A stretch of DNA of 64,000 bases. Source: Mycobacteriaceae bacterium. GTDB lineage: Bacteria > Actinomycetota > Actinomycetes > Mycobacteriales > Mycobacteriaceae. Positions 1 through 64,000 of the stretch are shown piece by piece. A model generated the notes under the pieces. The model was not told the DNA's origin. It saw only the letters and a list, made by a program, of their open reading frames with translations, and made no database searches. Position numbers and translations under genes: made by a program. Each line of letters opens with the position of its first letter. The first letter of the stretch is position 1. The DNA lies in contig JAIEPH010000001.1 of NCBI GenBank assembly GCA_019749805.1, positions 1-64,000 on the forward strand, written 5' to 3'.

Positions 1-110
1 ACCGCTTCGATGACTTCGTTCCCACGTGCCCATCCTTCCCAACAGAAGAACTCTCCGGACACGCCGGGGCGGATCACAACGTCGTTCGACCCGATGTCCC
101 GCCGCAGTAA
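1..110 (+). CDS. C-terminal end of an unidentified protein (partial)
   Basis: An open frame enters from the left edge and stops at TAA (108-110). About 35 residues are visible, acidic and polar, ending in VPPQ. It converges on the minus-strand gene that stops at 113, with only 2 bases between them. Nothing in the short tail identifies a family. The other plus-strand frame across this edge runs on without a stop into the antisense of the next gene, so this frame is the better choice, but a non-coding edge is possible. Confidence 0.4.
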   Translation, partial: RFDDFVPTCPSFPTEELSGHAGADHNVVRPDVPPQ

Positions 111-112
111 GG

Positions 113-688
113 TCAGTCACCCAAGCTGCGCAGCCGCATTGCGTCCCGACTGAAAGCCGCTGCCAGCTCAGTCGACGCCTCGGGCACCCTGGCCGCCCGC
201 TCTAGCTGGCTGGCCACTCTCGCGACAAGGGCTTTCGGGACGCGCGTTGGCAACTCAGCTGACTCCGTCATGAATTGGCCGAGCAGCGAGAGCGCCTGAG
301 CGAGAGACCGTATCTGGTCTTGCCCCGTCTCTGAGGTGGAGTCGTGCTCCACGTAGATCTGGATGGCCTCAGCTAACCCGGCCGTTGTTCGGCCCATCAC
401 GGGTCCCGGAATAGCGACATCACGGGGTTGGCTCATGAGATCAACTCCGGGCTGCTCGTCAGCCAAGAGGCCGACCATGGTGTCTGCCAGCCCGTCGAGG
501 GCCTCTGCATCCATATACCGCCGCGCTGCGGTCACCGAGATGTGGAGTGCAGCCGCGATCGCATCAACGCGGTCGTTGATCAAACCGGCGGCATCAGAGG
601 GGTCAACGAACAGTCCTCGTTCGCTCAGTCGGCCGCATAGCCTCTCGACTCGGCTATCAACCCAACGGTGCGGCATCGACACCCTCAT
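113..688 (-). CDS. Hypothetical protein with central helix-turn-helix-like segment (191 aa)
   Basis: Unrecognised 191-aa protein. Residues about 35-65 (VDAIAAALHISVTAARRYMD) read like a helix-turn-helix, suggesting a small DNA-binding regulator. The C-terminal half is helical, Ala/Glu-rich and Arg-rich (VARVASQLERAARVPEAS). The start ATG at 688 has a GAGGCTC Shine-Dalgarno-like stretch just upstream; a second in-frame ATG lies at 676. It stands alone between the convergent left-edge gene and a 212-bp gap. No damage-type promoter or leader hairpin is seen upstream, unlike many genes further right. The function is unknown. Confidence 0.65.
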   Translation of the reverse strand: MRVSMPHRWVDSRVERLCGRLSERGLFVDPSDAAGLINDRVDAIAAALHISVTAARRYMDAEALDGLADTMVGLLADEQPGVDLMSQPRDVAIPGPVMGRTTAGLAEAIQIYVEHDSTSETGQDQIRSLAQALSLLGQFMTESAELPTRVPKALVARVASQLERAARVPEASTELAAAFSRDAMRLRSLGD

Positions 689-871
689 TCTGAGCCTCGG
701 CGTCGGCTGCAGTCACGGCGATGCGGACCACGACGACAGTTTAATTGGCACGCTCTAGCTTGCCGCTGAAAGGCAGACCGTAGCCCAGCGGACCCTTTTT
801 GTCTGTACCACTAACGTGACATTTGGCCGTGACGCGTATGCAAATCCGCAGTGGCGCAACGCCCCGAGAAG

Positions 872-899
872 CCCACATTTCGGTCGTGCGAGATGTGGG
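872..899 (-). terminator. Stem-loop directly after the 901-1170 gene
   Basis: Seven-base inverted repeat CCCACAT/ATGTGGG (872-878 and 893-899) with a 14-nt loop, immediately downstream of the TGA of the minus-strand gene. There is no U-tract, as is common for mycobacterial terminators, so this is a candidate only. Confidence 0.4.
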
Positions 900-900
900 A

Positions 901-1170
901 TCAGCTCTTTTCGGCAATGCGCTTGGGGACGAGCGTCCCGTTGGCGCCGGCCATGTAGCCGGCAGGCGGCGGAAGTGGTAGCGGCACGATCTCTCCCCCG
1001 ACTTCTGCGGCGTACCGTCCGGCCTCGTCCTGATCGGCGTCGGTGTAGACCGCGACCGCGGCGGGGCGACCTGGGACGCGCACCATCATCGTGAAGTCGC
1101 TGACATGCAGGTCGCCAGTGCGCTTGCGGGGGGACTGTCGCACGGCCAAGCCGCTGGCATCTTCACTCAT
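901..1170 (-). CDS. Hypothetical small protein
   Basis: Unrecognised protein of about 89 aa. The most structured part is VRVPGRPAAVAVYTDADQ followed by a Pro-rich tail ending AEKS. I chose ATG 1170, which has a weak GGCGAG just upstream; an in-frame TTG at 1257 would add 29 residues of doubtful quality. It is followed by a stem-loop that may terminate it. It lies downstream of, and in the same direction as, the WGR-ligase gene, separated by 279 bp that carry an 18-bp tandem repeat. Confidence 0.45.
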   Translation of the reverse strand: MSEDASGLAVRQSPRKRTGDLHVSDFTMMVRVPGRPAAVAVYTDADQDEAGRYAAEVGGEIVPLPLPPPAGYMAGANGTLVPKRIAEKS

Positions 1171-1376
1171 CTCGCCATTGTCGCGGTGCGGACCGACATC
1201 ACCAGATTCATCCAACTGCAACGACTCCAAGTGGGTGGACGTCAGCCAGCCCGGCAACTACCGAGTCACAGTGACGGCCCACTAGGACTCCGGTGCCGAG
1301 CATGAAGACGGCATCGACGTCACCGTGCTGCCGGGCTAAGCCGCCCGACGACGCGCCAGAGGATTCCGCAGTCACG

Positions 1377-1412
1377 CCCCGAGCGGACCCGGAGCCCCGA
1401 GCGGACCCGGAG
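1377..1412. repeat. Two-copy 18-bp tandem repeat
   Basis: CCCCGAGCGGACCCGGAG occurs twice back to back (1377-1394, 1395-1412) just after the 3' end of the ligase gene. The interval 1258-1449 shows no other supported feature. Confidence 0.8.
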
Positions 1413-1449
1413 GGCGCTGACGCACCGCTCCGGGCCGCCTGGCGGCAGG

Positions 1450-2520
1450 TCAGCTGGCCTTGAGTTTGAGTTGCGCCACCCCACATTCGGTGGGCTCCAC
1501 GTCGTCGCGGACACCCAGCAGTACCGGCTGATAAAGCGCACCACCTGCCTGCGCGGCGTAGAGGTACCGCACTTCGACGACGTCGCCGAGCTGCGGCACG
1601 TTCTGGTTCGCAGGTACGGTCACGTTCCCGACGGTCCTCCAGTTGCCACCGTCGAGCAGGCTCACGCCCACGCTGCGTTGCTGGTTGATCGTAGTGACCA
1701 CCACCGAAGCGGTGGCGACGAACTTGAACTTGAGCTGGCTGCCTCCGCTGTTGGGGCGTCCCTGTCGGTACGGGGCATCCCACCGCTTGAACACAACCCC
1801 TTCGGCCTTGCGTGCCAGAAGCTCTTCCAGCCGCTCCGCTTTGACCGCCTCATCGGTCCAGCTCGCCACGTAGCCCAGGTGAGCCGACGGACCGGCTGCG
1901 TCAATCAGGGCGGTGAGCGCGCTGTAGCGGTCGCCGTAGGGCTGCTCGCTCAGATCGGCTCCCGCCAAGGAACGCATGTCGAACACGTGGAAACGGTCGC
2001 CGATGGCTTCACCGTCGAGCACCGCGTCGCCCGGCAGTTCGAGAGCCGCGGCTGCGATCGGGGCGGCCACGCTCACGACCAGGCCGAGCTTGTTGATCCC
2101 CTCGACCGCAGCACCATCCTTGCGCAGAATGAGCCTGCGCCCGTCGAACTTCTCCTGCATGACCCACCGCGGATCGGCCACGAGGCGGGCGGCTTCTCGC
2201 TCGTCGATGACGTTGAGCAGCTGGGGCAGCAGCCCACTGACCCGGCCCGCCTTCTCGCTGTGAAGGTAGGGCGTCCCACCGGCGCCTTCGGTGTACCCCT
2301 TGGACTGCTTCTCGGACACCAGCTTGTCGAAGACGCGAAGCGCGGCGGCGTAGTCGACCGGCGCCTTGGTCTTCGTCCCGGTGGTCAGCGTCGACCCGCG
2401 CCGACCGTAGGCGTAGGTGACCACGAAACCGCCCTCGGCTGCTTCGAGCTGTGCGTGATAAACCTTGTCGCTGGAGCCGGACTTGAAGTAGAGGCTCACC
2501 GATTTTGTGCCGTTTTCCAT
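1450..2520 (-). CDS. WGR-domain ATP-dependent DNA ligase
   Basis: 356-aa protein. Residues 1-80 are a WGR-type domain (SLYFKSGSSDKVYHAQL, TYAYGRRGS), a nucleic-acid-binding module best known from PARPs. Residues 100-275 are an ATP-dependent DNA ligase adenylation domain: motif I KFDG with the nucleotidyl lysine K124, LDGE (168-171), EGVVFK (240-245) and motif V KFKF (264-267). The remaining ~80 residues should form the OB-fold. It would seal nicks by the lysine-AMP mechanism. The start at 2520 is preferred over an upstream frame at 2604 because the leader hairpin (2542-2563) and GAAGGGA Shine-Dalgarno end just before it. A RecA-NDp promoter at 2582-2603 predicts induction by DNA damage, which fits a repair ligase. 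I see no polymerase or nuclease domain. Confidence 0.88.
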   Translation of the reverse strand: MENGTKSVSLYFKSGSSDKVYHAQLEAAEGGFVVTYAYGRRGSTLTTGTKTKAPVDYAAALRVFDKLVSEKQSKGYTEGAGGTPYLHSEKAGRVSGLLPQLLNVIDEREAARLVADPRWVMQEKFDGRRLILRKDGAAVEGINKLGLVVSVAAPIAAAALELPGDAVLDGEAIGDRFHVFDMRSLAGADLSEQPYGDRYSALTALIDAAGPSAHLGYVASWTDEAVKAERLEELLARKAEGVVFKRWDAPYRQGRPNSGGSQLKFKFVATASVVVTTINQQRSVGVSLLDGGNWRTVGNVTVPANQNVPQLGDVVEVRYLYAAQAGGALYQPVLLGVRDDVEPTECGVAQLKLKAS

Positions 2521-2541
2521 GTCGAGATTCCCTTCGTAGGT

Positions 2542-2563
2542 GAGCAGACGCGCACGCCTGCCC
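2542..2563 (-). ncRNA. Family A leader hairpin, ligase gene
   Basis: Read on the minus strand, GGGC/GCUC forms the outer 4-bp stem, GGCG/CGUC the inner stem and UGCG the loop. The outer stem differs from the usual GGCC/GGUC by a compensatory change. It ends about 20 nt before ATG 2520 and is followed by CGAAGGGA. Confidence 0.7.
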
Positions 2564-2581
2564 GTTTGGGCTAACACCGTA

Positions 2582-2603
2582 ATTGTACTGAACAGCACTG
2601 ACA
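2582..2603 (-). promoter_or_regulatory. RecA-NDp (PafBC-type) promoter, ligase gene
   Basis: Minus-strand TGTCAG (2598-2603), 10-nt spacer beginning TG, then TACAAT (2582-2587). This is an exact match to the mycobacterial RecA-NDp layout. Confidence 0.8.
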
Positions 2604-2642
2604 TTCAGTCGATGGCGGCTCCCCCGGCCGGAGCCGCCGTCG

Positions 2643-2918
2643 TCACCTCAGTTCCCACGTCACGCGAGCATCCTCGTCGCACTGCTCGACGTATTGGGCG
2701 GTGAGGTCCGCGCTGCTGATGAACCGCAGCGGGCAGGTCTCCGCCCACACCTCGGGCAGCTCCTCGATCGGGTGGATGTCGTCGGCGGTATAGCCGCAGT
2801 CCAGCATGAGGTCTCGGTCGCCTCCCCAGATGATCAGGTAGATCTTGTGGCAGCCGTCGTAGGCGAACTCGGTCGCCTCGATCACCTGGTCGTTGATCCT
2901 CAACGTCCCTTCGCTCAT
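2643..2918 (-). CDS. Hypothetical protein (91 aa), second gene of a pair
   Basis: Unrecognised 91-aa acidic protein beginning MSEGTLRIND. It contains an Ile/Trp-rich core (HKIYLIIWGGDRDL) that probably forms beta strands. Start ATG 2918 overlaps the stop of the preceding gene by ATGA, so it should be translationally coupled to it and expressed from the damage-type promoter at 3380-3401. No catalytic motif is visible. Confidence 0.7.
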   Translation of the reverse strand: MSEGTLRINDQVIEATEFAYDGCHKIYLIIWGGDRDLMLDCGYTADDIHPIEELPEVWAETCPLRFISSADLTAQYVEQCDEDARVTWELR

Positions 2919-3298
2919 TTCACGCCGCCGATCTGGCGGAGATGGTCCACGGTGATGTACGGGTTGTAGGAGCCGGGCCAGGGCGAGTCGTCGTTGAGGA
3001 ACGCTTCCGCAGGGAGCCACCCGATGGCGTAATCCAACTCTTCGTCATCCGGCCTTCGGCCGCCCCACGCCGTGCCGACGTGCAGTGCGTAGGACGGAAG
3101 GCGATTCTCGTCATCGACGTAAACCCATGCCGCTGTGTCGATTCCAAGCGATACCAGTCGTTCGATGGCGTTGGCGATCGCCTCCCGCTCCTGGTCAGTC
3201 ATGGCACTGGGAGCCGCCTTGTTTTCCAGCTGTGTCTGCGATGGTCCAGCTTCGCCGCAGCCTGCTGCGTTCTCGATGTTGTCGATTGAGTTCAGCAT
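2915..3298 (-). CDS. Hypothetical protein (127 aa) under a damage-type promoter
   Basis: Unrecognised 127-aa protein. Residues about 35-127 (TDQEREAIANAIERLVSLGI, then AWVYVDDENRLPSYALHVG) look like one compact alpha/beta domain with several acidic patches. I place the start at ATG 3298 (MLNSIDN) because the family A leader hairpin (3324-3345) and GAAGGGG Shine-Dalgarno lie just upstream; the longer frame to 3337 would translate through the hairpin. It forms a two-gene unit with the 2643-2918 gene by ATGA overlap. Confidence 0.75.
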   Translation of the reverse strand: MLNSIDNIENAAGCGEAGPSQTQLENKAAPSAMTDQEREAIANAIERLVSLGIDTAAWVYVDDENRLPSYALHVGTAWGGRRPDDEELDYAIGWLPAEAFLNDDSPWPGSYNPYITVDHLRQIGGVK

Positions 3299-3323
3299 CT
3301 TTTGCTCCCCTTCGGGGTTCAGG

Positions 3324-3345
3324 GACCGAACGCGCACATCCGGCC
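3324..3345 (-). ncRNA. Family A leader hairpin, 2915-3298 gene
   Basis: Outer stem GGCC/GGUC, inner stem GGAUG/CGUUC with G-U pairs, loop UGCG. It is followed by CCCCGAAGGGG, a second mini-hairpin that holds the Shine-Dalgarno. Confidence 0.8.
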
Positions 3346-3379
3346 GATTGTTGTCGAACGTTGTTGTCCAACATCACTG

Positions 3380-3401
3380 ATTCTACAGTGGCCCACCGAC
3401 A
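3380..3401 (-). promoter_or_regulatory. RecA-NDp (PafBC-type) promoter, 2915-3298 operon
   Basis: TGTCGG (3396-3401), N10, TAGAAT (3380-3385) on the minus strand; exact match including the TG after the box. Confidence 0.8.
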
Positions 3402-3537
3402 TTCCCTGATGGTCAGCTTTGGGACGAGGGATCTTCAAGTAGGTGTCTGCGGCCGCCCTCGGCGCCCGGCGTTACCAGCCGCCGGTTCCCGCCAGACGTG
3501 CCGTCGGCAACTGGGGTTCTGCGGATGCCTCAGCTCG

Positions 3538-4149
3538 TCACGACGTCGGCACTCCGTCGACCACGGAGAGATCGACGCTCACCGGGGCAGGAACCGCAGC
3601 TCCTGGTGCCACCTCGCGACGCTGAACCTCGAATACGGTGGCAATGGAGTCTGGATTGCGTTGGATGGCGAACGCTTTGCGCGCGGCCGACTCGTGGCTG
3701 TCGGCCTGGAGGTCGATGTACCAGCCGACGCGATACTCGGCCTCCTGAGCCGGGTGGTCGTCGCCGGGGTGCTGGCTGGGCTCTGACCTGGGCAGTGCCC
3801 ACGCAAAGCTCCCATGCTCTTCCCGTAGATGGTTGTCGACGACGCGGAAGCCGAACAGACTGTCGTCGCCTCCGAGGAGTCGTACGTAGGAACCTTCGAC
3901 TGCGTGGCGGCCGAGGACGGCCAACACCTGGTCGGTGACCGACGTGTAGGTGTCGCAGTGGTAGCCCAGCACGAACTCGTCGTCGCGGCTCGGCTCCGAG
4001 CAGTCCTGGAAGGACGTCAGCTCTTCGACGGCGTCGGTCAGCGTGGGGTAGTCGCTGTCGAAGGCCTCGTTCAGCGCGGCGAGCGCCGCACCGACCGAAT
4101 CGGCCGGCACCCGGAAGTCGTTGTCTACGGAGCTGGCGGAATATCCCAT
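3538..4149 (-). CDS. Hypothetical protein (203 aa) under a damage-type promoter
   Basis: Unrecognised 203-aa protein. The N-terminal ~120 residues are acidic and helical (GAALAALNEAFDSDYPTLTD). The C-terminal part (YRVGWYIDLQADSHESAARK, then FAIQRNPDSIATVFEVQ) resembles a small alpha/beta module I associate with short mycobacterial plasmid proteins, without a known function. Start ATG 4149 is set by the leader hairpin at 4211-4232; the frame upstream to 4302 runs through the promoter and hairpin. It is monocistronic, divergent from the methyltransferase gene at 4408. Confidence 0.72.
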   Translation of the reverse strand: MGYSASSVDNDFRVPADSVGAALAALNEAFDSDYPTLTDAVEELTSFQDCSEPSRDDEFVLGYHCDTYTSVTDQVLAVLGRHAVEGSYVRLLGGDDSLFGFRVVDNHLREEHGSFAWALPRSEPSQHPGDDHPAQEAEYRVGWYIDLQADSHESAARKAFAIQRNPDSIATVFEVQRREVAPGAAVPAPVSVDLSVVDGVPTS

Positions 4150-4210
4150 GTGAGACCTCTTCACGTGATGGTTGCTCCATGCTCTTGGACAGGGAGGCAA
4201 CTCTGTCGGT

Positions 4211-4232
4211 GAGTGGGCGCTCACGCCCACCC
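4211..4232 (-). ncRNA. Family A leader hairpin, 3538-4149 gene
   Basis: Outer stem GGGU/ACUC, inner stem GGGCG/CGCCC, loop UGAG. Both stems differ from the consensus with pairing kept. The distance to the ATG (about 60 nt) is longer than in other copies. Confidence 0.65.
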
Positions 4233-4280
4233 GGATTCGTGTCGATGCAACCGCCCCTCGGTGGTTACGCGACTTCTTTA

Positions 4281-4302
4281 TTATATTGGGGGCCACTGAC
4301 AT
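4281..4302 (-). promoter_or_regulatory. RecA-NDp (PafBC-type) promoter, 3538-4149 gene
   Basis: TGTCAG (4297-4302), N10 starting TGG, TATAAT (4281-4286) on the minus strand: a consensus -10 with the exact spacing. Confidence 0.82.
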
Positions 4303-4407
4303 TCAATGTTCGCAATGCGGCAGCCCCGGGCATCGCTGAGCCAGCGTTCCCGATCACGTTCGTCGCGGCCGTGCGTTGCGGACGACGCGGCCCGATACCG
4401 TTGCCCT

Positions 4408-5229
4408 ATGACAGACGGCCAAAGTCACCCGATCACCCCGCCGACGCCGCCCGGCACAGAACCCGTTGCGCACCGTGCCGCCCAGGTCCAGGCGAACGAC
4501 TACGACAGTTTCGCTGAGGCGTACACCGCGGAGAACGAGAACAACCTGGTGAACGCCTACTACGAACGTCCCGCCATGGTAGGTCTCGCCGGGGACGTCA
4601 CCGGCCGCCACGTGCTCGACGCCGGTTGCGGCGCGGGCGCCCTGACGGCAGCACTGCACGATCGCGGCGCCGTCGTCACTGGCATCGACTCGAGTTCGGC
4701 CATGCTCAGCTTGGCTAGGCGGCGCCTCGGTGAACAGGCAGACCTACATCGAGTGGACCTGCGAGATCCGCTGCCGTTCGACACCGGCGCCTTCGACGAC
4801 ATCGTGGCGTCGCTCGTCATGCACTATCTGCGGGACTGGGGACCGACACTGACCGAGTTTCGGCGCGTCCTCACACCGGGCGGACGGTTGATCCTGTCGG
4901 TCGAGCATCCTGTCGTGGCTTACATGATCCAAGATCCCCTGCCCGACTACCTCGGCACGAACAGCTATTCCTTCGAGTGGGAATTTGGCGGCCAGACCGC
5001 TGCGATGACGTTCTGGCGCAGACCAATTCATGCCATGACCGATGCCTTCGCCAGTGCCGGCTTCCGCGTCTCCTCGATAAGCGAGCCGCAACCACATCCC
5101 GCAGCCAGAGAGATCTTCCCCGACGCCGACGTCGACGCCCTCTGCACACAGCCGAACTTCCTGTTCTTCATCCTGGAAGCCACCGAGCGCATCCAGCAGT
5201 CCCCCGCCGACCAAGGACGATCAGCGTGA
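4408..5229 (+). CDS. Class I SAM-dependent methyltransferase
   Basis: 273-aa protein of the Methyltransf_11/25 type. The SAM-binding motif is HVLDAGCGAGALTAAL; the acidic end of the next strand is TGIDSSSAM; the later motifs FDDIVASLVMHYL and FRRVLTPGGRLI are clear. It probably methylates a small molecule; the substrate cannot be read. I chose ATG 4408: TACCGT (4395-4400) lies 7 nt upstream, so the transcript is probably leaderless, a common mycobacterial arrangement. The GTGA overlap with the following gene (5226) makes a two-gene operon. Confidence 0.85.
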   Translation: MTDGQSHPITPPTPPGTEPVAHRAAQVQANDYDSFAEAYTAENENNLVNAYYERPAMVGLAGDVTGRHVLDAGCGAGALTAALHDRGAVVTGIDSSSAMLSLARRRLGEQADLHRVDLRDPLPFDTGAFDDIVASLVMHYLRDWGPTLTEFRRVLTPGGRLILSVEHPVVAYMIQDPLPDYLGTNSYSFEWEFGGQTAAMTFWRRPIHAMTDAFASAGFRVSSISEPQPHPAAREIFPDADVDALCTQPNFLFFILEATERIQQSPADQGRSA

Positions 5230-5714
5230 ACGACCCAGCCCTCGTCAAACTGTCCGAGGCGGCACAGCAGAGTGGGATCCCCACCGACGTTCTCAAACTC
5301 ATGGTCGCCGACGACCTGTTCGCTCAGGCGGTGCGCGGCCGCGCCGGCCACGTCTACTTCCCACAGCACGACATCCCGACCTGGGCGGCCTGCATCGACC
5401 TTCTCCGTGAGCAGCGCGACCGTCACCTGCGCCGCGCGGCTGCCGCCTTGCGCCGCATGGAGACCGAACTCGAAGCCGTCCGCAACGACATCAACGAAGC
5501 CCGCGAGCACCCCCGGGACACCCTTGGCATCGACATGATGAGCTTCGGGCACTGGCCGCACGATCGCGTCGCATCATCCATACGTGGCCAACCGCTCATC
5601 ACCAGCGTCCTGGAGCAGTTCACCACCGAGCGGATGGGAATCATCCGCTACCACGACGCGTACCTCGACGCCCTGGCCTCCGAAGGCAGGCAACCGGCAC
5701 CCGACGCACCCTGA
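5226..5714 (+). CDS. MerR-like small regulator (162 aa)
   Basis: 162-aa protein starting at GTG 5226, overlapping the methyltransferase stop by GTGA. Residues about 5-55 (VKLSEAAQQSGIPTDVLKLM, ending in a TYFPQHDIPTW-like wing) resemble the winged helix of MerR/excisionase proteins. Residues 60-105 form an Arg/Glu-rich coiled coil (LREQRDRHLRRAAAALRRME). It may regulate the methyltransferase or be a chaperone-like partner; neither is shown. No cysteine metal-site motif of classical MerR metal sensors is present. Confidence 0.7.
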   Translation: MNDPALVKLSEAAQQSGIPTDVLKLMVADDLFAQAVRGRAGHVYFPQHDIPTWAACIDLLREQRDRHLRRAAAALRRMETELEAVRNDINEAREHPRDTLGIDMMSFGHWPHDRVASSIRGQPLITSVLEQFTTERMGIIRYHDAYLDALASEGRQPAPDAP

Positions 5715-5872
5715 TCGACACCGGGCGAGCGCTACCGCGGTCGTCACAGCGGTCGCGACGTCTCAGCGATCGCCGTGGCTTGGGTAGTTAATGAGCACAC
5801 GTCAACTTGGTGCGCCGAGGGGAGCTGAACGGGGCTTACGCTCGATGAACCGACAAGTGCAAGGGGGCAACG

Positions 5873-6196
5873 ATGCAGCGACGCTGCGCTCGAATGATCG
5901 CGACCATGCTGGCGGCCGGCGCCATGCTCGGGGCCACAGCCGCCCCGGCATCGGCATGGCCGATCCCATTGACCTCAGTGGAGACGAACTACCTCAACGG
6001 GGTGCGCGGCAACTTCCCGGGCGATGACGACCAGCTCCTGCTCGCCGGCAAGCAGGCGTGCCGCCTCCTCTACACCGGCCAGCCGGCACCGGCCGTAATC
6101 GACGCGATCGCCGCCCAGTACGGCGCCGGCCGCGATCAAGCCGCCGTCTTGGTGGGCAACGCACGGAACACCATGTGCACCCAAGCTCCGGGCTGA
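5873..6196 (+). CDS. Secreted DUF732 family protein
   Basis: 107-aa protein with a clear Sec signal peptide (MQRRCARMIATMLAAG..., cleavage after ASA near residue 28). The mature domain carries two cysteines (C63 and C102 region) and the pattern of the mycobacterial DUF732 family (QACRLLYTGQPAPAVIDAIA, GNARNTMC). These proteins are small, exported and of unknown role. The start has AAGGGGGC upstream. It is monocistronic, convergent with the 6231-7340 gene. Confidence 0.85.
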   Translation: MQRRCARMIATMLAAGAMLGATAAPASAWPIPLTSVETNYLNGVRGNFPGDDDQLLLAGKQACRLLYTGQPAPAVIDAIAAQYGAGRDQAAVLVGNARNTMCTQAPG

Positions 6197-6230
6197 CACC
6201 TGGGAAAAGGGCGACCATCTTCTAATGCGG

Positions 6231-7340
6231 CTACTGGCCGCCGGCAAACAGCGCCTCGAACCAGCCGTAGTGGTAGGCGGCGGCCGCGTCGTCGCCGATG
6301 AGGCAGCTCTCGATCGCAGACAACAGGAGACAGTCACCCAGCACTGATTCATCGAGCAGCGGGTAGTCCGAAAATAGCTGCCTCCGCGCTGCATCGACGT
6401 GAGCAACGATTCCCTGGAGCCCGATGGCCGCGACCGGATCGCCAGCCGCCGGCTCGGTCATGACCGCTCTGACGGCGGGGACAGTGCCGTCGCGGTTCAT
6501 GGCATCACGAATCAGGTGCCCTAAAAGGTCTCCTCCGCGAACGACCGGGGACGCTTGCGCCGCTGGAATACTATGTACGGCAGCTAATTTCGCAATTGTG
6601 ACACCCGGTCGATACACCGCGCGGCGGGTCACGCCGCTGAGTAGCTCCTCGATCGCCATGCGGCTACGAGACGCGGGGGCAAGCAGCAGCTCGACATCGA
6701 CCGGGAGCGCGACGCGCGGCGGAATCCAGCCGAATGCGAGATCACAGACGAGGACAGTTGTTCCGTCCGGTCGATCGCCAACCGCCCAGGCGATTTGCGG
6801 TTCTTGCCGCGCTACGAAACCCACCATCCGATCCAGCCGTCCCTGCTCACTGGCGTCGTCGACCGGCTGGTCAACAACCCCGCGGGCTCGCAGCCGCTCG
6901 GTGTTGAGTTCGGCGCCGGCCCCAATGGCGTCTTGGTCGACGCTCGCCGCTCCGACATTCACGGTATGGCGTTGTCCCTGTAGCGATTCCACGGCAATCA
7001 CGGCAAACGCGCGTGCTTCCTCGACGATGTGCGCGACCGCTTGGGCACGTCGCCCTGGCATGGGCGCAGAGCTGTCCAACTCATAGATCTTGTATCCGGC
7101 AACATCCGCTATCCAGCGAAAGTCGTTGTAGAGCTTCGCGTGATCCTCGGAGTCTGCATTGCGCAACCCGCTTGGCCACAGATCTGCCAGGTGTTCATCG
7201 CCCAGTGGAGGGGGCCGTGTGGGAAGGGCTGACGGGATGGCGGCTAGTGGCCCTTGCACAAGCGGCAGGTTGGTGCGCAGCGCCTCGGCGGCTGACCCCT
7301 GCAGCTGTCGATGCTTCCGCAGCCGGGCCACCAATGACAT
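6231..7340 (-). CDS. Mycobacterial DUF5631/DUF5632-like protein (369 aa)
   Basis: 369-aa protein with no signal peptide. Central part: YELDSSAPMPGRRAQAVAHI, then WAVGDRPDGTTVLVCDLAFG and IPPRVALPVDVELLLAP. C-terminus: SDYPLLDESVLGDCLLLSAI. This composition and layout resemble the DUF5632-DUF5631 proteins found beside ESX or PE/PPE genes in mycobacteria; the assignment is from memory of the pattern and uncertain. No catalytic motif is visible. The gene is monocistronic, convergent with the DUF732 gene. Confidence 0.6.
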   Translation of the reverse strand: MSLVARLRKHRQLQGSAAEALRTNLPLVQGPLAAIPSALPTRPPPLGDEHLADLWPSGLRNADSEDHAKLYNDFRWIADVAGYKIYELDSSAPMPGRRAQAVAHIVEEARAFAVIAVESLQGQRHTVNVGAASVDQDAIGAGAELNTERLRARGVVDQPVDDASEQGRLDRMVGFVARQEPQIAWAVGDRPDGTTVLVCDLAFGWIPPRVALPVDVELLLAPASRSRMAIEELLSGVTRRAVYRPGVTIAKLAAVHSIPAAQASPVVRGGDLLGHLIRDAMNRDGTVPAVRAVMTEPAAGDPVAAIGLQGIVAHVDAARRQLFSDYPLLDESVLGDCLLLSAIESCLIGDDAAAAYHYGWFEALFAGGQ

Positions 7341-7382
7341 CCGAGTAGCCTAACGGCGCGGATCAGCTATTTCGGTGGCTGA

Positions 7383-9287
7383 CTACCGACTGAAGGTGAG
7401 CCCGACGACATACGCCGCGGGGATCGTGACGCTGTCGCGCAGCCCTTCTGGGGTAAAAGTCAGTTCACCGTTCTTGTGCACCGATTCCACTACCCCGTCA
7501 ATCTCGCAGATGTTCGGGCCTTCTGCGTCGTCCCATCGAGATCCGGTTTGCAGCTCGACCTGGACACGGCCGCCGACGCGCCAGTTGCCGCCGTCCGCCA
7601 GGCCCATGCTCAGGAGCGCCAGGTCGTCGATGCCGTAGACGAAGGATGCGCCCGGCTCCAATGATCGGCGGACGGCGTAGGCCGTCCACTCGGGATCGTC
7701 AGCGTCGTTGCCGTAGACGTCCAGTGGTGAAGCGCCGGGGGCGAGCGGACGAGACGTCCGCTGTCGGTAGTAGCCAGTCGGCTCGGCCATGCTCAGCCGT
7801 GCCTCCGCGACCTGAGGTGACGGTTTGCGCCTGGCGCCGAATTCTCCGCGGACGATCGGAACCCCTGCCTGTCTGGCCACTCGAACGGCCTGAAGAACGT
7901 CGCCGGTGATGGGCTCACTGTGCATCGGTGCCCGCAGCTCGGCCGTGTGCGCTGCCGCCCAGTTCGGGACTTTCAGCACCGCGACGCTGGTGCTGTCATA
8001 GCCGCCGTATCCTTCGTACCCCTTGAGTTGATGCGGTCCGCTCACGACGTGGAACTGTGCAAGGTAAGCGATCGAGTCCATTCCGTCTCTGATGAGCGGC
8101 CATCCAGGCACGCACAACAGGTGGGTGCAGTCGTCGCTGGTGTCACCGTCGGTTGAGATCAGTCCGCCGGCCGCCAGCTCAAGGCGCTCCACCCAGACCG
8201 CTACTTGGGCACGGCGATGCGCCTGGGCGCTGCGCAGCGCCCAAGTGTGTACGCAATCGCCCTTGACGAGCGGCGGATCGTGGGTCGGGCAACATGGCAG
8301 TGCGCTCACGTCGTGGACGTGAGGGAATTGCTCGTCGAAATGATCGGCGAGGCGGTCGACGCTGATGCTGCCGCCACGCTTTTTTGCGTCGCACCAGGTA
8401 CCCGCGGTGACGTGCCAGGGCGAAGGCTGCTCATACCCTGTTGCCGGCAGCCCCATCATTTGTAGGTACCCGTCGGGACGCTTCGCGCATCCCGAAATCT
8501 TCAGGATCGCCCGTGATTCTTCGAGCGCCGGACTGTCCGTCTCTACCATTCGGATCGCTCGATCCAAGAGGGCGGATCGGCCCGGGTTGTCTCCGATGCC
8601 TTCGGCCACGCGCTGGGTCACGCCTTCCGCTGAGCGTCGATGGGCGTCGATGGCTGCCGCCAATGCCGTGGCGGTTGGCTTCCATCCGGTTCCACGTATT
8701 TGATGCAGGTGGTTCATCGTGCTGTCGTCGAGGAGTCGCTGCTGCGATTTCCATCGCGCGAACTGCAACCACGTCCAATCACCATCGGCGGCACCGGCGA
8801 GGCCTTCTTGCAGCCACTGCTCTGCGCGCGCCAGCTCGGCCACGACTGCGACGAACGCATCCGCCGGCGGTGAGATCGTGGCACGTGACAGGCAGTCCCT
8901 GCAGAAGTCGTAGGTTGAGATGTTGAAGTCCAGCGCAGCCACTCGATGAGACACCGGTGGTGGTTCACGCTTCGTGCCTGGCCCCCAGTATCGTTGCCCC
9001 GGTAAGTGTTTGCAGCCCGAGCTCTTGCCCGCCCAGTGGAATTTCGATTTTGACGACGATTGCCATAGCGGAATCTCGACATGGGCGAGTGGATCGGGCA
9101 CCTCCAGCTCTAGCGCCTTCAGCTGATCACGTGTTAATGCCGCCAGATCACCGAGCATGGCCTCAAGTATGCCGTCCACCGACGGCAGGTGGGCGACCAT
9201 TCGCAACGACGGGCGCATGTCGCGAATAGGGCCGTTGCGCTCTTGCCTAATCACGCGCAGTGGCGTATGAGGTTCCCTATGTCTCAA
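7383..9287 (-). CDS. Large unknown cytoplasmic protein (634 aa)
   Basis: 634-aa protein that I do not recognise. It has paired cysteines suggesting metal sites (SGCKHLPG; YDFCRDCLSR; PCCPTHDPPLVKGDCVHTW) and a Tyr/Gly stretch (LKGYEGYGGYDSTS). The C-terminal ~110 residues are beta-rich. No signal peptide or membrane segment is visible. The start may be ATG 9287 or an internal Met (for example near 9218 or 9200). A perfect 20-bp palindrome (9296-9315) lies 8 bp upstream of ATG 9287 and probably acts as an operator. Expression appears monocistronic. Confidence 0.65.
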   Translation of the reverse strand: MRHREPHTPLRVIRQERNGPIRDMRPSLRMVAHLPSVDGILEAMLGDLAALTRDQLKALELEVPDPLAHVEIPLWQSSSKSKFHWAGKSSGCKHLPGQRYWGPGTKREPPPVSHRVAALDFNISTYDFCRDCLSRATISPPADAFVAVVAELARAEQWLQEGLAGAADGDWTWLQFARWKSQQRLLDDSTMNHLHQIRGTGWKPTATALAAAIDAHRRSAEGVTQRVAEGIGDNPGRSALLDRAIRMVETDSPALEESRAILKISGCAKRPDGYLQMMGLPATGYEQPSPWHVTAGTWCDAKKRGGSISVDRLADHFDEQFPHVHDVSALPCCPTHDPPLVKGDCVHTWALRSAQAHRRAQVAVWVERLELAAGGLISTDGDTSDDCTHLLCVPGWPLIRDGMDSIAYLAQFHVVSGPHQLKGYEGYGGYDSTSVAVLKVPNWAAAHTAELRAPMHSEPITGDVLQAVRVARQAGVPIVRGEFGARRKPSPQVAEARLSMAEPTGYYRQRTSRPLAPGASPLDVYGNDADDPEWTAYAVRRSLEPGASFVYGIDDLALLSMGLADGGNWRVGGRVQVELQTGSRWDDAEGPNICEIDGVVESVHKNGELTFTPEGLRDSVTIPAAYVVGLTFSR

Positions 9288-9295
9288 TGCTTTTC

Positions 9296-9315
9296 ATGTA
9301 TCACTAGTGATACAT
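9296..9315. promoter_or_regulatory. Perfect 20-bp palindrome, probable operator
   Basis: ATGTATCACT/AGTGATACAT is a perfect inverted repeat in the 106-bp space between the 634-aa gene and the OGG-fold gene. Its position right at the start of the 634-aa gene suggests a dimeric repressor site. Confidence 0.6.
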
Positions 9316-9393
9316 CGGCCGGTGGGCATCCACCGCCGCGGACAGTGCGCCACGCCATCCAACAGCCTGGCCCGAAGGGCGGCGGGACACCCC

Positions 9394-10122
9394 CTAGGGC
9401 CGAGAGGTCAGGGTGAATAGCGTCAGTTCTAGCTCGTCTGGCTCGGCGTCGATCCGAGATGCGTTCTGCTGCATCCACTTCAGATAGACCGCGTATCGGT
9501 ACGGGCTCCACTGCACCGACCGGTTCTTGCCGGCGACGAGGTACGGGATCTGCGCGAGATCGTGAACTTTGCGGGCAAGGACGTTGTCCAGAATCAGCGC
9601 GCCCGGAGTGGTGAAGTAGAGGAACTTGGTGAAGAACGCAGGCCCGAAGTTGTCGATGCGCGACCACCCCTGCGCGTTGGCCGCGGCGCGGGACTTGGGG
9701 TCGAAGCCACCGTAGAACTGGGCGTAACCCGCAATGATGTCCTCCTGCGCCGCGCGGACCGCAGCAGTGAGCATCTCCCCGAGACGACCGTCCGTTCCTT
9801 GGACGATCTCGCGGTACCGGTGCGGGCCGTAGCCGATGCGGCCGGTGCCCCAGATGAAGCTGGCAGCGAAGACCGACACCCAGTCCCCGGTGGCGGCCAG
9901 GTCGAACACGTCACCCCGGGACACCCCGGCACCGCTTCTCAGCGCGGCCGGTACCGCCTCACCCCAGTTGTCGCCGAACTCGATGCGATGTCCGCGCACT
10001 CCCTCGGTGCCGAGCCGCGCTCGTTTCGCGGTCACCGCATCGCGGAGCGTGTCGAGCTGCTCGGCGGTGAGCGTATGGCTGGCAGCTTCGTCAGCGGCCT
10101 GCTCGTCATGTTCGTAAGTCAT
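9394..10122 (-). CDS. 8-oxoguanine glycosylase OGG-fold protein
   Basis: 242-aa protein. The pattern FIWGTGRIGYGPHRYREIV in the first half and NFGPAFFTKFLYFTTPGALI followed by LDNVLARKV in the second matches the actinobacterial family named OGG-fold protein, related to the helix-hairpin-helix glycosylases OGG1/MutY. GPAFFTKFLYF occupies the position of the HhH segment; a catalytic Lys/Asp pair cannot be assigned with confidence, so it may not be an active glycosylase. Start ATG 10122 has GAGGGAGGG 9 nt upstream. It is divergent from the receptor kinase gene at 10244, with 121 bp between them. A DNA-repair or phage-defence role is possible. Confidence 0.7.
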   Translation of the reverse strand: MTYEHDEQAADEAASHTLTAEQLDTLRDAVTAKRARLGTEGVRGHRIEFGDNWGEAVPAALRSGAGVSRGDVFDLAATGDWVSVFAASFIWGTGRIGYGPHRYREIVQGTDGRLGEMLTAAVRAAQEDIIAGYAQFYGGFDPKSRAAANAQGWSRIDNFGPAFFTKFLYFTTPGALILDNVLARKVHDLAQIPYLVAGKNRSVQWSPYRYAVYLKWMQQNASRIDAEPDELELTLFTLTSRP

Positions 10123-10243
10123 GCAGGGTTCCCTCCCTCGACGCGTTGCGCGTGCCGATGCGCAGCTCAGCGCCATGCTCGGTAATACTTGCATTTCGTA
10201 ACATGCGGGACCCCGTCGGACGAGGAGGGCTGCAGAGCAAGCC

Positions 10244-12346
10244 ATGGCCTTGAGCGCGGGAACGGTCGTCGCCGGCTACACGATCGAAGCGGTCCTCGGC
10301 GCCGGCGGGATGGGGACCGTTTACCGTGCTGCCCACCCGAATCTGCCGCGCAGCGACGCACTGAAGATCCTGTCCGAAGAGTTCTCCCGCGACGAGGAGA
10401 TCCGCAGCCGGTTCCACCGCGAGGCCGACCTCGCCGCGACGCTGAGCCACCCCGGGATCGTCACCGTCTACAACCGCGGCGAGACAGACGACGGACGCCT
10501 CTGGATCGCCATGCAGTACGTCCCAGGCACCGACGCCGACCAACAGCTCCGCGACGGGCACATGACGCCCCTGCGGGCAGTCCGCATCATCGGCGACGTC
10601 GCCACCGCTCTGGACTACGCCCACCGGCGCCTGATACTGCACCGCGACGTCAAGCCGGCCAACTTCCTTCTCGACGCCGACGACGACCGCGTCTTCCTCG
10701 CCGACTTCGGCATCGCCCGGGCGCTCGACGACGCAGTCGGACTGACCCGAACCGGGACGGTCATGGCCAGCATTTCCTACACCGCGCCCGAAAGCTTCAA
10801 AGCCCTTCCCGTTGACCACCACGCCGACATCTACTCACTCGGTTGCGCGCTCTACCAGCTCCTCACCGGCCAGACGCCGTTCTTTCAAGCGCAGGCCGGC
10901 GGAATGGCGGCCGTCGTGTCGGCTCACCTCTTCGAGGCACCACCCAAGGTCACCGACCTGGCGCCAGCCCTGCCGGCCGCCATCGATGCGGTCGTCGCCA
11001 AGGCGATGGCCAAGGACCCCGCCGAGCGTTACCACAGCGCGCGTGAACTCGCCGCTGACGCCGCGGCGGCCATCATCGCCCCGGCAGCGGCGCCGTCACG
11101 CACTCAGCCGTGGCGTACCGCCGACACCCCGCCGACAGGAGCCGCGGCCCCCCCGGGGGCGTCAATCGACGGTCCGCGCGCTTCGTCGACCCCGACGCAA
11201 CGACCAGACCCGGTAGTGCGGCCACCGGAGCCCGAGTTGGCGCCGCCATCACCGTTCGAGTCGCCCTACCCAAATCCACCCCCCCCGCGCGCTTCCGCCA
11301 GCCCTCCCACACCCGCGCCGCCGTCGCCGTACGAATCCGCGCCAGCGCCGCCGCGCCGGTTGGTCGGCACACCGGTGGTCCCGCTGCGCCGGCCGCGCCG
11401 ACGCCGCTGGGTCATCGCCTCGGCCGTGACCCTTGTCGTCGTGCTGGTTGCCGCGGCCGGCGGCTACTTCTTGCTGCGCGACCCTGGCCGTAGCCCCTAT
11501 ACGCCGCAGACGTTTGTCCATGCGCACGGTCAAACCGAGGTCACTGCCGCGCCGACGGCCGTCGCGGCCCTGGGCCCCGGTGACGCCGACGCCGTGCTGT
11601 CCCTCGGTGTGCAACCAGTGGCGGTGACCGCTGCGGCCGCGATCCTGCCCGGCTTCGAGCGGTCCGCAGCTACCGCCAACCCGGCGGTGCTGGGTTCGAT
11701 CGACACCGCCGCCATTGCCAAGGCCAACCCCGACCTGATCATCGCCACCGGCGACATCGACGACGCCACGTTTCGCCGGCTCACCGAGATCGCCCCGACC
11801 ATCACCCGACCGGAAGACAAGACCAGCGGCACCTGGGACTGGCAGAGCCAGCTGACCTGGATCGGCCGCATCCTCGGAGAGTCCGACAAGGCCCGTGAAC
11901 TGATCGACGCCACCGTGTCTCGACAGAACGACGTCGCCAATCAGAACCCGGCGTTCAAGGGAAAGTCGATTGAAGTGTTGGCAGCCACAGACGTCGGTAT
12001 CGCCCGCGTTCTGTCGCCGTCATTCGCATCGGATTACCTTCAGTCACTGGGGTTTCGCTACAACCAGGACGCTGACCGCAATCCCGTCGACGTCGGCGCC
12101 ACCCGACCCATTCAGGACCTCAACGACCTCTACACCCTCGAACCGGACTACCTCGTCGTGATCCGTACCGACGCCGCCGCGGGCAAGGGCGGACTGAGCG
12201 GGCTGCCGCGCCAACTGTCGGTCTTCTCAGGTCGCATCATGGCTGTCGACGACCCCGACACCATCGCGGCCTTCGCAGACCCCGGCGGCTACCTGGCAGT
12301 AAAGCACCTCGACGACCACTTCGTCGCCGCCCTCGCAGCAGCTTGA
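10244..12346 (+). CDS. Receptor Ser/Thr kinase with FecB/TroA-like extracellular domain
   Basis: 700-aa PknB-family kinase fused to a substrate-binding domain. Kinase domain 1-275: Gly loop GAGGMGTVY (19-27), Lys41 in [13 protein letters not shown] (133-140), DFG (154-156), APE-like TAPESF. A Pro-rich juxtamembrane linker (about 285-385) is followed by one membrane segment (389-411, [20 protein letters not shown]). Residues 412-700 lie outside the membrane and resemble the FecB/periplasmic siderophore-binding fold ([50 protein letters not shown]). This suggests ligand sensing, perhaps a siderophore or metal chelate, driving phosphorylation of cytoplasmic partners such as the FHA-HTH protein at 14992. 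The start has GAGGAGGG about 14 nt upstream. Confidence 0.9.
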
Positions 12347-12365
12347 GCGCACCGCCATTCTGGTT

Positions 12366-12420
12366 GGGCAGCAGGAGGTCTCGCAACTGATCCCTGCGCC
12401 TTGCGATCTAGGGCGAGACT
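12366..12420 (-). pseudogene. Remnant of an ACDELHDDP-family gene
   Basis: The minus strand here closely matches the segment of the 14368-14691 gene encoding PLDREAQEQVRDLLL (matching region near 14502-14550). A one-base insertion after the GCGCAG motif breaks the frame, and no start or downstream domain remains. It marks an earlier duplication or rearrangement between the kinase and Phd-EccC genes. The rest of 12347-12510 shows nothing else. Confidence 0.6.
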
Positions 12421-12510
12421 GCGGAGATGGTGTGCTCGAACCCCTCAAAGCGCTGCTCGGCGAGACCCCCGGGGCATGCATCAAGAGTGCGCGGACACCT
12501 GAACCCGTCA

Positions 12511-14214
12511 TCAAGAAGTGGTCGCCAGGACGATGTGTCCGGCTGCGGTCGCAGCGTGGTGGGGATCATCGGGTAGGTGTCTGAGCAGCTTGCGTATGAC
12601 GGAAGTCGGTGCGCTGTTGGCTATATCGCTTCCGCCGAGATAGATGGTGGCGTCGCCGGAGGTCAGTTCAGGTGGGACAAGGTCGTAACAGATGGGCAGC
12701 AGCTGAAGGCCTTGCGTAGTGCTCGCGCCGGCGATCGCGTCCAGTGCGAGGCCTTCCAGACCGTTAATGCTGCCACCACAAAGGGCGGACGCGCGCCGCT
12801 TCAGAGCGCGCCAGTCGTCGATGATAAGCACGACGGCATCCCCGGAATTGTCGGTCAGGCTTGTCCTGATGGCGGCCGTGAACTCTTCGACTCGCGGGGA
12901 GTGGAGGTCAATCGCGTCCGCCAGGCAGCGGACATCAGCACGCGGAACCCGACTCCCGACGTAGTAGAACCGCACCCGCTGCACATCCTCGTCAAGGAGA
13001 TCGCCCACCGCATCGACGCTTTGCATGACGGCACCGAGAAGCCCCTCGACTGCCCGGCGTTTGGACAACGGCGCGACGACGACTGCCGGTAGGCGTGTGT
13101 CACTGGCGAGGTCGAGACAGAAGGGCACGTGCCGGCGGCTGCGAACGTCATCGATGACACCGACGGGAATGGTGAGCGGGCCGCTATCCGTTCGGGGCGG
13201 CCACCGCCGTACCAGCTCTGCAACGGTGGGCGGCTCGGGAACCGCAGGCCATTGCCCCGGCTGCCCGTCACCCACGGGTTCAAGGCCCTCCCACGGCACT
13301 CCGTCGGCGTCCGTCAGGAAAGCGAATGGTGTTGGGCTGCCATTGATGTCGAGTGCGATGCCCTCCCCGTCTGAGAGGTCCTTGGCGTCGGCGATACCGA
13401 CGATGGCCCGCGACTCGGCGTTCGTGGCGGTCCGCAGGGCCACGCGCTGGCCGATGGTGTCGGCGACCGCCAAGAATCGCGGCGGTGCGGACCCGAACAG
13501 CCACACGCTGACACCGACGTCGGCACCATTTCGGAGGGCCTGCGTGACGGTCTCGCGCAACTGTTCGTGCTTGAACAGCTCGTCTGCGCCGTCAATGATG
13601 ACGATCAGATGATCGAACGGCTCACGACCGATGGTGGCGCGATATTGGTCCACGGTGTTGACGTTGTGGCGGGCCAGAAGGTCAATGCGTTCTGCAAGCG
13701 CTCCGGCGATCTGCTCGCTGATCCGATCGGCACTGGCAGCGTCGAGCCTGGTCGTCACGGCTGCGATCCGGGGCAAAATGCCAACGGGGCGGTGTAGCAC
13801 CGCAGGGCGTTCGGCGACGATGACGACGAGGACGTCAAGGCCGTCCACGGCGACCCCGTGGAGCAAGATGTCGATCACGTCAGAGGCATTTCTGCCGGCG
13901 ACGAGCAGCGATTCGAGCGGGTCCACGCTCACTGTGACTCCGCTTGCAGTCAGACCGAGGGGGATCCTGCCGACGGTCGAGGTGACGTCGCCCAAGGACA
14001 CCACGGACGGCAGTGCACCTGCCGATGACGAGGCCCTAGTCGCAGTGTCGAGGTCGTCGAGCCGCCGCAGATCAGCCATGCCAATCAGCGCTGCGACCGG
14101 CTGATGGTTGTTCATGACGACGAGGCGTCGCCCGTCGGCCGCCTGCGCCAGGAAGCGACCGGTATTGCGGCTGACATCGGTGGCCGACAACATATCTGCC
14201 TCGTCGATTTTCAT
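12511..14214 (-). CDS. Phd/YefM antitoxin domain fused to degenerate EccC-like ATPase domains
   Basis: 567-aa protein. Residues 5-55 (SATDVSRNTGRFLAQAADGR, RLVVMNNHQPVAALI) match the Phd/YefM antitoxin fold. Residues ~75-320 and ~345-560 follow the layout of EccC (type VII secretion) FtsK-like ATPase repeats: IPLGLTASG, a strand at the P-loop position, Walker-B-like LIVIIDGADELF, then IGQRVALRTATNAESRAIVG; second repeat IPVGVIDDVRSRRHVPFCLD, AVVVAPLSKR, VVLIIDDW. Neither repeat keeps a GxxGKS/T Walker A (LLVAGRNASD; VVVAPLSKRR), so ATP hydrolysis is unlikely. It may be a DNA-tethered scaffold or a decoy of EccC. Start ATG 14214 has GTAGGA next to it. An inverted repeat at 14257-14272 may be its own operator. 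Confidence 0.8.
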   Translation of the reverse strand: MKIDEADMLSATDVSRNTGRFLAQAADGRRLVVMNNHQPVAALIGMADLRRLDDLDTATRASSSAGALPSVVSLGDVTSTVGRIPLGLTASGVTVSVDPLESLLVAGRNASDVIDILLHGVAVDGLDVLVVIVAERPAVLHRPVGILPRIAAVTTRLDAASADRISEQIAGALAERIDLLARHNVNTVDQYRATIGREPFDHLIVIIDGADELFKHEQLRETVTQALRNGADVGVSVWLFGSAPPRFLAVADTIGQRVALRTATNAESRAIVGIADAKDLSDGEGIALDINGSPTPFAFLTDADGVPWEGLEPVGDGQPGQWPAVPEPPTVAELVRRWPPRTDSGPLTIPVGVIDDVRSRRHVPFCLDLASDTRLPAVVVAPLSKRRAVEGLLGAVMQSVDAVGDLLDEDVQRVRFYYVGSRVPRADVRCLADAIDLHSPRVEEFTAAIRTSLTDNSGDAVVLIIDDWRALKRRASALCGGSINGLEGLALDAIAGASTTQGLQLLPICYDLVPPELTSGDATIYLGGSDIANSAPTSVIRKLLRHLPDDPHHAATAAGHIVLATTS

Positions 14215-14256
14215 TCCTACAGCATGAACTGGGTTGATACGAATTGCAACGACCCA

Positions 14257-14272
14257 TGCATACGAATATGCA
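14257..14272. promoter_or_regulatory. Inverted repeat upstream of the Phd-EccC gene
   Basis: TGCATA-CGAA-TATGCA, with a related ATACGAAT copy about 20 bp closer to the start. Phd-type proteins usually bind short palindromes in their own promoters, so this is a reasonable autoregulatory site; the link is inference. Confidence 0.4.
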
Positions 14273-14367
14273 GAGACATATATCCGCTGTTCAGAGCTGT
14301 CGCACTAAGCGCTCCCTCCCCGCACGCTGCGACAGCAAGCGGTCCCAACGACCAGGCGAAGCGGCAC

Positions 14368-14691
14368 TCAGGCCGGGGTGTCCAGCAGTCTGAGGAGTGT
14401 GTAGCGCGCGTCGAGATCGTCGGGGTCATCATGGAGTTCGTCGCAAGCGACCCTGATGCGGCGGGCACGCAGTCGAACCTCGTGAAGGCTCGGGGTGCTG
14501 CGCAGCAGGAGGTCTCGCACCTGTTCCTGCGCCTCGCGGTCCAGGGGCGCGCAGTACAGGTCATCGCACGCCACCTGGAGTTGCCACAGCACGCCAGCGC
14601 TGTCACGGTCTGCACCGACGTCGTTTGTCTCGACGTCAGGAGCAATGCCCATTGCAGGGGCGGAGGGCTGACGGTGCCGCATCTCGGCCAT
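14368..14691 (-). CDS. ACDELHDDP-family small protein (107 aa)
   Basis: 107-aa protein containing VACDDLYCAPLDREAQEQVR and later IRVACDELHDDPDDLDARYT. The ACDELHDDP motif recurs in the 70-aa protein at 22249-22461, and a decayed copy lies at 12366-12420, so this is a small family spread on the replicon. Internally, the two CDxL motifs suggest a duplicated helical hairpin. The function is unknown; the cysteines could bind metal or form a disulfide. Upstream of ATG 14691 is CGAAAGGGACC preceded by a GC hairpin, similar in position to the family A leaders but not in sequence. Confidence 0.7.
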   Translation of the reverse strand: MAEMRHRQPSAPAMGIAPDVETNDVGADRDSAGVLWQLQVACDDLYCAPLDREAQEQVRDLLLRSTPSLHEVRLRARRIRVACDELHDDPDDLDARYTLLRLLDTPA

Positions 14692-14991
14692 CGCGGTCCC
14701 TTTCGTCGGGGCATCCGCCGCAGCTCGGCGGCGCTTTCACTTTGCGACTGTAAACGAAAGCGTAGCGATTGCCAAGCGATAGCACTGCGAAAGTGGGTCA
14801 TCGCCCGCTCTCAATGGCCATACACTGCCTCTAGCTGCACAAATGACCCGTTTCGGAGAGCCGCCGGACAGCGAACACTCCCCACATGCCACAACGGAAG
14901 CTGTCGCCAAGCGAGCGCGAAGTGCTAGCATTCACTCGACAGAAGCGCATCCAGTTAGCGCGGGAACCACGACCAGCAGGAGCGCACCCCA
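14692..14991. other. 300-bp divergent intergenic region
   Basis: Contains the minus-strand leader of the 107-aa gene (hairpin CCGCCG/CGGCGG-like near 14710-14735), a cluster of short repeats GCGAT(T/A)(G/A)C around 14760-14790 and, on the plus strand, a possible -10 TAGCAT near 14927 for the FHA gene. No coding frame with support was found. Confidence 0.4.
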
Positions 14992-16089
14992 GTGATCGAC
15001 TCCCCCCCGTTCCCTACCGACCTGACCATCAAGTGCGCCGGATCCACCCCGCACACGGTGCAGCCCCAGGACGCGCCCATCACGATCGGCCGCGAGCTGC
15101 CCGCCCACATCAGGATCGCCGACCCGCGGGTGTCGCGGACCCACCTGCAGATCGAGGCCACCGACGCGGGGTGGACGGTCACCGACGTCCACAGCACGAA
15201 CGGCACCTACCTCGACGGAGATCCCATCGACCGCATTGCCATCACCGACGGCCTTACCGTCCGCGTCGGCGACACCGAAGGGATACCGGTGACCTTCGCC
15301 CTGACTCCCCCCACCATTCGAACAAGCGACCACGCCGACACGGGGCTCGACGACTCCGACCTCCAGGACAACCCAACTGAGGACCAGTCGGTGGACCTCG
15401 ACCCGGGCATCGCGGCCGCCGGCGAAGAGGTCGTCAAACGCCGCGAGGAACTGGGCTTCTCGCAGCGAAAGCTCAAGGACGACGGCGTGATTGGCCAGAG
15501 CAATCTCGTCGCCTTCGAACGAGGGCGACGGTGGCCACGCGAGAACACCCGCGCCAAGTTGGAGAAGGCCTTGGGCTGGGAGCCGGGCCACTTGGCGCGC
15601 GTACGTTACGCCAGCGACCGAACCGACAAGACGACAGACGTCATGTCCGACACGGTGCGCGTCACCGTTCTCATTCAGGCTCTTGAACTCGCGCTCGGCG
15701 GCGTCAAGGCGCGCATCGACACCCTGCCCGATGACGACGATGCCTTGTTCGCCGACCAAGCTGAGCGGTTACTTGGCGAGCTGCGCCGAATCCGCGACAC
15801 AGCCACCGACACCGTGCGCAACACCAGAGGCCCGGGCATGGCCCGGCTCCTCGGGGACGTTCGGCGCACCTACAACCAGCTCGTCGTGCGCACCGCTCGA
15901 GTACCGGGTGCACCGTTGACTCTCCGGCTCTACGCATCACGCCATCTGGCCGAGCTATCGGTGGACGAGACGGCCGCCGCCGCTGGCGTCGAGCCGTCGC
16001 ACATCATTGCCCTCGAAGCCGGTCAACACGTCCCCAGCGACGTCGTCGAGTCGTTGGATGCGCTGACCAGGCAACTCCTCGACTCGTAG
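14992..16089 (+). CDS. FHA domain - XRE helix-turn-helix protein
   Basis: 365-aa protein starting at GTG 14992 (AGGAGCG upstream). Residues 12-110 are an FHA phosphothreonine-binding domain: ITIGREL, DPRVSRTHLQIE, STNGTYLDG. Residues ~140-205 are an XRE-type helix-turn-helix (EVVKRREELGFSQRKLKDDG, NLVAFERGRRWP). A second HTH-like segment is near the C-terminus (RHLAELSVDETAAAAGVEPS, IIALEAGQ). It is a likely DNA-binding effector read by a Ser/Thr kinase; the receptor kinase at 10244-12346 is the obvious candidate. It converges on the PknH-like lipoprotein gene with 10 bp between stops. Confidence 0.88.
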   Translation: MIDSPPFPTDLTIKCAGSTPHTVQPQDAPITIGRELPAHIRIADPRVSRTHLQIEATDAGWTVTDVHSTNGTYLDGDPIDRIAITDGLTVRVGDTEGIPVTFALTPPTIRTSDHADTGLDDSDLQDNPTEDQSVDLDPGIAAAGEEVVKRREELGFSQRKLKDDGVIGQSNLVAFERGRRWPRENTRAKLEKALGWEPGHLARVRYASDRTDKTTDVMSDTVRVTVLIQALELALGGVKARIDTLPDDDDALFADQAERLLGELRRIRDTATDTVRNTRGPGMARLLGDVRRTYNQLVVRTARVPGAPLTLRLYASRHLAELSVDETAAAAGVEPSHIIALEAGQHVPSDVVESLDALTRQLLDS

Positions 16090-16099
16090 AACGTCCGCC

Positions 16100-16936
16100 T
16101 CATTCCGGTAGCTTCGCCGCAATGCCGTCGATGACCGTGTTGGCCATCCCCTCCGAATCACCGTCACCGCAGACGATCGACTCGACGGTGACATTGGCTC
16201 GCGCCAACCCCGCGTGATAGCAACCTCGCAGGGGCGCCTCCTGCCGGTCGGCACCAGCACCAGCACGCGACGCAGTCATCACCGACCGGTCCACACCCTC
16301 ACTACGTATCTCAGTGGGCATCCAGTGCTGCGTCACTTTGCCGTCTGTCGTCGAAAAGGGCTGCCCCGCTGGGCAGTACCCGAACATCTTGACGAACTCG
16401 GCAACCACGGCTGCAGGCCGTTGCTTGTCGACGAACACCGTGATGAGTTGCGACACGATCTGCCCGCGTGCGCCCTTGATCCTGTTGCCGCTGACCGCTT
16501 GATACTTGATCGCAGCGATTGCCTGACTGAACAGCAGCCGCGACGCGCACACACCGGGCTCGACACCAGTCGTCAGATCCCACGGACGGGTGAACTCGGC
16601 CAAGGGCCGCATATCTGTGTCCCCGACGATCTGCGCCATCTCGGCAGTCTTGAGCAACGCAGCTTGAGCGGCCGGCGCGGTGACGAGCGCCGGAGGCGGG
16701 GGCGTGGAACTCGACGGCGATCCGCTCGCTGACTCCACGGTTGTCGAACGCTGCTCAGTGCCGCCGTCGGTCGTGGAGGTTCCGCACCCGACGAGCATCA
16801 CGGCCAGGATCAGCACGGAGCCACTAAGAAATGCCCGCACGACAGCATCCCAGCGGACAGTTCCACACCCTGCATCCACGCACCCATTGTGGTTGATTGC
16901 GGTCGCGCGATTTATCGCGAGGCCCGGCCAGGTCAT
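16100..16936 (-). CDS. Lipoprotein with PknH-like sensor domain
   Basis: About 278 aa from ATG 16936. A hydrophobic stretch (VVRAFLSGSVLILAVMLVGC) ends in lipobox LVGC, so the mature protein is lipid-anchored. The domain after the Ser/Pro-rich linker (LLKTAEMAQIVGDTDMRPLA, WDLTTGVEPGVCASRLLFSQ, four conserved-looking Cys) resembles the extracellular sensor of mycobacterial PknH and its stand-alone lipoprotein relatives. A GTG start just before VRAFL (near 16840) would give a normal-length signal peptide and may be the true start. It faces the FHA gene, and its context suggests an envelope signalling role. Confidence 0.75.
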   Translation of the reverse strand: MTWPGLAINRATAINHNGCVDAGCGTVRWDAVVRAFLSGSVLILAVMLVGCGTSTTDGGTEQRSTTVESASGSPSSSTPPPPALVTAPAAQAALLKTAEMAQIVGDTDMRPLAEFTRPWDLTTGVEPGVCASRLLFSQAIAAIKYQAVSGNRIKGARGQIVSQLITVFVDKQRPAAVVAEFVKMFGYCPAGQPFSTTDGKVTQHWMPTEIRSEGVDRSVMTASRAGAGADRQEAPLRGCYHAGLARANVTVESIVCGDGDSEGMANTVIDGIAAKLPE

Positions 16937-17005
16937 CTGATGCCGCTCTGGCGCATCCCTCGCAGTGCGCCGCCGCTCCACACGCTTATCTGGCGTTGCG
17001 ATGAG

Positions 17006-17299
17006 TCACGTTGAACCGCCGAACATCTCCGAGGCCGGCACGGTGCGTTCCATGACGCACCATGTCGCCCACAGGTGGGGCTGCACGTGCAGCGTGCTGG
17101 TCTCCATCAAGTTCGCGAAGCGCACCCCCACGGCCACGAAGTCACCGGGTTTGGCGGCGTCGAGGTCGGACTCCACCTGCTTGGCTCCCTCGACGGAGTT
17201 ATCGGCCAAGGCGTAGATGAGGAATTCGTTCGGCTTGGCCGTAGCGCCTTGCAGGGCCAAGGCCCATGCGTTGACCACATCGGGATAGCTCTCTGTCAT
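17006..17299 (-). CDS. Hypothetical protein (97 aa)
   Basis: Unrecognised 97-aa protein, MTESYPDVVNAWALALQGAT onward, with an N-terminal helix and a beta-rich second half (GDFVAVGVRFANLMETSTLH). No signal peptide. ATG 17299 is preceded by AGGAGGC. It lies downstream of the coiled-coil pair (17408-19590), in the same direction, 108 bp away, and may be a separate unit. Confidence 0.65.
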   Translation of the reverse strand: MTESYPDVVNAWALALQGATAKPNEFLIYALADNSVEGAKQVESDLDAAKPGDFVAVGVRFANLMETSTLHVQPHLWATWCVMERTVPASEMFGGST

Positions 17300-17407
17300 G
17301 ACGCCTCCTGAACTCTCGGCTTGTCTCACTGCATCGCTTCGCTGCCCCCTGCGGCATCTCCCAGACACCCTGCGCCCTTACGTCTCTCGCCGCAGGCAGG
17401 CAACGGG

Positions 17408-18919
17408 CTACTGACGCAACGCCTGAACCCAGGGATCTGCGACCATCGCCGACGCCGCCTCGACGATCGGGGCGTCCGATTCCTCGGCGCGGCCCATCAG
17501 CTGCCATGCCGCATCCTCGATGCGTTTCAGAAGTGCGCTGTAGGCGGCGCCCGCTGCGTTGGCATAGGACGCGGACGCCTCTGCGTCAGCCTGGTCGGTG
17601 AACCGGCCCGGCAGCTCGGCCAGCTCGGCGGGCAGTTCGTGGGCTCGCTCCTGCACCGTTCGGGCGAGGCTCCGCACGTATTCCAGGTCCGGCGGCGGCT
17701 GGAACTCGGCCATCGCGCCCTCCAGGACGTAGTCGATGCGGTACAGCGCATCCAGGACGGCTTCAACCGCACCGATCTGCGGGCGAACCCTCACGGGCGC
17801 AACGGGAATCATCAACGGCCCCAACGCCTGAACCGCCGACGTCACCCGGGCGACTTCCTCCTGCGCCTGACGCGACACGTCGTCGGCATAGGCCTGGGCC
17901 GCGTCGATCTCGGCCTGAGCCGCCCTGCGGGCTTCGTCGATCTGGTCCTGAGCCGCCCGCTGGGCAACGGCGATTTGGGCCTGAGCGGCATCCACCTCGA
18001 CCTGGGCACCCATCTGGGCCTCGACGATCTCAGCGTCGGCATGCTCACGGATGGCGGTCACTTCACCGCTGGCCGCGGCACGCGCGGCTGCCACTTCCGC
18101 GGCCGCATCGGCACGCACCTGCTGAAGTTCACTCTCCAGTCGCCCGACCGCCGCCGCGGCAGCCGCGCGTTCCTCCACCCGCTCGGCCAGTCGCTGCTCG
18201 GCGCGCTCCTCGGCTGCGCGTGCACGCTCACGTGCGGCTGCCACCTCGGCGTCGGCGTCGGCACGGACTCTTTCCAGCCGCTCATGAAGCTCTTGCACCT
18301 GGGCTTCTGCGGCGCTGCGCTCAGCCGTGCGCTCTGCCAGTCGCTGCTCGGCACGTTGCTCCGCGGCGCGGGCTCGTTCGTGTGCCGCCGCCACCTCAGC
18401 AGCTGCATCGGCGCGCATCTGGTCGACTTCTGCCGCGGTCTCGGCGCGCACTCGCGCGGTCTCGGCACGCGCCTGCTCCAACGCCTCCTGGTCGGCAGCG
18501 TGCTCCCGCGCCCGCCTGCGGTCCCTGTCTTGAGACTCGGTCTCCACGGCGCGGGCGTGTTCGCGCGCCGCGGTGGCGATCCGCGCGGATTCGTCGGCGT
18601 CAGCACGTGCGATCGCAGCGGCGGCCTCGGCGTCGAGTCGACCCTGGTGAGCCTCACGTTCCCGGCTATGAGCCTCGCGGCTTCGTTGGTCCGCCTCCAC
18701 CAGTTGCATCACCGGTGAGGGCCGTCTCTTCGCCGGCCCGTTGCGCTCGCGGCGCTCGATGAGTTCAGCGTCGGTCATCGCGGCCAACGCAACTGTTTCC
18801 GGGCGCGGCGTCAAGCCCACTCGCTCCGCTGTTGCGACCGACTCTTGGGCGGCTTGCCTGGTCATGCTGGCCCACTTGTCGGGGTCCAGGTCCTCGATGT
18901 GTTGTCGCGTCGTGGTCAT
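17408..18919 (-). CDS. Long coiled-coil protein (503 aa)
   Basis: 503-aa protein. Residues ~70-375 are a nearly continuous Ala/Glu/Arg-rich coiled coil with internal near-repeats: AAEVAAARERARAAEERAEQ and RLAER occur twice, and AQAEIDAAQA-type repeats follow. The last ~130 residues are a different helical domain (LGPLMIPVAPVRVRPQIGAV, VLEGAMAEFQPPPDLEYVRS). It resembles polar or cytoskeletal scaffold proteins in general (DivIVA/FilP-like composition), without a DivIVA N-terminal domain. ATG 18919 overlaps the stop of the membrane protein gene 18916-19590 by ATGA, so the two are co-translated and may act together at the membrane. Confidence 0.78.
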   Translation of the reverse strand: MTTTRQHIEDLDPDKWASMTRQAAQESVATAERVGLTPRPETVALAAMTDAELIERRERNGPAKRRPSPVMQLVEADQRSREAHSREREAHQGRLDAEAAAAIARADADESARIATAAREHARAVETESQDRDRRRAREHAADQEALEQARAETARVRAETAAEVDQMRADAAAEVAAAHERARAAEQRAEQRLAERTAERSAAEAQVQELHERLERVRADADAEVAAARERARAAEERAEQRLAERVEERAAAAAAVGRLESELQQVRADAAAEVAAARAAASGEVTAIREHADAEIVEAQMGAQVEVDAAQAQIAVAQRAAQDQIDEARRAAQAEIDAAQAYADDVSRQAQEEVARVTSAVQALGPLMIPVAPVRVRPQIGAVEAVLDALYRIDYVLEGAMAEFQPPPDLEYVRSLARTVQERAHELPAELAELPGRFTDQADAEASASYANAAGAAYSALLKRIEDAAWQLMGRAEESDAPIVEAASAMVADPWVQALRQ

Positions 18920-19590
18920 CGCCTGCGCCGCCTTCCCGTGGCTTCTTCTGACGCGCCTGAGGTCGTCGTCGCGGCAACCGAGTCAGGCTCAATGGGCGGC
19001 ACCTCTGCCCTCTGGCGCGGATCAGGGGCACCGGTCGGCGGTGAGTCGGGCTCAGCCCCTGATACGCGTGGCTCTCGGGGTGAGGTGTTCCTGGGGCGGC
19101 CGTTTGTCGATGGAGCTACGGACTCCTGGGCCAGCTGCGATAGTGGCCCGTTCTGCTGTGCCAGGACCAACAGCAGCTGCTCCTGGTAGACCGCGATCGC
19201 ATTCGTCAATGTGTCGTCACCCAAGTGCTCGGCATCCCTAAGCAGTCCGCGGAGAAGTTCCAAGGCCACCTCCGGCCCGAGGCCAAGGGTGGCGCCTTCG
19301 CTGGCCGACGGTTCTATCCCAGCAGTCTCGAGAACCTGCCACCATCGCTCCCAGCAGCGCGCGAGCGCCGCCGCATGCTGCTCGTCGGCCCGCCGTTCCT
19401 CGTACTCGCGCTCGCGCTGTTCTCGTTCGGCGAGGCTGCGCTTTCCGCTACGACGGGACGCGTACAGGACCGCACAGCCCAGGATGACCGCAGCGAGCAA
19501 AGTCGCCACACCTGCGAAGCCGGCGGACAGGACGAAGTCTCGGGCCGGCGGCAGATCAGGCAAAGCGACTGCGTGCACAACGTGACTCAT
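18916..19590 (-). CDS. Single-pass membrane protein, partner of the coiled-coil protein
   Basis: 224-aa protein from ATG 19590. One membrane segment at about residues 20-43 (LSAGFAGVATLLAAVILGCA) is followed by a basic/acidic coiled coil (SLAEREQREREYEERRADEQ), a helical middle and a Pro/Ser-rich disordered tail ending GRRRRR. I put the start at 19590 because the longer frame to 19842 reads through an antisense gene start. It is first gene of the pair with the 503-aa coiled-coil protein (ATGA overlap). The role is unknown; it could anchor the scaffold. Confidence 0.7.
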   Translation of the reverse strand: MSHVVHAVALPDLPPARDFVLSAGFAGVATLLAAVILGCAVLYASRRSGKRSLAEREQREREYEERRADEQHAAALARCWERWWQVLETAGIEPSASEGATLGLGPEVALELLRGLLRDAEHLGDDTLTNAIAVYQEQLLLVLAQQNGPLSQLAQESVAPSTNGRPRNTSPREPRVSGAEPDSPPTGAPDPRQRAEVPPIEPDSVAATTTSGASEEATGRRRRR

Positions 19591-19753
19591 GGGGTCAGTC
19601 TCCCACTTGACTACGCCCAGAAAGCGTGTCGCGCCACCCCCATTTTCCTCGACTCGCAACGTACCCGTGACGGCCCACGCCGGTCTCCCGCTCATCCCGA
19701 TCGCAGGAAATGGATGGCCTCCCGGTCCGGGGCAGACGTAGGTTGAACCGGCG

Positions 19754-20317
19754 ATGCCACGACAATCCAGCCTCGACCTTGGGTCCACGTCCGTGCTGTT
19801 CCTCGGCGGACGATCCGGTGTCGGTAAAACCAGTGTGGGCAACGAAATTCACGCCCAGTTCTCCCACTCCGGCGTACGGCACTGCCTCATCGACGGCGAC
19901 ATGCTGGACATGGCCTTTCCTGCGCCCTGGGACGATCACCTCGCCGAGCGCAATCTCGCAGCGCTGTGGGCCAACTACCGCGCTCTGGGCTACCGCCGCT
20001 TGGTGTACGTGAACACCGCGAGCGTCATGGCCGGCGAGATCGAGCGGTTGACCGCGGCGATGGGCGACCAGCCGGCGGCGACCGCAATACTGCTCAGCTG
20101 TTCTGAGGAGACAGCACGCCGCCGCTTGACGCAGCGCGAGGTTGGCTCCGGACTGAACCAGCACCTCGAACGCAGCGCGGCGATGGCCACCATCTTGGAT
20201 GACGGTGCACCGTCCTGGGCGCTGCGGTTGCCCACCGACGGGCGGGCGGTCGTCGACATCGCCGCCGACGCCATCTCGCACACCGGCTGGGCGTCGACCA
20301 CAACGCCCGGGATCTAG
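19754..20317 (+). CDS. P-loop small-molecule kinase-like protein
   Basis: 187-aa protein with Walker A GGRSGVGKTS (residues 18-27) and the layout of shikimate/gluconate/adenylylsulfate kinase-like P-loop proteins: VRHCLIDGDMLDMAF (DxD-like acceptor), RRLVYVNTASVM, LLSCSEETARRRLTQREVG (lid Arg cluster). The substrate is unknown; some family members give antibiotic or nucleotide modification. TAGGTT lies 9 nt before ATG 19754, so the transcript may be leaderless or nearly so. It is convergent with the nuclease gene. Confidence 0.78.
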   Translation: MPRQSSLDLGSTSVLFLGGRSGVGKTSVGNEIHAQFSHSGVRHCLIDGDMLDMAFPAPWDDHLAERNLAALWANYRALGYRRLVYVNTASVMAGEIERLTAAMGDQPAATAILLSCSEETARRRLTQREVGSGLNQHLERSAAMATILDDGAPSWALRLPTDGRAVVDIAADAISHTGWASTTTPGI

Positions 20318-20336
20318 CCCCGGAGCGCTCCCTCGG

Positions 20337-21326
20337 TCACGGGGTCGCCCAGTTCTCCTGCAGTGCATGCGTTTGTGCGATCGCGTCCTTCAGCGTGGGT
20401 GCCGTCTGCAGCTGGTCGAGGAGCACCCAGAGACGAGAGGACGGGTAGACACCGACACCGTTGGGGATGGGGTCGAATGGCGGGATACGTGGCCCCAAGT
20501 CGTACACGGCGTGCGCCCGGTCGCTCACTTGACCTTCGGGTAGATAGTCGAATCGGTCGCGGATGGACGGCACGACGTCGACCCGGGTGATGCGGTGGAT
20601 GCGTTGCACGTGCCCTGCCCATCGGAAGGCCATGAAGTTTGGTGCGTCCGTGGGCCATCCGCCAATACCGTAGGGGTGAAAGTAGCAGTTGCCTTCGGTG
20701 ACGATCTCGCGGAAGGTGGGCGTGCCGTCGCCGCCGGGGCGATCCTCGCTCAGGACGACGCAGTAGGTCATGCTGTCAGCCACGGTCCTCATGCGGATCA
20801 CTTCCGTCAGGTAGGTGTGCAGTTCTTCCAACCAAATGCGTTCTCGCCCACGGCACACCGGTCGGACGGCCGCAATGTCGGCCAGGACGTCCCGCCAGGA
20901 CAGATGCACCACGGGAACGCCGTCGATCTCGGTGGGCAGTTGTGTGGCCGCAAGCGCGGCGGATGCCTGCGACAACGACACCAGCGCACCCGCGCCGTAC
21001 CGGTGGATGCGCGACACATACTGCGTCAACTGCTTTTTGGTAGGGACGAGCCAGTCACGCTTGGCTTCGAAGATCAGCAGAGCGGAGCTGGCGGGCAGGC
21101 GGACCTCCAAGTCGGTGCGGCCCACCTCCGCGCGCACTTCCAGCGCGAAGCTGACGTCTACGTCGCCGTCGTCGAAGGCGGGCCAGACCCGCGCCAGGAC
21201 GGCATCGCCTAGTGCCTTGCAGCGCGCCATGGTGAAGCCGAGCGCGGCGGTCAGGTCGTTTTCTTCCTGCCCGAGCAGGCTGAAGACCGAGCCGACCTCC
21301 GCGCCATAGCGGGTCAGTGAGGCCAC
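20337..21326 (-). CDS. PD-(D/E)XK nuclease-like protein (329 aa)
   Basis: 329-aa protein. Residues ~66-100 carry GRTDLEVRLP then ALLIFEAKRDW: the spaced Asp and Glu-x-Lys of a PD-(D/E)XK active site, followed by a helix with Gln (KKQLTQYVSRI) as in many restriction-type nucleases. The C-terminal 180 residues are unrecognised. No cognate methyltransferase is adjacent (the C5 methyltransferase at 36292 is 15 kb away), so it could be a defence nuclease, a methyl-directed enzyme or a repair nuclease. ATG 21326 has GGGAAGGGGA upstream. Confidence 0.7.
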   Translation of the reverse strand: MASLTRYGAEVGSVFSLLGQEENDLTAALGFTMARCKALGDAVLARVWPAFDDGDVDVSFALEVRAEVGRTDLEVRLPASSALLIFEAKRDWLVPTKKQLTQYVSRIHRYGAGALVSLSQASAALAATQLPTEIDGVPVVHLSWRDVLADIAAVRPVCRGRERIWLEELHTYLTEVIRMRTVADSMTYCVVLSEDRPGGDGTPTFREIVTEGNCYFHPYGIGGWPTDAPNFMAFRWAGHVQRIHRITRVDVVPSIRDRFDYLPEGQVSDRAHAVYDLGPRIPPFDPIPNGVGVYPSSRLWVLLDQLQTAPTLKDAIAQTHALQENWATP

Positions 21327-21403
21327 GACATCGTCCCCTTCCCTGTCGCTCGCTGCCCGTCCGGTCCTAGGCCGGGGACATGCCGTTGGCGCTGGTCATG
21401 GGC

Positions 21404-22045
21404 TTATGCAGGGTCGGGGCAGGAGTCGACGTCTTGACCATCGACGTTCACTGCCGCCGACCACCACCACACCGGGCCCAGGGCATCGAGCCCGGCCTGC
21501 GGCAGGATCATGCCGATCTCGCCAGGGGTGTCGGTGTCGGCGAACCCGTCCATGTTGTGCTGGGCGCCCTCGGCGAACGGGAAGTAGAAGTAGCCGGCCT
21601 TCTGCCCGTCGAGCGTCTTGTATCCGAGCTGCACGGTCGACCCGGCCGGATTGGTGGCCAGCAGAGACCAGAGCACCGTGCCCGTCGCGGGTGGCTCACC
21701 GGTGTAGGTCATCGTCACCTGGGCGCTCTGGCCCGCTCGTCCCGCTACCGTGCCGACCGTGACTTCGACGCTGCGCAGGTCGATGGGCGACGCCGCCGCG
21801 TTCGACGTGCACGACGACTGAGGCCCGGCCAGCACCTTCCCTGGAGGAACCGCCGGGGGCGCTGCGGCCGGCACGGAGGTGGTGGTGGTCTCGACCGGCA
21901 GACTCACCGACGTGCTGACCGTCGGCTCACTGGAGCTGGACGACGCGGACTGTGTGGTCGAGGAACTACCGCACCCCGCAAGGGCGACGACCAGACAGCT
22001 GGCGACGACCAGGGATGCGCGCCGTCGCCGTGTGCCGTCAGCCAT
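21404..22045 (-). CDS. Lipoprotein with DUF4352-like or Ig-like exported domain
   Basis: 213-aa protein from ATG 22045 (AAGGGGGTCGGG upstream). The signal sequence RRRRASLVVASCLVVALAGC has lipobox ALAGC, followed by a Ser/Thr linker. The exported domain is beta-rich (EVTVGTVAGRAGQSAQVTMT, GTVLWSLLATNPAG) and ends in a CPDP tail. The family is not certain. The 203 bp upstream (22046-22248) shows no supported feature. Confidence 0.72.
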   Translation of the reverse strand: MADGTRRRRASLVVASCLVVALAGCGSSSTTQSASSSSSEPTVSTSVSLPVETTTTSVPAAAPPAVPPGKVLAGPQSSCTSNAAASPIDLRSVEVTVGTVAGRAGQSAQVTMTYTGEPPATGTVLWSLLATNPAGSTVQLGYKTLDGQKAGYFYFPFAEGAQHNMDGFADTDTPGEIGMILPQAGLDALGPVWWWSAAVNVDGQDVDSCPDPA

Positions 22046-22248
22046 CCCGACCCCCTTGTCTCCGGCTTCCCCCAGCAAGCTACGGCATCCTGCGGTAGCC
22101 GCTGACGTTTCGGGGCCAGAGGAACCGCGGCCCCTCATGTCCTCGTGACCGGCGCACTGCGCGCCGGACAGCCGTCAGCGGCCGAGCTGCGGCCAGACTT
22201 ACTGACCCCGTCATGAGCCCCAACCGACGTCGAGCGCCCTACGCTCAC

Positions 22249-22461
22249 TCAGGCTCGGCAGTCCTGGACCACTCGCGCGAAGGCGGCATCGGCTGCGGGA
22301 CAGTCGCTTTCCAACATGTGGAGCAGGGCAGCCCGCGCGGCCGGGTTGAACGGGTCGTCGTGCAACTCGTCGCAGGCGATCTTGAGGTTGCGGGCGAAAT
22401 CTCGCACCGTGTCCAGATCCGGGTCGCCGGCCGATGCAGACGTCGCAGTAACTGGGCCCAT
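22249..22461 (-). CDS. ACDELHDDP-family small protein (70 aa)
   Basis: 70-aa protein containing NLKIACDELHDDPFNPAARA, the same motif as in the 107-aa protein at 14368-14691, near its C-terminus. It appears to be the minimal form of this family. ATG 22461 is preceded by GAAGGAAGGGAG and a small hairpin (CTCGCG/CGCGAG) in the leader. A possible -10 (TATTAA) lies near 22530. The function is unknown. Confidence 0.68.
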   Translation of the reverse strand: MGPVTATSASAGDPDLDTVRDFARNLKIACDELHDDPFNPAARAALLHMLESDCPAADAAFARVVQDCRA

Positions 22462-22625
22462 CGACGGCTCCCTTCCTTCGTCTTGGCGGGGCTGCTCGCG
22501 TCGCGAGACGTTTGCTCCAAGTTGGTTAATACGATCCTCACACGCCCAACGAGGGTGCCGACGCACTAATTTCAGGCTGTCGACTTCGGGTCAACCGGCC
22601 CCGAACCCGCGTCGCCGCGCTGCCG

Positions 22626-23606
22626 CTACGCGGTCTTCTCGACGAGTTGGCCGGGCAGGTTCACCCCTGCCTCACGGGCCACCCGGTAACCAACCACTGC
22701 GAGCGACCGAATATCGCTGGGCTGCATCCCGGTCTGCAATGCGCAGTCCAGCATCGAGGCCAACGAGTGCCACGGGTCGTCCTGCAAGGCGGCTTCGAGG
22801 GCGATACCTGCCAGCGGCCCGTCGGCACGCACATACGCGTAGACCGCCAGCAGCGCCAACGCCTCGACACGCCACGGCGAGGGAACAGAGCGCGCCACCA
22901 TGGCCCAGAAGTCCTCAGCGGCATGGCTCTCGTCGGTCAAGGCGAACGCCAAGAGCATGTCGCGGACCTGATTGTCGAGCAGAGCCGTTGCGGTAGAGAC
23001 GATCTCATCAACGGATGGCACCGCGCCCATCGCGAGGGTGCGCGCGACGGCGATGGCCGATTCGACAGCCTCGCGAGGATCTGTCGGCGCGCTACCAGCT
23101 GCTAGAGCGGCGCGCACCCTCTCGACCGTCGCGGGGTCTTGCGCGACGAGGGCCTCCATCTCACCCCGGTTGCGGTAGAGCTTTCGACCGTCCAGGACGG
23201 CGGCCGCCGCCATGACGCTGCCAGCGGGGTCATCCAGGGTTCCGCCCGCGCCGCAGTCGTCGAGGCAGTGCCACCGACCGCCGCCGATGATGTCGTCGAC
23301 ACCGAGTGCGCCCAGCACTCGGATGCCCCGAAGGGTCAGCGCTGCGGCGAGGGCGTCGACCAGGTCCGTGTGGTTCCCGCTGTGGAGGTCGACGATGACC
23401 ACGATGGCGCTGTCGGCCTCGTGATCGGCGGCGACAGCGGCGAGTCGCCCGCTCACCTCTGCGGTGTGCCCATCGAGGTCAACACGCATGACAGTGCCCA
23501 AGGCCCCGCCGGCAATGGGCAAGAGAATCAAGGACCGATCGGGCACAAACCCCAAGAGAGCAGGGATCGAGGTGATGAGAGATGCGGATGCGGCCGTGTC
23601 GAACAT
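22626..23606 (-). CDS. DUF4192 family protein
   Basis: 326-aa protein of the actinobacterial DUF4192 family: N-terminal LITSIPALLGFVPDRSLILL, then MRVDLDG, and C-terminal EALALLAVYAYVRADGPLAG with DDPWHSLASMLD. The family is common in actinobacterial chromosomes, plasmids and phages; no activity is known to me. The gene has both the RecA-NDp promoter (23681-23702) and the family A hairpin (23627-23648), so it belongs to the damage-type regulon of this replicon, far from the other cassettes. Confidence 0.88.
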   Translation of the reverse strand: MFDTAASASLITSIPALLGFVPDRSLILLPIAGGALGTVMRVDLDGHTAEVSGRLAAVAADHEADSAIVVIVDLHSGNHTDLVDALAAALTLRGIRVLGALGVDDIIGGGRWHCLDDCGAGGTLDDPAGSVMAAAAVLDGRKLYRNRGEMEALVAQDPATVERVRAALAAGSAPTDPREAVESAIAVARTLAMGAVPSVDEIVSTATALLDNQVRDMLLAFALTDESHAAEDFWAMVARSVPSPWRVEALALLAVYAYVRADGPLAGIALEAALQDDPWHSLASMLDCALQTGMQPSDIRSLAVVGYRVAREAGVNLPGQLVEKTA

Positions 23607-23626
23607 AGAACCCTCCTGGGTTGGGG

Positions 23627-23648
23627 GACCGGGCCCGCGGGCCTAGCC
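23627..23648 (-). ncRNA. Family A leader hairpin, DUF4192 gene
   Basis: Outer stem GGCU/GGUC, A-C mismatch, inner stem GGCCC/GGGCC. Followed by AGGAGGG 11 nt before ATG 23606. Confidence 0.8.
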
Positions 23649-23680
23649 GGTGTGCGCCCCCTGTGCTGGGGCTTTCCTCC

Positions 23681-23702
23681 AGTCTAGGGCGCGGGTCTGA
23701 CA
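23681..23702 (-). promoter_or_regulatory. RecA-NDp (PafBC-type) promoter, DUF4192 gene
   Basis: TGTCAG (23697-23702), N10, TAGACT (23681-23686) on the minus strand. Confidence 0.8.
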
Positions 23703-23843
23703 AACGGACGCCTGCAGGTCGCCGTTCGCCCACCGGATGGGGCGGCGGATTCAACCACTGCACAAGAACCAGTGACGTGGGAGAAGGGCTGACGCTCCCC
23801 TGTCGTGGGAAAATCGAGACGGCACGAACAGGAGGGACGTCGG

Positions 23844-23957
23844 GTGGCTGTGATGGCTGGTGATGCGCGATCTGTTCGTGTGCCGCGACCTGAGTTGCCG
23901 GGTTTGTCTGTTCGCCGCGAGGCGGGGCACTCTGTCGTCGCAGTGGAGGACCGATGA
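23844..23957 (+). CDS. Small leader gene (37 aa) coupled to the NlpC/P60 gene
   Basis: GTG 23844 has AGGAGGG 7-8 nt upstream. The 37-codon frame (VAVMAGDARSVRVPRPELPG...) ends with a TGA that overlaps the ATG of the NlpC gene (ATGA at 23954-23957). Overlap plus a strong Shine-Dalgarno make it a credible small gene or a translational coupling device. No homologue is recognised. Confidence 0.55.
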   Translation: MAVMAGDARSVRVPRPELPGLSVRREAGHSVVAVEDR

Positions 23958-25045
23958 GCACCGGCGATGAGGTCACCTCGATCCTCAACCAGCTGCGCGG
24001 CCTCCTGGGCGAAGGCACACCCGTGACCGCGCCGCTGCCCTCGCAGGTCCCTGAGCAGATTCAGCAGCGTCTCGACGCCCTTCCCAGCGGGCTGGGCGCG
24101 TTCATCGACAAACTGATCGACGACCGCAAGAGCCAATCGGAGATCAGTGCGGAGTTGGCCAAGATCGATCCCTCGTTGGTCCCGGTCGTCGACCAATCCG
24201 CCACCAACGTCACTGGTGCGCGTGACCAGCTCGACGGCGTCCAAGGCACGTACGCCGATCGCCGCGATCAGCTGGCCCCCGTCGAGGGGACCCCGATGGG
24301 GCAACTCGGGGTGCTTCAGGCCAAGGTCGACGCCGTCGGCAATGGAGCCAACACCGTGCGCGAGCAGATCCCGCCGGCCGATCTGCGACGAGTGATGGTT
24401 GACCGGCTCGCTCAGCGCTATTACGAGCAGGCCAAAGCTGCGATGCAGGGTGCCGGCGGAGGGATGCCAGGAGGTGGCTCCGGGGGCGGCATGCCAGGTG
24501 GCGGGTCGGGCGGCGGTCAGTCAGGTGGGGGTGGCGGCTCACCGCTCAGCGCCCTGTCATCACCGGCGGCCAGCTTGGCTTCGGCCTTCAAGCCCATGTC
24601 GTCCACGGGCGGCGACTCCGACGGAGACCAGCGCGAAGCCGCTGGGCTCCCGGCCGGCCGAGGTGGCAGTGAAGCCGGCCGCCGCATGGCCGAAAAGGCC
24701 CTGAGCGCAAAGGGACTCCCTTACGTCTGGGGCGGCGGAAACGCCAACGGCCCCACCGGAGGTGGCTTCGACTGCTCAGGATTGGTGCAGTGGTCGGCTG
24801 CCCAAGGCACCGGCACCGAACTACCCCGCACGACGTACGCTCTGGTCAACCTCGGCACCCGAATCAATCCGGTGGACGCCCAACCGGGCGATCTCGTCTT
24901 CTCCGAATTCAGCGGGCGGGGACCCGAGCACGTTCAGATCGCCCTAGGCGGTGGTCAGGTCGTGCACGCACCGCAAACCGGTGACGTGGTCCGCGTCGCC
25001 GCCATGCCACGAAACGTCGTCGTTAAACGCCTCTTCGACAGCTAG
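23954..25045 (+). CDS. NlpC/P60 peptidase with ESX-plasmid-type N-terminal domain
   Basis: 363-aa protein. Residues 1-165 are helical (SILNQLRGLLGEGTPVTAPL, DLRRVMVDRLAQRYYEQAKA) and resemble the DUF4226-like N-terminus of mycobacterial ESX-associated hydrolases. A Gly-rich linker (170-205) follows. Residues ~235-363 are an NlpC/P60 domain: YVWGGGN, catalytic C274 in DCSGLVQW, H326 in HVQIALG and polar H338 in VHAPQTG. It would cut peptidoglycan stem peptides. There is no classical signal peptide, which suits export by a type VII-like route; no ESX locus is in this window. It is preceded by a coupled 37-aa gene. Confidence 0.88.
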   Translation: MSTGDEVTSILNQLRGLLGEGTPVTAPLPSQVPEQIQQRLDALPSGLGAFIDKLIDDRKSQSEISAELAKIDPSLVPVVDQSATNVTGARDQLDGVQGTYADRRDQLAPVEGTPMGQLGVLQAKVDAVGNGANTVREQIPPADLRRVMVDRLAQRYYEQAKAAMQGAGGGMPGGGSGGGMPGGGSGGGQSGGGGGSPLSALSSPAASLASAFKPMSSTGGDSDGDQREAAGLPAGRGGSEAGRRMAEKALSAKGLPYVWGGGNANGPTGGGFDCSGLVQWSAAQGTGTELPRTTYALVNLGTRINPVDAQPGDLVFSEFSGRGPEHVQIALGGGQVVHAPQTGDVVRVAAMPRNVVVKRLFDS

Positions 25046-25056
25046 AGCGACGGACT

Positions 25057-25611
25057 GTGCGTGCACTTGTCATTGCTGATGCCACACCACAACTGGGCAT
25101 GCCGATCCCCGATTTCGTCCGGGCGCACCACGTGGATGTCGTCATCACGGCCGGTGACCTGAGCCGTCACAAGCTCACTGGTGTGGACCAAGCCGGGGTG
25201 CCCGCCATGGGTGTGTACGGAAACCATTGCCAACGCGGCTATTTGGACGTTCTGGGCATGCACGACCTGCACCTGTCTACGGTGACCATCGGCGGTGTGA
25301 CCTTTACTGGACTTGAGGGCTGCGTGCGCTACAAGGCTGACTCTGAGGCGGCGCTGTACACCCAGGACGAGTATCACCGTCTCGTCGCCAAGTTACCGCC
25401 CGCCGACGTCTTGGTGACCCATTGCCCGCCCCGCGGAATCAACGACCACGACGATCCTGCCCATGTCGGTATCGACGCCCTCAACGACTGGCTACGACAG
25501 GCTTCGCCCGCGCTGCTGATCCACGGCCACACGTATCCGACCCGCCCCGTCCGACAGGTCGGCGCGACCCGCGTCGAGTACGTTCACGGCGGCCGCATCC
25601 TCACGATCTGA
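25057..25611 (+). CDS. Calcineurin-like metallophosphoesterase
   Basis: 184-aa protein starting at GTG 25057, 11 bp after the NlpC gene. Metal-site motifs: DVVITAGDLS (GD), GVYGNHC (GNH), VLVTHCPPRG (H), LLIHGHTYPT (GHxH-like). The usual first D-x-H is weak (RALVIADATPQLG), so one metal ligand may be altered. It is short for the family and close to YfcE/MJ0936-type phosphodiesterases. It is probably co-transcribed with the peptidase. Confidence 0.8.
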   Translation: MRALVIADATPQLGMPIPDFVRAHHVDVVITAGDLSRHKLTGVDQAGVPAMGVYGNHCQRGYLDVLGMHDLHLSTVTIGGVTFTGLEGCVRYKADSEAALYTQDEYHRLVAKLPPADVLVTHCPPRGINDHDDPAHVGIDALNDWLRQASPALLIHGHTYPTRPVRQVGATRVEYVHGGRILTI

Positions 25612-25643
25612 GGTTTCCCCTCCCCGCGTTATTCTGCAATCCC

Positions 25644-26183
25644 ATGGCGTCACCACTGCTGAGTGCCGATCTCATCGCGTGGGCGCAGGCCGCTGGCTAC
25701 ACCCACACCGGCGACGAGCACACCGTCGAGCTGCGTCCGCTCAACGGAGCCACTACCCGCTACCACATTCGCTCGCAGGGCGATCGGCGGTTGGTGCTCA
25801 CTAAAACCGAGCCCGACACCGATCACGACGAGCACACCGTCTTGCTCATCGCCGCACCCAAAGTCGTTGCGCACCACCTCTATAGCCTCTTTGGCGACGA
25901 CATCCGCGACGACCTCGACCTGCCCTACCTCCAGCTTGCCTGGGCAGCCGACGACCTCGCGCCCGGATATACCCTCAGCACCGACGCTGACGGGCTCCAG
26001 GTTCTCGTTCACCACCGACTCGGGGCGGTCGCCGCCGCTCCCGATCCCACCCTAGGAATGCTTACGCTGGTCCCGCTATCACGCCTGCTGGGCCTCAGCG
26101 CGGCCGATCTACGGCGTGCCTTCATGGCCGAAGATGGAGCCCCGCTGCTGTCCAACGGCTACTACGCCACCAAACAGACCTGA
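25644..26183 (+). CDS. Imm61-like immunity protein
   Basis: 179-aa acidic protein. The pattern ADLIAWAQAAGY, TTRYHIRSQGDRRLVLTKTE and VVAHHLYSLFGDDIRDDLDL resembles Imm61-type immunity proteins of polymorphic toxin systems. ATG 25644 lies 8 nt after TATTCT (25630-25635), so the transcript is probably leaderless and the gene independently expressed. No partner toxin is present in the window, so it may protect against toxins of competitors or be a leftover. Confidence 0.6.
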   Translation: MASPLLSADLIAWAQAAGYTHTGDEHTVELRPLNGATTRYHIRSQGDRRLVLTKTEPDTDHDEHTVLLIAAPKVVAHHLYSLFGDDIRDDLDLPYLQLAWAADDLAPGYTLSTDADGLQVLVHHRLGAVAAAPDPTLGMLTLVPLSRLLGLSAADLRRAFMAEDGAPLLSNGYYATKQT

Positions 26184-26196
26184 CGGTCGCCCCCGC

Positions 26197-26487
26197 TCAT
26201 CTGCGGTTGAGGTTCACCGGGCCGGCACTCGGGTGCAGCGACCGTGCGGCCGCGATCCCCTCGCCGGCCACCCCGGCGCTGGCGCGCATAGCCACGGCCT
26301 GGTCGACCGCCTCCTGGAGCTGCTCGGCGGTGTACATCCATCCGGCGGCGGTCCATGTCCGAGACACCAGCTGAGCGATCACCGGCTGCGGCAGTCCGCA
26401 GGCGTCGGCGACGTCTTTGATCGTGTACGTCGCCGCGGAGGGCGCCCGCCCGCGTCGGCGGGCCGGGAACTCGATGACCTCACCCAT
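26197..26487 (-). CDS. MerR-like helix-turn-helix protein (96 aa)
   Basis: 96-aa protein. Residues ~20-60 (YTIKDVADACGLPQPVIAQL, AGWMYTAEQLQEAVDQAV) match the MerR/excisionase winged-helix pattern. A similar N-terminal pattern occurs in the membrane protein at 44915-45307 (FTEDEVAARVGLPGPIIAEL). TAACGT lies 8 nt before ATG 26487, so the transcript is probably leaderless. It is convergent with the Imm61-like gene and may regulate the immunity genes on either side. Confidence 0.72.
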   Translation of the reverse strand: MGEVIEFPARRRGRAPSAATYTIKDVADACGLPQPVIAQLVSRTWTAAGWMYTAEQLQEAVDQAVAMRASAGVAGEGIAAARSLHPSAGPVNLNRR

Positions 26488-26595
26488 GGGCCATCACGTT
26501 ACCGGCATGTCGAACCATCGCGTGGCATCAATCGCACGCGAAGAACGCGCACCGCGGGCCCCGTTTCAGCAGGTTGGCGGCGGTAGGTTCACAGG

Positions 26596-27579
26596 GTGTC
26601 CAGTTTCGTCATCACAGCCGTGCAGTGGGGTGCGCCGGGGTTGCCCGAGCAGTTGCCGGCGACGGGGTACACGGTGCACGTACTGACCGATCCGCACGGC
26701 GTTCCCGCCTTCCACGCCGTCCTGCAGACCCCGATGCGGTTCTACTACGGCGCCGACTTCGACGGCGGCCGCATCGACGCCCAGAGATTCGGCCAGGATG
26801 CCCACGGGCCGTTCCTCTGGGTCACCGAAGTCATCATCTCTCCGCACCGCCCCGAGGAACAGCCGCACCCCGGCATGACGAACTTCCCGATGAACCTGGA
26901 CGCAGTCTTGGTACCCGTGGGCAACGACGTCGAGGCGCTACGTGACAACACCGCGACGATGGGCCACGTCCTCGTCGACGACATCGCCGAGGCGCCCACC
27001 GACACCGGCGACGCCATCGTCGTGGATGGCGACGGCCCCACACAGCCCGAGCCCCTCACCCCGCCGATCGCCCCACCAGCACAGTCGGCAGGTCCCCCTC
27101 CATTGCCAGTCTCCGTCCCGGCCTCCAACGGCGCCCTGCTCGAAGGGCAAGTCCAGCAACGAGTCAGCCAGCTGCGCGCTCAGATCGCCGCCCTCGTCGG
27201 ATGGCCCGTCGCCGAGGTCCAGGAACCGAAGTGCGTGAAGGCCGGCAAGGAAACCAAGCAGGGCGGCCCGGCGTATAGCGTCAGCCGACAGGGGTACCGG
27301 TACTTCACCAAGGACCTGTGGCAGGGATACCTCATGAGGGAGACCACCGACCCGGACGAACTGCTGTACTGGATCGCCGACGACGTAACCCGCAGCGCCG
27401 CTTGGGAATGGACGATGCGCACACCAGCCTTCGGCACGGCAAGGGGCGCCGAAGCGCAGCTCGCGATCACCATGCCGCTGTGGCACGTCCTGATGTCTGG
27501 CTTGCGGTATGACTGGGGTCGACGCACCCGGCTGACCGCCTCAGAACAACGCCGCGCCACCACGAACCAGACCCGCTAA
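26596..27579 (+). CDS. Imm63-like immunity protein with a novel shared N-terminal domain
   Basis: 327-aa protein starting at GTG 26596, 6 nt after TAGGTT (26584-26589), so probably leaderless. Residues 1-110 (SSFVITAVQWGAPGLPEQLP, GPFLWVTEVIISPHRPEEQP, NFPMNLDAVLVP) are homologous to the N-terminus of the membrane protein at 34409-35791. A Pro-rich linker follows. Residues ~215-327 (GYRYFTKDLWQGYLMRETTD, PDELLYWIADDVTRSAAWEW) resemble Imm63 immunity proteins. The shared N-terminal domain is not one I can name. Confidence 0.68.
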   Translation: MSSFVITAVQWGAPGLPEQLPATGYTVHVLTDPHGVPAFHAVLQTPMRFYYGADFDGGRIDAQRFGQDAHGPFLWVTEVIISPHRPEEQPHPGMTNFPMNLDAVLVPVGNDVEALRDNTATMGHVLVDDIAEAPTDTGDAIVVDGDGPTQPEPLTPPIAPPAQSAGPPPLPVSVPASNGALLEGQVQQRVSQLRAQIAALVGWPVAEVQEPKCVKAGKETKQGGPAYSVSRQGYRYFTKDLWQGYLMRETTDPDELLYWIADDVTRSAAWEWTMRTPAFGTARGAEAQLAITMPLWHVLMSGLRYDWGRRTRLTASEQRRATTNQTR

Positions 27580-27790
27580 CCCGCTGCAAATTGTGCGGGT
27601 GCCGGCACGGGGCTGCTTGGCTATAGTGGAGGGTAGAGCCGTTTCGCATGGCTCACCCCGAGTCGCCAAGGCGCCCGCACCGCGCGGCGACAGTAAGGGC
27701 AAGGTCCTCTGGATCTGCGATACACCGTCACCTGTTGGTAGGCGTTGACGTGCGGGGCCTCGCCGATCGAAACAGTGAACGGATTCTCTG

Positions 27791-28564
27791 ATGACGAAGA
27801 ACTCATCCCTCAAGAAGGCCGCCCGTGCGATGCAGCGCGCCAACCCGGGCCTTCCCTTCCGCGCTGCACGGGCCGCCGTCGACCACGCACTCCCGTCGGC
27901 ACCGCCGCGGTCGTGGAGTCACGGCCAGGACCTTTGGATTCGCGGACTTCCCGAGGACACCCCAACCCGCTGCTACCTGTGCGGGAAGACCACCAGCATC
28001 GTGTCGTACGGGGACCTTCCGGTGGACCAGGGCCGCGTGCAGATGTACTGCGACCACACCGAGTGCGATGCCCGCGAGACCGAAGTCGTCGTGGTCGACG
28101 ACGGCACCGCCGCGACGGCCCAGCGGTCCGACGTCCGCATCCTGACTCACTATCCGCCGGTCACCGACCGGCCGGAATGGACCTTCGGCGCCGGGAACGG
28201 CTGGATGGCCGGCACCTCACCCCACGCGCGGTCGTCGGGTCAACGGATGTTGTGCCTGTTCTGCGGAGACGCCAGTTGCGTTCCCGCCCCCACCGATCCT
28301 GCCGCAGATTCCGGACGACTTCGTCTGCGCTGCACCAACACTGTCTGCGCCGTCATCGACGTCGAGGTGTTGGTGATGCGTGACGGCACCGGCTACGCCG
28401 GCTTTCGGGAGGACGTTGAAGCACTGCGCGCCCTCAAGCCTCCGCGGCGGCGCGTCGGCCGTACCACCGGCCCGATCGAGATCGTTCCGGTGGTCGACCC
28501 CGATCCGCCGTCGGACCAGACGGTGATGGACCGCCGCCGCTCCGGCCCGCTCCCCTGGGACTGA
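27791..28564 (+). CDS. Protein with two zinc-ribbon-like motifs (257 aa)
   Basis: 257-aa protein with two similar metal motifs: CYLCG...CDHTEC (about residues 61-92) and CLFCG...CTNTVC (about 156-185), each with CxxC plus a later CxxxxC, so a duplicated zinc-binding unit. The C-terminus is Pro/Arg-rich. The leader is 211 bp (27580-27790) with TATAGT near 27623 and several stem-loops (GAGCC/GGCUC; GUCGCC/GGCGAC), suggesting post-transcriptional control, but none matches family A. The function is unknown. Confidence 0.68.
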   Translation: MTKNSSLKKAARAMQRANPGLPFRAARAAVDHALPSAPPRSWSHGQDLWIRGLPEDTPTRCYLCGKTTSIVSYGDLPVDQGRVQMYCDHTECDARETEVVVVDDGTAATAQRSDVRILTHYPPVTDRPEWTFGAGNGWMAGTSPHARSSGQRMLCLFCGDASCVPAPTDPAADSGRLRLRCTNTVCAVIDVEVLVMRDGTGYAGFREDVEALRALKPPRRRVGRTTGPIEIVPVVDPDPPSDQTVMDRRRSGPLPWD

Positions 28565-28587
28565 CCGTCACGGGCGCATGTGGCGTG

Positions 28588-28626
28588 CCGGAAGGGGCCA
28601 CGCACTGTGGCGGTGGGCCCTTCCGG
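28588..28626. terminator. Stem-loop between convergent genes
   Basis: CCGGAAGGG (28588-28596) and CCCTTCCGG (28618-28626), a 9-bp perfect stem between the converging 27791 and 28633 genes. It can serve both strands. Confidence 0.6.
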
Positions 28627-28632
28627 GGCCGA

Positions 28633-29142
28633 TCATCTCTGTCTGGTGACCGCGGCGATGACCCGGCGGCGAAACGCGTCCAGCTGCGACGGTCGCGATG
28701 CGATCGCCTCCGCGGCGGCCCGGAGGCGCACCAGGTCAGTGGCACCGAGCCCGACGGTGCGCTCCCCGTCTTGGCCGGTGAACAGGGCGGCGCCGAAGTA
28801 GGGCTGATAGATGGCGCGGTGCTCGGCCAGCAGCAGAGTCGCCAGCGGGTTGAGGGTTGCCTCGACCAGTTCGGCGTCGCCAAGGTCCGGCATGCCTTCG
28901 TCGTCGGTCCACATGTCGATGTGTTCGTCGACCGCCGTGATGGCGTAGAGCCGACAGCCGATCGCCTGGCGGATGCTTGCGCCGAATGAGCCACCCTCGG
29001 GGGTCAGGTCGACGGTGTCGATGCGGCCGTCGATCCCGACGAGCAGCGCCTGCGCGACGGCGGCGTCTGCTGAGCTTCCCTGAGTGGTCGTGGTGTCGAC
29101 GGCGGTGCGGGGTGAGGTCGCGGGCTGGGTGTTCGTCGTCAT
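28633..29142 (-). CDS. DUF3846-like protein (169 aa)
   Basis: 169-aa protein. After a Thr-rich N-terminus, residues ~35-120 (VGIDGRIDTVDLTPEGGSFG, IRQAIGCRLYAITAVDEHID, MWTDDEGMPDLGDAELVEAT) match the DUF3846 pattern: a short beta strand, a helix ending xAIG and a W(x)DDEG turn, common in plasmid and phage accessory genes. ATG 29142 is set by the family A hairpin (29172-29194) and CGAAGGAG upstream. No RecA-NDp box is seen, so it may be read from the 29695 gene or another promoter. Confidence 0.72.
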   Translation of the reverse strand: MTTNTQPATSPRTAVDTTTTQGSSADAAVAQALLVGIDGRIDTVDLTPEGGSFGASIRQAIGCRLYAITAVDEHIDMWTDDEGMPDLGDAELVEATLNPLATLLLAEHRAIYQPYFGAALFTGQDGERTVGLGATDLVRLRAAAEAIASRPSQLDAFRRRVIAAVTRQR

Positions 29143-29171
29143 GCTGGGTCTCCTTCGGGAGGCGAGTTGTG

Positions 29172-29194
29172 GACCGAGCCCACATGCCACGGCC
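29172..29194 (-). ncRNA. Family A leader hairpin, DUF3846-like gene
   Basis: Outer stem GGCC/GGUC kept; the inner part is 15 nt and pairs less well than in other copies. CUCCCGAAGGAG follows. Confidence 0.6.
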
Positions 29195-29263
29195 GGGGCG
29201 GGTGCTCGTCAATCGTGTTGCTAGGCATGAATATCGACCTGGTGTTGCCGGACCCGGGTACGC

Positions 29264-29695
29264 CTAGTAGTCGGCTGAGTCGATGGCGTCGGCGCTGACG
29301 TTGAAGGTCTCGGCGGCGAGTCGGTAGATGTCGCCGATGTCAATGCGGACCTGTTGGCCGCTGGAGTGCACGGCGATGCTGTAGGCGCTGAGGTAGCTCA
29401 GCTTTTCTGCGCCGGCGTGCACGAACACTGCGACTTGTCCGTCGCGGAGGTGTGTGGCGATGACGTCCGGGACGAACAGCTCCTCGGCGTCTTCGTCGCC
29501 GTCGGGATTCTGGCAGGCGAGCTGCCCCCAGCAGCCCGCGCCGTCGCTGTCGGAAGCCAGGATGACGACAGCTCCGGCGCCCTGCTCGGGGCGCTCCTCG
29601 ACGGTGAACTCCGTGCCCGCCAAGGCCTGCTTGAGGGTGTCGACGTCGTTCACCAGGAAGGTGTTGGTGCGGCCTTTGCCGTAGTAGTCAGCCAT
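29264..29695 (-). CDS. Hypothetical protein (143 aa) under a damage-type promoter
   Basis: 143-aa acidic protein, unrecognised. An N-terminal alpha/beta part (NTFLVNDVDTLKQALAGTEF, GAGAVVILASDSDGAGCWG) and a C-terminal part (DVIATHLRDGQVAVFVHAGA, VRIDIGDIYRLAAETF) suggest a compact domain. ATG 29695 is fixed by the leader hairpin and AACGGGGT upstream; the longer frame to 29755 would include the hairpin. The strongly acidic composition would also suit a DNA mimic, which is speculation. Confidence 0.75.
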   Translation of the reverse strand: MADYYGKGRTNTFLVNDVDTLKQALAGTEFTVEERPEQGAGAVVILASDSDGAGCWGQLACQNPDGDEDAEELFVPDVIATHLRDGQVAVFVHAGAEKLSYLSAYSIAVHSSGQQVRIDIGDIYRLAAETFNVSADAIDSADY

Positions 29696-29721
29696 GTTGG
29701 GATACCCCGTTCTCATCTGGT

Positions 29722-29743
29722 GACCGAGTGCGCACACCCGGCC
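29722..29743 (-). ncRNA. Family A leader hairpin, 29264-29695 gene
   Basis: Outer stem GGCC/GGUC, inner stem GGGUG/CACUC with a G-U pair, loop UGCG. Confidence 0.8.
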
Positions 29744-29776
29744 GTCTACGGCCAAACTCGTTGTCTAACCGTCTCT

Positions 29777-29798
29777 ATCGTACTGAGTGGGCCTGACA
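29777..29798 (-). promoter_or_regulatory. RecA-NDp (PafBC-type) promoter, 29264-29695 gene
   Basis: TGTCAG (29793-29798), N10, TACGAT (29777-29782) on the minus strand. Confidence 0.78.
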
Positions 29799-29819
29799 GT
29801 GCCCGCACGACTGCGACGC

Positions 29820-30209
29820 TCACGTGGTGGAGTTGAGTCGGTGCCGTGGGTCTTCGCGGCACAGCCAGCCGTCGCGGGTCAATTGCGCCGGCTCGCCGCA
29901 GCACCACGGCAGGCTCTCTCCGCCCTCGTAGATCACGGCTACGGGCGCGGGACGGTGCCAGTGCTGCCAGGGCAGCATGCCGGTGCCGAGCGTCACGTGG
30001 GCCAGGAACAGCGAGTAACCGCTCATGTCGTGAATGCGCAGCCAGTCGAGGTAGTCCTCGGCGCTGTCGACACCGTCGGGTCCGCCCTCCCCAGCGCAGC
30101 GGCGGCCGCTGTCGTCGAGCCAGGTGAAATCGGTACCGGCCGAATTCCAGTGCCGTTCGAGCGGTGCCGCGCACACCGTGCACGTCGTCGCGTCGATGGT
30201 CTTAGCCAC
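29820..30209 (-). CDS. Cysteine-rich hypothetical protein (129 aa)
   Basis: 129-aa protein beginning VAKTIDATTCTVCAAPL. It has CxxC near the N-terminus and later single or paired Cys (RRCAGEGG, PWCCGEPAQ, WLCRED), suggesting two zinc-knuckle-like sites. GTG 30209 overlaps the stop of the upstream 98-aa gene by 8 nt, so it is translationally coupled and shares the promoter at 30580-30601. The frame upstream to 30602 is antisense-like and was not used. Confidence 0.65.
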   Translation of the reverse strand: MAKTIDATTCTVCAAPLERHWNSAGTDFTWLDDSGRRCAGEGGPDGVDSAEDYLDWLRIHDMSGYSLFLAHVTLGTGMLPWQHWHRPAPVAVIYEGGESLPWCCGEPAQLTRDGWLCREDPRHRLNSTT

Positions 30210-30498
30210 GGCAGCCGGCCCCCGGTAGCGCGCAATCGCGGCGGGCGTCGGCGATCGCCGGTCGTACCGGCGCGGTAGTGCATTGGCCGCCGCTGATCTG
30301 GGCGTGAATCTGTCTCGGGGTGACCAGCTCTGGGCGACCGGTGGACAGATACAGCACAGCCAGGTCGTAGGCCTCGCAGCGCACCCGGCACGCGCCGCCG
30401 GTATGAGTCTTGCGGTACCGCAGCGACAACTCACGGCGGCGCAGCTCCTCGGGCGTCTCGCCGGGGCACGGGGAAAGTGACGGTGACTGACTGAGCAT
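30202..30498 (-). CDS. Hypothetical protein (98 aa) under a damage-type promoter
   Basis: 98-aa protein with an Arg-rich N-terminal half (ETPEELRRRELSLRYRKTHT) and several Cys (GGACRVRCEAYDLA, GGQCTTA, DCALPGAGC). AVLYLSTGRPELVTPRQIHA is the best-formed helical part. It is unrecognised. ATG 30498 follows the family A hairpin and AAAAGGGGGAG. It heads a two-gene unit with 29820-30209. Confidence 0.68.
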   Translation of the reverse strand: MLSQSPSLSPCPGETPEELRRRELSLRYRKTHTGGACRVRCEAYDLAVLYLSTGRPELVTPRQIHAQISGGQCTTAPVRPAIADARRDCALPGAGCRG

Positions 30499-30522
30499 GG
30501 GCTCCCCCTTTTCGGGTCGGAT

Positions 30523-30544
30523 GACCGGACGCGCACGCCGGGCC
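30523..30544 (-). ncRNA. Family A leader hairpin, 30202-30498 gene
   Basis: Outer stem GGCC/GGUC, inner GGCG/CGUC, loop UGCG; followed by CCCGAAAAGGGG holding the Shine-Dalgarno. Confidence 0.8.
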
Positions 30545-30579
30545 GGTGGTGGCGAACTCGGTTCGCCTGGTTGCGGTTT

Positions 30580-30601
30580 AGTGTAGGCGGACTCTCCGAC
30601 A
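30580..30601 (-). promoter_or_regulatory. RecA-NDp (PafBC-type) promoter, 30202-30498 operon
   Basis: TGTCGG (30596-30601), N10, TACACT (30580-30585) on the minus strand. Confidence 0.8.
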
Positions 30602-30623
30602 CGACACCGCTCTCCTCGCTTGC

Positions 30624-31163
30624 TCAGCGAGGGGGATTGATCGGGGCCCACGGGGACATGAACCAATCCCACTGCGGCCGGATTCGTCTCCCCGAGGCCG
30701 CTTTCCACAGTCGCAGGTTGTCGACCTGAACGGTGTCGATGCGGGTTCCGCTGCGCAGGGTCACGGGAGATTGCAAGGTGATCCACTGTCCGCGGGCCGC
30801 CAGCGCGGCCACGCGGCGCTGCTGGTACTGCGCGGCTTCCTCGCGCCATTGGCGGGCATACTCACCGTGCGGTTCAGTGAGCGCCGCCAGGACCGTCGCG
30901 CCGACACCCAGTGCCGTTGGTCCCATGGATTCGTCCATCATCTTGATGACCACGTCGCCGCGAGACTGGGCGAACAACGTGATGGACGCCCACACCTGCC
31001 CGTCGGCCTCCCGGTGGGCGGCGAAGTACGTTCCGCCCCAGTCGCATCCGTCTCCGGGTGCAGCGTTTGAGGCGACGGCCTCGGCGCGGCCGCCACGGAC
31101 GTGACGGGCGACCTCGGCGCGTGCGGTGCTCCCGTACGGAATGGCGTAGCTGATTGATCCCAT
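30624..31163 (-). CDS. Hypothetical protein (179 aa) under a damage-type promoter
   Basis: 179-aa protein, MGSISYAIPYGSTARAEVAR onward. The middle (GCDWGGTYFAAHREADGQVW, ASITLFAQSRGDVVIKMMDE) and the C-terminal segment (LQSPVTLRSGTRIDTVQVDN) read as two beta-rich units around a helix (YARQWREEAAQYQQRRVAAL). The pattern is familiar from actinophage and plasmid hypothetical proteins, without a function I can name. ATG 31163 follows the leader hairpin (31185-31206) and CAGGGAG. Confidence 0.75.
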   Translation of the reverse strand: MGSISYAIPYGSTARAEVARHVRGGRAEAVASNAAPGDGCDWGGTYFAAHREADGQVWASITLFAQSRGDVVIKMMDESMGPTALGVGATVLAALTEPHGEYARQWREEAAQYQQRRVAALAARGQWITLQSPVTLRSGTRIDTVQVDNLRLWKAASGRRIRPQWDWFMSPWAPINPPR

Positions 31164-31184
31164 GGTCTTGACTCCCTGTTGGTG

Positions 31185-31206
31185 GACCAGGTGCGCGCAC
31201 ATGGCC
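31185..31206 (-). ncRNA. Family A leader hairpin, 30624-31163 gene
   Basis: Outer stem GGCC/GGUC, A-U pair then one mismatch, inner stem GUGC/GCAC. Confidence 0.78.
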
Positions 31207-31241
31207 GGTGGTGCTGCAGATGTTGGCTGGCAGCGTCTTTC

Positions 31242-31263
31242 ACTATAAGCGCCGGGTCCGACA
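31242..31263 (-). promoter_or_regulatory. RecA-NDp (PafBC-type) promoter, 30624-31163 gene
   Basis: TGTCGG (31258-31263), N10, TATAGT (31242-31247) on the minus strand. Confidence 0.8.
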
Positions 31264-31283
31264 GCAGGCTTCTTAAGGTGGGG

Positions 31284-31856
31284 TCAGTCCCGCGTCCAGC
31301 TCTCGGCGGTGGTGTCGGTCCCGATGAATTGATGCTGGCACTGATAGCAGCGGGCAGTCCCGGCCGCGCGGTTGATCCAGTACCCGAAGTGCTGATGCTC
31401 GTTGACGACTGGGGCCGGGTTGACGGCGACCGCGCGCAGGACGTCGTTGGCGACGGCGCAGATTTCGTCGAGGTGTTCGCGGGCGCTGCGGCGGGCATCG
31501 GCGCCGTCGTCGACCAGGGGGACTTCGGTCCAGCCACTGGTGAGCCCGATGAGGCGCTGGCCGCCGGCGGCGTTCTTGAGGACGGCGTAGAAGCCACTGC
31601 TCTCGTCGTCGTCGTCACCGTAGACATCGAGTTCGAACGCGTTGTCTCCGAGAATGACTGACGCCTCTTGGGCGCTGTGGAACAGATCCGACAGCGCGGC
31701 GCCGGCGCAAGGGTTTGACCGCGTGGGGACGTCGCACTCCAGCTCGTCGCCCTTGGCGTCGCACCAGCGGGTGAAGGCGGCCTCGTCGAGGCTGAACAGC
31801 GTGATCTGCGTGGCGGCAAGGGCCACGGTGAAGGCGGGTGAGGTTGCAGCTGTCAT
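31284..31856 (-). CDS. Hypothetical protein (190 aa) under a damage-type promoter
   Basis: 190-aa acidic protein. The N-terminal part resembles LAATQITLFSLDEAAFTRWC; the middle is DVYGDDDDESSGFYAVLKNA; the C-terminus carries GTARCYQCQHQF, a CxxC motif of zinc-ribbon type. The family is unknown. ATG 31856 follows the leader hairpin (31880-31901) and GGAGAG. It is monocistronic. Confidence 0.74.
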   Translation of the reverse strand: MTAATSPAFTVALAATQITLFSLDEAAFTRWCDAKGDELECDVPTRSNPCAGAALSDLFHSAQEASVILGDNAFELDVYGDDDDESSGFYAVLKNAAGGQRLIGLTSGWTEVPLVDDGADARRSAREHLDEICAVANDVLRAVAVNPAPVVNEHQHFGYWINRAAGTARCYQCQHQFIGTDTTAESWTRD

Positions 31857-31879
31857 GGGTCTCTCCATGCTTGGTGAGG

Positions 31880-31901
31880 GACCGGGCACTCATGTCCGGC
31901 C
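31880..31901 (-). ncRNA. Family A leader hairpin, 31284-31856 gene
   Basis: Outer stem GGCC/GGUC, inner GGACA/UGCCC with one mismatch, loop UGAG. Confidence 0.78.
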
Positions 31902-31937
31902 GGTGGTGTCGTTGCGTGTTGGGCTCCGACTGCCACC

Positions 31938-31959
31938 ATTTTAGCGGCGCCTACCGACA
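31938..31959 (-). promoter_or_regulatory. RecA-NDp (PafBC-type) promoter, 31284-31856 gene
   Basis: TGTCGG (31954-31959), N10, TAAAAT (31938-31943) on the minus strand. Confidence 0.82.
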
Positions 31960-31976
31960 AACTCGCCGCTGAACAT

Positions 31977-32351
31977 CTACCGGTCCGCTGCCTGTTGCAG
32001 TTGCTCGGCTGTGTGCGCCGTGTAGCCGGGCATGTCGCTGACGTCGCCGGCCAGGTTGTAGAAGTGACCGTAGGCGTGCTCTCTGCTGTAGTCCGGGACC
32101 TGCGCGAGCTTCTCGGCGTACCACTGGTCGAAATCGGGGGCGTTGGGTGGATTGGCGAACGGCGGCGGACCGATGTGCGGTCCCCATGCCGGCGTCGTCG
32201 GCGCGGACCCGGCGGCGCCGTTCACTCGGGTGGTGAGGTCGCGCTCCTGCGTCTCCAACGCCGCGACTTCGGAGACCGAGCGGGCCGCCTTCGCGCGGGT
32301 GTCGCCGCTGCATCGTTGCGGTCCACCAAGTTCGCTGCTTGCTTTGCACAT
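31977..32351 (-). CDS. GGPQRCSGD-motif protein (124 aa)
   Basis: 124-aa protein opening MCKASSELGGPQRCSGDTRA. The same N-terminal motif opens the divergent exonuclease at 32545 (MCRASHEPGGPQRCSGDTRA). This Cys-x-GG-x-RC-type N-terminus is seen in many actinobacterial phage and plasmid proteins and may be a small zinc or processing motif. A coiled-coil segment (SVSEVAALETQERDLTTRVN) and a Pro-rich part follow. ATG 32351 has CGGAGGA upstream. It is transcribed from element B copy 32387-32419. Confidence 0.72.
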   Translation of the reverse strand: MCKASSELGGPQRCSGDTRAKAARSVSEVAALETQERDLTTRVNGAAGSAPTTPAWGPHIGPPPFANPPNAPDFDQWYAEKLAQVPDYSREHAYGHFYNLAGDVSDMPGYTAHTAEQLQQAADR

Positions 32352-32386
32352 GGTTCCTCCGGGCGTGTGTGCGGGCATCTCATGGA

Positions 32387-32419
32387 GGTAGTACCGGCGC
32401 GGGCCACTGTTTCCGTCGC
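32387..32419 (-). promoter_or_regulatory. Element B, copy upstream of 31977-32351
   Basis: GCGACGGAAA-N12-CCGGTACTACC on the minus strand, ending 36 bp before ATG 32351. The spacing is identical in all five copies. Confidence 0.7.
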
Positions 32420-32464
32420 CCGAGTCCGAAACCCGCCCCATCCGACTTCCACAAGGGGTCTGCT

Positions 32465-32497
32465 GCGACGGAAATGTCGGCGGCAGCCGGTACTACC
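32465..32497 (+). promoter_or_regulatory. Element B, copy upstream of the exonuclease gene
   Basis: GCGACGGAAA-N12-CCGGTACTACC on the plus strand, in mirror orientation to the copy at 32387, serving the divergent gene at 32545. Confidence 0.7.
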
Positions 32498-32544
32498 TGG
32501 GGGGAGGCGAATCACCGCCGCCACGTCCTGGAGTGAGGGTCATT

Positions 32545-33285
32545 GTGTGCAGAGCCAGCCATGAGCCTGGTGGGCCTCAGCGGTGCAGCGGAGACACCCG
32601 GGCGGCCCTGGAGCGAACGTTGGGGGCGGTGGCGACCTTGGAGTGCCGGCAGGACGCGCTGATCCGCGCCGTTGACGTTCACGGCTCCTCGATGGGCGCT
32701 CAGGTCGGCCCAGCGCTGAGCCTCCGTCGGCAATATCTCGTCGACGTCGAGGCGTTCTCGCCGCGTGAGGCGGCGACACGGTTCGCGCGTTCGGTTCTCG
32801 CCCCGGGGACGGCGATCATCGTCGACACCGAGACGGTGTCGATGGGCGGCCCCATCTGCGAAATTGCGGCGGTCGACGCCCACACCGGGGTGCCGATGCT
32901 CGACACGTTGGTCAATCCGCGATGCCCGATCACCCCGGCAGCGCAGGCAGTGCACGGCATCACCACCCGTGAAGTCAGCGGGCCGCAAGTGCCGACGTGG
33001 GCCGAGGTGTACGAGCGATTCGCTCAGGTGGCCCGAGGGCGTGTGGTCTTGGCCTACAACGCCGACTACGACCGCCAGGTCGTCGCCGACGACTGCCGCC
33101 GCTCCGGCGTGGACGCCGCGGGGTCGACGTCGGATGCGGCGTGGTGGGCCGACGTGATGGCCCCGCGCAGCGACTTCATGGGTGCCACGCGGTGGCTGCG
33201 CAACGGCGGCGGTCACCGCGCCCTCGGGGATGTTGAGCAGACCCGGGCACATCTTCTGGCGATGGCAGCCGGGCCATCCGCCTAG
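32545..33285 (+). CDS. DnaQ-like 3'-5' exonuclease with GGPQRCSGD N-terminus
   Basis: 246-aa protein. Residues 1-20 carry the CRAS-GG-QRCSGD motif shared with the divergent neighbour. Residues ~88-246 are a DEDDh exonuclease: IIVDTETVSMGG (Exo I D and E), VLAYNADYDRQVVADDC (Exo II D), GGGHRALGDVEQT (Exo III H and D). It probably proofreads or trims DNA 3' ends. I chose GTG 32545, with AGTGAGGG 5 nt upstream, because it gives the same N-terminus as the neighbour; an in-frame GTG 32533 adds four residues. Element B (32465-32497) precedes it. Confidence 0.82.
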   Translation: MCRASHEPGGPQRCSGDTRAALERTLGAVATLECRQDALIRAVDVHGSSMGAQVGPALSLRRQYLVDVEAFSPREAATRFARSVLAPGTAIIVDTETVSMGGPICEIAAVDAHTGVPMLDTLVNPRCPITPAAQAVHGITTREVSGPQVPTWAEVYERFAQVARGRVVLAYNADYDRQVVADDCRRSGVDAAGSTSDAAWWADVMAPRSDFMGATRWLRNGGGHRALGDVEQTRAHLLAMAAGPSA

Positions 33286-33331
33286 GTCGGTCGTCGCGAT
33301 CTGTCGAGCTTCTCGGTTAGAGGCCTTCGCA

Positions 33332-33595
33332 CTACACCACCGCCTCTGATCCGTCGTCCGGCTCACTGGTCGCCTTACACAGAAGCTCGGTATAGACGGA
33401 GTCGCTGATCGCCTTCGCGAACATTCGGAACACCAGATCGATGTCACCGTGGCCTGCCTGGCAGTTCTTGCGATGACAGGTCGGCAAGTTGACGAGCACA
33501 TCGGCACGGCTCACGACAGCGGCATCGATCGCCTGCTTGATGCGCGGCCAGAGATCCATGTCCGGGCTTACGGGTGGTTGGGCGGGGGCCTTCAC
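33332..33595 (-). CDS. Hypothetical protein (87 aa), third gene of operon
   Basis: 87-aa protein starting at GTG 33595, overlapping the previous stop by GTGA. It contains LPTCHRKNCQAGHGD, a Cys/His cluster that could hold one metal ion, and a helical C-terminus (LVFRMFAKAISDSVYTELLC). The function is unknown. It is co-transcribed with 33592-33798 and 33795-34274. Confidence 0.65.
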   Translation of the reverse strand: MKAPAQPPVSPDMDLWPRIKQAIDAAVVSRADVLVNLPTCHRKNCQAGHGDIDLVFRMFAKAISDSVYTELLCKATSEPDDGSEAVV

Positions 33596-33798
33596 CGGAC
33601 CACCATCGTCAAGCCAGCAAGGTTCGGCGCGGGGGGCGTCGTGCTATGCCCGCGTTTGACTGTGTTCTGAATGAGCCAAACTAGCGCGGCCGTCCGCGAC
33701 ATGGCCGTCAGGTCGGGAATCTCGACGTTGTAGCTGCGGCAGGAGTACACCTTGCCGTCGTATTCGACCCTAGGCTTCGGTCCGCGTTTCCGGGTCAT
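33592..33798 (-). CDS. Small hypothetical protein (68 aa), second gene of operon
   Basis: 68-aa basic protein, MTRKRGPKPRVEYDGKVYSC onward. ATG 33798 overlaps the stop of the 159-aa gene by ATGA, and its own stop overlaps the next gene by GTGA. The KRGPKPRVEYDGK start resembles small DNA-associated proteins. The function is unknown. Confidence 0.68.
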   Translation of the reverse strand: MTRKRGPKPRVEYDGKVYSCRSYNVEIPDLTAMSRTAALVWLIQNTVKRGHSTTPPAPNLAGLTMVVR

Positions 33799-34274
33799 CG
33801 AACCAAGTCCTCTTCGCAGGAGGGGCACCGTTCGGTACCGGTCGTAGCGCCGTCGTGACGTTCGCCGCAATCGGGGCACTCGTAGGCCAAACCGTCGATG
33901 CCATCTGCGAACTCGTCGTCGTCCGCCGGGGTGTCGTTTTGCCAGAGTGCTCGACTGCGAACGGTGGTGCGGCGGCGGCCGCGGCAGGTAATGCACGCGC
34001 AGGGAATCCCCCGCCGGGTGCTGAAGAGGCGACCGTGACACTCGGGGCAAAGGACCGACAGCTCAACGGTTCCCGGCGCGTGGGGTGATGCGTGAGTCCA
34101 GGTGTTCCACGCCTGCTCCCATGAGGTGAACGTTTGTCGTTGACGTAGCGTCCACCTTGCGAATTCCGTGCGGATCTCATACCCGGAGTTCATGGGCCGC
34201 AAGTCGGGTAGCGCGGCGGCGAGCACGTGGTGCGGTAGCTGATGGATCTCGCGGGCGCGGGCGTGATTGTTCAT
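33795..34274 (-). CDS. Double zinc-ribbon protein (159 aa) under a damage-type promoter
   Basis: 159-aa protein. The N-terminal 70 residues are helical (TSWEQAWNTWTHASPHAPG). Then come CPECHG...CACITC (about residues 80-101) and YECPDCG...CPSCEE (about 133-155), two zinc ribbons. It probably binds nucleic acid or protein. It is first gene of a three-gene overlapping operon; ATG 34274 follows the leader hairpin (34302-34323) and AAAGGTCCTCC. Confidence 0.78.
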   Translation of the reverse strand: MNNHARAREIHQLPHHVLAAALPDLRPMNSGYEIRTEFARWTLRQRQTFTSWEQAWNTWTHASPHAPGTVELSVLCPECHGRLFSTRRGIPCACITCRGRRRTTVRSRALWQNDTPADDDEFADGIDGLAYECPDCGERHDGATTGTERCPSCEEDLVR

Positions 34275-34301
34275 GTCCTGGAGGACCTTTCGACGTTCGA
34301 T

Positions 34302-34323
34302 GACCGGGCACACGTGCCGGGCC
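34302..34323 (-). ncRNA. Family A leader hairpin, 33332-34274 operon
   Basis: Outer stem GGCC/GGUC, C-C mismatch, inner GGCAC/GUGCC. Confidence 0.8.
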
Positions 34324-34351
34324 GGATGTGATGCGTGATCGTGCTTCGTTG

Positions 34352-34373
34352 AGTGTACTGCGGGGGTCTGACG
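34352..34373 (-). promoter_or_regulatory. RecA-NDp-like promoter, 33332-34274 operon
   Basis: CGTCAG (34368-34373), N10, TACACT (34352-34357) on the minus strand: one mismatch (first T) to the consensus. Confidence 0.65.
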
Positions 34374-34408
34374 TGTCGTGGGAGACGGCGTTTTCAGTTG
34401 CGAGCGGG

Positions 34409-35791
34409 TTAGGAGTGGAAGGTCCACCACGTGTAGAGCTGCGCCAGCGAGGGGCCTTGCGCGCCGGCTTCGGCGACGTTGAGCAGTGCTTGCGCGTCGC
34501 TAGTCCACACGACGACGGCGTGGCCGCCCTGGGTCCCGCAGAACAGTGTTCCTGCCACTTGAGTGGGGGCGGCGTTACGGCGCCATGGTCCCGGCGACTG
34601 AATGTTGCCTGGGCACACCGTGCGGTCGAAGGTTGCGGTGCTGGTGGTGAACGCCTCCTGTAGAGACTGCCGGTCGGGGTAGATCGTGTAGGTCGCCGAC
34701 TGCGGACCGCCGGGGTCGGCGTTGGAGGAGCACGTCAGAGAGGGACGGTCGGTGCCGGGTGTCGGTGTGCAGTCGCGGTCGCGGTCCAAATATCCCTTCG
34801 GGACAAGGCTTTTCACCCGCTGTATGTCAGCCGGCGACGCGGTGGGAGCGGGGTTGACGGCGGTGTCGGCGCTGTTCTGTGATGTCAGCAGGCTCCACCC
34901 CGCGAAGATGATGAGCACGACGCCGACGAGGACGACTGCGGACACGGCCACCGTCCTCTTCGACGGCCCACGTCGGTTGGGTGTCGCGGCGAACACCGGT
35001 GGCGGTGGGGAGCTGCGTGGCGGTGGCGTGGGGTGCGGCGGGTACGGGCCGCCCAGGGGACGGTGCTGGGCGTCCGGACCGGGCAGGGGTGCCGCCGGTG
35101 CCGGCGCTTCTGTTGGCCGCGGCCGCGGCGGCCTGGCCGGCTGGGGCGCCGAGGTTGACCGGCTGGTAACGGCACGGCCGTTGGGGCGGTCCGGTCCCGG
35201 TGAGAAGGAACGACGTCGCGGCTCGACGTCGAGCGGGGCGGCGGAGGTCGCGACGTTGCTGCTCGCGGGGGCAGCAGTCGTCGCGTCGGTCTTCGCAGGT
35301 GGAGCGGCGACGGGAGGAGTACTGCTCACGGGTGCCGGCAGGTCTGTTGGGGGCGCTTCGTCGGCTGTCGGTGGCGGGTCCGTTGGCAACTGGTCGGGGA
35401 TGTCGTCGATCTCGGCGGTGGCGATGGGCAGGATCTTCGCGAAGTCGATCCCGGGGTCGTCGAGGAGGCTCAGGTCGATGACGAAGGCGAGGTCGACGGG
35501 GAATGCCTGCATGCCGAAGTGGGGCTGCTGTCCGGGGATGCTGGGTCGCATCACGATGTCGCTCACCCAGAAGAATGGGCCGGCGTCGTCGTATCCGAGC
35601 AGTTCGGGTGAGCAGTTGCGGGTGTCGAGGTGCGTGTCGGTTCGATGCTTGAGGGGGTCGTCGAGGCGCGCATAGACATAACCCTGGCCGTCGGGGCCGG
35701 TGCGAACGTCGACCGTCGCCCCGATGGCGGGAAGCTGGTCGCGTAGGTCTTCGGGTCCCACCCGAAGGGCGCTGATGACGAACCGTGACAC
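34409..35791 (-). CDS. Single-pass membrane protein with the novel shared N-terminal domain and an exported sensor-like domain
   Basis: 460-aa protein. Residues 1-115 (SRFVISALRVGPEDLRDQLP, GPFFWVSDIVMRPSIPGQQP, FPVDLAFVIDL) are homologous to the N-terminus of the Imm63-like protein at 26596. A long Pro/Ala linker (~135-290) leads to one membrane segment (about 297-320, VAVSAVVLVGVVLIIFAGWS). The outside domain (GYLDRDRDCTPTP, LTCSSNADPGGPQSATYTIY, AFTTSTATFDRTVCPG) resembles the sensor found after mycobacterial receptor kinases, but no kinase domain is present. It may relay an outside signal to the N-terminal domain. Confidence 0.78.
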   Translation of the reverse strand: MSRFVISALRVGPEDLRDQLPAIGATVDVRTGPDGQGYVYARLDDPLKHRTDTHLDTRNCSPELLGYDDAGPFFWVSDIVMRPSIPGQQPHFGMQAFPVDLAFVIDLSLLDDPGIDFAKILPIATAEIDDIPDQLPTDPPPTADEAPPTDLPAPVSSTPPVAAPPAKTDATTAAPASSNVATSAAPLDVEPRRRSFSPGPDRPNGRAVTSRSTSAPQPARPPRPRPTEAPAPAAPLPGPDAQHRPLGGPYPPHPTPPPRSSPPPPVFAATPNRRGPSKRTVAVSAVVLVGVVLIIFAGWSLLTSQNSADTAVNPAPTASPADIQRVKSLVPKGYLDRDRDCTPTPGTDRPSLTCSSNADPGGPQSATYTIYPDRQSLQEAFTTSTATFDRTVCPGNIQSPGPWRRNAAPTQVAGTLFCGTQGGHAVVVWTSDAQALLNVAEAGAQGPSLAQLYTWWTFHS

Positions 35792-35815
35792 TGCCCAGAA
35801 CCTACCTACGCGCGC

Positions 35816-36118
35816 TCAGGAGGGTCCGAACGCGGCAGTGCCGCCTTCGGGGGGTGTCGGAGTCGCGGAACCCCGGCGTCGGGGGCCGATGGCGACGTCG
35901 TCGTGGCCGTCGAGGGTCAGGGTGCGTCCGTCAGTCAACTCGAGGTCGACCCATTGCACGCCGAGTCGCTCGGTGCGGATGTCCACGGCGCAGACCGTGG
36001 CGTGGAACTGCGGGAGGTAGTCGCCAACTTCCAGATCGAGCACCATTTCGACCTGGTCCGCGGTGCTGTCGTGGCCAGATGGCGCCAGTGCGGGGACGTC
36101 GCCGCGGGTGGTGGTCAT
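35816..36118 (-). CDS. Hypothetical protein (100 aa)
   Basis: 100-aa acidic protein. The beta-rich core (VLDLEVGDYLPQFHATVCAV, VQWVDLELTDGRTLTLDGHD) looks like a small barrel. ATG 36118 has GAAAGAAGG upstream. The leader (36119-36291) shows a TGTCGA box, but no -10 at the right distance, so I do not place it in the damage regulon. It is unrecognised. Confidence 0.65.
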   Translation of the reverse strand: MTTTRGDVPALAPSGHDSTADQVEMVLDLEVGDYLPQFHATVCAVDIRTERLGVQWVDLELTDGRTLTLDGHDDVAIGPRRRGSATPTPPEGGTAAFGPS

Positions 36119-36291
36119 CTGTGCCTTCTTTCGCGGTGTTCGCGTCGCTTGGGTCGATGGGTGGGGTGTCGACGTGGAATCCACGTTAGCTGCGAGTTCG
36201 GCGTCGACAGTGTCCCGACGCCGGGCCGATTTCGGGTGATGTGCGCCGCGCCGGCAACGCCCGGGGGATCGTCTGTCTCGCCGCCTCCGGG

Positions 36292-37347
36292 TCAGGTGGG
36301 TTGCGCAGTGAGTCCGGGGTGGTCGTAGAGGTCGGCCAGGTACTGTTTCGTCGCCTCACTCCATGGCCGGTTGCTTGCGGTGCCCAGGACTGCGGCGGCA
36401 ACGGGTGGGACGACGACGTCGGCGAGCTGGTGGAAGCGGGCGGTGCGACTGCCGTGCCACGGGTAGTCGCGCGGGAAGCCCTGCAGGTACCCGGCTTCGG
36501 CTTCGGTGAGGCGCTCGCCGGTCGTTTCGCGAGCCCATGTCCTGGCCTTCTCGGTCATGCACCAGCCGATCTTGCTGGCTGCGAACAGGTTTCCTCCGGT
36601 GGGTCGCCGGTTGCCGCGGGTGCGGATCATCTCGTCTGAGGGCCAGTCGAGGACTTGGGCCATGGTTCGTTCGGGCCATCGGACGAGTGGTGCGTAGTGG
36701 TCGTGGCGTCCGGTCGGCTCTGCGCGGTTGGCGACGAGGAAGACTCGTTTGCGGCGCATGGGCATTCCCAGGTTGGCGGCGTCGATGGTGAAGACGTCGA
36801 CCCCTGAGAAGTGCTCGAACAGTTCGGCGGCGAGGTCGTCGAACATGAATTCTGTTGCGCTGGTGGCGACTTGCTCGAAGGCCAGCCATTGCAGGTTGGG
36901 CAGTCCCAGTGCGAAGCGAATGGTCTGGGCCGCGAGGGCTGTGCGCGGGTCGCTGGCAGCGGCGAGTTCTTCGGCGATGGTGTCCCACGGGCACTCGCAG
37001 TCGACGCTGCCGGCGTGGGTGATGACGTCGAGGATGATCTGCAGGTCGTGCGCGCCGCTGCGCAGCCCGGCCGAGGAGAAGGTGGGGCATGGGCTTGAGC
37101 AGATGAATCCGGTGATCTCGGGGTGCTGCGCCGGGTCGACGTCGAGAATGTCGCCGACGTGGCGGCGGTGTCCCGCCGCTGCCGCGGCGGCGGCCGCCGA
37201 CTGGTTGATCTCGACGCCGAGGAACGTCGACGGGCTCATGCCGATGATGGTGGCGCCGACATCCCAGCCGCCCGGGCCTGCGAAGGCGTCCAGGATGGTC
37301 GGCGCCGGCAGTGGCGTTCCGGGCGGCTGGTGTGTCGTGGTGATCAT
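36292..37347 (-). CDS. C5-cytosine DNA methyltransferase under a damage-type promoter
   Basis: 351-aa protein with C5-MTase motifs in order: I LDAFAGPGGW (19-28), IV SSPCPTFSSAG with catalytic C87, VI FEQV (157-160, usually ENV), VIII MRRKRVFLVA (197-206), IX-X GFPRDYPW and QLADVVVPPVAAAVLG. The target-recognition part is short. An orphan enzyme is likely: no restriction partner is adjacent. ATG 37347 follows the leader hairpin (37369-37391) and AGGAGGG. Placing a DNA methyltransferase under a damage promoter is unusual. Confidence 0.85.
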   Translation of the reverse strand: MITTTHQPPGTPLPAPTILDAFAGPGGWDVGATIIGMSPSTFLGVEINQSAAAAAAAAGHRRHVGDILDVDPAQHPEITGFICSSPCPTFSSAGLRSGAHDLQIILDVITHAGSVDCECPWDTIAEELAAASDPRTALAAQTIRFALGLPNLQWLAFEQVATSATEFMFDDLAAELFEHFSGVDVFTIDAANLGMPMRRKRVFLVANRAEPTGRHDHYAPLVRWPERTMAQVLDWPSDEMIRTRGNRRPTGGNLFAASKIGWCMTEKARTWARETTGERLTEAEAGYLQGFPRDYPWHGSRTARFHQLADVVVPPVAAAVLGTASNRPWSEATKQYLADLYDHPGLTAQPT

Positions 37348-37368
37348 GGCGGCCCTCCTGGGCGTGGG

Positions 37369-37391
37369 GACCGGGCTCGCAAGCCCTGGCC
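37369..37391 (-). ncRNA. Family A leader hairpin, C5-MTase gene
   Basis: Outer stem GGCC/GGUC, bulged A, inner GGGCU/AGCCC, loop UGCG; 23 nt. Confidence 0.8.
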
Positions 37392-37429
37392 GATGGGTAC
37401 GTCGTCAGACGGGTGGTGGTGCAGTGATC

Positions 37430-37451
37430 AGCGTATCCGACAGGTCCGACG
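37430..37451 (-). promoter_or_regulatory. RecA-NDp-like promoter, C5-MTase gene
   Basis: CGTCGG (37446-37451), N10, TACGCT (37430-37435) on the minus strand: one mismatch to the consensus. Confidence 0.65.
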
Positions 37452-37462
37452 GATCAGGTTCA

Positions 37463-37648
37463 TCATCGTTGTCGGCGAACGACTTTGGTGTCCCACAGCC
37501 CGGTGCCGGGGAGACGCAGCGTCCGCCGCACGGTGCCGTCGGCGGCGCGGCTGAACCGTAGCGGCCCGGCGCCGGCGCTCACCGAGATTCCACGCTGAGT
37601 CAGCGTGAAGCGGAACGGGCCGAGCGTCTTGGTTTTCCGAAACTGCAT
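37463..37648 (-). CDS. DUF4236-like small protein (61 aa)
   Basis: 61-aa protein, MQFRKTKTLGPFRFTLTQRG, then ISVSAGAGPL and LPGTGLWDTK. This matches the DUF4236 pattern (xFRKS-LGPxxxLNLSxxGxSVSxG...LPGTGL), a small beta-rich domain found in phage and mobile-element proteins. ATG 37648 has AGGAGGA upstream and follows element B (37691-37723). Confidence 0.8.
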   Translation of the reverse strand: MQFRKTKTLGPFRFTLTQRGISVSAGAGPLRFSRAADGTVRRTLRLPGTGLWDTKVVRRQR

Positions 37649-37690
37649 GGGTGATCCTCCTGCTGCGGTTCTTGTCGTGCCTGTCATCGA

Positions 37691-37723
37691 GGTAGTACCG
37701 GTCTGCAAGCCACTTTCCGTCGC
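37691..37723 (-). promoter_or_regulatory. Element B, copy upstream of the DUF4236 gene
   Basis: GCGACGGAAA-N12-CCGGTACTACC on the minus strand, 43 bp before ATG 37648. Confidence 0.7.
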
Positions 37724-37818
37724 GTCGACCAGAACAAATCCCGCTACCTGGAGCGATGGCAGGTCCCCGGCAAATCGGTCCGGGAGAGTGCGACCGCCGG
37801 GGCGGGCCGCGGACACGA

Positions 37819-38304
37819 TCAACTCTCGTGGAGACGAGCAAGCTGGATTCGCATCTCCGTGATCTCGCCGCCTTCGAGGCCCGTGGCGACCAACGCTGGG
37901 CGAATTCCTTCCCACACGGCGCTGAATTCAATGGCACGCCCGCTCTGCCGGTGCAGCTCGCCGTGAAACTCCGCGAAGGCCTTCTCAAACAGATCGCTGT
38001 CGGTGCGCCACGCCCAGGCAAGCAGTCTGCAGATGCGCTGCGGCACTGGCACAAACACCCCTTCTTGCCAGTCGCCGGAGGCCGTCACAGCGGCGGCCTC
38101 CGAAACAGCCAGTGCGGCGATCAGGTCGGCGAGAAGATGTTCGTCGTCGATGATGGGCGCATTGGCTGGCACGATGTGCGCCACCACCTGCGAACCCTTG
38201 ATGACGTGCGTGGCCAGTCCTTGCTGGGCCTCTCCGACGAGAATGCTGAATCCATTGCGGGCGTCAGTTACTGTCCGCATGCGCGTCGATCGGATGCTCA
38301 CCAT
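37819..38304 (-). CDS. Phd/YefM-like antitoxin domain protein (161 aa)
   Basis: 161-aa protein. Residues ~8-50 (MRTVTDARNGFSILVGEAQQ, GLATHVIKGSQVVAHIVPAN) fit the Phd/YefM antitoxin fold. The C-terminal 110 residues are helical and unrecognised (ICRLLAWAWRTDSDLFEKAF), longer than the usual toxin-binding tail. No toxin gene is adjacent: the upstream and downstream genes are the HerA-like ATPase and DUF4236. It may be an orphan regulator; compare the Phd domain fused to EccC-like domains at 12511. Confidence 0.68.
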   Translation of the reverse strand: MVSIRSTRMRTVTDARNGFSILVGEAQQGLATHVIKGSQVVAHIVPANAPIIDDEHLLADLIAALAVSEAAAVTASGDWQEGVFVPVPQRICRLLAWAWRTDSDLFEKAFAEFHGELHRQSGRAIEFSAVWEGIRPALVATGLEGGEITEMRIQLARLHES

Positions 38305-38419
38305 CCAGCCACTCTACTAATTCACACCCTTATTCTGGCGTTCGCAGCGGCGCGAATTCATGCAGCCCAGGCGCCGACGTTCGTCAGTTGCGCCTAGCAA
38401 TGACTTACTCCTCGCCCGG

Positions 38420-40150
38420 CTAGGACTCACGACTGGGCGGTATGAGCAGGTCGGGGTTGATGCGCAATTCACCGCGGCCGCTTGCGAGGTTGAGCGACCG
38501 CAGCCTGGACAGGGCGTTGCGGAACCCGCCGCCGTCTGCGCTGTATCCGGTTGCGTCGGCAATCTCGGCGATGGGGACGTCCTGATGCGGGTGCTCGGCC
38601 AGGTGCTCCAGGATCATTCGAGGGGCCTTGTCGAGGTGGTGTGCCCACCAGTCGATCAATTCGGGTCCCGGTGGCGGCAGGTGTTCCCAATTTCCGAGCC
38701 CGGCGCGACCCGCGGCCGTGATGGCGATGTCGCCCCGCCCCTGGATCAGTCCGCCGGTGCGAAGGCTCGACAGTGCGTTTCGGAAGCCGCCGCCCTTGTG
38801 GCTGCGGCCAGTCAGCAAGGCGATCTGGCTGGTCGTCCGCTGCCCGTGCTGGGCCAGCACTGTGAGGATTTCGCGTTCCGCCAGTTTGAGTTTGATCTGC
38901 GCGTCGGTTGGCGCTTCCGGCTCTGCGTGGGGCGGCGGAACGCGTTGCGCTCTGGCGGGTTTCGGGGTGGCGTTAGTCGCCGACGTTGGCGCGGAGGTGG
39001 GTGTGCGGGTGGTGAGTGCGTTCTCGACCTGGAAGGCCGCGTGGCTGATTTTTTCGCCGATCGCGCGCAGCTGCTCCACCGCGCTGGTGAGGGCTCCGAT
39101 GTCTTCGGTGGTCAACACCGGTACGTCGACTTCAACGATCTGCGCCGGGCGGGCCCGCTCGGCAGCCAGCTCGCGACGCAGACGTTCAATCTCGCGAGAC
39201 GCTGGCGGTGCTGCCGAATCGTCTTCGACGCCGGTGGTCGTGTCGTCGAGTTGCCGGCGCAGACCTTCGACGTCGACCGGCGCCCAGGTACTGGCGGTGT
39301 GCCGGCGTGCTCCCGCTTTGGGTGTGGCGCTGGAGTCGAAGGTTCGGCGGCGGCGGACGGTGATGTGTTGGGTGACTCCGAGCCATTCGGGCGACCACAC
39401 CCAGGCTTGCCCGACCGGCAGCGCCGGGAGCGACTGGCGCACCTGGCGGGCTTGACCCTCTTCGGCGTGCTGGGCGACCCAGTCGCTGATCGCACTGACG
39501 TCGTGCGGCGCCGTAACGCCTAGGGCGATGAGTGAATCTATCTGCGAGAGAACAGTTTTGTGCAATGCCGCTGCCCGCTGGCTGCACAGCGTGACCCCGA
39601 GGCCCTTGACCCGGCCGCGCCGGACGATGTCTTCGGTGGCCCCGAGGAGTCGTTCCACGCCGGCGGCGGTGCGCTGCGGGGCGAACTCGTCTGCCTCGTC
39701 GATGATCAGGTGCAGCGGGTCGCGGTTGCGCCAGTACAGCGTTTCCAGGAAGTCCGCGGCGAAGGTCTTGCGCTCGGCCTTGCGTAGCAGCGACAGGTCT
39801 ACCACTGCAGGGAAGCGTTCCTTGACGATCAGTTCGGCGATGGCGGCCCCCTGGTCGGCGCGCAGCGCGACGTCGGCGTGCTCGCCGCCAATGATGATGA
39901 CGGGGAACCCTGCTTCGCGGCCGTCGGCGGAGGATCGCAGGCCGTGCCAGACGCCGGTGGGGTCGATGACGCAGATTAGGCACCCTGCGCTCATCAGTTC
40001 TTCGGCGAGCACGGAGGCGGTGTGGGTCTTCCCGCGGCCCTTCTTGCCAAGGATGGCGAAGGTCGCCGTGACGCTGTCCACGGGCATGGTGAAGTCGTCG
40101 GCCAGGTTGATCGTCGCGGCCGTCGCGCCGTCGTGCCCGAGGTCTGTCAT
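38420..40150 (-). CDS. HerA/FtsK-type ATPase with two C-terminal winged helices
   Basis: 576-aa protein. Residues 25-260 are a DUF87/HerA-like ATPase: Walker A GKKGRGKTH (35-43), a strand LICVIDPTGVW, Walker B LHLIIDEADEF (D151, E152), and a sensor-like GVTLCSQRAAALHK. After a linker with a short coiled coil (EIERLRRELAAERARPAQIV), the last 140 residues contain two copies of a winged helix, each with GGGFRNALS-LR followed by a short beta wing (SLRTGGLIQGRG; RLRSLNLASGRG). It is likely a DNA-translocating or pumping ATPase. No NurA nuclease is adjacent. The leader (40151-40379) has a possible extended -10 TGCATACT. Confidence 0.82.
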   Translation of the reverse strand: MTDLGHDGATAATINLADDFTMPVDSVTATFAILGKKGRGKTHTASVLAEELMSAGCLICVIDPTGVWHGLRSSADGREAGFPVIIIGGEHADVALRADQGAAIAELIVKERFPAVVDLSLLRKAERKTFAADFLETLYWRNRDPLHLIIDEADEFAPQRTAAGVERLLGATEDIVRRGRVKGLGVTLCSQRAAALHKTVLSQIDSLIALGVTAPHDVSAISDWVAQHAEEGQARQVRQSLPALPVGQAWVWSPEWLGVTQHITVRRRRTFDSSATPKAGARRHTASTWAPVDVEGLRRQLDDTTTGVEDDSAAPPASREIERLRRELAAERARPAQIVEVDVPVLTTEDIGALTSAVEQLRAIGEKISHAAFQVENALTTRTPTSAPTSATNATPKPARAQRVPPPHAEPEAPTDAQIKLKLAEREILTVLAQHGQRTTSQIALLTGRSHKGGGFRNALSSLRTGGLIQGRGDIAITAAGRAGLGNWEHLPPPGPELIDWWAHHLDKAPRMILEHLAEHPHQDVPIAEIADATGYSADGGGFRNALSRLRSLNLASGRGELRINPDLLIPPSRES

Positions 40151-40350
40151 GTCGTCGCGCCTATCGGTGTGACCTGCTCAAATGAGATCTCTTCGGTTTC
40201 GAGTATGCACCGTGAGTAGCGGCGCGAGGCGTGTCGTGGCAGTCGCGTTTGCCTTCATTGCGCCGCTGGATGATTCCTTGGCCATGGGTCGCCCCAGGGG
40301 CCTGGCCCGCACCGGGGACGGGCCGCATGCCCGCCCAGCACGGCGCTGAA

Positions 40351-40376
40351 CAGGCATGTCGGCACGTCCCTGCTGG
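40351..40376 (+). repeat. Element C, weak copy
   Basis: CATGTCGGCACGTCCC-TGCTGG, related to the GATGNCACGTCCCC core, between the HerA-like gene start and the 3' end of the 40380 gene. Confidence 0.4.
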
Positions 40377-40379
40377 AGG

Positions 40380-40661
40380 TCAAGGACGATGGCGTACCCG
40401 ACGCGTCGTGGGGTCAGCGGGAACGATGACCTCGGTGCGTGGGTCGTGGTCGACCTCGCTCACGGAGTTGATTTGGCGCTCCACTCCCTGGAAGCCGTCG
40501 TCGTTGAGTTCGGCCAACCTGTTCTCCAGGTCCAGCTCGTCGATGTCCGCGCCGAGCGGCACCTGCACCCGAACCCGGTGCTCGGAGACTTCCGTCCACG
40601 TGACGAGGACCGTTTGCATCGTCGCTGGCTGACTCGGGGCGTGGCGGTCTGTTGAGGTCAT
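40380..40661 (-). CDS. Small DpnD/PcfM-like protein (93 aa) under a damage-type promoter
   Basis: 93-aa protein with TVLVTWTEVSEHRVRVQVPL, then GADIDELDLENRLAELNDDG: a beta hairpin plus helix typical of short DpnD/PcfM-like accessory proteins of mobile elements. No activity is known to me. ATG 40661 follows the leader hairpin (40683-40704) and CGAAGGGA. Confidence 0.68.
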   Translation of the reverse strand: MTSTDRHAPSQPATMQTVLVTWTEVSEHRVRVQVPLGADIDELDLENRLAELNDDGFQGVERQINSVSEVDHDPRTEVIVPADPTTRRVRHRP

Positions 40662-40682
40662 GGTGTCCCTTCGGGGTGAGGC

Positions 40683-40704
40683 GACTGGGCCAGCAGGCCG
40701 AGCC
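40683..40704 (-). ncRNA. Family A leader hairpin, 40380-40661 gene
   Basis: Outer stem GGCU/AGUC (compensatory change), C-C mismatch, inner GGCC/GGCC, loop UGCU. Confidence 0.75.
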
Positions 40705-40739
40705 GTGTGCACGCTGCCCAGGGTGGGGCGCATGGCCCA

Positions 40740-40761
40740 ATTGTATTGCGCTGCACCGACA
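40740..40761 (-). promoter_or_regulatory. RecA-NDp (PafBC-type) promoter, 40380-40661 gene
   Basis: TGTCGG (40756-40761), N10 starting TG, TACAAT (40740-40745) on the minus strand. Confidence 0.82.
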
Positions 40762-40790
40762 GGAAAGCATCGTTGCTAGTGGCTTTACGA

Positions 40791-41285
40791 TCACGGGCGC
40801 TGAGGCTGTCCTCCAATGCTGCCGGCGCGGCGGAGCAGCGAAGCGGCCACACCACGCTGGTAGCCGATGCCGGGCGCGGCTTCGAAGGCGTCCATCAGTT
40901 CGATGTCCGCAGCACCAGCCTCGTTGACGAGATGAATGCCGGCCGCGAGCACCCTGAGGTACGCCGCGGGCAGCAAGGCGATGATCTGGTTGGGACGACG
41001 TGCTCCCAGCTGGGCGGCCACCCGCTCGGGGCTGCACGATCCGGGCTGGCCCATCTTGAGGTCGTAGGGGGCAAGGACGGTGTCGAGGTCCACCAGTCCG
41101 TGCAATGCCGAGAGAATTGCGACCCCGGCGGGCTGCCCGCAGACCCGGGTGGTCTCAGCTGCTTCGCTGCGTGCAGCGGACAGCATGAACGCGAAGTGGT
41201 TGCTGCAGTAGAGCTTCGCGGCCGGTGCGGGGTGCCGCCGCTTGGCGGCGGCGCAGGCGACGACCAGGAGGACGCCGCCGCTCAC
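40791..41285 (-). CDS. DUF6884-like protein (164 aa)
   Basis: 164-aa protein starting at GTG 41285, overlapping the upstream stop by GTGA. LLVVACAAAKRRHPAPAAKL (Cys, Lys), YCSNHFAFMLSAARS, AGVAILSALHGLVDLDTVLA and PYDLKMG match the DUF6884 pattern, where a conserved ACG-KK, LSA-HG-L and PY suggest a nucleobase-related enzyme. Family members occur in phages and plasmids. The frame upstream to 41603 is antisense to the preceding gene and was not used. Confidence 0.78.
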   Translation of the reverse strand: MSGGVLLVVACAAAKRRHPAPAAKLYCSNHFAFMLSAARSEAAETTRVCGQPAGVAILSALHGLVDLDTVLAPYDLKMGQPGSCSPERVAAQLGARRPNQIIALLPAAYLRVLAAGIHLVNEAGAADIELMDAFEAAPGIGYQRGVAASLLRRAGSIGGQPQRP

Positions 41286-41587
41286 CGGAAGTCCTTGGAG
41301 TCGATGATGAATTGCGTCACTTCGCGGCACCGTGTCGGGCAGGCGATGACGGCGAGGTCGTTGCAACGCAGTCGTACCTTTCTGCCGGAGCCGTCGAGGA
41401 CGATGCGGACGTAACCCCCGGGCACGCCCACGACCATGCCGGTGCGTTCCCCGGCGGTGTGCCAAGCGGTGCCGGGCCGCAGCGCTACCCGGTCTGCGAG
41501 TTGGAAGTCCGCCAGCGACGTCGAGTAGGCGACGTCGTCGCCGTCGAGGTCTTGAACGGTGGTGTAGAAACGGTCGTCGAGTGGCAT
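41282..41587 (-). CDS. Hypothetical protein (101 aa) with family A leader
   Basis: 101-aa protein. DRFYTTVQDLDGDDVAYSTS, then GERTGMVVGVPGGYVRIVLD and GRKVRLRCNDLAVIACP read like a small SH3/Tudor-type beta barrel. It precedes the DUF6884 gene with GTGA overlap. ATG 41587 follows TGAGGGAG and the family A hairpin (41615-41636). No RecA-NDp box was found; the region upstream holds an 8-bp stem-loop (41646-41670). Confidence 0.7.
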   Translation of the reverse strand: MPLDDRFYTTVQDLDGDDVAYSTSLADFQLADRVALRPGTAWHTAGERTGMVVGVPGGYVRIVLDGSGRKVRLRCNDLAVIACPTRCREVTQFIIDSKDFR

Positions 41588-41614
41588 GGCAGCACTCCCT
41601 CAATGGGTGTTGGT

Positions 41615-41636
41615 GACCGGGTCGTCGGGCCTGGCC
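41615..41636 (-). ncRNA. Family A leader hairpin, 41282-41587 gene
   Basis: Outer stem GGCC/GGUC, A-C mismatch, short inner stem GG/CC. Confidence 0.7.
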
Positions 41637-41645
41637 GGTTGTCCG

Positions 41646-41670
41646 CTGACCACGCTGGGAGGGTGGTCAG
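41646..41670 (-). terminator. Perfect 8-bp stem-loop between two minus-strand genes
   Basis: CTGACCAC/GTGGTCAG with a 9-nt loop lies just after the stop of the 41706-42038 gene and before the 41587 leader. It may terminate the upstream gene or be part of the leader. Confidence 0.45.
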
Positions 41671-41705
41671 CCTTTCGAGTTCCGGGTGCGTTGTCGATCT
41701 GCGGT

Positions 41706-42038
41706 TCAGGCGGCGAGCGAGGACAGCAAGGCGTAGCTCAGGGCGTGGCACTGCGCTGTGGTCATGCTGGTGGGCGCGGCCGTCGCGGGGTCGACGGCGA
41801 CGACGATGGCATCACCGGCAATGAGTGGTACGTCGTGTGGGCCATGGTCGGATGCCGCGACAGCCAAAGCCATTGCCGCCATGTTCAGTTCGGCGTCGGG
41901 GTGTGCGGCCGCGTCGCGATACCAGAGGTCGAGGTTGTGCCGGAATGCGAGTGTGGCGGGGTGGGTGGCGCGGTGGTCGCCGGCGTCGAGTTCGAGGCCG
42001 CGGACCCACCCGTCGGCGGTGATGGTCACTGCGTGCAC
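41706..42038 (-). CDS. Hypothetical protein (110 aa)
   Basis: 110-aa protein starting at GTG 42038 with TAGGAGGT 5-6 nt upstream. MHAVTITADGWVRGLELDAG and PLIAGDAIVVAVDPATAAPT suggest a DUF3846-like or similar small domain. It lies 9 bp downstream of the 42048-42416 gene, in the same direction, and probably forms part of the unit started at 42778-42799. Confidence 0.65.
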   Translation of the reverse strand: MHAVTITADGWVRGLELDAGDHRATHPATLAFRHNLDLWYRDAAAHPDAELNMAAMALAVAASDHGPHDVPLIAGDAIVVAVDPATAAPTSMTTAQCHALSYALLSSLAA

Positions 42039-42047
42039 GTCTACCTC

Positions 42048-42416
42048 CTAGTCGTGTGTGGCCGGCGGCGGAGCGTCGGGCGTTAGGTGCGTGCCGAAGG
42101 GCGGGGACGTGCCATCGGTGCTGGTCGTCGGCGCGGTGCCGTGTTCGTGGGCGAGAGACTGTCGGGCGCGGCCTCGCATGCGGTGCACGTAGCGCTGGAT
42201 GTCGTCAATGCGATCGGCGATCTCGTCGATGTCGCCTTCGATGATCAGGCCGTCCTCTTCGCCGAGGAACAGCGCCCACGGCGCATCCACCCTCTTCGCC
42301 CACATGTCGTCGTCATCTGGGCCGGCGGTGTTCAGCTCGTCAGGTGCGTGGTCGCGGTCGACCAGTAGGTAATTCAAGCCCTGGACCCGCGCCCAGTTGT
42401 ACTTGCTGCCGCTCAT
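42048..42416 (-). CDS. Hypothetical protein (122 aa), second gene of a unit
   Basis: 122-aa acidic protein. NWARVQGLNYLLVDRDHAPD, DAPWALFLGEEDGLIIEGDI and DEIADRIDDIQRYVHRMRGR form a compact alpha/beta domain; the C-terminal 30 residues are Thr/Pro-rich and are encoded over an element C copy (42101-42126). ATG 42416 overlaps the stop of 42413-42691 by ATGA. It is unrecognised. Confidence 0.7.
   Translation of the reverse strand: MSGSKYNWARVQGLNYLLVDRDHAPDELNTAGPDDDDMWAKRVDAPWALFLGEEDGLIIEGDIDEIADRIDDIQRYVHRMRGRARQSLAHEHGTAPTTSTDGTSPPFGTHLTPDAPPPATHD
42101..42126 (-). repeat. Element C copy inside the 3' end of a gene
   Basis: Minus strand GACCAG-CAC-CGATGGCACGTCCCCGC. It lies in the Thr/Pro-rich C-terminal coding part of the 42048-42416 gene. 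Confidence 0.6.
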
Positions 42417-42691
42417 CGGTCGCTCCCCTCCCCGTTGTTCTCGTCGTCCGCGCCGTCCTGCCACCCCTGCTCTTCCTCGTCGGCGGCGGCTTGGCGGTCC
42501 GCGCAGTTCCCGCAGGCTCCGTCCCATCCCTCGCCGTCGTCGAGGGAGGCCATGCAGCCCTCGTCGAACGGGTCCGAACAGATGTCGTCGCGATCGGTGT
42601 CGGAGAGCGCCTGCCGGGCGTCTAGCTGCTCGTTGGCTTCGACCGTGTGGGCCATATCGTCGAAAACATGGGAACTGTCAACGTATTTCAT
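42413..42691 (-). CDS. Acidic cysteine-containing protein (92 aa) under a damage-type promoter
   Basis: 92-aa, very acidic protein: MKYVDSSHVFDDMAHTVEAN, DDICSDPFDEGCMASLDDGE, GACGNCADRQAAADEEEQG. Four Cys (C..C..CxxC) may form one zinc site. The acidity would suit a DNA-mimic or a protein partner; no family is recognised. ATG 42691 is fixed by the leader hairpin and GAAGGGGTGG. It heads a unit of at least three genes (to 41706). Confidence 0.72.
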   Translation of the reverse strand: MKYVDSSHVFDDMAHTVEANEQLDARQALSDTDRDDICSDPFDEGCMASLDDGEGWDGACGNCADRQAAADEEEQGWQDGADDENNGEGSDR

Positions 42692-42719
42692 CAGTGAGTC
42701 CACCCCTTCGGGGATTGGT

Positions 42720-42741
42720 GACCGGGCCCGCGGGCCTGGCC
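42720..42741 (-). ncRNA. Family A leader hairpin, 42413-42691 unit (best copy)
   Basis: Outer stem GGCC/GGUC, A-C mismatch, inner GGCCC/GGGCC. Followed by ACCAAUCCCCGAAGGGG, where CCCC-GAA-GGGG sequesters the Shine-Dalgarno. Confidence 0.85.
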
Positions 42742-42777
42742 GATTGGTGTGCACTCGTTGTGCGAGTCGCTGCGTTC

Positions 42778-42799
42778 AGTTTATCGCGGGGGTCCGACA
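42778..42799 (-). promoter_or_regulatory. RecA-NDp (PafBC-type) promoter, 42413-42691 unit
   Basis: TGTCGG (42794-42799), N10, TAAACT (42778-42783) on the minus strand. Confidence 0.8.
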
Positions 42800-42834
42800 G
42801 ATTCGGGGGCCGCAGGGGGTTCGGAGCCGATCGA

Positions 42835-43005
42835 CTAGCCGGGGGCGCTCGGTGACCCCGGGATCATTGCCGCGAGTCCCGTTGCCTGCGCCGCGGAGTC
42901 GAGGGTCGCCGCGTCGATTCGCAGCAGCGCGTCTTCGGAAAGTGCATGCGCCAAGCGAACGAGTTCCACGACCGCGACGAAATGCGGGCCGAAGAGCGAC
43001 GTCAT
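42835..43005 (-). CDS. Small protein (56 aa) under element B
   Basis: A 56-codon frame: MTSLFGPHFVAVVELVRLAH, ALSEDALLRIDAATLDSAA, then a Pro/Ser tail. ATG 43005 has GTGAGGTG just upstream, and element B ends 14 bp before it, as for other genes. One amphipathic helix pair is predicted by eye. The function is unknown. Confidence 0.6.
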   Translation of the reverse strand: MTSLFGPHFVAVVELVRLAHALSEDALLRIDAATLDSAAQATGLAAMIPGSPSAPG

Positions 43006-43019
43006 CACCTCACTGTCGG

Positions 43020-43052
43020 AGTAGTACCGCCGACCGAGTCCAATTCCGTCGC
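43020..43052 (-). promoter_or_regulatory. Element B, copy upstream of the 56-aa gene
   Basis: GCGACGGAAT-N12-GCGGTACTACT on the minus strand; spacing is the same, with three substitutions in the conserved ends. Confidence 0.62.
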
Positions 43053-43106
43053 CGGGCTTCCAAATTCGTCTGCCGGACGGCCACGCGTCAGAGGAATGTC
43101 GCGGGG

Positions 43107-43781
43107 TCAGTCTCCAGTCATGACGACTTGCCCCCAGGGGGCTCTGAGAGCAGCGAGTTGTTCGGGATCCAGGATGTCGTCGAAGTAGACGGCGTAGGCG
43201 ACGTCGATGAGCAACTGGTCCGAGACGTCGCCGTCAGAAGGGAGACGCCGCATTGCTGCGCACGTCAAAGCTTCTGCCGCCCGTTCGACTTGGTCGATGC
43301 GGGGATCGTCAGGCGTGCGCTCCCAGAACTGCCATACGTGTTCTCTGATGGATTGGAGCGCAACGGAGGTCAGCGTCGACTGCGCGATCCCACGCCAGTA
43401 CACGGCTGCTGAGTCACTCACCGCAGCGACACCATCACATAAGGCCGAGATCTCGCGCCACTGAGCCCCATAGACCTGCTCCATGGCCGCGCTGTCGTCC
43501 TCCACCGTCGCGGCAACGGCGATGATGGCCTGGTCGCTCCACCATTCATCGTCGCGGTCACGGTGCAGGTAGGGAATGGCTTCTCTGACGATTGGCTTGA
43601 CCCCGAACGCGTCCAGTGCGGCCCTGCATTCCTCATCTGCGCGGAGTTGCTCAGCGAAATCGTCGGCCTCTTGCCGCGAGATCTCCTCGCTGAACACTGT
43701 GCGCTCGAGCGCCCACGCCTGCATGTTCCGCACGGCGTCTTCGAACCGCTCGAATGCGCCCCCGAAGGAATCGTCAGCCAT
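43107..43781 (-). CDS. Hypothetical protein (224 aa)
   Basis: 224-aa, mostly helical acidic protein: EDAVRNMQAWALERTVFSEE, ISRQEADDFAEQLRADEECR, then IAVAATVEDDSAAMEQVYGA and QFWERTPDDPRIDQVERAAE. It is unrecognised. ATG 43781 is preceded by AAAGGAG. An inverted repeat CGAAC-GT-GTTCG overlaps this region (43796-43808), close to but not matching a LexA box. It starts 30 bp after the stop of the 43812 gene and is probably in its transcript. Confidence 0.68.
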   Translation of the reverse strand: MADDSFGGAFERFEDAVRNMQAWALERTVFSEEISRQEADDFAEQLRADEECRAALDAFGVKPIVREAIPYLHRDRDDEWWSDQAIIAVAATVEDDSAAMEQVYGAQWREISALCDGVAAVSDSAAVYWRGIAQSTLTSVALQSIREHVWQFWERTPDDPRIDQVERAAEALTCAAMRRLPSDGDVSDQLLIDVAYAVYFDDILDPEQLAALRAPWGQVVMTGD

Positions 43782-43811
43782 CCCCTAGGACTCCTTTCGA
43801 ACACGTTCGGC

Positions 43812-44060
43812 TTATGGCCATGGGTCATCCTCTGCCCAGCGCTCACCGGCCGCCATGAAATCGAAGTCAGGCGGTGCCATTTCCGGGTAACGAGAGCGAA
43901 TCTCGGCCATCCGAGGCGTCAGCCTCTCGGCGTATGCCTCGTAGTGCACGTCGCACCGGCTGTACCGTTCACCGCTGCCCGAGAGGGCTGCACGGGGGAA
44001 TGTGTCGCCGCCGCAGCCGTCGGGCCCGTCGAGGCATTCACGATCGTCGTGGATTCCCAT
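43812..44060 (-). CDS. Actinophage-type small zinc-finger-like protein (82 aa)
   Basis: 82-aa protein: CLDGPDGCGGDTFPRAALSG, then YSRCDVHYEAYAERLTPRMA, ending MAAGERWAEDDPWP. The C...C...F...RCxxHY pattern with a GERW-DE tail is a very common actinophage and plasmid accessory protein, probably holding one zinc ion. ATG 44060 has GAAGGGA upstream. The RecA-NDp promoter at 44113-44134 is exact, but no family A hairpin is seen in the short leader. Confidence 0.78.
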   Translation of the reverse strand: MGIHDDRECLDGPDGCGGDTFPRAALSGSGERYSRCDVHYEAYAERLTPRMAEIRSRYPEMAPPDFDFMAAGERWAEDDPWP

Positions 44061-44112
44061 GTCGCATCCCTTCGGCGTACTGCTCACCACTTGCGTTGCG
44101 CTGCTGATCTTT

Positions 44113-44134
44113 ACGCTACCGCCGCCTACCGACA
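44113..44134 (-). promoter_or_regulatory. RecA-NDp (PafBC-type) promoter, zinc-finger-like gene
   Basis: TGTCGG (44129-44134), N10, TAGCGT (44113-44118) on the minus strand. Confidence 0.75.
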
Positions 44135-44163
44135 CGACCGCTGCTCCGTCGTGCGGGAGGGTT

Positions 44164-44799
44164 TCATGACCGACGATAGGTGGACTGGAGTTCCAAGGGT
44201 TCACCGGTCCTGGCGGCTGTGCGGATCTTGTCCAGTGAGGCTTCGGTTATTCCGGTGTCGCGGTTGGCGGGGTCGACGTCGAGGCTTCCGAGGATGGCGT
44301 ACAGCTCGTCGTCGGACAGGTCGCCGGCGCGGTGCAGGGTTATGGCGCCGATGAGCGCTTCGAGCATGACGCGCTCTTCGGGGGCGTATTTGGAGAACTC
44401 GGCACCGGCCCACGACATGGGTTCGTCGTTGGCGCGGTGGAGGCGCTGCAGCGCTCCGTCGACATCACCGCGGAATCGGCGGACAAAGGGCGTGTCTTCT
44501 TCGCTGAGGGTGGAGCTGGTCAGTTCGGCTTCGGCGTCGGCGAGCCAGCGTTCCAGCATGGCGTAGACGCCTTTGCGATCCGCGAATGCCATTGCCCGCC
44601 AGAAGGTTCGCCAGGCGCCCATGTAGCGCTTGTCCTTGGGATGCCGGGGTACCAGGTGCGAGCGGATGACGATGTCGCCGCTGGTCGACTTGGCGATCTT
44701 GCCTGCCCACGCCGGGGTGAGGCGTTCCTCGGGGAACTCGACCGGTGTCGCCGGCGGGAACCAAGGCTGTTCCGGCGAGTACACGCGGCTGTCGGTCAT
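44164..44799 (-). CDS. Hypothetical protein (211 aa)
   Basis: 211-aa protein: FPEERLTPAWAGKIAKSTSG, DIVIRSHLVPRHPKDKRYMG, AWRTFWRAMAFADRKGVYAM, and a helical C-terminus (ERVMLEALIGAITLHRAGDL). It is unrecognised. ATG 44799 has AAGGAG upstream. The leader holds an extended stem-loop (RNA GGCCGCCGGC...CGGCAGUC, about 44832-44860) that may be a divergent family A member; no damage promoter is visible. Confidence 0.68.
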   Translation of the reverse strand: MTDSRVYSPEQPWFPPATPVEFPEERLTPAWAGKIAKSTSGDIVIRSHLVPRHPKDKRYMGAWRTFWRAMAFADRKGVYAMLERWLADAEAELTSSTLSEEDTPFVRRFRGDVDGALQRLHRANDEPMSWAGAEFSKYAPEERVMLEALIGAITLHRAGDLSDDELYAILGSLDVDPANRDTGITEASLDKIRTAARTGEPLELQSTYRRS

Positions 44800-44865
44800 G
44801 TTGAGGGCTCCTTGCGTATGGGTGGGTGAGACTGCCGAAGGCGTGCGTGCCGGCGGCCAAGGCGG

Positions 44866-44895
44866 TGAGCAGGAAGGCTGGCATGTCCCCTGCGG
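44866..44895 (+). repeat. Element C copy
   Basis: AGGAAGGCTGGCATGTCCCCTGC, matching the GATGNCACGTCCCC core with changes, between the 44799 gene start and the 3' end of 44915-45307. Confidence 0.5.
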
Positions 44896-44914
44896 CGGTG
44901 TCGCCCCCGCGGCG

Positions 44915-45307
44915 TCACAGCGGCGCTCCGGCCGTGAGCTGCATGCCGAGCAGGATCCCCACCAGCAGCGCCAGCACCATCAATGCGCTGGCGAGTGCGG
45001 TGGCCGGCAGTGGCCAGTTGCGGGGGTTGTGCGGTGACGGCACGACATCTGTCCAGAAGTCCAGTGCAGCGCGCAGAGCGTCGGGATGGGTAGGGGTGTT
45101 CTGCATGGCCGTGTGCACCCAGTGCCAGCGCACCCCGTAGGCCAACATGAGCGCGGCGACCTGGGCGCGAATGACGTCGGCCTCGCCGAACCGCCGGGCG
45201 TCTGCGAGGCTGCCCGCCGTGGGGACGGCGGGTTGGATGAGTTCGGCGATGATGGGCCCGGGCAGGCCGACCCGGGCGGCGACCTCGTCTTCGGTGAACT
45301 GCTGCAT
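44915..45307 (-). CDS. MerR-like N-terminus plus C-terminal membrane segment (130 aa)
   Basis: 130-aa protein. Residues 1-55 (MQQFTEDEVAARVGLPGPII, ADARRFGEADVIRAQVAALM) resemble the MerR/excisionase helix-turn-helix. Residues ~105-125 are one membrane segment (ALASALMVLALLVGILLGMQ). A membrane-tethered HTH would be unusual; it may instead be a topology anchor. ATG 45307 is set by the leader hairpin (45334-45355) and GACGGGAAG. No clear RecA-NDp box is seen (ATCAG and TACTGT are badly spaced). Confidence 0.7.
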   Translation of the reverse strand: MQQFTEDEVAARVGLPGPIIAELIQPAVPTAGSLADARRFGEADVIRAQVAALMLAYGVRWHWVHTAMQNTPTHPDALRAALDFWTDVVPSPHNPRNWPLPATALASALMVLALLVGILLGMQLTAGAPL

Positions 45308-45333
45308 GGCGTGCTTCCCGTCGGACGTGTTGG

Positions 45334-45355
45334 GACCGGATACGCGTACCCGGCC
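45334..45355 (-). ncRNA. Family A leader hairpin, 44915-45307 gene
   Basis: Outer stem GGCC/GGUC, inner GGGUAC/GUAUCC fully paired with one G-U pair: the strongest inner-stem change that still pairs. Confidence 0.8.
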
Positions 45356-45435
45356 GGCTGGCTGTAGGTCGAGCCGCTGGGGGCGGCTCACTGTGCGGTC
45401 ACAGTACTGGGGCGGGGGCTGATCCTGTGATGCCA

Positions 45436-45651
45436 TCACGTGATCGTGTCCGCAGGTTTGACCGTTTCCAGCTGAGCGCAGAGCCTGTCGAGGACGTCCA
45501 GGCCCAATCCGGCCCATCTCGCGGATCCGCCGTCGCCGAAGTCCACCCAGACAGTGCCCGCCGCCTCGGGCGAAACCGCAGACGTGTCCTGACTGGCGGA
45601 CTGATCGTGATCGCATAGCTGCGGCGCGCTGGTGTATGGCGTTGTGCTCAT
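45436..45651 (-). CDS. Small hypothetical protein (71 aa) under a damage-type promoter
   Basis: 71-aa protein: APQLCDHDQSASQDTSAVSP, then AAGTVWVDFGDGGSARWAGL and GLDVLDRLCAQLETVKPADT. A beta hairpin and one helix are predicted by eye. It is unrecognised. ATG 45651 follows the leader hairpin (45675-45696) and CGAAAGGGA. Confidence 0.7.
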   Translation of the reverse strand: MSTTPYTSAPQLCDHDQSASQDTSAVSPEAAGTVWVDFGDGGSARWAGLGLDVLDRLCAQLETVKPADTIT

Positions 45652-45674
45652 GTGTTGTCCCTTTCGGGTTCGTT

Positions 45675-45696
45675 GGCTGGGCTCGCAGGCCTAGCC
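45675..45696 (-). ncRNA. Family A leader hairpin, 45436-45651 gene
   Basis: Outer stem GGCU/AGCC, a perfect compensatory change from GGCC/GGUC; A-C mismatch; inner GGC/GCC. Followed by CCCGAAAGGG. Confidence 0.8.
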
Positions 45697-45723
45697 GGAT
45701 GATTGGAAACTGTTGCGGTGCTA

Positions 45724-45745
45724 AGTCTATCGGGAAGCACTGACA
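45724..45745 (-). promoter_or_regulatory. RecA-NDp (PafBC-type) promoter, 45436-45651 gene
   Basis: TGTCAG (45740-45745), N10 starting TG, TAGACT (45724-45729) on the minus strand. Confidence 0.8.
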
Positions 45746-45785
45746 TCGTTGCAGTGATCGGTGCCCGCTGCATCTGCGCAACTGA

Positions 45786-46604
45786 CTAGTCGCGGATTTC
45801 AAGGGAATGCACCGTGGTGACGGTAACCGCCTTGGGTTGGCGTCCGTACCAGGTCGAGGTGACTTGAATTTCGATCTGGCGACCTATCACTTCCTTCGTC
45901 ATCTCGTCGTCTCCGTCGGCGTGGGCTGCGACCAACGAGCTGGCATCTGGCTCACTCACCGCCATGTCCGACCCGTACAGGGGGTGGGAATGGTTGTCCA
46001 GACGCCGGCCGTACTCGGTAGTGCCACCTTTGCCCAGGATGCTCGCCGGATGGAAGATGTCGCAGGTGACGTCGAAGACGACGAAGACAGCACCGCCCTC
46101 ATCGGCGAGCCCCGGGGCGATTCCAGACCCGGTATCGCGCCACTGACTCACCTTCTTGGGGCTCACACCGGCCTGGGTCGCGAACTGCTTGATACCCCCG
46201 GCACGGTCGATGGCGGCCTGGCGGTTGAGTAGCTGCTGGTCAGCACCTCTCGGGGTGGTGTTCTTGCCGGCGTTTCGCCTGATGGTGCTGTCGGCGGGGC
46301 GTTTACCTGTCAGGCGCTCGATACGTCGCGCAACTTCGGACGTGGCGCGCCGCGTCGCTTCTGCTCGTTTCTCGGTATCCGTGGCGTCCTGCCACTTCTG
46401 GCCGGTCATCTCCCGAAACTTTCGAGTGACAGCAGCGCGGAAGACGGCGCGGAACCCTGTTGCGCTGGGTGGCAGCGCGGACGAGGGTGTGCCGGTGCCC
46501 GCTGGGGCGGGGGTTGACCCCGACGCTGGCGGTGGGGGATCTGCGGCAGCTCCCGTGGGTGCCGGTGGCGGGCCGGGCGCCGCGCCCTTCCCCATCTTTT
46601 TCAT
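45786..46604 (-). CDS. HTH protein, candidate terminal-protein (Tpg-like) partner
   Basis: 272-aa protein. The N-terminal 50 residues are Pro/Ala-rich. Residues ~50-115 are basic and helical (FRAVFRAAVTRKFREMTGQK, RRIERLTGKRPADSTIRRNA); ~120-155 is an HTH-like segment (AIDRAGGIKQFATQAGVSPK, KVSQWRDTGS). The C-terminal 100 residues are beta-rich (FVVFDVTCDIFHPASIL, VIGRQIEIQVTSTWYGR). Its ATG overlaps the stop of the 617-aa gene by ATGA. Position and size next to a Tap-like gene suggest a Tpg-type DNA-end protein, but the sequence is not one I recognise directly. Confidence 0.6.
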   Translation of the reverse strand: MKKMGKGAAPGPPPAPTGAAADPPPPASGSTPAPAGTGTPSSALPPSATGFRAVFRAAVTRKFREMTGQKWQDATDTEKRAEATRRATSEVARRIERLTGKRPADSTIRRNAGKNTTPRGADQQLLNRQAAIDRAGGIKQFATQAGVSPKKVSQWRDTGSGIAPGLADEGGAVFVVFDVTCDIFHPASILGKGGTTEYGRRLDNHSHPLYGSDMAVSEPDASSLVAAHADGDDEMTKEVIGRQIEIQVTSTWYGRQPKAVTVTTVHSLEIRD

Positions 46605-48454
46605 GCGCCGCCCCCGCCCTGTCCATCGTCCTCAGCGCTGGTCCACTTGACGCGATACTTGCCGTTGACGGCGGGCTGCTCGTCGAAGATCGACAGGTCC
46701 TGGTCTCGATCCACCAGGTAGATCCAGGCGTCCAACTCGGCCTGCACCGGGTACAGATTGTGGGTGTCGGCCATCATCCGCGCATAGCGCATGGCCCGCC
46801 AGCGAGTGTCTGCGCGGATCGCCGCGTACCACGCCGGCTGCTGGTGTTGCTTCTGGCTGGGCTGCCATTGGTCACTGGCCATCCGACCGAGGTAGGTGGT
46901 GTAGATCGCCTTGACGAAGTCCTGGTAGTCCTCTCGTTCGGCCTCGCGCGCCTCAATGAGCTTGGCGCGCAGAGCGTCTGCCCAGGTCCGCAGGAGCCGG
47001 CTTTGTTGCGGCCACACCCATGCTTCGTCGATGACCAGCTCGGGGATGCTCAGGCCAGCGCCGCCCAGCTCCACGGGAGCGGTGAGCTGCTGGACACCAC
47101 GGGTGGTGACCCAGAAGGTGGCGGGTTCGTCCCACTGCATCGAGGCATGCGGGCGGGGCAGCTTCTTGGTCAGTCCGTCAAGGTCGCTGCACGGCGGGGT
47201 GGTCAGGCGCCACAGACCGAAGGGCGGCTTTTGTTCCCCGAAGACACCGACGTCAATCGTGCTGAGTTCCTTGGGCTTTCCGTAGCCGAGTTCTACCTGC
47301 CCCGCTGAAGCCAGGTATGCCGCACGTTGGTCGACCTCGACGTCGATCTTGTCCTCTTTAGCGCGGTGGGGACGTCGATCCCACTGCGGTTCGACGGCGG
47401 GCTCGATGTCGCCGCCGGTTTCGACGGCCACCTGGGCGGGATAGGGGCATGCTTCGATCGCCTTGGTGTCTTGGCGGCCCCGTCGCCGGACCGCATCCAG
47501 AAGCGATGCGCCCAGGGTTGACCACCGCGATGACGGCGCAACGCCGTCGGCGATATTGGCAAGCCAGGCAATGCGTTCGGCGAGCAACTTGACCGCGTCA
47601 ACTTCGTCTTCGGGCAGCTCGGTCCCGGAGTCCTCGTAGCCGGCCACCCCCATGTCTCCGGGGCGTTTGGACGAGGGGTCTGTGTGCATGAGCGGGATCA
47701 GCACCACATACGCCTTGCGGTCCCCGGCGAACTTGCAGGTGAACCATCCCGCTTTGGCGTTGCTCACTTTGCAGTCGAAATATTGCTCAACGACGCCGGT
47801 GATCGCTGATGATGACGTGATCGGACCGTCTGAGTCATCGACGGCGAACCCGATGGATTCGAGCGCTTCGTAGGTGAGCCAAAGTTGCGGTAGGAATTTG
47901 GGGCTTCGCGGCCAATGTGTGGCCAGGAATCTGCCGAGGGCCTGGCCGCTGGGCATGGATTGACCGGTGATGACCTTGCCCGAGGGGACGACGACGCCAA
48001 GGCTACTGATGATCGCGACGCGGTCATCGGCGGCCATCGGCACATCTGCCCACAGCCGCGACCGCGGCGTCCATGCGGGCTTGCCTGAGTCAGAGCGTGT
48101 TTCGACTGCGACCGCTTCGTCCGTCATGTCCCGCGATACCGCGTTCGTGAGGGTTTCCGCGCCGGGCGCGTCGCTGCTGAGCAGTGCAGCTTCCCAAGCA
48201 TCGACGGTGGTTTCCAGCCAGCCGCGAGTGTGGCCTGTTTCTCTGTTGGGATCGCCGATCACCATGTCGGGGGCCGGGAAGTCTGTCGGCAGGGCGCTGC
48301 GGCCGATGCGCGCCAGGACCTGTTGCCGCGACAAGGCAATCAGCGGTTCCGGTGCGCCCTGGGACTCGATGTACCACTGGAGGATGTCGCTGGTTTCGTC
48401 GTCGGCGTCGATGCGGTAGGTCCGTCCAGCAGTGGTCAGAAGGTAACGCGTCAT
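46601..48454 (-). CDS. Telomere-associated (Tap-like) protein candidate (617 aa)
   Basis: 617-aa protein. Residues ~330-615 follow the order I recall for Tap of Streptomyces linear plasmids: AYLASAGQVELGYGKPKEL, FGLWRLTTPP, FWVTTRGVQQLTAPVEL, VIDEAWVWPQQSRLLRTWAD, ALRAKLIEA, VKAIYTTYLGRMASDQW, WYAAIRADTRWRAMRYARMM and NLYPVQAELDAWIYLVD. The N-terminal part is unrecognised. Start ATG 48454 has GAGGAGA 7-8 nt upstream. The gene sits between a small HTH gene and the Tpg-like candidate, with an ATGA overlap to the latter. If right, the replicon is linear, or derived from one. Confidence 0.6.
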   Translation of the reverse strand: MTRYLLTTAGRTYRIDADDETSDILQWYIESQGAPEPLIALSRQQVLARIGRSALPTDFPAPDMVIGDPNRETGHTRGWLETTVDAWEAALLSSDAPGAETLTNAVSRDMTDEAVAVETRSDSGKPAWTPRSRLWADVPMAADDRVAIISSLGVVVPSGKVITGQSMPSGQALGRFLATHWPRSPKFLPQLWLTYEALESIGFAVDDSDGPITSSSAITGVVEQYFDCKVSNAKAGWFTCKFAGDRKAYVVLIPLMHTDPSSKRPGDMGVAGYEDSGTELPEDEVDAVKLLAERIAWLANIADGVAPSSRWSTLGASLLDAVRRRGRQDTKAIEACPYPAQVAVETGGDIEPAVEPQWDRRPHRAKEDKIDVEVDQRAAYLASAGQVELGYGKPKELSTIDVGVFGEQKPPFGLWRLTTPPCSDLDGLTKKLPRPHASMQWDEPATFWVTTRGVQQLTAPVELGGAGLSIPELVIDEAWVWPQQSRLLRTWADALRAKLIEAREAEREDYQDFVKAIYTTYLGRMASDQWQPSQKQHQQPAWYAAIRADTRWRAMRYARMMADTHNLYPVQAELDAWIYLVDRDQDLSIFDEQPAVNGKYRVKWTSAEDDGQGGGGA

Positions 48455-48468
48455 TGATGTCTCCTCTT

Positions 48469-48777
48469 TCACTGCTGCTCTTGACGAGGTGGGGGAATGT
48501 GGATCGACAGAACCTCTGGCAGTCGGCGCTGTCGCCACCGCAGCCGCAGCGATTCCACCGCGCTGGCGGTGCGGCCAACCCTGAGTGCGGCATCGGGCAC
48601 CGACAGCGTGAAGTCGAGGGCAATCTTCGCTTCGTCGACCGTCCATGGCCTGCGCGATCTTTGTTGATCAGCTGGTGCGGCCGTCCGGGCGGCGCGCCGC
48701 TCGACGTAGCGGCGGCGCTCTTCGCGGCGGCCTTCGGCGAACCCGCCGAAGTTGCCTTCCCGTGGTGCCGGCGTCAT
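48469..48777 (-). CDS. Small HTH-like protein (102 aa) upstream of the Tap-like gene
   Basis: 102-aa basic protein. The N-terminus is Arg-rich (EGRREERRRYVERRAARTAA); residues ~45-85 (PWTVDEAKIALDFTLSVPDA, ALRVGRTASAVESLRLRWRQ) look like a helix-turn-helix of the SANT/HTH_23 kind. It precedes the 617-aa gene by 14 bp, so it is the first gene of a three-gene operon. ATG 48777 has AAGGAC upstream; the leader has a hairpin (48813-48832, TCGCC/GGCGA) and TAGGGT at 48877-48882 as the likely -10. Confidence 0.7.
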   Translation of the reverse strand: MTPAPREGNFGGFAEGRREERRRYVERRAARTAAPADQQRSRRPWTVDEAKIALDFTLSVPDAALRVGRTASAVESLRLRWRQRRLPEVLSIHIPPPRQEQQ

Positions 48778-49057
48778 TGCTCACGTCCTTGACTGGTGCC
48801 TACCTTCGAGCGTCGCCCCACGTGTGTGGCGATGCAGTCTTGGTTCACAGATCCCTCCTCGGCCCAGCGATGCCCTACCCTAGCACCCCTCAGGTATTGC
48901 TGTCGGCATGCATGAGTGGCGTGTTGCTCCTCGTGTGCCATTGCGTTGCTCCACGTACCGGGCATCGGAGGATCCTTCATTCACTGCGGCGCAGCCCCTT
49001 TGACTCGGCCCGTTACGCACTAGACTCGGCCGCACAGCGGGACTGGTGCGCGGAACT

Positions 49058-49079
49058 TGTCGGACACCCCCGCTACAGT
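49058..49079 (+). promoter_or_regulatory. RecA-NDp (PafBC-type) promoter, methylase-helicase gene
   Basis: TGTCGG (49058-49063), N10, TACAGT (49074-49079) on the plus strand: the only plus-strand copy, preceding the largest gene. Confidence 0.8.
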
Positions 49080-49117
49080 GCACATCGCACGCCGGACGCG
49101 TTCCGGCGACGAGAAAC

Positions 49118-49139
49118 GGCTGGCCCTGAGGGGCTGGTC
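49118..49139 (+). ncRNA. Family A leader hairpin, methylase-helicase gene
   Basis: Outer stem GGCU/GGUC, inner GGCCC/GGGCU, loop UGAG; followed by ACCGAACCGAAAGG and ATG 49162. Confidence 0.8.
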
Positions 49140-49161
49140 ACCGAACCGAAAGGTGCGACTT

Positions 49162-52100
49162 ATGGCCGCAACGCTTACCGCCGCTCGCTCAGCACTCCAG
49201 GCAGTGCACGTCCTGCAGAACTTGAAGACCGGGGCGGCCCCCACGCCCGCCCAGCGCGCCTCCCTGGAAGGGTTCCCCGGATGGGGTGCGGCAGCGCCGC
49301 TGTTCGATCCGCAACCAGCCAAGTCCTGGGCGGCGATCGCCGACGAACTCGACGACCTTGACCCGACCGCGATGAAAGCCGCAGCGCGCGTGGTCGATAC
49401 CTCGTTCTACACGCCGCCCGCGTTGATCGAGCACATCTACCAGCTCCTGCAGACGGCCGGCTTCCGCGGCGGCGACGTGCTGGATCTCGGCTGCGGACAT
49501 GGCCGGTTTCTGACCCACGCACCGGATGACCTGCCGATCGCCTTTACCGGAGTCGAGGTCGACCCGATCGCCTCCGCCATTGCGGCGGCACTGCATCCGG
49601 AAGCCACCATCATCGATGACCGCCTACAGGGCGTATCGTTGCCCGCCAATCGCTTTGACGCAGCCGTGGGCAATGTGCCGTTCTCCTCGGCCAACGTCCA
49701 CGACTCGTCGATTGCGTTCTACGGCCCGCTGCACGAGTACTTCCTGGTGCGCGCCGTCCGCGCAGTCCGCCCGGGCGGCTACGTGGTGATGGCGACGTCG
49801 CGCCACACCATGGATTCGACCACCGGCTTGTCCTACTCGGTGCGCTCGCACGCCGATCTCATGGCGGCGATCCGGCTGCCCTCGGGGTACTTCGCCACTG
49901 AAGGGACCGCGGTCGTCGCCGACGTGTTGGTGCTGCGCGTGCGCGACGCCGACGAGCCGCGCCATGGCTGGGATACCCGCCAGCCGTGCGACACCCTCAC
50001 GGGCGCCGAGGAGGGCCATCGCGGCCAGGCCCGAGTGAGCGCGTTTTGGGCCGCGCATCCGCAGCTGGTGTCGGGCACCATGCGGGTGACCGGATACCAC
50101 CAGAACCCGCTCACCGTCGACTCCGAGGACCCCGACGCAGCGGTGGCCGCGGCCTTCACGGCAGCCCAACCGCTGCTGCTGCCCTACCCAGCAGACGACG
50201 CCACGCATGCCTTCGCCGACGTCGCGTTGACCGACCCCGAGGGCCGCAAAGAGGGATCGTTTCATCTCCTCAACGGCACGATGGCCCGCGTGGTCGACGG
50301 CCAGCTGCAGCCCGTCTCACGGGCGAGTAAGGAACTGCACTCACTCGTCGCGCTGCGCGACATGGCTGTAGCACTCATTGCCGCTGAGGCGAATTGGGAT
50401 ACCTCCGACGCCACCCTTACTCCCCTGCGCACAGCATGCCGCGAGGCGTACCTGGCCTACGTGGAGCGCTTCGGCGCCCTCAACCGCGGGACCCTGATTG
50501 AGGGAAAGGTCGACGCCGACACCGGCCTGCCCAAACTGAGCTGGCGAGTCCCCACCATGGGCGGCTTCCGTGGCGATCCAGAAGCCGCTTTGGTGTTCGC
50601 ACTCGAGAAGTTCGATCAGGACACCGGCGAGGCCGCACCGGCGGCAATCCTGCAACGGCGGGTGAACCAGCGTCCCGTGCCCATCACGCGCGCGGACACC
50701 GCCGGCGAAGCCATGGCCGTCACCTTGGGCGAGGGGCGCGGCCTGGACCTGTCGCGAATCGCCGAGCTGCTGGCGCTCCCCAGCGCCGACGACGCGTTCG
50801 CCGCACTCGGCGATCTGGCCTACCGCGATCCGGCGACTGGTCGGGTCCACTCGGCCCGGGACTATCTGTGCGGCAACGTCCGTACGAAGCTCCAGGATGC
50901 CTTGGCCGCGGCCGCGACCGACGCCTCCTATGAACGCAACGTCGCAGCGCTGCAGCTGGTGCAGCCGCGGTGGCTGGGCCGTGACGAAGTGCGAATCGAG
51001 CTGGGGTCTCCGTGGGTAGCCCCCGGTGACATCGAGGACTTCTGCCGCGAGGTGTTCGAGGCGAGCTTCGTCAGGGTCCACCACATCGCACCGTTGGCGG
51101 CGTGGGAGGTCGACGGCAACGCCCACGCCATCTCCCCCGAGGCGAAAATCACCTACACCACAACCCGCAAGACCGCTTTCGACCTGCTGCAGGCCGGGCT
51201 CAATAGCTCGTCGCCGACCGTCTACGACGAGGTGTACGACCCCGCCACCCGTTCCAACCGCCGTGTCCGCAACGCCGATGAGACCGAGGCGGCACTAGCA
51301 GCGCTGGCGGCCATCGAACAGCGCTTCTCGCTGTGGATTTGGGAGTCGCCGACGCGCGAGCAGCGCATTCTGGATCGCTACAACCACGCGATGAACTCTC
51401 ACGTGCTGCGCCGCGACGACGGATCGTATCTGACGTTCCCCGGTTTGGCCGATGACCTCAAGCTCTGGTGGTGGCAGCGCGATTTCGTCGACCGCGCGTT
51501 GTCGGTGCCGGTCGCGTTCGCGGCACATTCTGTTGGTCTCGGGAAGACGAAGACCGCGATTGCGTTGTGCATGACGTTGCGGCAGTTCGGAATCGCAAAC
51601 AGGCCAATGTATTTGGTCCCAAACCATCTTATTGAGCAAGCTCAAAGAGAGGCCTTGCAAACGGCCCCGTCGGGCAAGATTCTGGTGATCACCCGCGAGG
51701 ACCTGACCCGCTACGGCCGACGACTGTTCGCCGCTCGGTGCGCCACCGGCGACTGGGATCTAGTCATCATGACCCATGAGACGTTCTCTTCTATGCCGGT
51801 TCCGGCCCAGGTCGAGCGGGATTGGCTCGACGCCCAGTTGGCCGAACTGGAGGACTACCAGCGCAGCCAAGGCGCGACCGGCAAGCGCATTGCTGCGGCG
51901 GTGCGCTCTCTGGAAGGTCGCATCGAGAAGTTGCGGGACACCGCAACTGATCCGGACGTGATCACCTTCGACATGCTGGGGATCGACTACCTGGCGGTCG
52001 ACGAGGCCGACCGGTTCCGCCGGCTCCCTGTCACCACCCGCGCGGAGGGGTTCAGCCTCGGCGCTTCCAAGCGCGCCACCGATCTGCTTCTGAAGTTGTC

Positions 52101-53844
52101 GACGCTGCGCCGCACCAAGGGCTCTCGCCCCTACGCCAGCATGTTCACGGGAACCCCGTACACCAATACGCTCGCTGAAGCGTATGTGTGGCAACGCTTC
52201 TGCGATCCAGAACGACTCGACGAATCCGGGCTCGGACACTTCGACGCGTGGGCGGCCCAGTTCGTGCGTTACGAAACCCTGATCGAGGTCAGTCCCGACG
52301 GGTCGGGGTTCCGCAGCAAGCGCCGCCCGGTCGTGATTCAGAACGTGCCCGAGCTGCGCAGCATGATCGGCGGGTTCATGTCGATGGTCCGTAGTTCGAT
52401 GACCGACCTGCCGCTGCCTACCCCGCACCAGCACACCATCGTCGTCGACCCGACGGACAACACCCGGGCGTTCATGAGCGAATTGGTCCGCCGCGCAGAT
52501 GATTTGCGTGCTCGCCGGGTCGGCCCGGAGACCGACAACATGCTGGCGATCTGCGGGGACGGCCGCAAGGTGGCCTTGGACCCCAACCTGGTGGGATTCG
52601 CCGAGACCGCACCCAAGCTGGAGGCGGTCGCCGAGAACGTCGCCGCGATCTATCACCGGACTCGTGGCGCGGTCTACGCCGATTCCGCACGCCCAGGTGC
52701 GTTCCAGCTGGTGTTGTGCGACCTGGGAACACCGCACCCTGACGATGCCCAGAGTTACGGCCGGATCCGCGAGGGTCTTCTACAGCGAGGCGTTCCCGCC
52801 GACCGGATCCGCTTCATTCACGAGGCGACCAATTCCAAGGCCCGCGAGGCCCTTTTTGCAGCGTGCCGGGATGGCCGGGTGTCGATTCTGTTGGGGTCGA
52901 CGCCGAAGGTGGGAGTTGGCACCAACATTCAGAACCGCATGGTCGCGCTGCACCACGTGGATCCCACCTGGACTGCTCGCGACTGGGATCAGCGCAACGG
53001 CCGCGGGATCCGCACCGGCAATCTGCATGAGGACATCGACATCTACTGCTACGCGGTGTCGGGATCGTTTGACGCCTACATGTTTCAGCTCGCCGAGCGC
53101 AAGAGCCGAGGCTTCGAGCAGCTTTACCGCACGGATAGCGAGGCGCGTGAGATCGAGGATTTGGGCGACGGGACTTTGAGCTTTGGTGAGTTGAAGGCCG
53201 CGGCCGCCGGGAAATCACTCTTGCTGCGTCAGCATCAGCTCCAGGTGGCGGTGCGCAAGCTGCGCCTCACGCACCTGACCGCACGCCAGAACGTCAACGC
53301 CGCTTTGTATGCGGCCTCGGAGACTGACCAGCGCGCCGATGCACTGCAGGCGCGCGCTGACCGTTTGGCCGAACTGGTCGACTATCTCCCCCAGCTCCCA
53401 CCGCTGGACCTGGCGCGCTGCGCCGAGAACGCGGTGTCGGCCAACGGTCACCGAGCGCGGTACTCCAGCGGGCCGCTGCTGGTGGAGATCATCGAAGAGC
53501 GCGGCGACCAGCACCTGAAGGTCAGTTTCGGCTACCGCCCGCTGTGGACGCAGGTGTTGCCGGCCAAGGTGCGCCGTCGCGGCGCCCAGGACGTGGCCGC
53601 GTGGACTCATCACGTGGTGTGCACCTGGCTCGACGGAGCGGCCGTTGAGGGCCAGCAGACCCTTGCTCGGGTCGAGGAGGCCCGTGACCGCGCGGCGCAG
53701 TCACGGGCGGCCGCTGATGGGACGGACCTGTCGGCGCCGGCCGAGTTGGTCGCCGCCGAGGCCGAGCTGGCCGAAGTGAGCGCCAGAATCCAGGCGGAGA
53801 TCCTGGATGCCGGCGTGGCCTCGCGTGGCGAGGAGGCCGCCTGA
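49162..53844 (+). CDS. Giant N6-DNA methylase / SNF2-type helicase
   Basis: 1560-aa protein. Residues ~70-330 are an Eco57I/N6-type methyltransferase: motif I VLDLGCGHG (106-114), catalytic-type NVPF (about 170) and a target-recognition region after it. Residues ~770-1320 are a superfamily 2 helicase: Walker A GLGKTKT (792-798), DEAD (947-950), a motif III-like MFTGTPYTNT, and motifs V-VI GVGTNIQNRM and QRNGRGIRTG. The C-terminal 200 residues are coiled coil plus unknown. The layout matches plasmid and phage DarB-like methylase-helicases, implicated in DNA protection or antirestriction. The longest frame starts at 49057, inside the promoter; the leader hairpin and GAAAGG fix the start at ATG 49162. 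Confidence 0.9.
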   Translation: MAATLTAARSALQAVHVLQNLKTGAAPTPAQRASLEGFPGWGAAAPLFDPQPAKSWAAIADELDDLDPTAMKAAARVVDTSFYTPPALIEHIYQLLQTAGFRGGDVLDLGCGHGRFLTHAPDDLPIAFTGVEVDPIASAIAAALHPEATIIDDRLQGVSLPANRFDAAVGNVPFSSANVHDSSIAFYGPLHEYFLVRAVRAVRPGGYVVMATSRHTMDSTTGLSYSVRSHADLMAAIRLPSGYFATEGTAVVADVLVLRVRDADEPRHGWDTRQPCDTLTGAEEGHRGQARVSAFWAAHPQLVSGTMRVTGYHQNPLTVDSEDPDAAVAAAFTAAQPLLLPYPADDATHAFADVALTDPEGRKEGSFHLLNGTMARVVDGQLQPVSRASKELHSLVALRDMAVALIAAEANWDTSDATLTPLRTACREAYLAYVERFGALNRGTLIEGKVDADTGLPKLSWRVPTMGGFRGDPEAALVFALEKFDQDTGEAAPAAILQRRVNQRPVPITRADTAGEAMAVTLGEGRGLDLSRIAELLALPSADDAFAALGDLAYRDPATGRVHSARDYLCGNVRTKLQDALAAAATDASYERNVAALQLVQPRWLGRDEVRIELGSPWVAPGDIEDFCREVFEASFVRVHHIAPLAAWEVDGNAHAISPEAKITYTTTRKTAFDLLQAGLNSSSPTVYDEVYDPATRSNRRVRNADETEAALAALAAIEQRFSLWIWESPTREQRILDRYNHAMNSHVLRRDDGSYLTFPGLADDLKLWWWQRDFVDRALSVPVAFAAHSVGLGKTKTAIALCMTLRQFGIANRPMYLVPNHLIEQAQREALQTAPSGKILVITREDLTRYGRRLFAARCATGDWDLVIMTHETFSSMPVPAQVERDWLDAQLAELEDYQRSQGATGKRIAAAVRSLEGRIEKLRDTATDPDVITFDMLGIDYLAVDEADRFRRLPVTTRAEGFSLGASKRATDLLLKLSTLRRTKGSRPYASMFTGTPYTNTLAEAYVWQRFCDPERLDESGLGHFDAWAAQFVRYETLIEVSPDGSGFRSKRRPVVIQNVPELRSMIGGFMSMVRSSMTDLPLPTPHQHTIVVDPTDNTRAFMSELVRRADDLRARRVGPETDNMLAICGDGRKVALDPNLVGFAETAPKLEAVAENVAAIYHRTRGAVYADSARPGAFQLVLCDLGTPHPDDAQSYGRIREGLLQRGVPADRIRFIHEATNSKAREALFAACRDGRVSILLGSTPKVGVGTNIQNRMVALHHVDPTWTARDWDQRNGRGIRTGNLHEDIDIYCYAVSGSFDAYMFQLAERKSRGFEQLYRTDSEAREIEDLGDGTLSFGELKAAAAGKSLLLRQHQLQVAVRKLRLTHLTARQNVNAALYAASETDQRADALQARADRLAELVDYLPQLPPLDLARCAENAVSANGHRARYSSGPLLVEIIEERGDQHLKVSFGYRPLWTQVLPAKVRRRGAQDVAAWTHHVVCTWLDGAAVEGQQTLARVEEARDRAAQSRAAADGTDLSAPAELVAAEAELAEVSARIQAEILDAGVASRGEEAA

Positions 53845-53852
53845 CTTCGCGG

Positions 53853-53885
53853 GTAGGGCGCGCCTCGCGGATCAGCGCGCCCTAC
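53853..53885 (+). terminator. 11-bp perfect stem-loop after the methylase-helicase gene
   Basis: GTAGGGCGCGC (53853-53863) and GCGCGCCCTAC (53875-53885), 11-nt loop, starting 8 bp after the stop at 53844. A strong candidate terminator without U-tract. Confidence 0.65.
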
Positions 53886-53900
53886 TCGCGCACGCACGCT

Positions 53901-53927
53901 GGACCTGCACTGATGGCATGTCCCCGC
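53901..53927 (+). repeat. Element C copy
   Basis: ACCTGCACTGATGGCATGTCCCCGCG after the terminator of the methylase-helicase gene. Confidence 0.6.
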
Positions 53928-53989
53928 GTGCGGCCCCCGGCGGTTAGGCTCGATGCCGTGAGGAGCCTGGTGCACACGACGGCCACGGC

Positions 53990-54934
53990 ATGGTGAAGCG
54001 CAAGGCCCTCCCGTGGGCTCCCACGAATGTCCCGGACATCCGGCGGCAGTGGTGCAACGCTCTCGACGCTCTGGTCGAGTACCAGTCCTCGGCACTGCAG
54101 GAGCCGGCGGATCCCGCCGCCGGCGGTTCTCGCCGCCTGCAACGCATGCAGGCCAAGCTGGCCGAGTCCCTGGCCCAGATGAGCACCGAGTCTCAGGCCA
54201 TCCGCCGCGCGGAGCTGTATTGGGTGTCGCGCGACATGGTCGACGTCGCGTTGGATGCGGCCGACTCGCTCCCGGAGTGGACCCCGGCGATCGCGGCACC
54301 TTGCCCCACCGGGGTGTTGTGCTGGGCCAAGCCGGCCGGGTTGGTGCCGTGGAATGCGTTGAGCCCTGATGACCCGGACGAGGTCACCTGGGACGGGTTG
54401 TGGTGGTGGTCAAGGCCGGACGGCGTACTGCAGTTGCAGCCGCTGTCCCGGCTGGCGAAGAACCCCGAGCTGCTCGCGCCCTACCAGGTGACGTCGCCGC
54501 TGTGGGCGACCAATCCCACCTTGACGGTGCAGCCGCTGGTCCCCCGGACCGCCGAGGCAGCGGGCGCCGCGGACGCCTCGCCGCTGATCAGCGTCGTCGG
54601 CGCGGCCTGGCTGCTGATGGGGCAGCCCACGGTCGCCGCGACCCGCGCACTGGAAGCACCCTCACGCCACCGCGACGACGGCGCGAGCACTGAGCCGAAC
54701 CCCGATCAGGTCAGCATCATCGAGCTGCGCCGGCCGATGAGCCCTCCCCGCGAGGGCGAAGGCTCTGGCGCGGATCGCCAATATCACCACCGTTGGTGGG
54801 TGGGCGGGCACTGGCGCCAGCAGGCCTGCGGCCCCAACCACGCCGACCGCCGCCCGAAATGGATCGCCCCGTACGTCAAGGGGCCCGAGGGTGCGCCGCT
54901 CAAGAAGGACCGCGTCCACGTATGGCGCCGCTGA
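53990..54934 (+). CDS. Conserved actinobacterial mobile-element protein (314 aa)
   Basis: 314-aa protein. The N-terminus is helical (VPDIRRQWCNALDALVEYQS, AELYWVSRDMVDVALDAADS). The C-terminal 60 residues (YHHRWWVGGHWRQQACGPNH, WIAPYVKGPEGAPLKKDRVH, VWRR) are a motif I associate with many actinobacterial phage and plasmid hypothetical proteins (H-R-W-V-x-GHWR, PxGP, WIxPYxKG, W at the end). The role is unknown. ATG 53990 has a weak Shine-Dalgarno. It converges on the 55120 gene. Confidence 0.72.
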   Translation: MVKRKALPWAPTNVPDIRRQWCNALDALVEYQSSALQEPADPAAGGSRRLQRMQAKLAESLAQMSTESQAIRRAELYWVSRDMVDVALDAADSLPEWTPAIAAPCPTGVLCWAKPAGLVPWNALSPDDPDEVTWDGLWWWSRPDGVLQLQPLSRLAKNPELLAPYQVTSPLWATNPTLTVQPLVPRTAEAAGAADASPLISVVGAAWLLMGQPTVAATRALEAPSRHRDDGASTEPNPDQVSIIELRRPMSPPREGEGSGADRQYHHRWWVGGHWRQQACGPNHADRRPKWIAPYVKGPEGAPLKKDRVHVWRR

Positions 54935-54960
54935 GCCGCGGCTGACCGCCTCCGCCGGAC

Positions 54961-54977
54961 CGCCGCTGTACGGCGGG
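54961..54977 (+). terminator. Stem-loop downstream of the 53990-54934 gene
   Basis: CCGCCG-CTGTA-CGGCGG, 27 bp after the stop and running straight into an element C copy. Confidence 0.5.
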
Positions 54978-54999
54978 GACGTGTCATCGCCGCTGGTCG
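54974..54999 (-). repeat. Element C copy (convergent region, 1 of 2)
   Basis: Minus strand GACCAG-CGG-CGATGACACGTCCCCGC. Next to it at 55008-55035, on the same strand, is a remnant of the 3' end of the 55120 gene (PTEAPAP codons, then stop). Confidence 0.6.
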
Positions 55000-55083
55000 C
55001 GAAGCCTTAGGCCGGTGCCGGCGCTTCAGTAGGGGGCCCCGCCCAAGAAGGAACGGGTGGCGCAGCTGAGCCGTCTCTCAACC

Positions 55084-55109
55084 GGGGGGACGTGCCATCT
55101 CCCCTGGTC
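55084..55109 (-). repeat. Element C copy (convergent region, 2 of 2)
   Basis: Minus strand GACCAGG-GGAGATGGCACGTCCCC, starting 10 bp after the stop of 55120-55437. Confidence 0.6.
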
Positions 55110-55119
55110 AGGTAGCTAG

Positions 55120-55437
55120 CTAGGTGGGGGGTGCCGGCGCTTCTGTGGGGCCGATGGTGATCGTGGCCTTGTAGCCGTCGGGCACCACCATCACTGCGGC
55201 GGCTGGGTGCAGCGCGACGGTGAACTGGCCCAGCTGTAGGACGAGTAGCGGTTTGGTCACCGACTTCGACGGCGGGTAGAGCAGTGGCCCGGTGAGGGTG
55301 TTGCGTCCCCGGCGCACGGCGATGATCAGTCCGACGTGCGTGCTCGACAGTGCCCCGACGTTGATTTCGTACGGACCCAGGTCGGGTACGGCTTGCAGGC
55401 GCTTCGGGCGCTGAATCGGGGTCAGCATCGTTCTCAT
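55120..55437 (-). CDS. Hypothetical protein (105 aa), last gene of a coupled set
   Basis: 105-aa protein, MRTMLTPIQRPKRLQAVPDL onward, beta-rich (GLIIAVRRGRNTLTGPLLYP, LLVLQLGQFTVALHPAAAVM), ending TEAPAPPT. ATG 55437 overlaps the stop of the winged-helix gene by ATGA; the frame upstream to 55584 is antisense-like. The family is unknown. Its 3' end plus element C appears again 100 bp downstream. Confidence 0.68.
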   Translation of the reverse strand: MRTMLTPIQRPKRLQAVPDLGPYEINVGALSSTHVGLIIAVRRGRNTLTGPLLYPPSKSVTKPLLVLQLGQFTVALHPAAAVMVVPDGYKATITIGPTEAPAPPT

Positions 55438-55673
55438 GCGAGTCGACCCGCTTCGCTCAGTCGGTAGAGCCAGGCCGTGCTTGCTGGCCGGTGCTTGCGT
55501 TCCACAAGACCTTTGCGCGTCAGCCCGGCCAATCCGCGTTGCACGCGGGAGCTGGGTCGCCCCACGTCCATCGGCCTCAACCACTTCTCTGCTGGCGTGC
55601 CGAGGTCGTGCAGCATGTCCAGGACCTCTTCCTCGGTCTGGGTGAGGTTCACCGGGATGTTGTTGCTACTCAA
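55434..55673 (-). CDS. Winged-helix DNA-binding protein (79 aa)
   Basis: 79-aa protein: LTQTEEEVLDMLHDLGTPAE, WLRPMDVGRPSSRVQRGLAG, LTRKGLVERKHRPASTAWLY. A MarR/GntR-like winged helix with no ligand domain. The start is a TTG (55671-55673) overlapping the stop of a 26-codon upstream frame by TTGA, so translation is probably coupled. It may control its own operon. Confidence 0.72.
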   Translation of the reverse strand: MSSNNIPVNLTQTEEEVLDMLHDLGTPAEKWLRPMDVGRPSSRVQRGLAGLTRKGLVERKHRPASTAWLYRLSEAGRLA

Positions 55674-55750
55674 CGACGTTGCCTGTCCGCGACGCAGTCA
55701 CCTTGGCGGCGACGTCTCGGGTCGGCTCGACGGTGATGGCTCTTGCTCAT
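55670..55750 (-). CDS. Short basic leader peptide gene (26 aa)
   Basis: ATG 55750 has GAAGGAG 6-7 nt upstream; 26 codons, very Arg-rich (KSHHRRADPRRRRQGD), ending in a TGA that overlaps the TTG start of the winged-helix gene. Strong Shine-Dalgarno plus overlap suggest a real small gene or a coupling device. Confidence 0.5.
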   Translation of the reverse strand: MSKSHHRRADPRRRRQGDCVADRQRR

Positions 55751-55761
55751 GGGCCGCTCCT

Positions 55762-56517
55762 TCAGTCGATGCTTCGGACGTAGGTGTCGAGAGCGGTTTG
55801 GATTGCGGTGACGCCGCGGTATTCGCGTCGCGCGTCCTCGACGAATTGCCGGCTCTGCTCGGCAGTGAAGCGAATTCCCGAACCGCGGGGGAAGCGCTGG
55901 ACGGGGTCATTCGGTGGGGCCCACCGCAACAGTGGCCGGGAGGCGATGAAGTCCGAGACGGCGGCGAACTGGCGCACCCGCTCGACGAGCTGGTCCAGGT
56001 GCTCACCGTAGATGTCGGCAGCCACGCCGGCGTCAGGACCGAATGCCGATGCGGTGAGACTCATGCGTGGTGAACGATGCTGGGCGGCAATGGAATCCCA
56101 CACGGGTTGGGCGATCATCGCGAATACCACTGGCCCCCCGTCGAGCACCGTCGAGGGTGGGTAGGGCGAACCGTCGTCGTAGAGGTCAGAGCATGAGACG
56201 GTGCGCTCGACGAGGAAGAGCAGGGACTCGATGTCGATGTCGGGGTCGAACCAGTTGGGGTCACCGACGTGGGTCTGATCGTGCGCCTCGAATCGGCCGG
56301 CGCGGTGCGCGTCCGAGAAGAACCGGGTCAGCAAGGTGGCGTTGACGTCGGCGGGCACTCCGTCGATGCAGCCGAACCCGTCGTAGGTCCCGTGGATTCC
56401 CAGCGAGATCGGGGAGTACTGGCCGGCGGGCTCGCGGTGCAACAGCACGACGGCAGTGTCGACGCTGCTGCCGAGGTTGATTCCGGTGATCATGCAGGTG
56501 GTGTCGTAGAAGCCCAT
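55762..56517 (-). CDS. Hypothetical protein (251 aa)
   Basis: 251-aa protein: MGFYDTTCMITGINLGSSVD, AVVLLHREPAGQYSPISLGI, IDGVPADVNATLLTRFFSDA, then ESLLFLVERTVSCSDLYDDG. The MGFYDTxCMxTG start is familiar from actinobacterial hypothetical proteins, without a known role. ATG 56517 has GGGGGGAGG upstream. A sigma-A-like promoter TTTCGA-N17-TACAGT lies near 56560-56590. It is the first gene of the unit that ends at 55120. Confidence 0.72.
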   Translation of the reverse strand: MGFYDTTCMITGINLGSSVDTAVVLLHREPAGQYSPISLGIHGTYDGFGCIDGVPADVNATLLTRFFSDAHRAGRFEAHDQTHVGDPNWFDPDIDIESLLFLVERTVSCSDLYDDGSPYPPSTVLDGGPVVFAMIAQPVWDSIAAQHRSPRMSLTASAFGPDAGVAADIYGEHLDQLVERVRQFAAVSDFIASRPLLRWAPPNDPVQRFPRGSGIRFTAEQSRQFVEDARREYRGVTAIQTALDTYVRSID

Positions 56518-56620
56518 GGCGCACTCACCTCCCCCCGCTGTGCGCCGTAGACAGCAAACGATGCCCACTGTAGCCTTTGGGTAATAGGGTCGAAAGCCGT
56601 TCGCCACGTGCCCTTTCGGG

Positions 56621-58726
56621 TCACCTGTACTCACCTCGCGCCATGTTGGCGAACCTGCTCATGTGGAGCTGGCTGGCCACGGTGATGGTCTTGGTTGGTC
56701 CTGCGCGGTGCTTGCCGATGATGATTTCGGCTTCACCGGCCTGCGGGTGGTCGCGTTCGAACGCGTCCGGGCGGTGTAGCAGCAGCACCACGTCACTATC
56801 TTGTTCGATCGCCCCGGACTCGCGTAGGTCAGAAAGCATGGGGCGCTTGTCCGTTCGCTGCTCGGGTCCACGGTTGAGCTGGCTCAGCGCGACGACGGGG
56901 ACGTCGAGTTCCTTGGCCATCAGCTTGAGTGTCCGGGAGAACTCCGAGACCTCCTGCTGGCGGCTTTCCACGCGTTTACCGGAGGTCATCAGCTGCATGT
57001 AGTCCACGACGATCAGCCGCAAGTCGGTCTTCTGCGCCAAGCGGCGGGCCTTGGCGCGGATCTCCATCATGGTCAGATTGGCTGAGTCGTCGATGTAGAG
57101 CGGGGCTTCGCTGATGTCGCTCATCTTCTTGGCCAGCCGCGTCCAGTCATCGTCGCTCATCTTGCCTGAGCGCATGCTCGCCAGCTTGATCTTGGCTTCG
57201 GCCGACAACAGCCGCATCACGATCTCCGACTTACTCATCTCCAGCGAGAAGATGATGCTCGCCATCTGATTGGTGATCGAGCACGACCGCATGAAATCCA
57301 GTGCCAGCGTTGAGTTATGGGTGGGAACCATCCCGGCCCCGGCGAGGTAGAGGTGGTCTGCGTTGTCGACCTGTACGCATCGCACGGCGACGCTGTGGCG
57401 CGGGCGCACCGCGGTGACGGTGCGCTCCCCGGCGACCACGTGGATCGGTGTGCCGGCCCATCCTGCGGCCACGACGAAGCCCAACGAGCACAGCAGGTCC
57501 ACGGCCAGGGTGCGGTCTGTCGGTTGCCGCCACGCCGCGGTGACGGTGAAGCTGTCGCCGGGGCCGCCGTCAACGGCGCCGGCGAACAGCAGCCCGCGCA
57601 GCATGTCGCGGCGTTGGCGCAGTGATCCGCGAAGGTAGCGCGTGACGACGGTGTCGTAGCCGTGCAGCTCGACGTCGCGGTCGCCGGCCAGCCAGCGGCC
57701 TACGGTGTACGGGTCGTCGTGGGGCTCGCAGATCTCGGGCAGCTCGACAGGCACGGCGGGGGGGATCGCTTCCCCGGCCACCAGCTCTGCGGTGATGGCG
57801 ATGCCACGACGGGTGGGCCACTGATGCTGCTCGTCGGCGGTGATCACGGTGCCGTCGGAGAACTCCACGTCATAGCAGGGCCTGCCGTAGAGCATTTCGG
57901 TCGTGGCGACGACGCGGGTGGGTGCCCCGTCCGCGCCGAGCAGCTCGTCGCCCACTGCGACTTCGCCCATCGTGGTCCAGCCAGACGGGGTGGGAAGGAT
58001 GGTGTTGAGCGCCAACGCCTTACCGATGCCCGGCCGTGCGGCGATGGTGATCATCTGTCCGCGGTGCAGACCGTTGGTGACCTCGTCGAGTTCGACGAAT
58101 CCGGTGGGCACTCCGGTGGCCAGGCCGCCGTGGGCGGACAGGTTGTCGAGTTCGTCCATCGTCGGTTGCAGCAGGTCGGCCAGCGGGACGAAGTCGTCGC
58201 GGCGGTCTCGGTTGCTGACGTCGTAGATCTCGGCCTGGGCGCGGTCGACGACGTCGGCGACCTCTGCTCCCTCGGCTCCGGCGTAGCCGTACTGGACTAC
58301 GCGGGTGCCAGCTTCCACGAGGCGGCGCAGCACCGCCTTCTCGGCGACGATGCGACCGTAGTAGCCGGCGTTGGCCGCGGTCGGCACGAACGAGATCAGC
58401 GTGTGCAGGTAGGGCGCGCCCCCGACCCTGCGCAGATCTCCGAGTCGATCGAGCAGGGCGGCCACGGTGACCGCGTCGGCGGGTTCTCCGCGGCCGTAGA
58501 GGTCCAAGACGGCGTCGAAGATGATCTGGTGCCGCGGCTTGTAGAAATCACCGGGGCGCAGCGTTTCCAGGACGTCGGCGATCGCGTCCTTGCTCAACAT
58601 CATCGCGCCGAGCACGGACTGCTCGGCGCTCTCGTCGTGCGGCGGCAGGCGCCCGTAGTCACCGTCGGCATCGCTATCGGCGACCCGCGGGGCGGATCGG
58701 ACCGGCCGCTCCTCCAGGGCGGTCAC
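56621..58726 (-). CDS. dnaB: Replicative DNA helicase DnaB with intein
   Basis: 701-aa precursor; after splicing about 466 aa, the normal DnaB length. N-terminal domain PHDESAEQSVLGAMMLSKDA; RecA-fold GIGK/ST Walker A split by the intein; LIVVDYMQLM (Walker B), LSQLNRGPEQR and LRESGAIEQDSDVV are clear. It unwinds DNA at the replication fork, so the element carries its own helicase. I chose GTG 58726, which overlaps the previous stop by GTGA and has GGGGGAGGAG 3 nt upstream; ATG 58744 is an alternative. It is second gene after the zinc-ribbon gene 58723-59028. Confidence 0.93.
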   Translation of the reverse strand: MTALEERPVRSAPRVADSDADGDYGRLPPHDESAEQSVLGAMMLSKDAIADVLETLRPGDFYKPRHQIIFDAVLDLYGRGEPADAVTVAALLDRLGDLRRVGGAPYLHTLISFVPTAANAGYYGRIVAEKAVLRRLVEAGTRVVQYGYAGAEGAEVADVVDRAQAEIYDVSNRDRRDDFVPLADLLQPTMDELDNLSAHGGLATGVPTGFVELDEVTNGLHRGQMITIAARPGIGKALALNTILPTPSGWTTMGEVAVGDELLGADGAPTRVVATTEMLYGRPCYDVEFSDGTVITADEQHQWPTRRGIAITAELVAGEAIPPAVPVELPEICEPHDDPYTVGRWLAGDRDVELHGYDTVVTRYLRGSLRQRRDMLRGLLFAGAVDGGPGDSFTVTAAWRQPTDRTLAVDLLCSLGFVVAAGWAGTPIHVVAGERTVTAVRPRHSVAVRCVQVDNADHLYLAGAGMVPTHNSTLALDFMRSCSITNQMASIIFSLEMSKSEIVMRLLSAEAKIKLASMRSGKMSDDDWTRLAKKMSDISEAPLYIDDSANLTMMEIRAKARRLAQKTDLRLIVVDYMQLMTSGKRVESRQQEVSEFSRTLKLMAKELDVPVVALSQLNRGPEQRTDKRPMLSDLRESGAIEQDSDVVLLLHRPDAFERDHPQAGEAEIIIGKHRAGPTKTITVASQLHMSRFANMARGEYR
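57314..58018 (-). other. Class 3 intein in the DnaB P-loop (235 aa)
   Basis: The insertion lies between GIGK and ST of Walker A. It starts with Ala (ALALNTILPTPSGW) rather than Cys or Ser and ends VPTHN before Ser. It carries the class 3 W-C-T triad: Trp67 in block B (DEQHQWPT), Cys214 in block F (VRCVQVDNADHLYL) and Thr233 in block G. The middle (~110-180) has a degenerate LAGLIDADG-like segment (LRGLLFAGAVDGG), so the homing endonuclease is probably dead. Confidence 0.85.
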
Positions 58727-59028
58727 GCGCTCCTCCCCCGCCATGCCGACGATGCCGTGGCATCCGCGCGCCGGTCGGCGTCTCGGATCTGGCGCTGCAG
58801 TGCCAAGGCCCGGTCGACGTAGCTGTCTCGATCGAGGATCTGCTGGTGGTTCAGCGCGGGTGCCGCGCTCGGGCGCAGGTGGTCCCCGAAAGCGCGCTGG
58901 CAGTCCGGGCAGGTGTCGCCCCACAGCTCGACGACGACGGTGCAGTTGGGGATGACGCACCGCGGCTGATCTGCATCCGCTGTGGGCCTGCGTCGCGCTC
59001 GGGCCGCGCGAGGTGCTGTGTCGCCCAT
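58723..59028 (-). CDS. Zinc-ribbon protein (101 aa) upstream of dnaB
   Basis: 101-aa protein with CVIPNC...CPDC (residues ~24-42), one zinc ribbon, and a helical C-terminus (LDRDSYVDRALALQRQIRDA). ATG 59028 has AAGGAG upstream and follows element B (59057-59089). Its stop overlaps the GTG of dnaB. It may be a helicase-associated factor; its position, not its sequence, suggests this. Confidence 0.72.
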   Translation of the reverse strand: MGDTAPRAARARRRPTADADQPRCVIPNCTVVVELWGDTCPDCQRAFGDHLRPSAAPALNHQQILDRDSYVDRALALQRQIRDADRRADATASSAWRGRSA

Positions 59029-59056
59029 TGTGGCTCCTTCCCGGTTGCCTTATCCG

Positions 59057-59089
59057 TTAAGTACCGGCTGTGGGGGCCGTTTCCGTCGC
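59057..59089 (-). promoter_or_regulatory. Element B, copy upstream of the zinc-ribbon/dnaB unit
   Basis: GCGACGGAAA-N12-CCGGTACTTAA on the minus strand, ending 29 bp before ATG 59028. Confidence 0.68.
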
Positions 59090-59112
59090 CCCGCGGTCAA
59101 AGTGACGTGCTG

Positions 59113-59140
59113 AGCTGGGCCGATGGAACGTCCCCCGCGG
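59113..59140 (+). repeat. Element C copy
   Basis: GCTGGGCCGATGGAACGTCCCCCGCG, at the 3' end of the ParB-like gene. Confidence 0.55.
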
Positions 59141-60022
59141 TTATGCCGCCGCCGCGGCGGCGGCAGCCGGCCGGGCAGTGGCCGGGCCGGCCGGGCGCAG
59201 GACGCCGCGAAACCCTGCCGGCATCGCCAGCCGCTCACCGGCTCGTTGATGCAGGTTGTAGCGCTCGTAGAGGGCGATCGCGACGAACTTGGGCAGCGCG
59301 CCACCCCCGTGCTTGCCGCCGGTCTTCTTGGCTTTGGCGAAGAAGCTGACGCGATCGGGGGTGAGGTCGATGAGCGCGTCGACGAGGTCGTCGCCGTCGA
59401 AGTACTCCTCGCCGCCGAACACGTCGAGGAACACCGCCATCCCACCGACCAGCGCCGCGTCGTAGGCGCTCTGCTGTGGCCCCCAGGTCTGGTGCAGCAG
59501 TCGCAGGCTGTCCCGCAGCAGTGCATGCCCGCCGCGACTGCCGGCGATCTTCTCCAGCATGGCGGTGCAGCGCAGGGTTCCGTCCTTGGGTGCCCCGTCA
59601 ACGCGCAGTCCCACGCTCACGACCGACGCCTCGATGGCGACCACCGTGGGGTCGTGTTGAGCGCGGCGCGCCTTCCAGCGGTTCCACGTCGTGAGCCGTC
59701 GGCGGTGAATGTCGATGCCGAGGAACAGTTGAGCTTCCTCTGCCACGGTGAGCCCGCTGTGGATGCGGGCGGCAATCGCCGCCTCGGGGTCACGCAGAGC
59801 CACTGTGGCCCAACGATGTTGGCCTTCCACGACGGCGTATCGGGGGCTCGCACCGGCGCCGCGGTCCGAGACCTCGATGACGCCCAGGAGGCGCTGATCG
59901 AAGGTGGCTGCCATGTCCTGGACTCGTTGCCGGTCCAGGGGGCGCTGGTAGGTGTGGTCGGCGAAGATGTCGGTGACGGGGATCGCCAGGACGTAGGGTT
60001 CGCAGACGTCGGTGTCGGTCAT
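59141..60022 (-). CDS. ParB-like nuclease-domain protein (DUF6551-like, 293 aa)
   Basis: 293-aa protein. Residues 15-90 are a ParB/sulfiredoxin-type domain: IPVTDIFADHTYQRPLDRQR, QDMAATFDQRLLGVIEVSDR, YAVVEGQHRWATVAL with the GxHR motif. The rest (IDIHRRRLTTWNRWKARRAQ, TLRCTAMLEKIAGSRGGHAL) fits the DUF6551 family. The C-terminus is a poly-Ala/Pro tail. Possible roles are nuclease, CTP-binding switch or partition-like; there is no ParA here. It is last gene of the five-gene whiB operon (ATGA overlap with 60019). Confidence 0.8.
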   Translation of the reverse strand: MTDTDVCEPYVLAIPVTDIFADHTYQRPLDRQRVQDMAATFDQRLLGVIEVSDRGAGASPRYAVVEGQHRWATVALRDPEAAIAARIHSGLTVAEEAQLFLGIDIHRRRLTTWNRWKARRAQHDPTVVAIEASVVSVGLRVDGAPKDGTLRCTAMLEKIAGSRGGHALLRDSLRLLHQTWGPQQSAYDAALVGGMAVFLDVFGGEEYFDGDDLVDALIDLTPDRVSFFAKAKKTGGKHGGGALPKFVAIALYERYNLHQRAGERLAMPAGFRGVLRPAGPATARPAAAAAAAA

Positions 60023-60294
60023 CGGCGGTGGCCTCCTGTCGCGGAAGTTGTTGTGGCAGTGGTGGCATTCAGCGCCCATGCGACGTGTCGGCGGCCGGGA
60101 AGTCGCAGGCGACGGACCTGGCCGCGGTGTTCGAGGACGACGAGGTTGCGGTAGACGATTTCGTTGACCAACCCCGGCGTCGACGGCAAGAGCAACCGGT
60201 GCACTTCGGCGGTGGTCAGCTCGCCGCCGGCGCGCCCCAACGTGTCGAGGGCCTGGGTGCGCACCAGTTCTGGATCGGGGCGGGGAGCGCTCAT
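60019..60294 (-). CDS. Winged-helix protein (91 aa)
   Basis: 91-aa protein: RTQALDTLGRAGGELTTAEV, HRLLLPSTPGLVNEIVYRNL, VVLEHRGQVRRLRLPG. A winged-helix DNA-binding domain. It overlaps both neighbours by ATGA. It may work with the ParB-like protein. Confidence 0.72.
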   Translation of the reverse strand: MSAPRPDPELVRTQALDTLGRAGGELTTAEVHRLLLPSTPGLVNEIVYRNLVVLEHRGQVRRLRLPGRRHVAWALNATTATTTSATGGHRR

Positions 60295-60635
60295 CGTGAC
60301 GTGCTCGGGTCGCCGCGGTGGTTGAAGACCTCGACGGTGGCCGCCGGCGGGTGGGTGATCGCCACGCAGACCGGGCACAGTGGGGCACCGTCCTCGAGTA
60401 GTGCGGTGGCGCGTTCCTGGATGAGCCGCACACCGCATCGCGAGTGCGGAGCCCGTCCAAAGGCGACGTCGAGGAAATGCTGGACCCGGCCGACGCAGTG
60501 GATCACCTGGTTGTCGTGGACGCTGCGGCAGCGGCAGCCGATGTCCTGCCGGGGTTCCCAGTGCCGCAGTGACCCGTGCAGGTAGTCGGGCACCCACGCC
60601 TGGGGTGCGGCGATGAGAGTGGCCGGGGACGTCAT
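60291..60635 (-). CDS. Zinc-binding hypothetical protein (114 aa)
   Basis: 114-aa protein with DIGCRCRSVHDNQVIHCVGR and PHSRCGVRLI...GAPLCPVCVAI: several Cys/His pairs that could form two zinc sites. ATGA overlaps on both sides, within the whiB operon. It is unrecognised. Confidence 0.68.
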   Translation of the reverse strand: MTSPATLIAAPQAWVPDYLHGSLRHWEPRQDIGCRCRSVHDNQVIHCVGRVQHFLDVAFGRAPHSRCGVRLIQERATALLEDGAPLCPVCVAITHPPAATVEVFNHRGDPSTSR

Positions 60636-61369
60636 GGTCGCCGCCCGGGGGCGGGGTGTCCGGCCGCCCAAAGTGCCCGGTAGTCCAGGTGTTTGAGCAA
60701 CGTCAGGTCCGGCGCCTGCAGCGTCGGCAGCAGTCTGGCCAAGGCGGCGGCCGCGGTGCCGTCGTATTCCATGGTGGCCGGGAAGATGGCGCTCACGTCG
60801 CCGGGGATGTCGGCGATGAATCCACCACCGGCGACGTCTTCGCCGAGATGGTGCACCGACCAGCCGTACTTGGCGACCAGGCGGGCCATCAGCCAAGCCG
60901 CGGTGCGGCCGCGGGCCATGGGTTGATCGTTGGCGCCCAGGGTGGGCAGCGGATCGCTGTGCCGCCAGTTGCGGTGATGGCGGTGCGGTGCGCCCACGTG
61001 CAGCTGGATGAGCCAGCACAGTTGGGTGAGCCACTCGTCTCCGCTCTCGGCGTCACTTTGCCCCAGGTTGGCGACCGCGCGAGCCAGGTACAGCAGTCGA
61101 CCGGCTACGGCCTGGCGGGGAACCTGTTGGCGCGCTCTGCGGTGGCCGCGCAGATCCCAGCTCACCGTGGCGGTGCGGCGCGTCGGGGTGTGCACCGTGA
61201 CGAAGGCGGTCGCGGTGTGGGCGTCGAACTCCAACCGCTTGGGGTGCCATCCGTGGGCGGCCAGGTCGACCGCAGCCCAGTAGGCGTCGACCAGATCGGC
61301 GGGGGGCCGCTGCTCGCCGAGGCCGGGGATCCGTTCGCGGCCGGCGGACCGCTGGGCCGGCGGGGTCAT
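60632..61369 (-). CDS. Hypothetical protein (245 aa) in the whiB operon
   Basis: 245-aa protein: ADLVDAYWAAVDLAAHGWHP, TRRTATVSWDLRGHRRARQQ, WLTQLCWLIQLHVGAPHRHH, then IPGDVSAIFPATMEYDGTAA. It is His/Arg-rich in the middle and unrecognised. ATG 61369 overlaps the whiB stop by ATGA. Confidence 0.7.
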   Translation of the reverse strand: MTPPAQRSAGRERIPGLGEQRPPADLVDAYWAAVDLAAHGWHPKRLEFDAHTATAFVTVHTPTRRTATVSWDLRGHRRARQQVPRQAVAGRLLYLARAVANLGQSDAESGDEWLTQLCWLIQLHVGAPHRHHRNWRHSDPLPTLGANDQPMARGRTAAWLMARLVAKYGWSVHHLGEDVAGGGFIADIPGDVSAIFPATMEYDGTAAAALARLLPTLQAPDLTLLKHLDYRALWAAGHPAPGRRP

Positions 61370-61734
61370 CCGGCCAACCTCGCGTCCTGGTAGTCCTCGA
61401 CCGAGGCGGCGATCGTCGGCAGCACGTGCGGCTCGACGATCCCGTCGTCGGGCTCGTACCCGACCACACCTTGCTTGAGGCGGCGGCGTTCCCGTTCGGA
61501 CAGACCACCCCAGACTCCGTAGCGCTCGTCGTGGTCGAGCGCCCACTGCAGGCACTTCTTCTGGACCGGGCAGCCCTGGCAGACCTTCTTGGCGTCCTTG
61601 GTCGAGCCGCCCTTCTCGGGGTAGAACGCCTCGGGATCGGTCTGCGAGCACACCGCCCGGGCGGACCACTCCTCCTCCGACGGTTGCGGCTCCTCCATCA
61701 TGGCGATCAGCTCGATCACGGCTGCTTCAGACAT
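61366..61734 (-). CDS. whiB: WhiB-family iron-sulfur regulator
   Basis: 122-aa protein. The four cluster cysteines are C29 (AVCSQTD), C52, C55 (CQGC) and C61 (KKC); GVWGG (73-77) and a basic helix RERRRLKQ follow. It is closest by eye to the WhiB2/phage-WhiB group (DPEAFYPEKGGSTKDAKK). I set the start at ATG 61734 with GGGAGGT 7 nt upstream; an in-frame ATG at 61755 is less well placed. It heads a five-gene operon to 59141, with a RecA-NDp-like promoter at 61819-61840 and a 9-bp inverted repeat in the leader. Confidence 0.9.
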   Translation of the reverse strand: MSEAAVIELIAMMEEPQPSEEEWSARAVCSQTDPEAFYPEKGGSTKDAKKVCQGCPVQKKCLQWALDHDERYGVWGGLSERERRRLKQGVVGYEPDDGIVEPHVLPTIAASVEDYQDARLAG

Positions 61735-61774
61735 CGCATCTACCTCCCAGGCCAAGTCGCTCTTGCGTCACTGA

Positions 61775-61807
61775 ATCTGCAAACCCAAACCGTTACGATT
61801 TGCAGAT
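61775..61807 (-). promoter_or_regulatory. 9-bp inverted repeat in the whiB leader
   Basis: ATCTGCAAA / TTTGCAGAT with a 15-nt loop between promoter and Shine-Dalgarno. It could be an RNA hairpin or an operator. Confidence 0.55.
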
Positions 61808-61818
61808 CACTATGGGCA

Positions 61819-61840
61819 AGATTAGCCCCTGACTACGACA
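61819..61840 (-). promoter_or_regulatory. RecA-NDp-like promoter, whiB operon
   Basis: TGTCGT (61835-61840), N10, TAATCT (61819-61824) on the minus strand: one mismatch (last G). No family A hairpin follows. Confidence 0.6.
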
Positions 61841-61931
61841 AACACTGTCGCCGATTACGGGGATTTATCCCTGAGGGGGACTTTTTGGCGGCGGCTGGCG
61901 ATGCGTGGGGCTCAACATCCCATCGTGTGCG

Positions 61932-61963
61932 GCCTGGCCTGCGGTGATGTCACGTCCCCACCG
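61932..61963 (+). repeat. Element C copy
   Basis: GGCCTGCGGTGATGTCACGTCCCCACCG, downstream of the 62049-63071 gene. Confidence 0.6.
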
Positions 61964-62048
61964 CCGGCCACCGGCGCTGCGGGTGCCGGCGACTCATCTT
62001 CCGGAAGCGCACCCGCCCGGGGGCTATGCCATTTCCGCAGGTGATGCG

Positions 62049-63071
62049 TTAGGGCGCGTGTTGCGCCCGGCCGTTCGCGGGCGCGCCGACGTTCTCGTAG
62101 GCCTCCGCCATCGCGATCAGGTCGGTGTTCAGATCGTCGAGGGCGGCCGCGGCCAATTCGTTCTCGACCACCGCGCCGAACAGCGTCCTGCTGGCGTCCC
62201 CCGTGTCGGCGGGGGCGATCGCCTGCTGATGGCGCTCATGCAGATCGTTCATCGTCGCGACGCACCGGTGAAGCACCATGAGTCGGCCCAGGAGTGCATC
62301 GGTGAGGTATCGCCGCTCCGAGCGCAGGATCGTGCTGGCGTACCCCGAGGGCTGGGCCGTTTCCTCGATTGCCTCGACAGTGGAGTCGTGGGCGTCCAGG
62401 CAGTAGGCGGCGCGTGCGATCTGGAAGATCTCTTCGTCGGGGTCGAATCGGAGCCGCAGGACGTCCACCCCCGGCAAGTCCCAGCCGGGGCTGTCGATCA
62501 GGTCCGCCACGACGGCAATGCCCTCCAGCAGATACCCGCCCCCCGGGGTGATGGGGCCGGCGCCGGCGAGCGGGTTCCAGTCCAGGATGCGGCGGGCGGC
62601 GTCGACCTCGTCGACCTGAGCTGCGGTGAGGGTCAGGGGGTCGCGGCGCACCCAGACGGCCAGGCCGAGGACCAGCAGCGCCACGGCGGCGCACACCGCG
62701 GCACCCCAGCCGGCCACGGCGCCGATCTGGGCGCGGTCGTCGGCGGAGCGGGCACAGACCAGGGCGACCAGCGCGAACGTCACGGCCCCTACGGCCCAGC
62801 AGACGGCGGTGCGCGTCGAGGCCCATTGGGGCAGGCGGCGACGGCGTGGGCCGGTCGGGTCGAAGAGCGCGGCGGTGGGTGTGCCGGCGGCGCGCCGACG
62901 GGCAATGAGCGTGGCGGTGTCGGCGCTGAGGTCGGACTGACGCAACGGCGCGACGTGCTGGCCGCGCCACAACCATCCTGGGCCGGTGGTGATGCTGCGG
63001 CGGTCCTGGGCCTGCCAGAACGCCAGGCGCATGCGGACGTGGGCGCGGAGGGCGTCGTTGCCGCTGTCCAT
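62049..63071 (-). CDS. Two-pass membrane protein (340 aa)
   Basis: 340-aa protein from ATG 63071 (GAGGAGGG upstream). A basic N-terminal 85 residues is followed by two membrane segments (about 88-110, AVCWAVGAVTFALVALVCAR, and 117-140, IGAVAGWGAAVCAAVALLVL) and a long cytoplasmic helical domain (VDAARRILDWNPLAG, YLLEGIAVVADLIDSPGWDL, AYENVGAPANGRA). It is unrecognised. The leader has a stem-loop next to the Shine-Dalgarno (63103-63123) and a 14-bp inverted repeat further up. Confidence 0.72.
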   Translation of the reverse strand: MDSGNDALRAHVRMRLAFWQAQDRRSITTGPGWLWRGQHVAPLRQSDLSADTATLIARRRAAGTPTAALFDPTGPRRRRLPQWASTRTAVCWAVGAVTFALVALVCARSADDRAQIGAVAGWGAAVCAAVALLVLGLAVWVRRDPLTLTAAQVDEVDAARRILDWNPLAGAGPITPGGGYLLEGIAVVADLIDSPGWDLPGVDVLRLRFDPDEEIFQIARAAYCLDAHDSTVEAIEETAQPSGYASTILRSERRYLTDALLGRLMVLHRCVATMNDLHERHQQAIAPADTGDASRTLFGAVVENELAAAALDDLNTDLIAMAEAYENVGAPANGRAQHAP

Positions 63072-63121
63072 CGTCGTGGCCCTCCTCGCAGTCCAGGAGG
63101 CGAAACCCCCTGGAAGTAAAA

Positions 63122-63203
63122 GCAACTCCGGCATGGGGCACGTTGCCGTACCGCGACCGGGAAACCTCTTGCCAAAGACCCTGGAAACACATGCCGGAGT
63201 TGC
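63122..63203. repeat. 14-bp perfect inverted repeat, 54 bp apart
   Basis: GCAACTCCGGCATG (63122-63135) and CATGCCGGAGTTGC (63190-63203) upstream of the membrane protein gene. Possible operator pair, loop site or recombination site. Confidence 0.65.
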
Positions 63204-63321
63204 GAGCCTCAGTCTATGGCCCCAAAAGCTCCGAATCGCCTGTCGCACAGGGGTTGCTTTTCACAACATCCAATACGGATGTATCGGACCCGGTCGGTGT
63301 GAGGCCGTCGCGGACTGCTGC

Positions 63322-63987
63322 TCAGTTGGGCAGAAACTGATCCGGTACGAAGTACGTCGGCGGCACACGGAAGAGGCGGGCCAATTCGTAGACGACGTCC
63401 AGGCGCGGCGGGGCCTCACCGTGGAAGTACCGGTAGATCTGGGTTTGTGAGACCGGCAACTCCGGTGCCTGTTCCTTGAGGAGCCGCTGGATTCGCAACG
63501 GGGTGAGCTTCTGCACGCGGTTGGTGTCGAGCATGCGCACGTTCATGCTGGCGGCCAGGGCCTGGAATCGTTGAGCGAAGAACTCCGTTGCCACGTGTTG
63601 GGGGTCGATGGTGGCGGTCTTGCCCGATTGTGTTGTGCGAGCGGGTTTCACGGCCGGATAGGTGGGCGTTTTCTCGTCGGAGCCTTCGACGAAGTAGGTC
63701 GGAGACACATTGAAGAGTCGCGCCAGTTCGTAGACCACGTCCAGGCGCGGCGGGGCCTCACCGTGGAAGTACCGGTAGATCTGGGTTTGTGAGACCGGCA
63801 AGTCCGGTGCCTGCTTCTTGAGCATCCGCTGAATGCGCAGAGGCGTCAGCTTGCGCATCCGGTCGGTGTCGAGCATGCGGACCTGAGTCGTGCTCGCCAG
63901 GTCTTGGAACTGCTGGGCGAAGAACTCCGTTGCGATGTGCGGCGGATCGAGTGGCTCCTTGGCCTGCGCGGGCTCACCGCGCACCAA
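63322..63987 (-). CDS. Tandem-duplicated EspR/XRE-like regulator (possibly partial at the window edge)
   Basis: At least 221 aa. Two copies of a ~95-residue unit (about 17-98 and 131-216), each with VRMLDTxRxxKLTPLRIQR, a helix-turn-helix (LPVSQTQIYRYFHGEAPP) and VVYELARLFxVxPTYFV, as in EspR-type nucleoid/XRE regulators of mycobacteria. The DNA of the two copies is nearly identical over ~60 bp (63400-63460 and 63739-63800), so duplication is recent. The visible start is TTG 63987, but the frame stays open to the window edge. A covalent dimer is the likely product. Confidence 0.78.
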   Translation of the reverse strand: MVRGEPAQAKEPLDPPHIATEFFAQQFQDLASTTQVRMLDTDRMRKLTPLRIQRMLKKQAPDLPVSQTQIYRYFHGEAPPRLDVVYELARLFNVSPTYFVEGSDEKTPTYPAVKPARTTQSGKTATIDPQHVATEFFAQRFQALAASMNVRMLDTNRVQKLTPLRIQRLLKEQAPELPVSQTQIYRYFHGEAPPRLDVVYELARLFRVPPTYFVPDQFLPN

Positions 63988-64000
63988 CTGTGACGCCGAT

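Follow-up and report, generated by a model that had tools for sequence, protein, structure and literature searches.

Hairpins that adjoin a ribosome-binding site, as the hairpin described here does, are known from translational operators such as the MS2 coat and CsrA sites. Other elements are repeated in front of many genes. In the parts of PMC3203893 and PMC7302621 considered here, the SAS and ESAS known from cluster K mycobacteriophages, like comparable repeats of Microbacterium phages, are present in many copies at start codons. Two host features also bear on this locus. The published PafBC motif is TGTCGG or TGTCAG-N10-TANNNT (part of PMC8151990), and PafBC is activated by single-stranded DNA (ssDNA), according to a portion of PMC11804915.

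Hairpins and promoter boxes in the window

A preliminary description of the window, by which we mean the whole 64-kb stretch of DNA that was analysed, had reported 17 leader hairpins before start codons. We found all 17 again (17/17), and they covary; 16 are on the minus strand and 1 is on the plus strand. Absent from that description was the promoter context: judged by sequence, most hairpin leaders start with TGTCRG-N10-TANNNT, which is the PafBC motif. In the window, this box is exact in 12/17 leaders, has one mismatch in 2/17, and is missing from 3/17.

On the minus strand, copy 1 (2542..2563; box TGTCAG-N10-TACAAT, 2582..2603) precedes a WGR/ligase gene (1450-2520), and copy 2 (3324..3345; box 3380..3401) precedes 2915-3298. 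Copy 3 (4211..4232; box 4280..4301) is 61 nt away from the start that we chose for 3538-4149, and an ATG at 30 nt is in another frame. Copy 4 (23627..23648; box 23681..23702) stands before a DUF4192 gene (22626-23606). The weakest is copy 5 (29172..29194), which pairs imperfectly, has no box, and lies after the hairpin gene 29264-29695 and before a DUF3846 gene (28633-29142). Copy 6 (29722..29743; box 29777..29798) precedes 29264-29695 itself, copy 7 (30523..30544; box 30580..30601) precedes 30202-30498, copy 8 (31185..31206; box 31242..31263) a DUF6927 gene (30624-31163), and copy 9 (31880..31901; box 31938..31959) the gene 31284-31856. The two boxes with one mismatch belong to copy 10 (34302..34323, loop CGTG; box 34352..34373), before 33795-34274, and copy 11 (37369..37391; box 37430..37451), before a DNA cytosine methylase gene (36292-37347). 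Copy 12 (40683..40704, loop TGCT; box 40740..40761) is found before 40380-40661, copy 13 (41615..41636, loop CGAC, no box) before 41282-41587, and copy 14 (42720..42741; box 42778..42799) before 42413-42691. Copy 15 (45334..45355) has no box of its own and precedes an apparent internal cistron (44915-45307), and copy 16 (45675..45696; box 45724..45745) precedes 45436-45651. The single plus-strand hairpin, copy 17 (49118..49139; box 49058..49079), stands before a methyltransferase-helicase gene (49162-53844). One further minus-strand box (44113..44134) is not followed by a hairpin of this class (class 1). The distance to the start codon, given before as 20 to 60 nt, is 20 to 29 nt for 16/17 hairpin ends, and only copy 3 lies at the far end. 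Two copies are 23 nt long owing to a single additional base at position 5.

The earlier claim of covariation held for the window copies, which show both above-chance pairing and double-sided changes. Among them, 91.5% of cells pair, compared with 78.8% in shuffles, none of which (0/500) reaches the observed value, and with no more than 55.1% after sliding of the partners. Both sides change at 6/9 pairs, a number that 12/500 shuffles reach. We searched Rfam 15 at the gathering score, a check that the preliminary description had suggested, and found no match at the window copies. On loci L009, L067, L097, and L098 there was one match, Transposase-2, away from any hairpin.

Spread, pairing, and promoter context

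A covariance-model search, likewise suggested before, found copies on related plasmid contigs. At least 5 copies, almost wholly on one contig, are present in 9/297 genomes of the host's genus, and further copies lie on the M. avium plasmid p1-JPH1. The best 150 of 171 model matches were aligned; the 21 weakest, including window copy 29172, were unscored. Removing 2 matches outside the ten contigs and 11 opposite-strand duplicates (a number obtained by subtraction) leaves a family of 137 scored copies on ten plasmid contigs, with 79 distinct hairpins. Across 251 genomes of the host's family, 12 had a match at an E of 0.01, and more than one match occurred only in the window's own genome. A single weak match was obtained in each of the distant relatives L210 and L211, and none in L212; no boxed leader passed the filter in any of the three. 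Eight viral contigs that encode a HerA-like relative had no match to the model at an E of 0.05, viral contigs scanned for the WGR/ligase protein held no relative, and no near phage DNA was found. One HerA-like protein is in a phage record.

The window DNA is likely a mycobacterial plasmid. Many core families of the ten plasmid contigs match ESX/T7SS or transfer-like genes: p1-JPH1 carries ESX genes that have homologues on the contig family, and an FtsK/TrwB-like ATPase is encoded on contig C116. In a Tsukamurella plasmid, the WGR/ligase gene is preceded by a PafBC-type box but by no such hairpin.

Covariation is also seen in the family alignment (84 distinct rows), where the number of further pair types is not above that in shuffles (90/500 as high). 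In orthologous genes, the stems differ yet are compensated (49 compensated comparisons versus 0 to 8 in six slid controls). Stem pairing in the family is not strict: 115 ortholog comparisons pair in one sequence but not in the other, 74 of them outside the mismatch site. Several bases are nearly invariant. Loop position 2 is G in 79/79 unique hairpins (17/17 in the window), the loop is YGMG in 70/79 (13/17 in the window), and pair 2 is G.U in 74/79. Since the window copies were the basis of the covariance model, the search itself accounts for part of the conservation within the hairpin. The unpaired base 5' of the hairpin, a position outside the model, is C in 89/89 non-redundant leaders. The sense strand folds better in 57/79 unique hairpins and worse in 21, and the strand signal beyond pairs 2 and 5 is modest (28 G.U versus 14 A.C cells).

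The hairpin ends 17 to 30 nt upstream of the start codon in 134/136 scorable copies, with start codons picked by script from open reading frames of at least 40 aa; the remaining copy, G096, is at the end of a stitched piece, and its start is not scorable. Spacing from hairpin to start is tight (23.7 nt; SD, 3.0; n = 87), and that from promoter to hairpin is looser (33.0; SD, 6.4; n = 62), both figures omitting two leaders at 40 nt or more. On p1-JPH1, the start marked by the hairpin is the annotated one in 7/11 copies, and the other four point to another start. The hairpin thus marks likely start codons. The Shine-Dalgarno mini-hairpin reported before is common and above shuffles but not universal. 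It is present as CCC/GGG or ACC/GGT in 31/89 non-redundant leaders of the ten plasmid contigs and, at its widest definition, with two more pairings allowed, in 46/87, against a mean of 24.1 and a maximum of 35 in 500 shuffles that permuted only bases 5' of the Shine-Dalgarno. For 24 copies, the best box within 150 nt has at least two mismatches. Half of these (12/24) follow another hairpin gene at 28 to 84 nt and so lie inside apparent operons.

On the ten plasmid contigs, TGTC[GA][GC]-N8-12-TANNNT has 198 matches, of which 120 precede a class-1 hairpin and 78 do not, and the spacer is exactly 10 in 117/120 boxes with the hairpin. Three permuted boxes precede a hairpin in 0/25, 0/12, and 0/19 cases (0/56 together), and a box with a wrong spacer (14 to 18) still does so in 7/44. 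We rejected a reading of TGTCGG as a -35 element with a spacer of 14 to 19, under which 10 matches had a hairpin and 39 had none (permuted controls, 0/16, 1/31, and 1/17); the true spacer is 10. Elsewhere in the host genome, none of 30 PafBC-motif matches examined, out of 60 outside C116, leads to a hairpin, although many are perhaps not promoters. An adjacent WYL-domain pair, presumably PafB/PafC, lies off the hairpin contig in 7/7 genomes examined.

On sister plasmids, 24/31 boxes lead to a different hairpin with the same architecture (4 pairs, a 1x1 site, and 3 to 4 pairs). The 4+1+4 architecture was preset in the initial search, and the shuffle run is its control: 200 shuffles gave a mean of 1.4 and a maximum of 6. 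When all 339 TANNNT sites were taken, the true ones among them, 68 hairpins resulted. The sister-plasmid hairpin always begins 10 to 13 nt after the -10 hexamer, which places it close to the 5' end of the mRNA. The sister plasmids, in which the same promoter is followed by another hairpin, offer ready controls.

Possible functions of the hairpin

Covariation, the ortholog comparison, the placement of the copies, and the absence of any Rfam match at them support a new RNA family whose action is likely posttranscriptional. The preliminary interpretation stands to this extent, but the PafBC-type promoter in common, the plasmid family, and the second hairpin class escaped it. We favor, as rather probable, the reading that the 17 hairpins are one covarying leader element before a likely plasmid gene set, mostly behind a PafBC-promoter sequence, and that the element is likely an RNA binding site controlling translation of each cistron. 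Since most hairpin genes carry a host DNA-damage promoter sequence, the hairpin likely helps control the whole plasmid gene set together when ssDNA appears. In the proposed mechanism, host PafBC and RNA polymerase would transcribe the boxed plasmid genes when ssDNA is present. A cognate RNA-binding factor, perhaps plasmid encoded, would bind the hairpin, whose loop is usually YNMG (UNCG-like) with a fixed G. The bound hairpin would adjoin the Shine-Dalgarno, often itself in a mini-hairpin, and translation would be held or released together. A 61-aa Arg/Lys-rich hairpin-gene product, from the one strongly basic hairpin-gene family seen, was rejected as the universal binder: it is present in 6/297 genomes (E, 0.001) and absent from the window's genome. 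The core gene content of the ten plasmid contigs includes no obvious RNA-binding protein.

It is rather unlikely, though the strongest of the alternatives, that the hairpin passively stabilizes the mRNA or structurally insulates translation, and that no dedicated factor binds it. Loops of the UNCG-like kind are highly stable, and the sister-plasmid hairpin keeps a similar architecture with another sequence at its place behind the -10 hexamer, as would suit such a structure. However, the flanking C, the loop G, and the G.U at pair 2 are not needed for stability, and twelve copies lie within apparent operons, away from a 5' end.

The hairpin might instead act in ssDNA as the plasmid enters by conjugation, serving, like the element Frpo on plasmids of enterobacteria, as a single-strand promoter or initiation site. 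The shared orientation of 16/17 window copies fits, and Frpo-type ssDNA promoters mark the leading regions of other plasmids (part of PMC11541004). We consider this improbable, because most copies have a PafBC-type box upstream, spacing tracks the start codon more than the promoter, copies occur between cistrons, and the hairpin contigs of 7 genomes yielded no TrwC-type relaxase. A role in antitermination, with a LoaP-type paralogue of NusG, for example, recruited by the hairpin, would fit the binding of LoaP to a UNCG-type hairpin in 5' leaders (part of PMC12691694). We set it aside as very improbable: in 9/9 genomes the one NusG match lies off the hairpin contig, and the hairpins are found before short genes and before apparent internal cistrons. 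That the element is a palindromic operator, recognized as double-stranded DNA by a transcription regulator, is hardly credible either, for although the hairpins are near-palindromic and some score on both strands, the inner stem varies and mostly still pairs, orientation is fixed relative to the gene, and the hairpin is downstream of the box wherever a box exists.

Going beyond translational control by a bound leader, we tentatively suggest that mycobacterial plasmids may use the host ssDNA sensor PafBC as an arrival switch, so that ssDNA, whether incoming or damaged, would activate a block of plasmid establishment genes. The lineage-specific hairpin of each cistron, read by a cognate plasmid factor, would gate translation, and the classes would differ between lineages. 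If so, hairpin classes would be private addresses of plasmid lineages, within a multigene RNA-hairpin regulon tied to PafBC. With this hairpin family, the way in which large mycobacterial plasmids time their genes becomes open to test, and the plasmids are tied to the host DNA-damage activator.

Comparison with known systems

Among the matches listed, titles and abstracts on PafBC/RecA-NDp with plasmids or conjugation, on conjugative plasmids, and on hairpins held no description of the leader element. In the parts of the sources considered, the SAS, ESAS, and Microbacterium repeats resemble the hairpins in being numerous, in preceding start codons, and in mostly sharing one orientation. However, those repeats are sequence motifs located at the Shine-Dalgarno, or inverted repeats generally without support for RNA pairing according to their authors, and the sequences differ. 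The preliminary description had said as much of the SAS sequence, and the 13-bp GGGATAGGAGCCC, which in SAS/ESAS lies at the ribosome-binding site, is indeed absent from the window even when 2 mismatches are allowed.

As far as described in part of PMC12691694, LoaP/dfn shares a protein-bound UNCG-type 5'-leader hairpin, the binding being predicted here; it concerns two long operons and antitermination, whereas the hairpin contigs here (9 genomes) are without NusG. Frpo (part of PMC11541004) likewise places hairpin elements before plasmid genes, but as single-strand promoters, whereas our hairpin is short, belongs to the predicted transcript, and follows a PafBC-type box. The PafBC (RecA-NDp) regulon of mycobacteria has the same TGTCRG-N10-TANNNT with its exact spacer. 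Its known members are chromosomal repair genes, whereas here the genes are on plasmids and most boxed leaders add a hairpin. The MS2 coat and CsrA sites have other sequences, whereas here many genes carry the element with covarying stems.

Copies, spread and covariation of the hairpin

The window covers bases 1-64000 of contig C116 (163,207 bases) in a 6.48-Mb draft genome, and all 17 of the 17 copies of the 22-23-nt leader hairpin claimed in the preliminary description are present in it. The stems covary, as had been claimed: 91.5% of cells pair in the 17-copy alignment, a level reached in 0 of 500 shuffles (78.8% paired after shuffling; slid partners gave 55.1% or less), and at six of the nine pairs at least one copy carries changes on both sides. 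No Rfam 15 family matches within the window. The covariance-model search that had been proposed, run with a model of the 17 copies (R1), found the same element on the M. avium plasmid p1-JPH1. On that plasmid, an Rfam Transposase-2 RNA (L009:39356-39424) overlaps the 3' end of a TnpB gene.

R1 matches at an E value of ≤0.05 occur in 46 of the 297 genomes searched from the host's genus. Nine, including the window's own, have at least five, confined to one contig each, and the own genome has one further match off its hairpin contig; the remaining 37 have one or two each. The nine include plasmids or contigs of M. alvei, M. frederiksbergense, M. palauense, M. novocastrense, M. rhodesiae JS60, Mycolicibacterium sp. 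GF69, and Mycobacterium sp. MBM. At an E value of 0.6, R1 gave 171 matches over 43 loci, and 150 were aligned; removing 2 outside the ten contigs (these nine and p1-JPH1) and 11 opposite-strand duplicates left 137 copies.

In a family alignment of 84 distinct rows, which was fitted to R1 and includes some opposite-strand rows, 91.3% of cells pair compared with 77.9% after shuffling, and 104 cells are double-changed compared with 27.5; further pair types showed no excess over shuffles (90 of 500 as high). Comparison of orthologous genes is a cleaner test. It gave 49 compensated comparisons, spread over 13 family-pair combinations, while six slid controls gave 8, 0, 3, 0, 0, and 0; in a further 115, including 74 at positions other than the mismatch site, just one of the two sequences pairs. 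Stems as different as GGCT-A-GGCC/AGCC-C-AGCC and GGCC-A-GACA/TGTC-A-GGTC occur within one orthologue family. The original observation is confirmed and extended.

Some positions are nearly fixed. The base 5' of the hairpin, a position not in R1, is C in 89 of 89 nonredundant leaders. Among 79 unique hairpins, loop base 2 is always G (79/79), the loop is UGCG, CGCG, UGAG, or CGAG in 70, 74 have G.U at pair 2, and 39 have a mismatch at pair 5. In the window copies alone, loop base 2 is G in 17/17 and the loop is YGMG in 13/17; YGMG belongs to the YNMG (UNCG-like) tetraloop class. RNA stability is greater for the sense than for the antisense strand in 57 of the 79 hairpins, equal in 1, and lower in 21, and outside pairs 2 and 5 there are 28 G.U cells versus 14 A.C cells. 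These signals favor the RNA strand, though not overwhelmingly.

Placement and downstream genes

The start codon lies 17-30 nt after the hairpin end in 134 of 136 scorable copies. The exceptions are 61 nt (window copy 4211) and 46 nt, and for the latter an in-frame ATG at 25 nt agrees with orthologues. Most leaders share an upstream promoter-like box, TGTC(G/A)G, ten bases, and TANNNT. For 112 of the 136 copies, such a box lies within 150 nt and has no more than one mismatch; of the other 24, 12 sit 28-84 nt behind another hairpin gene and are probably inside operons. Examples of this arrangement are the window copies at 45334 and, judged by its position, 29172. The distance from hairpin to start codon is 23.7 nt (SD, 3.0; n=87), and that from the -10 box to the hairpin is 33.0 nt (SD, 6.4; n=62). 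Given this tighter start-codon spacing and the 12 probable intra-operon copies, the hairpin's position tracks the ribosome-binding site. The mini-hairpin said often to hold the Shine-Dalgarno sequence was also recovered: CCC-GAA-GGG-like linker pairing occurs in 46/87 leaders (31/89 by a stricter pattern), while shuffling the 5' part alone gave a mean of 24.1 and a maximum of 35. On p1-JPH1 (L009), hairpins at 1678, 19227, 23847, and 31302 imply starts differing from the annotation, and two annotated genes would extend across the hairpin.

The hairpin genes of the window include those for a WGR/ligase protein, a DNA cytosine methylase, and a methyltransferase-helicase; others specify DUF4192, DUF3846, and DUF6927 proteins or unknown proteins. 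Among the short hairpin-gene products listed, many are acidic. We infer that these genes may have a role in establishment. Conjugation by the plasmids is plausible from gene content, because p1-JPH1 carries ESX genes with homologues on other hairpin contigs and C116 encodes an FtsK/TrwB-like ATPase; a search of seven genomes for a TrwC relaxase on their hairpin contigs found none. At the L198-L202 loci, a 61-aa strongly basic protein found in some of the plasmids only is encoded behind a hairpin with an unusual A-U pair 4 in most members. The window also encodes a serine/threonine kinase with a periplasmic-binding-protein-like domain (10244-12346) and carries a 262-nt direct repeat (63347-63608 and 63689-63950; 82% identity).

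Promoter boxes and a second hairpin class

The ten contigs contain 198 loose matches to the box, of which 120 are followed by the hairpin within 75 nt, with a spacer of exactly 10 in 117 of the 120. Permuted boxes were followed by a hairpin in 0/25, 0/12, and 0/19 cases, and boxes with spacers of 14-18 in 7/44. Some of the 78 other loose boxes precede variant hairpins by eye, and others precede none. In the window, 12 hairpins stand behind an exact box, 2 behind a one-mismatch box, and 3 lack one. The whole genome has 74 exact matches, compared with 27 for a reversed control; 13 of the 74 fall in the window (1% of the genome), 12 of these with a hairpin behind them. Outside C116, the hairpin was found at 0 of the 30 boxes examined (of 60).

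The methyltransferase-helicase gene recurs on plasmids of M. vanbaalenii JOB5, Mycolicibacterium sp. TY66, M. intracellulare subsp. chimaera, and Mycolicibacterium sp. CBMA 213, and the stretches around it contain no R1 matches at an E value of 0.6. Their leaders have the same boxes and a different hairpin. A search requiring four pairs, a 1x1 site, and three or more of four further pairs recovered this second class after 24 of the 31 boxes, in every case 10-13 nt past the -10 (200 shuffles: mean, 1.4; maximum, 6). A set of 22 leaders of this kind has loops of 4-6 nt and start codons 15-28 nt away; position 5 is a purine-purine mismatch in 20 of them, and one row, CHIM 14231, looks like chance. 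The M. alvei plasmid has one more loop type, and minus-strand boxes on contig G020:C2 (at 46951, 66661, 69854, 71350, and 73874) precede another hairpin type with the loop TAGCA. Neither class was found in the stretches examined of two Rhodococcus plasmids.

Possible mechanism and a proposed link to PafBC

The preliminary description proposed a shared posttranscriptional control. The copies, covariation, and placement on which it drew were borne out, and a posttranscriptional function is likely from the sequence comparisons. The main rival is that the hairpin is purely structural and has no binding partner. The occurrence of different hairpins after a single promoter type points to lineage-specific binding partners. 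A plasmid-encoded LoaP is not supported, and the single basic candidate binder has no copy in the window's genome. The hairpin would fold within the mRNA, where a factor would bind it and control translation.

The link to PafBC is the main new point. Single-stranded DNA turns on the activator PafBC (PMC11804915). The hairpin genes would be PafBC induced. An adjacent WYL-domain pair, presumably PafB and PafC, is encoded in 7/7 genomes examined, on a contig other than the hairpin contig. On a Tsukamurella plasmid, a PafBC-type box precedes a WGR/ligase homologue with no hairpin (L224:19909-19980). Among the best-matching titles and abstracts of open-licence papers, we found no published account of a PafBC-hairpin link. 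The PafBC box is given as TGTCGG or TGTCAG-10xN-TA-3xN-T in PMC8151990. The box of the hairpin leaders is identical to that of the PafBC regulon: TGTCGG or TGTCAG, 10 nt, and TANNNT.
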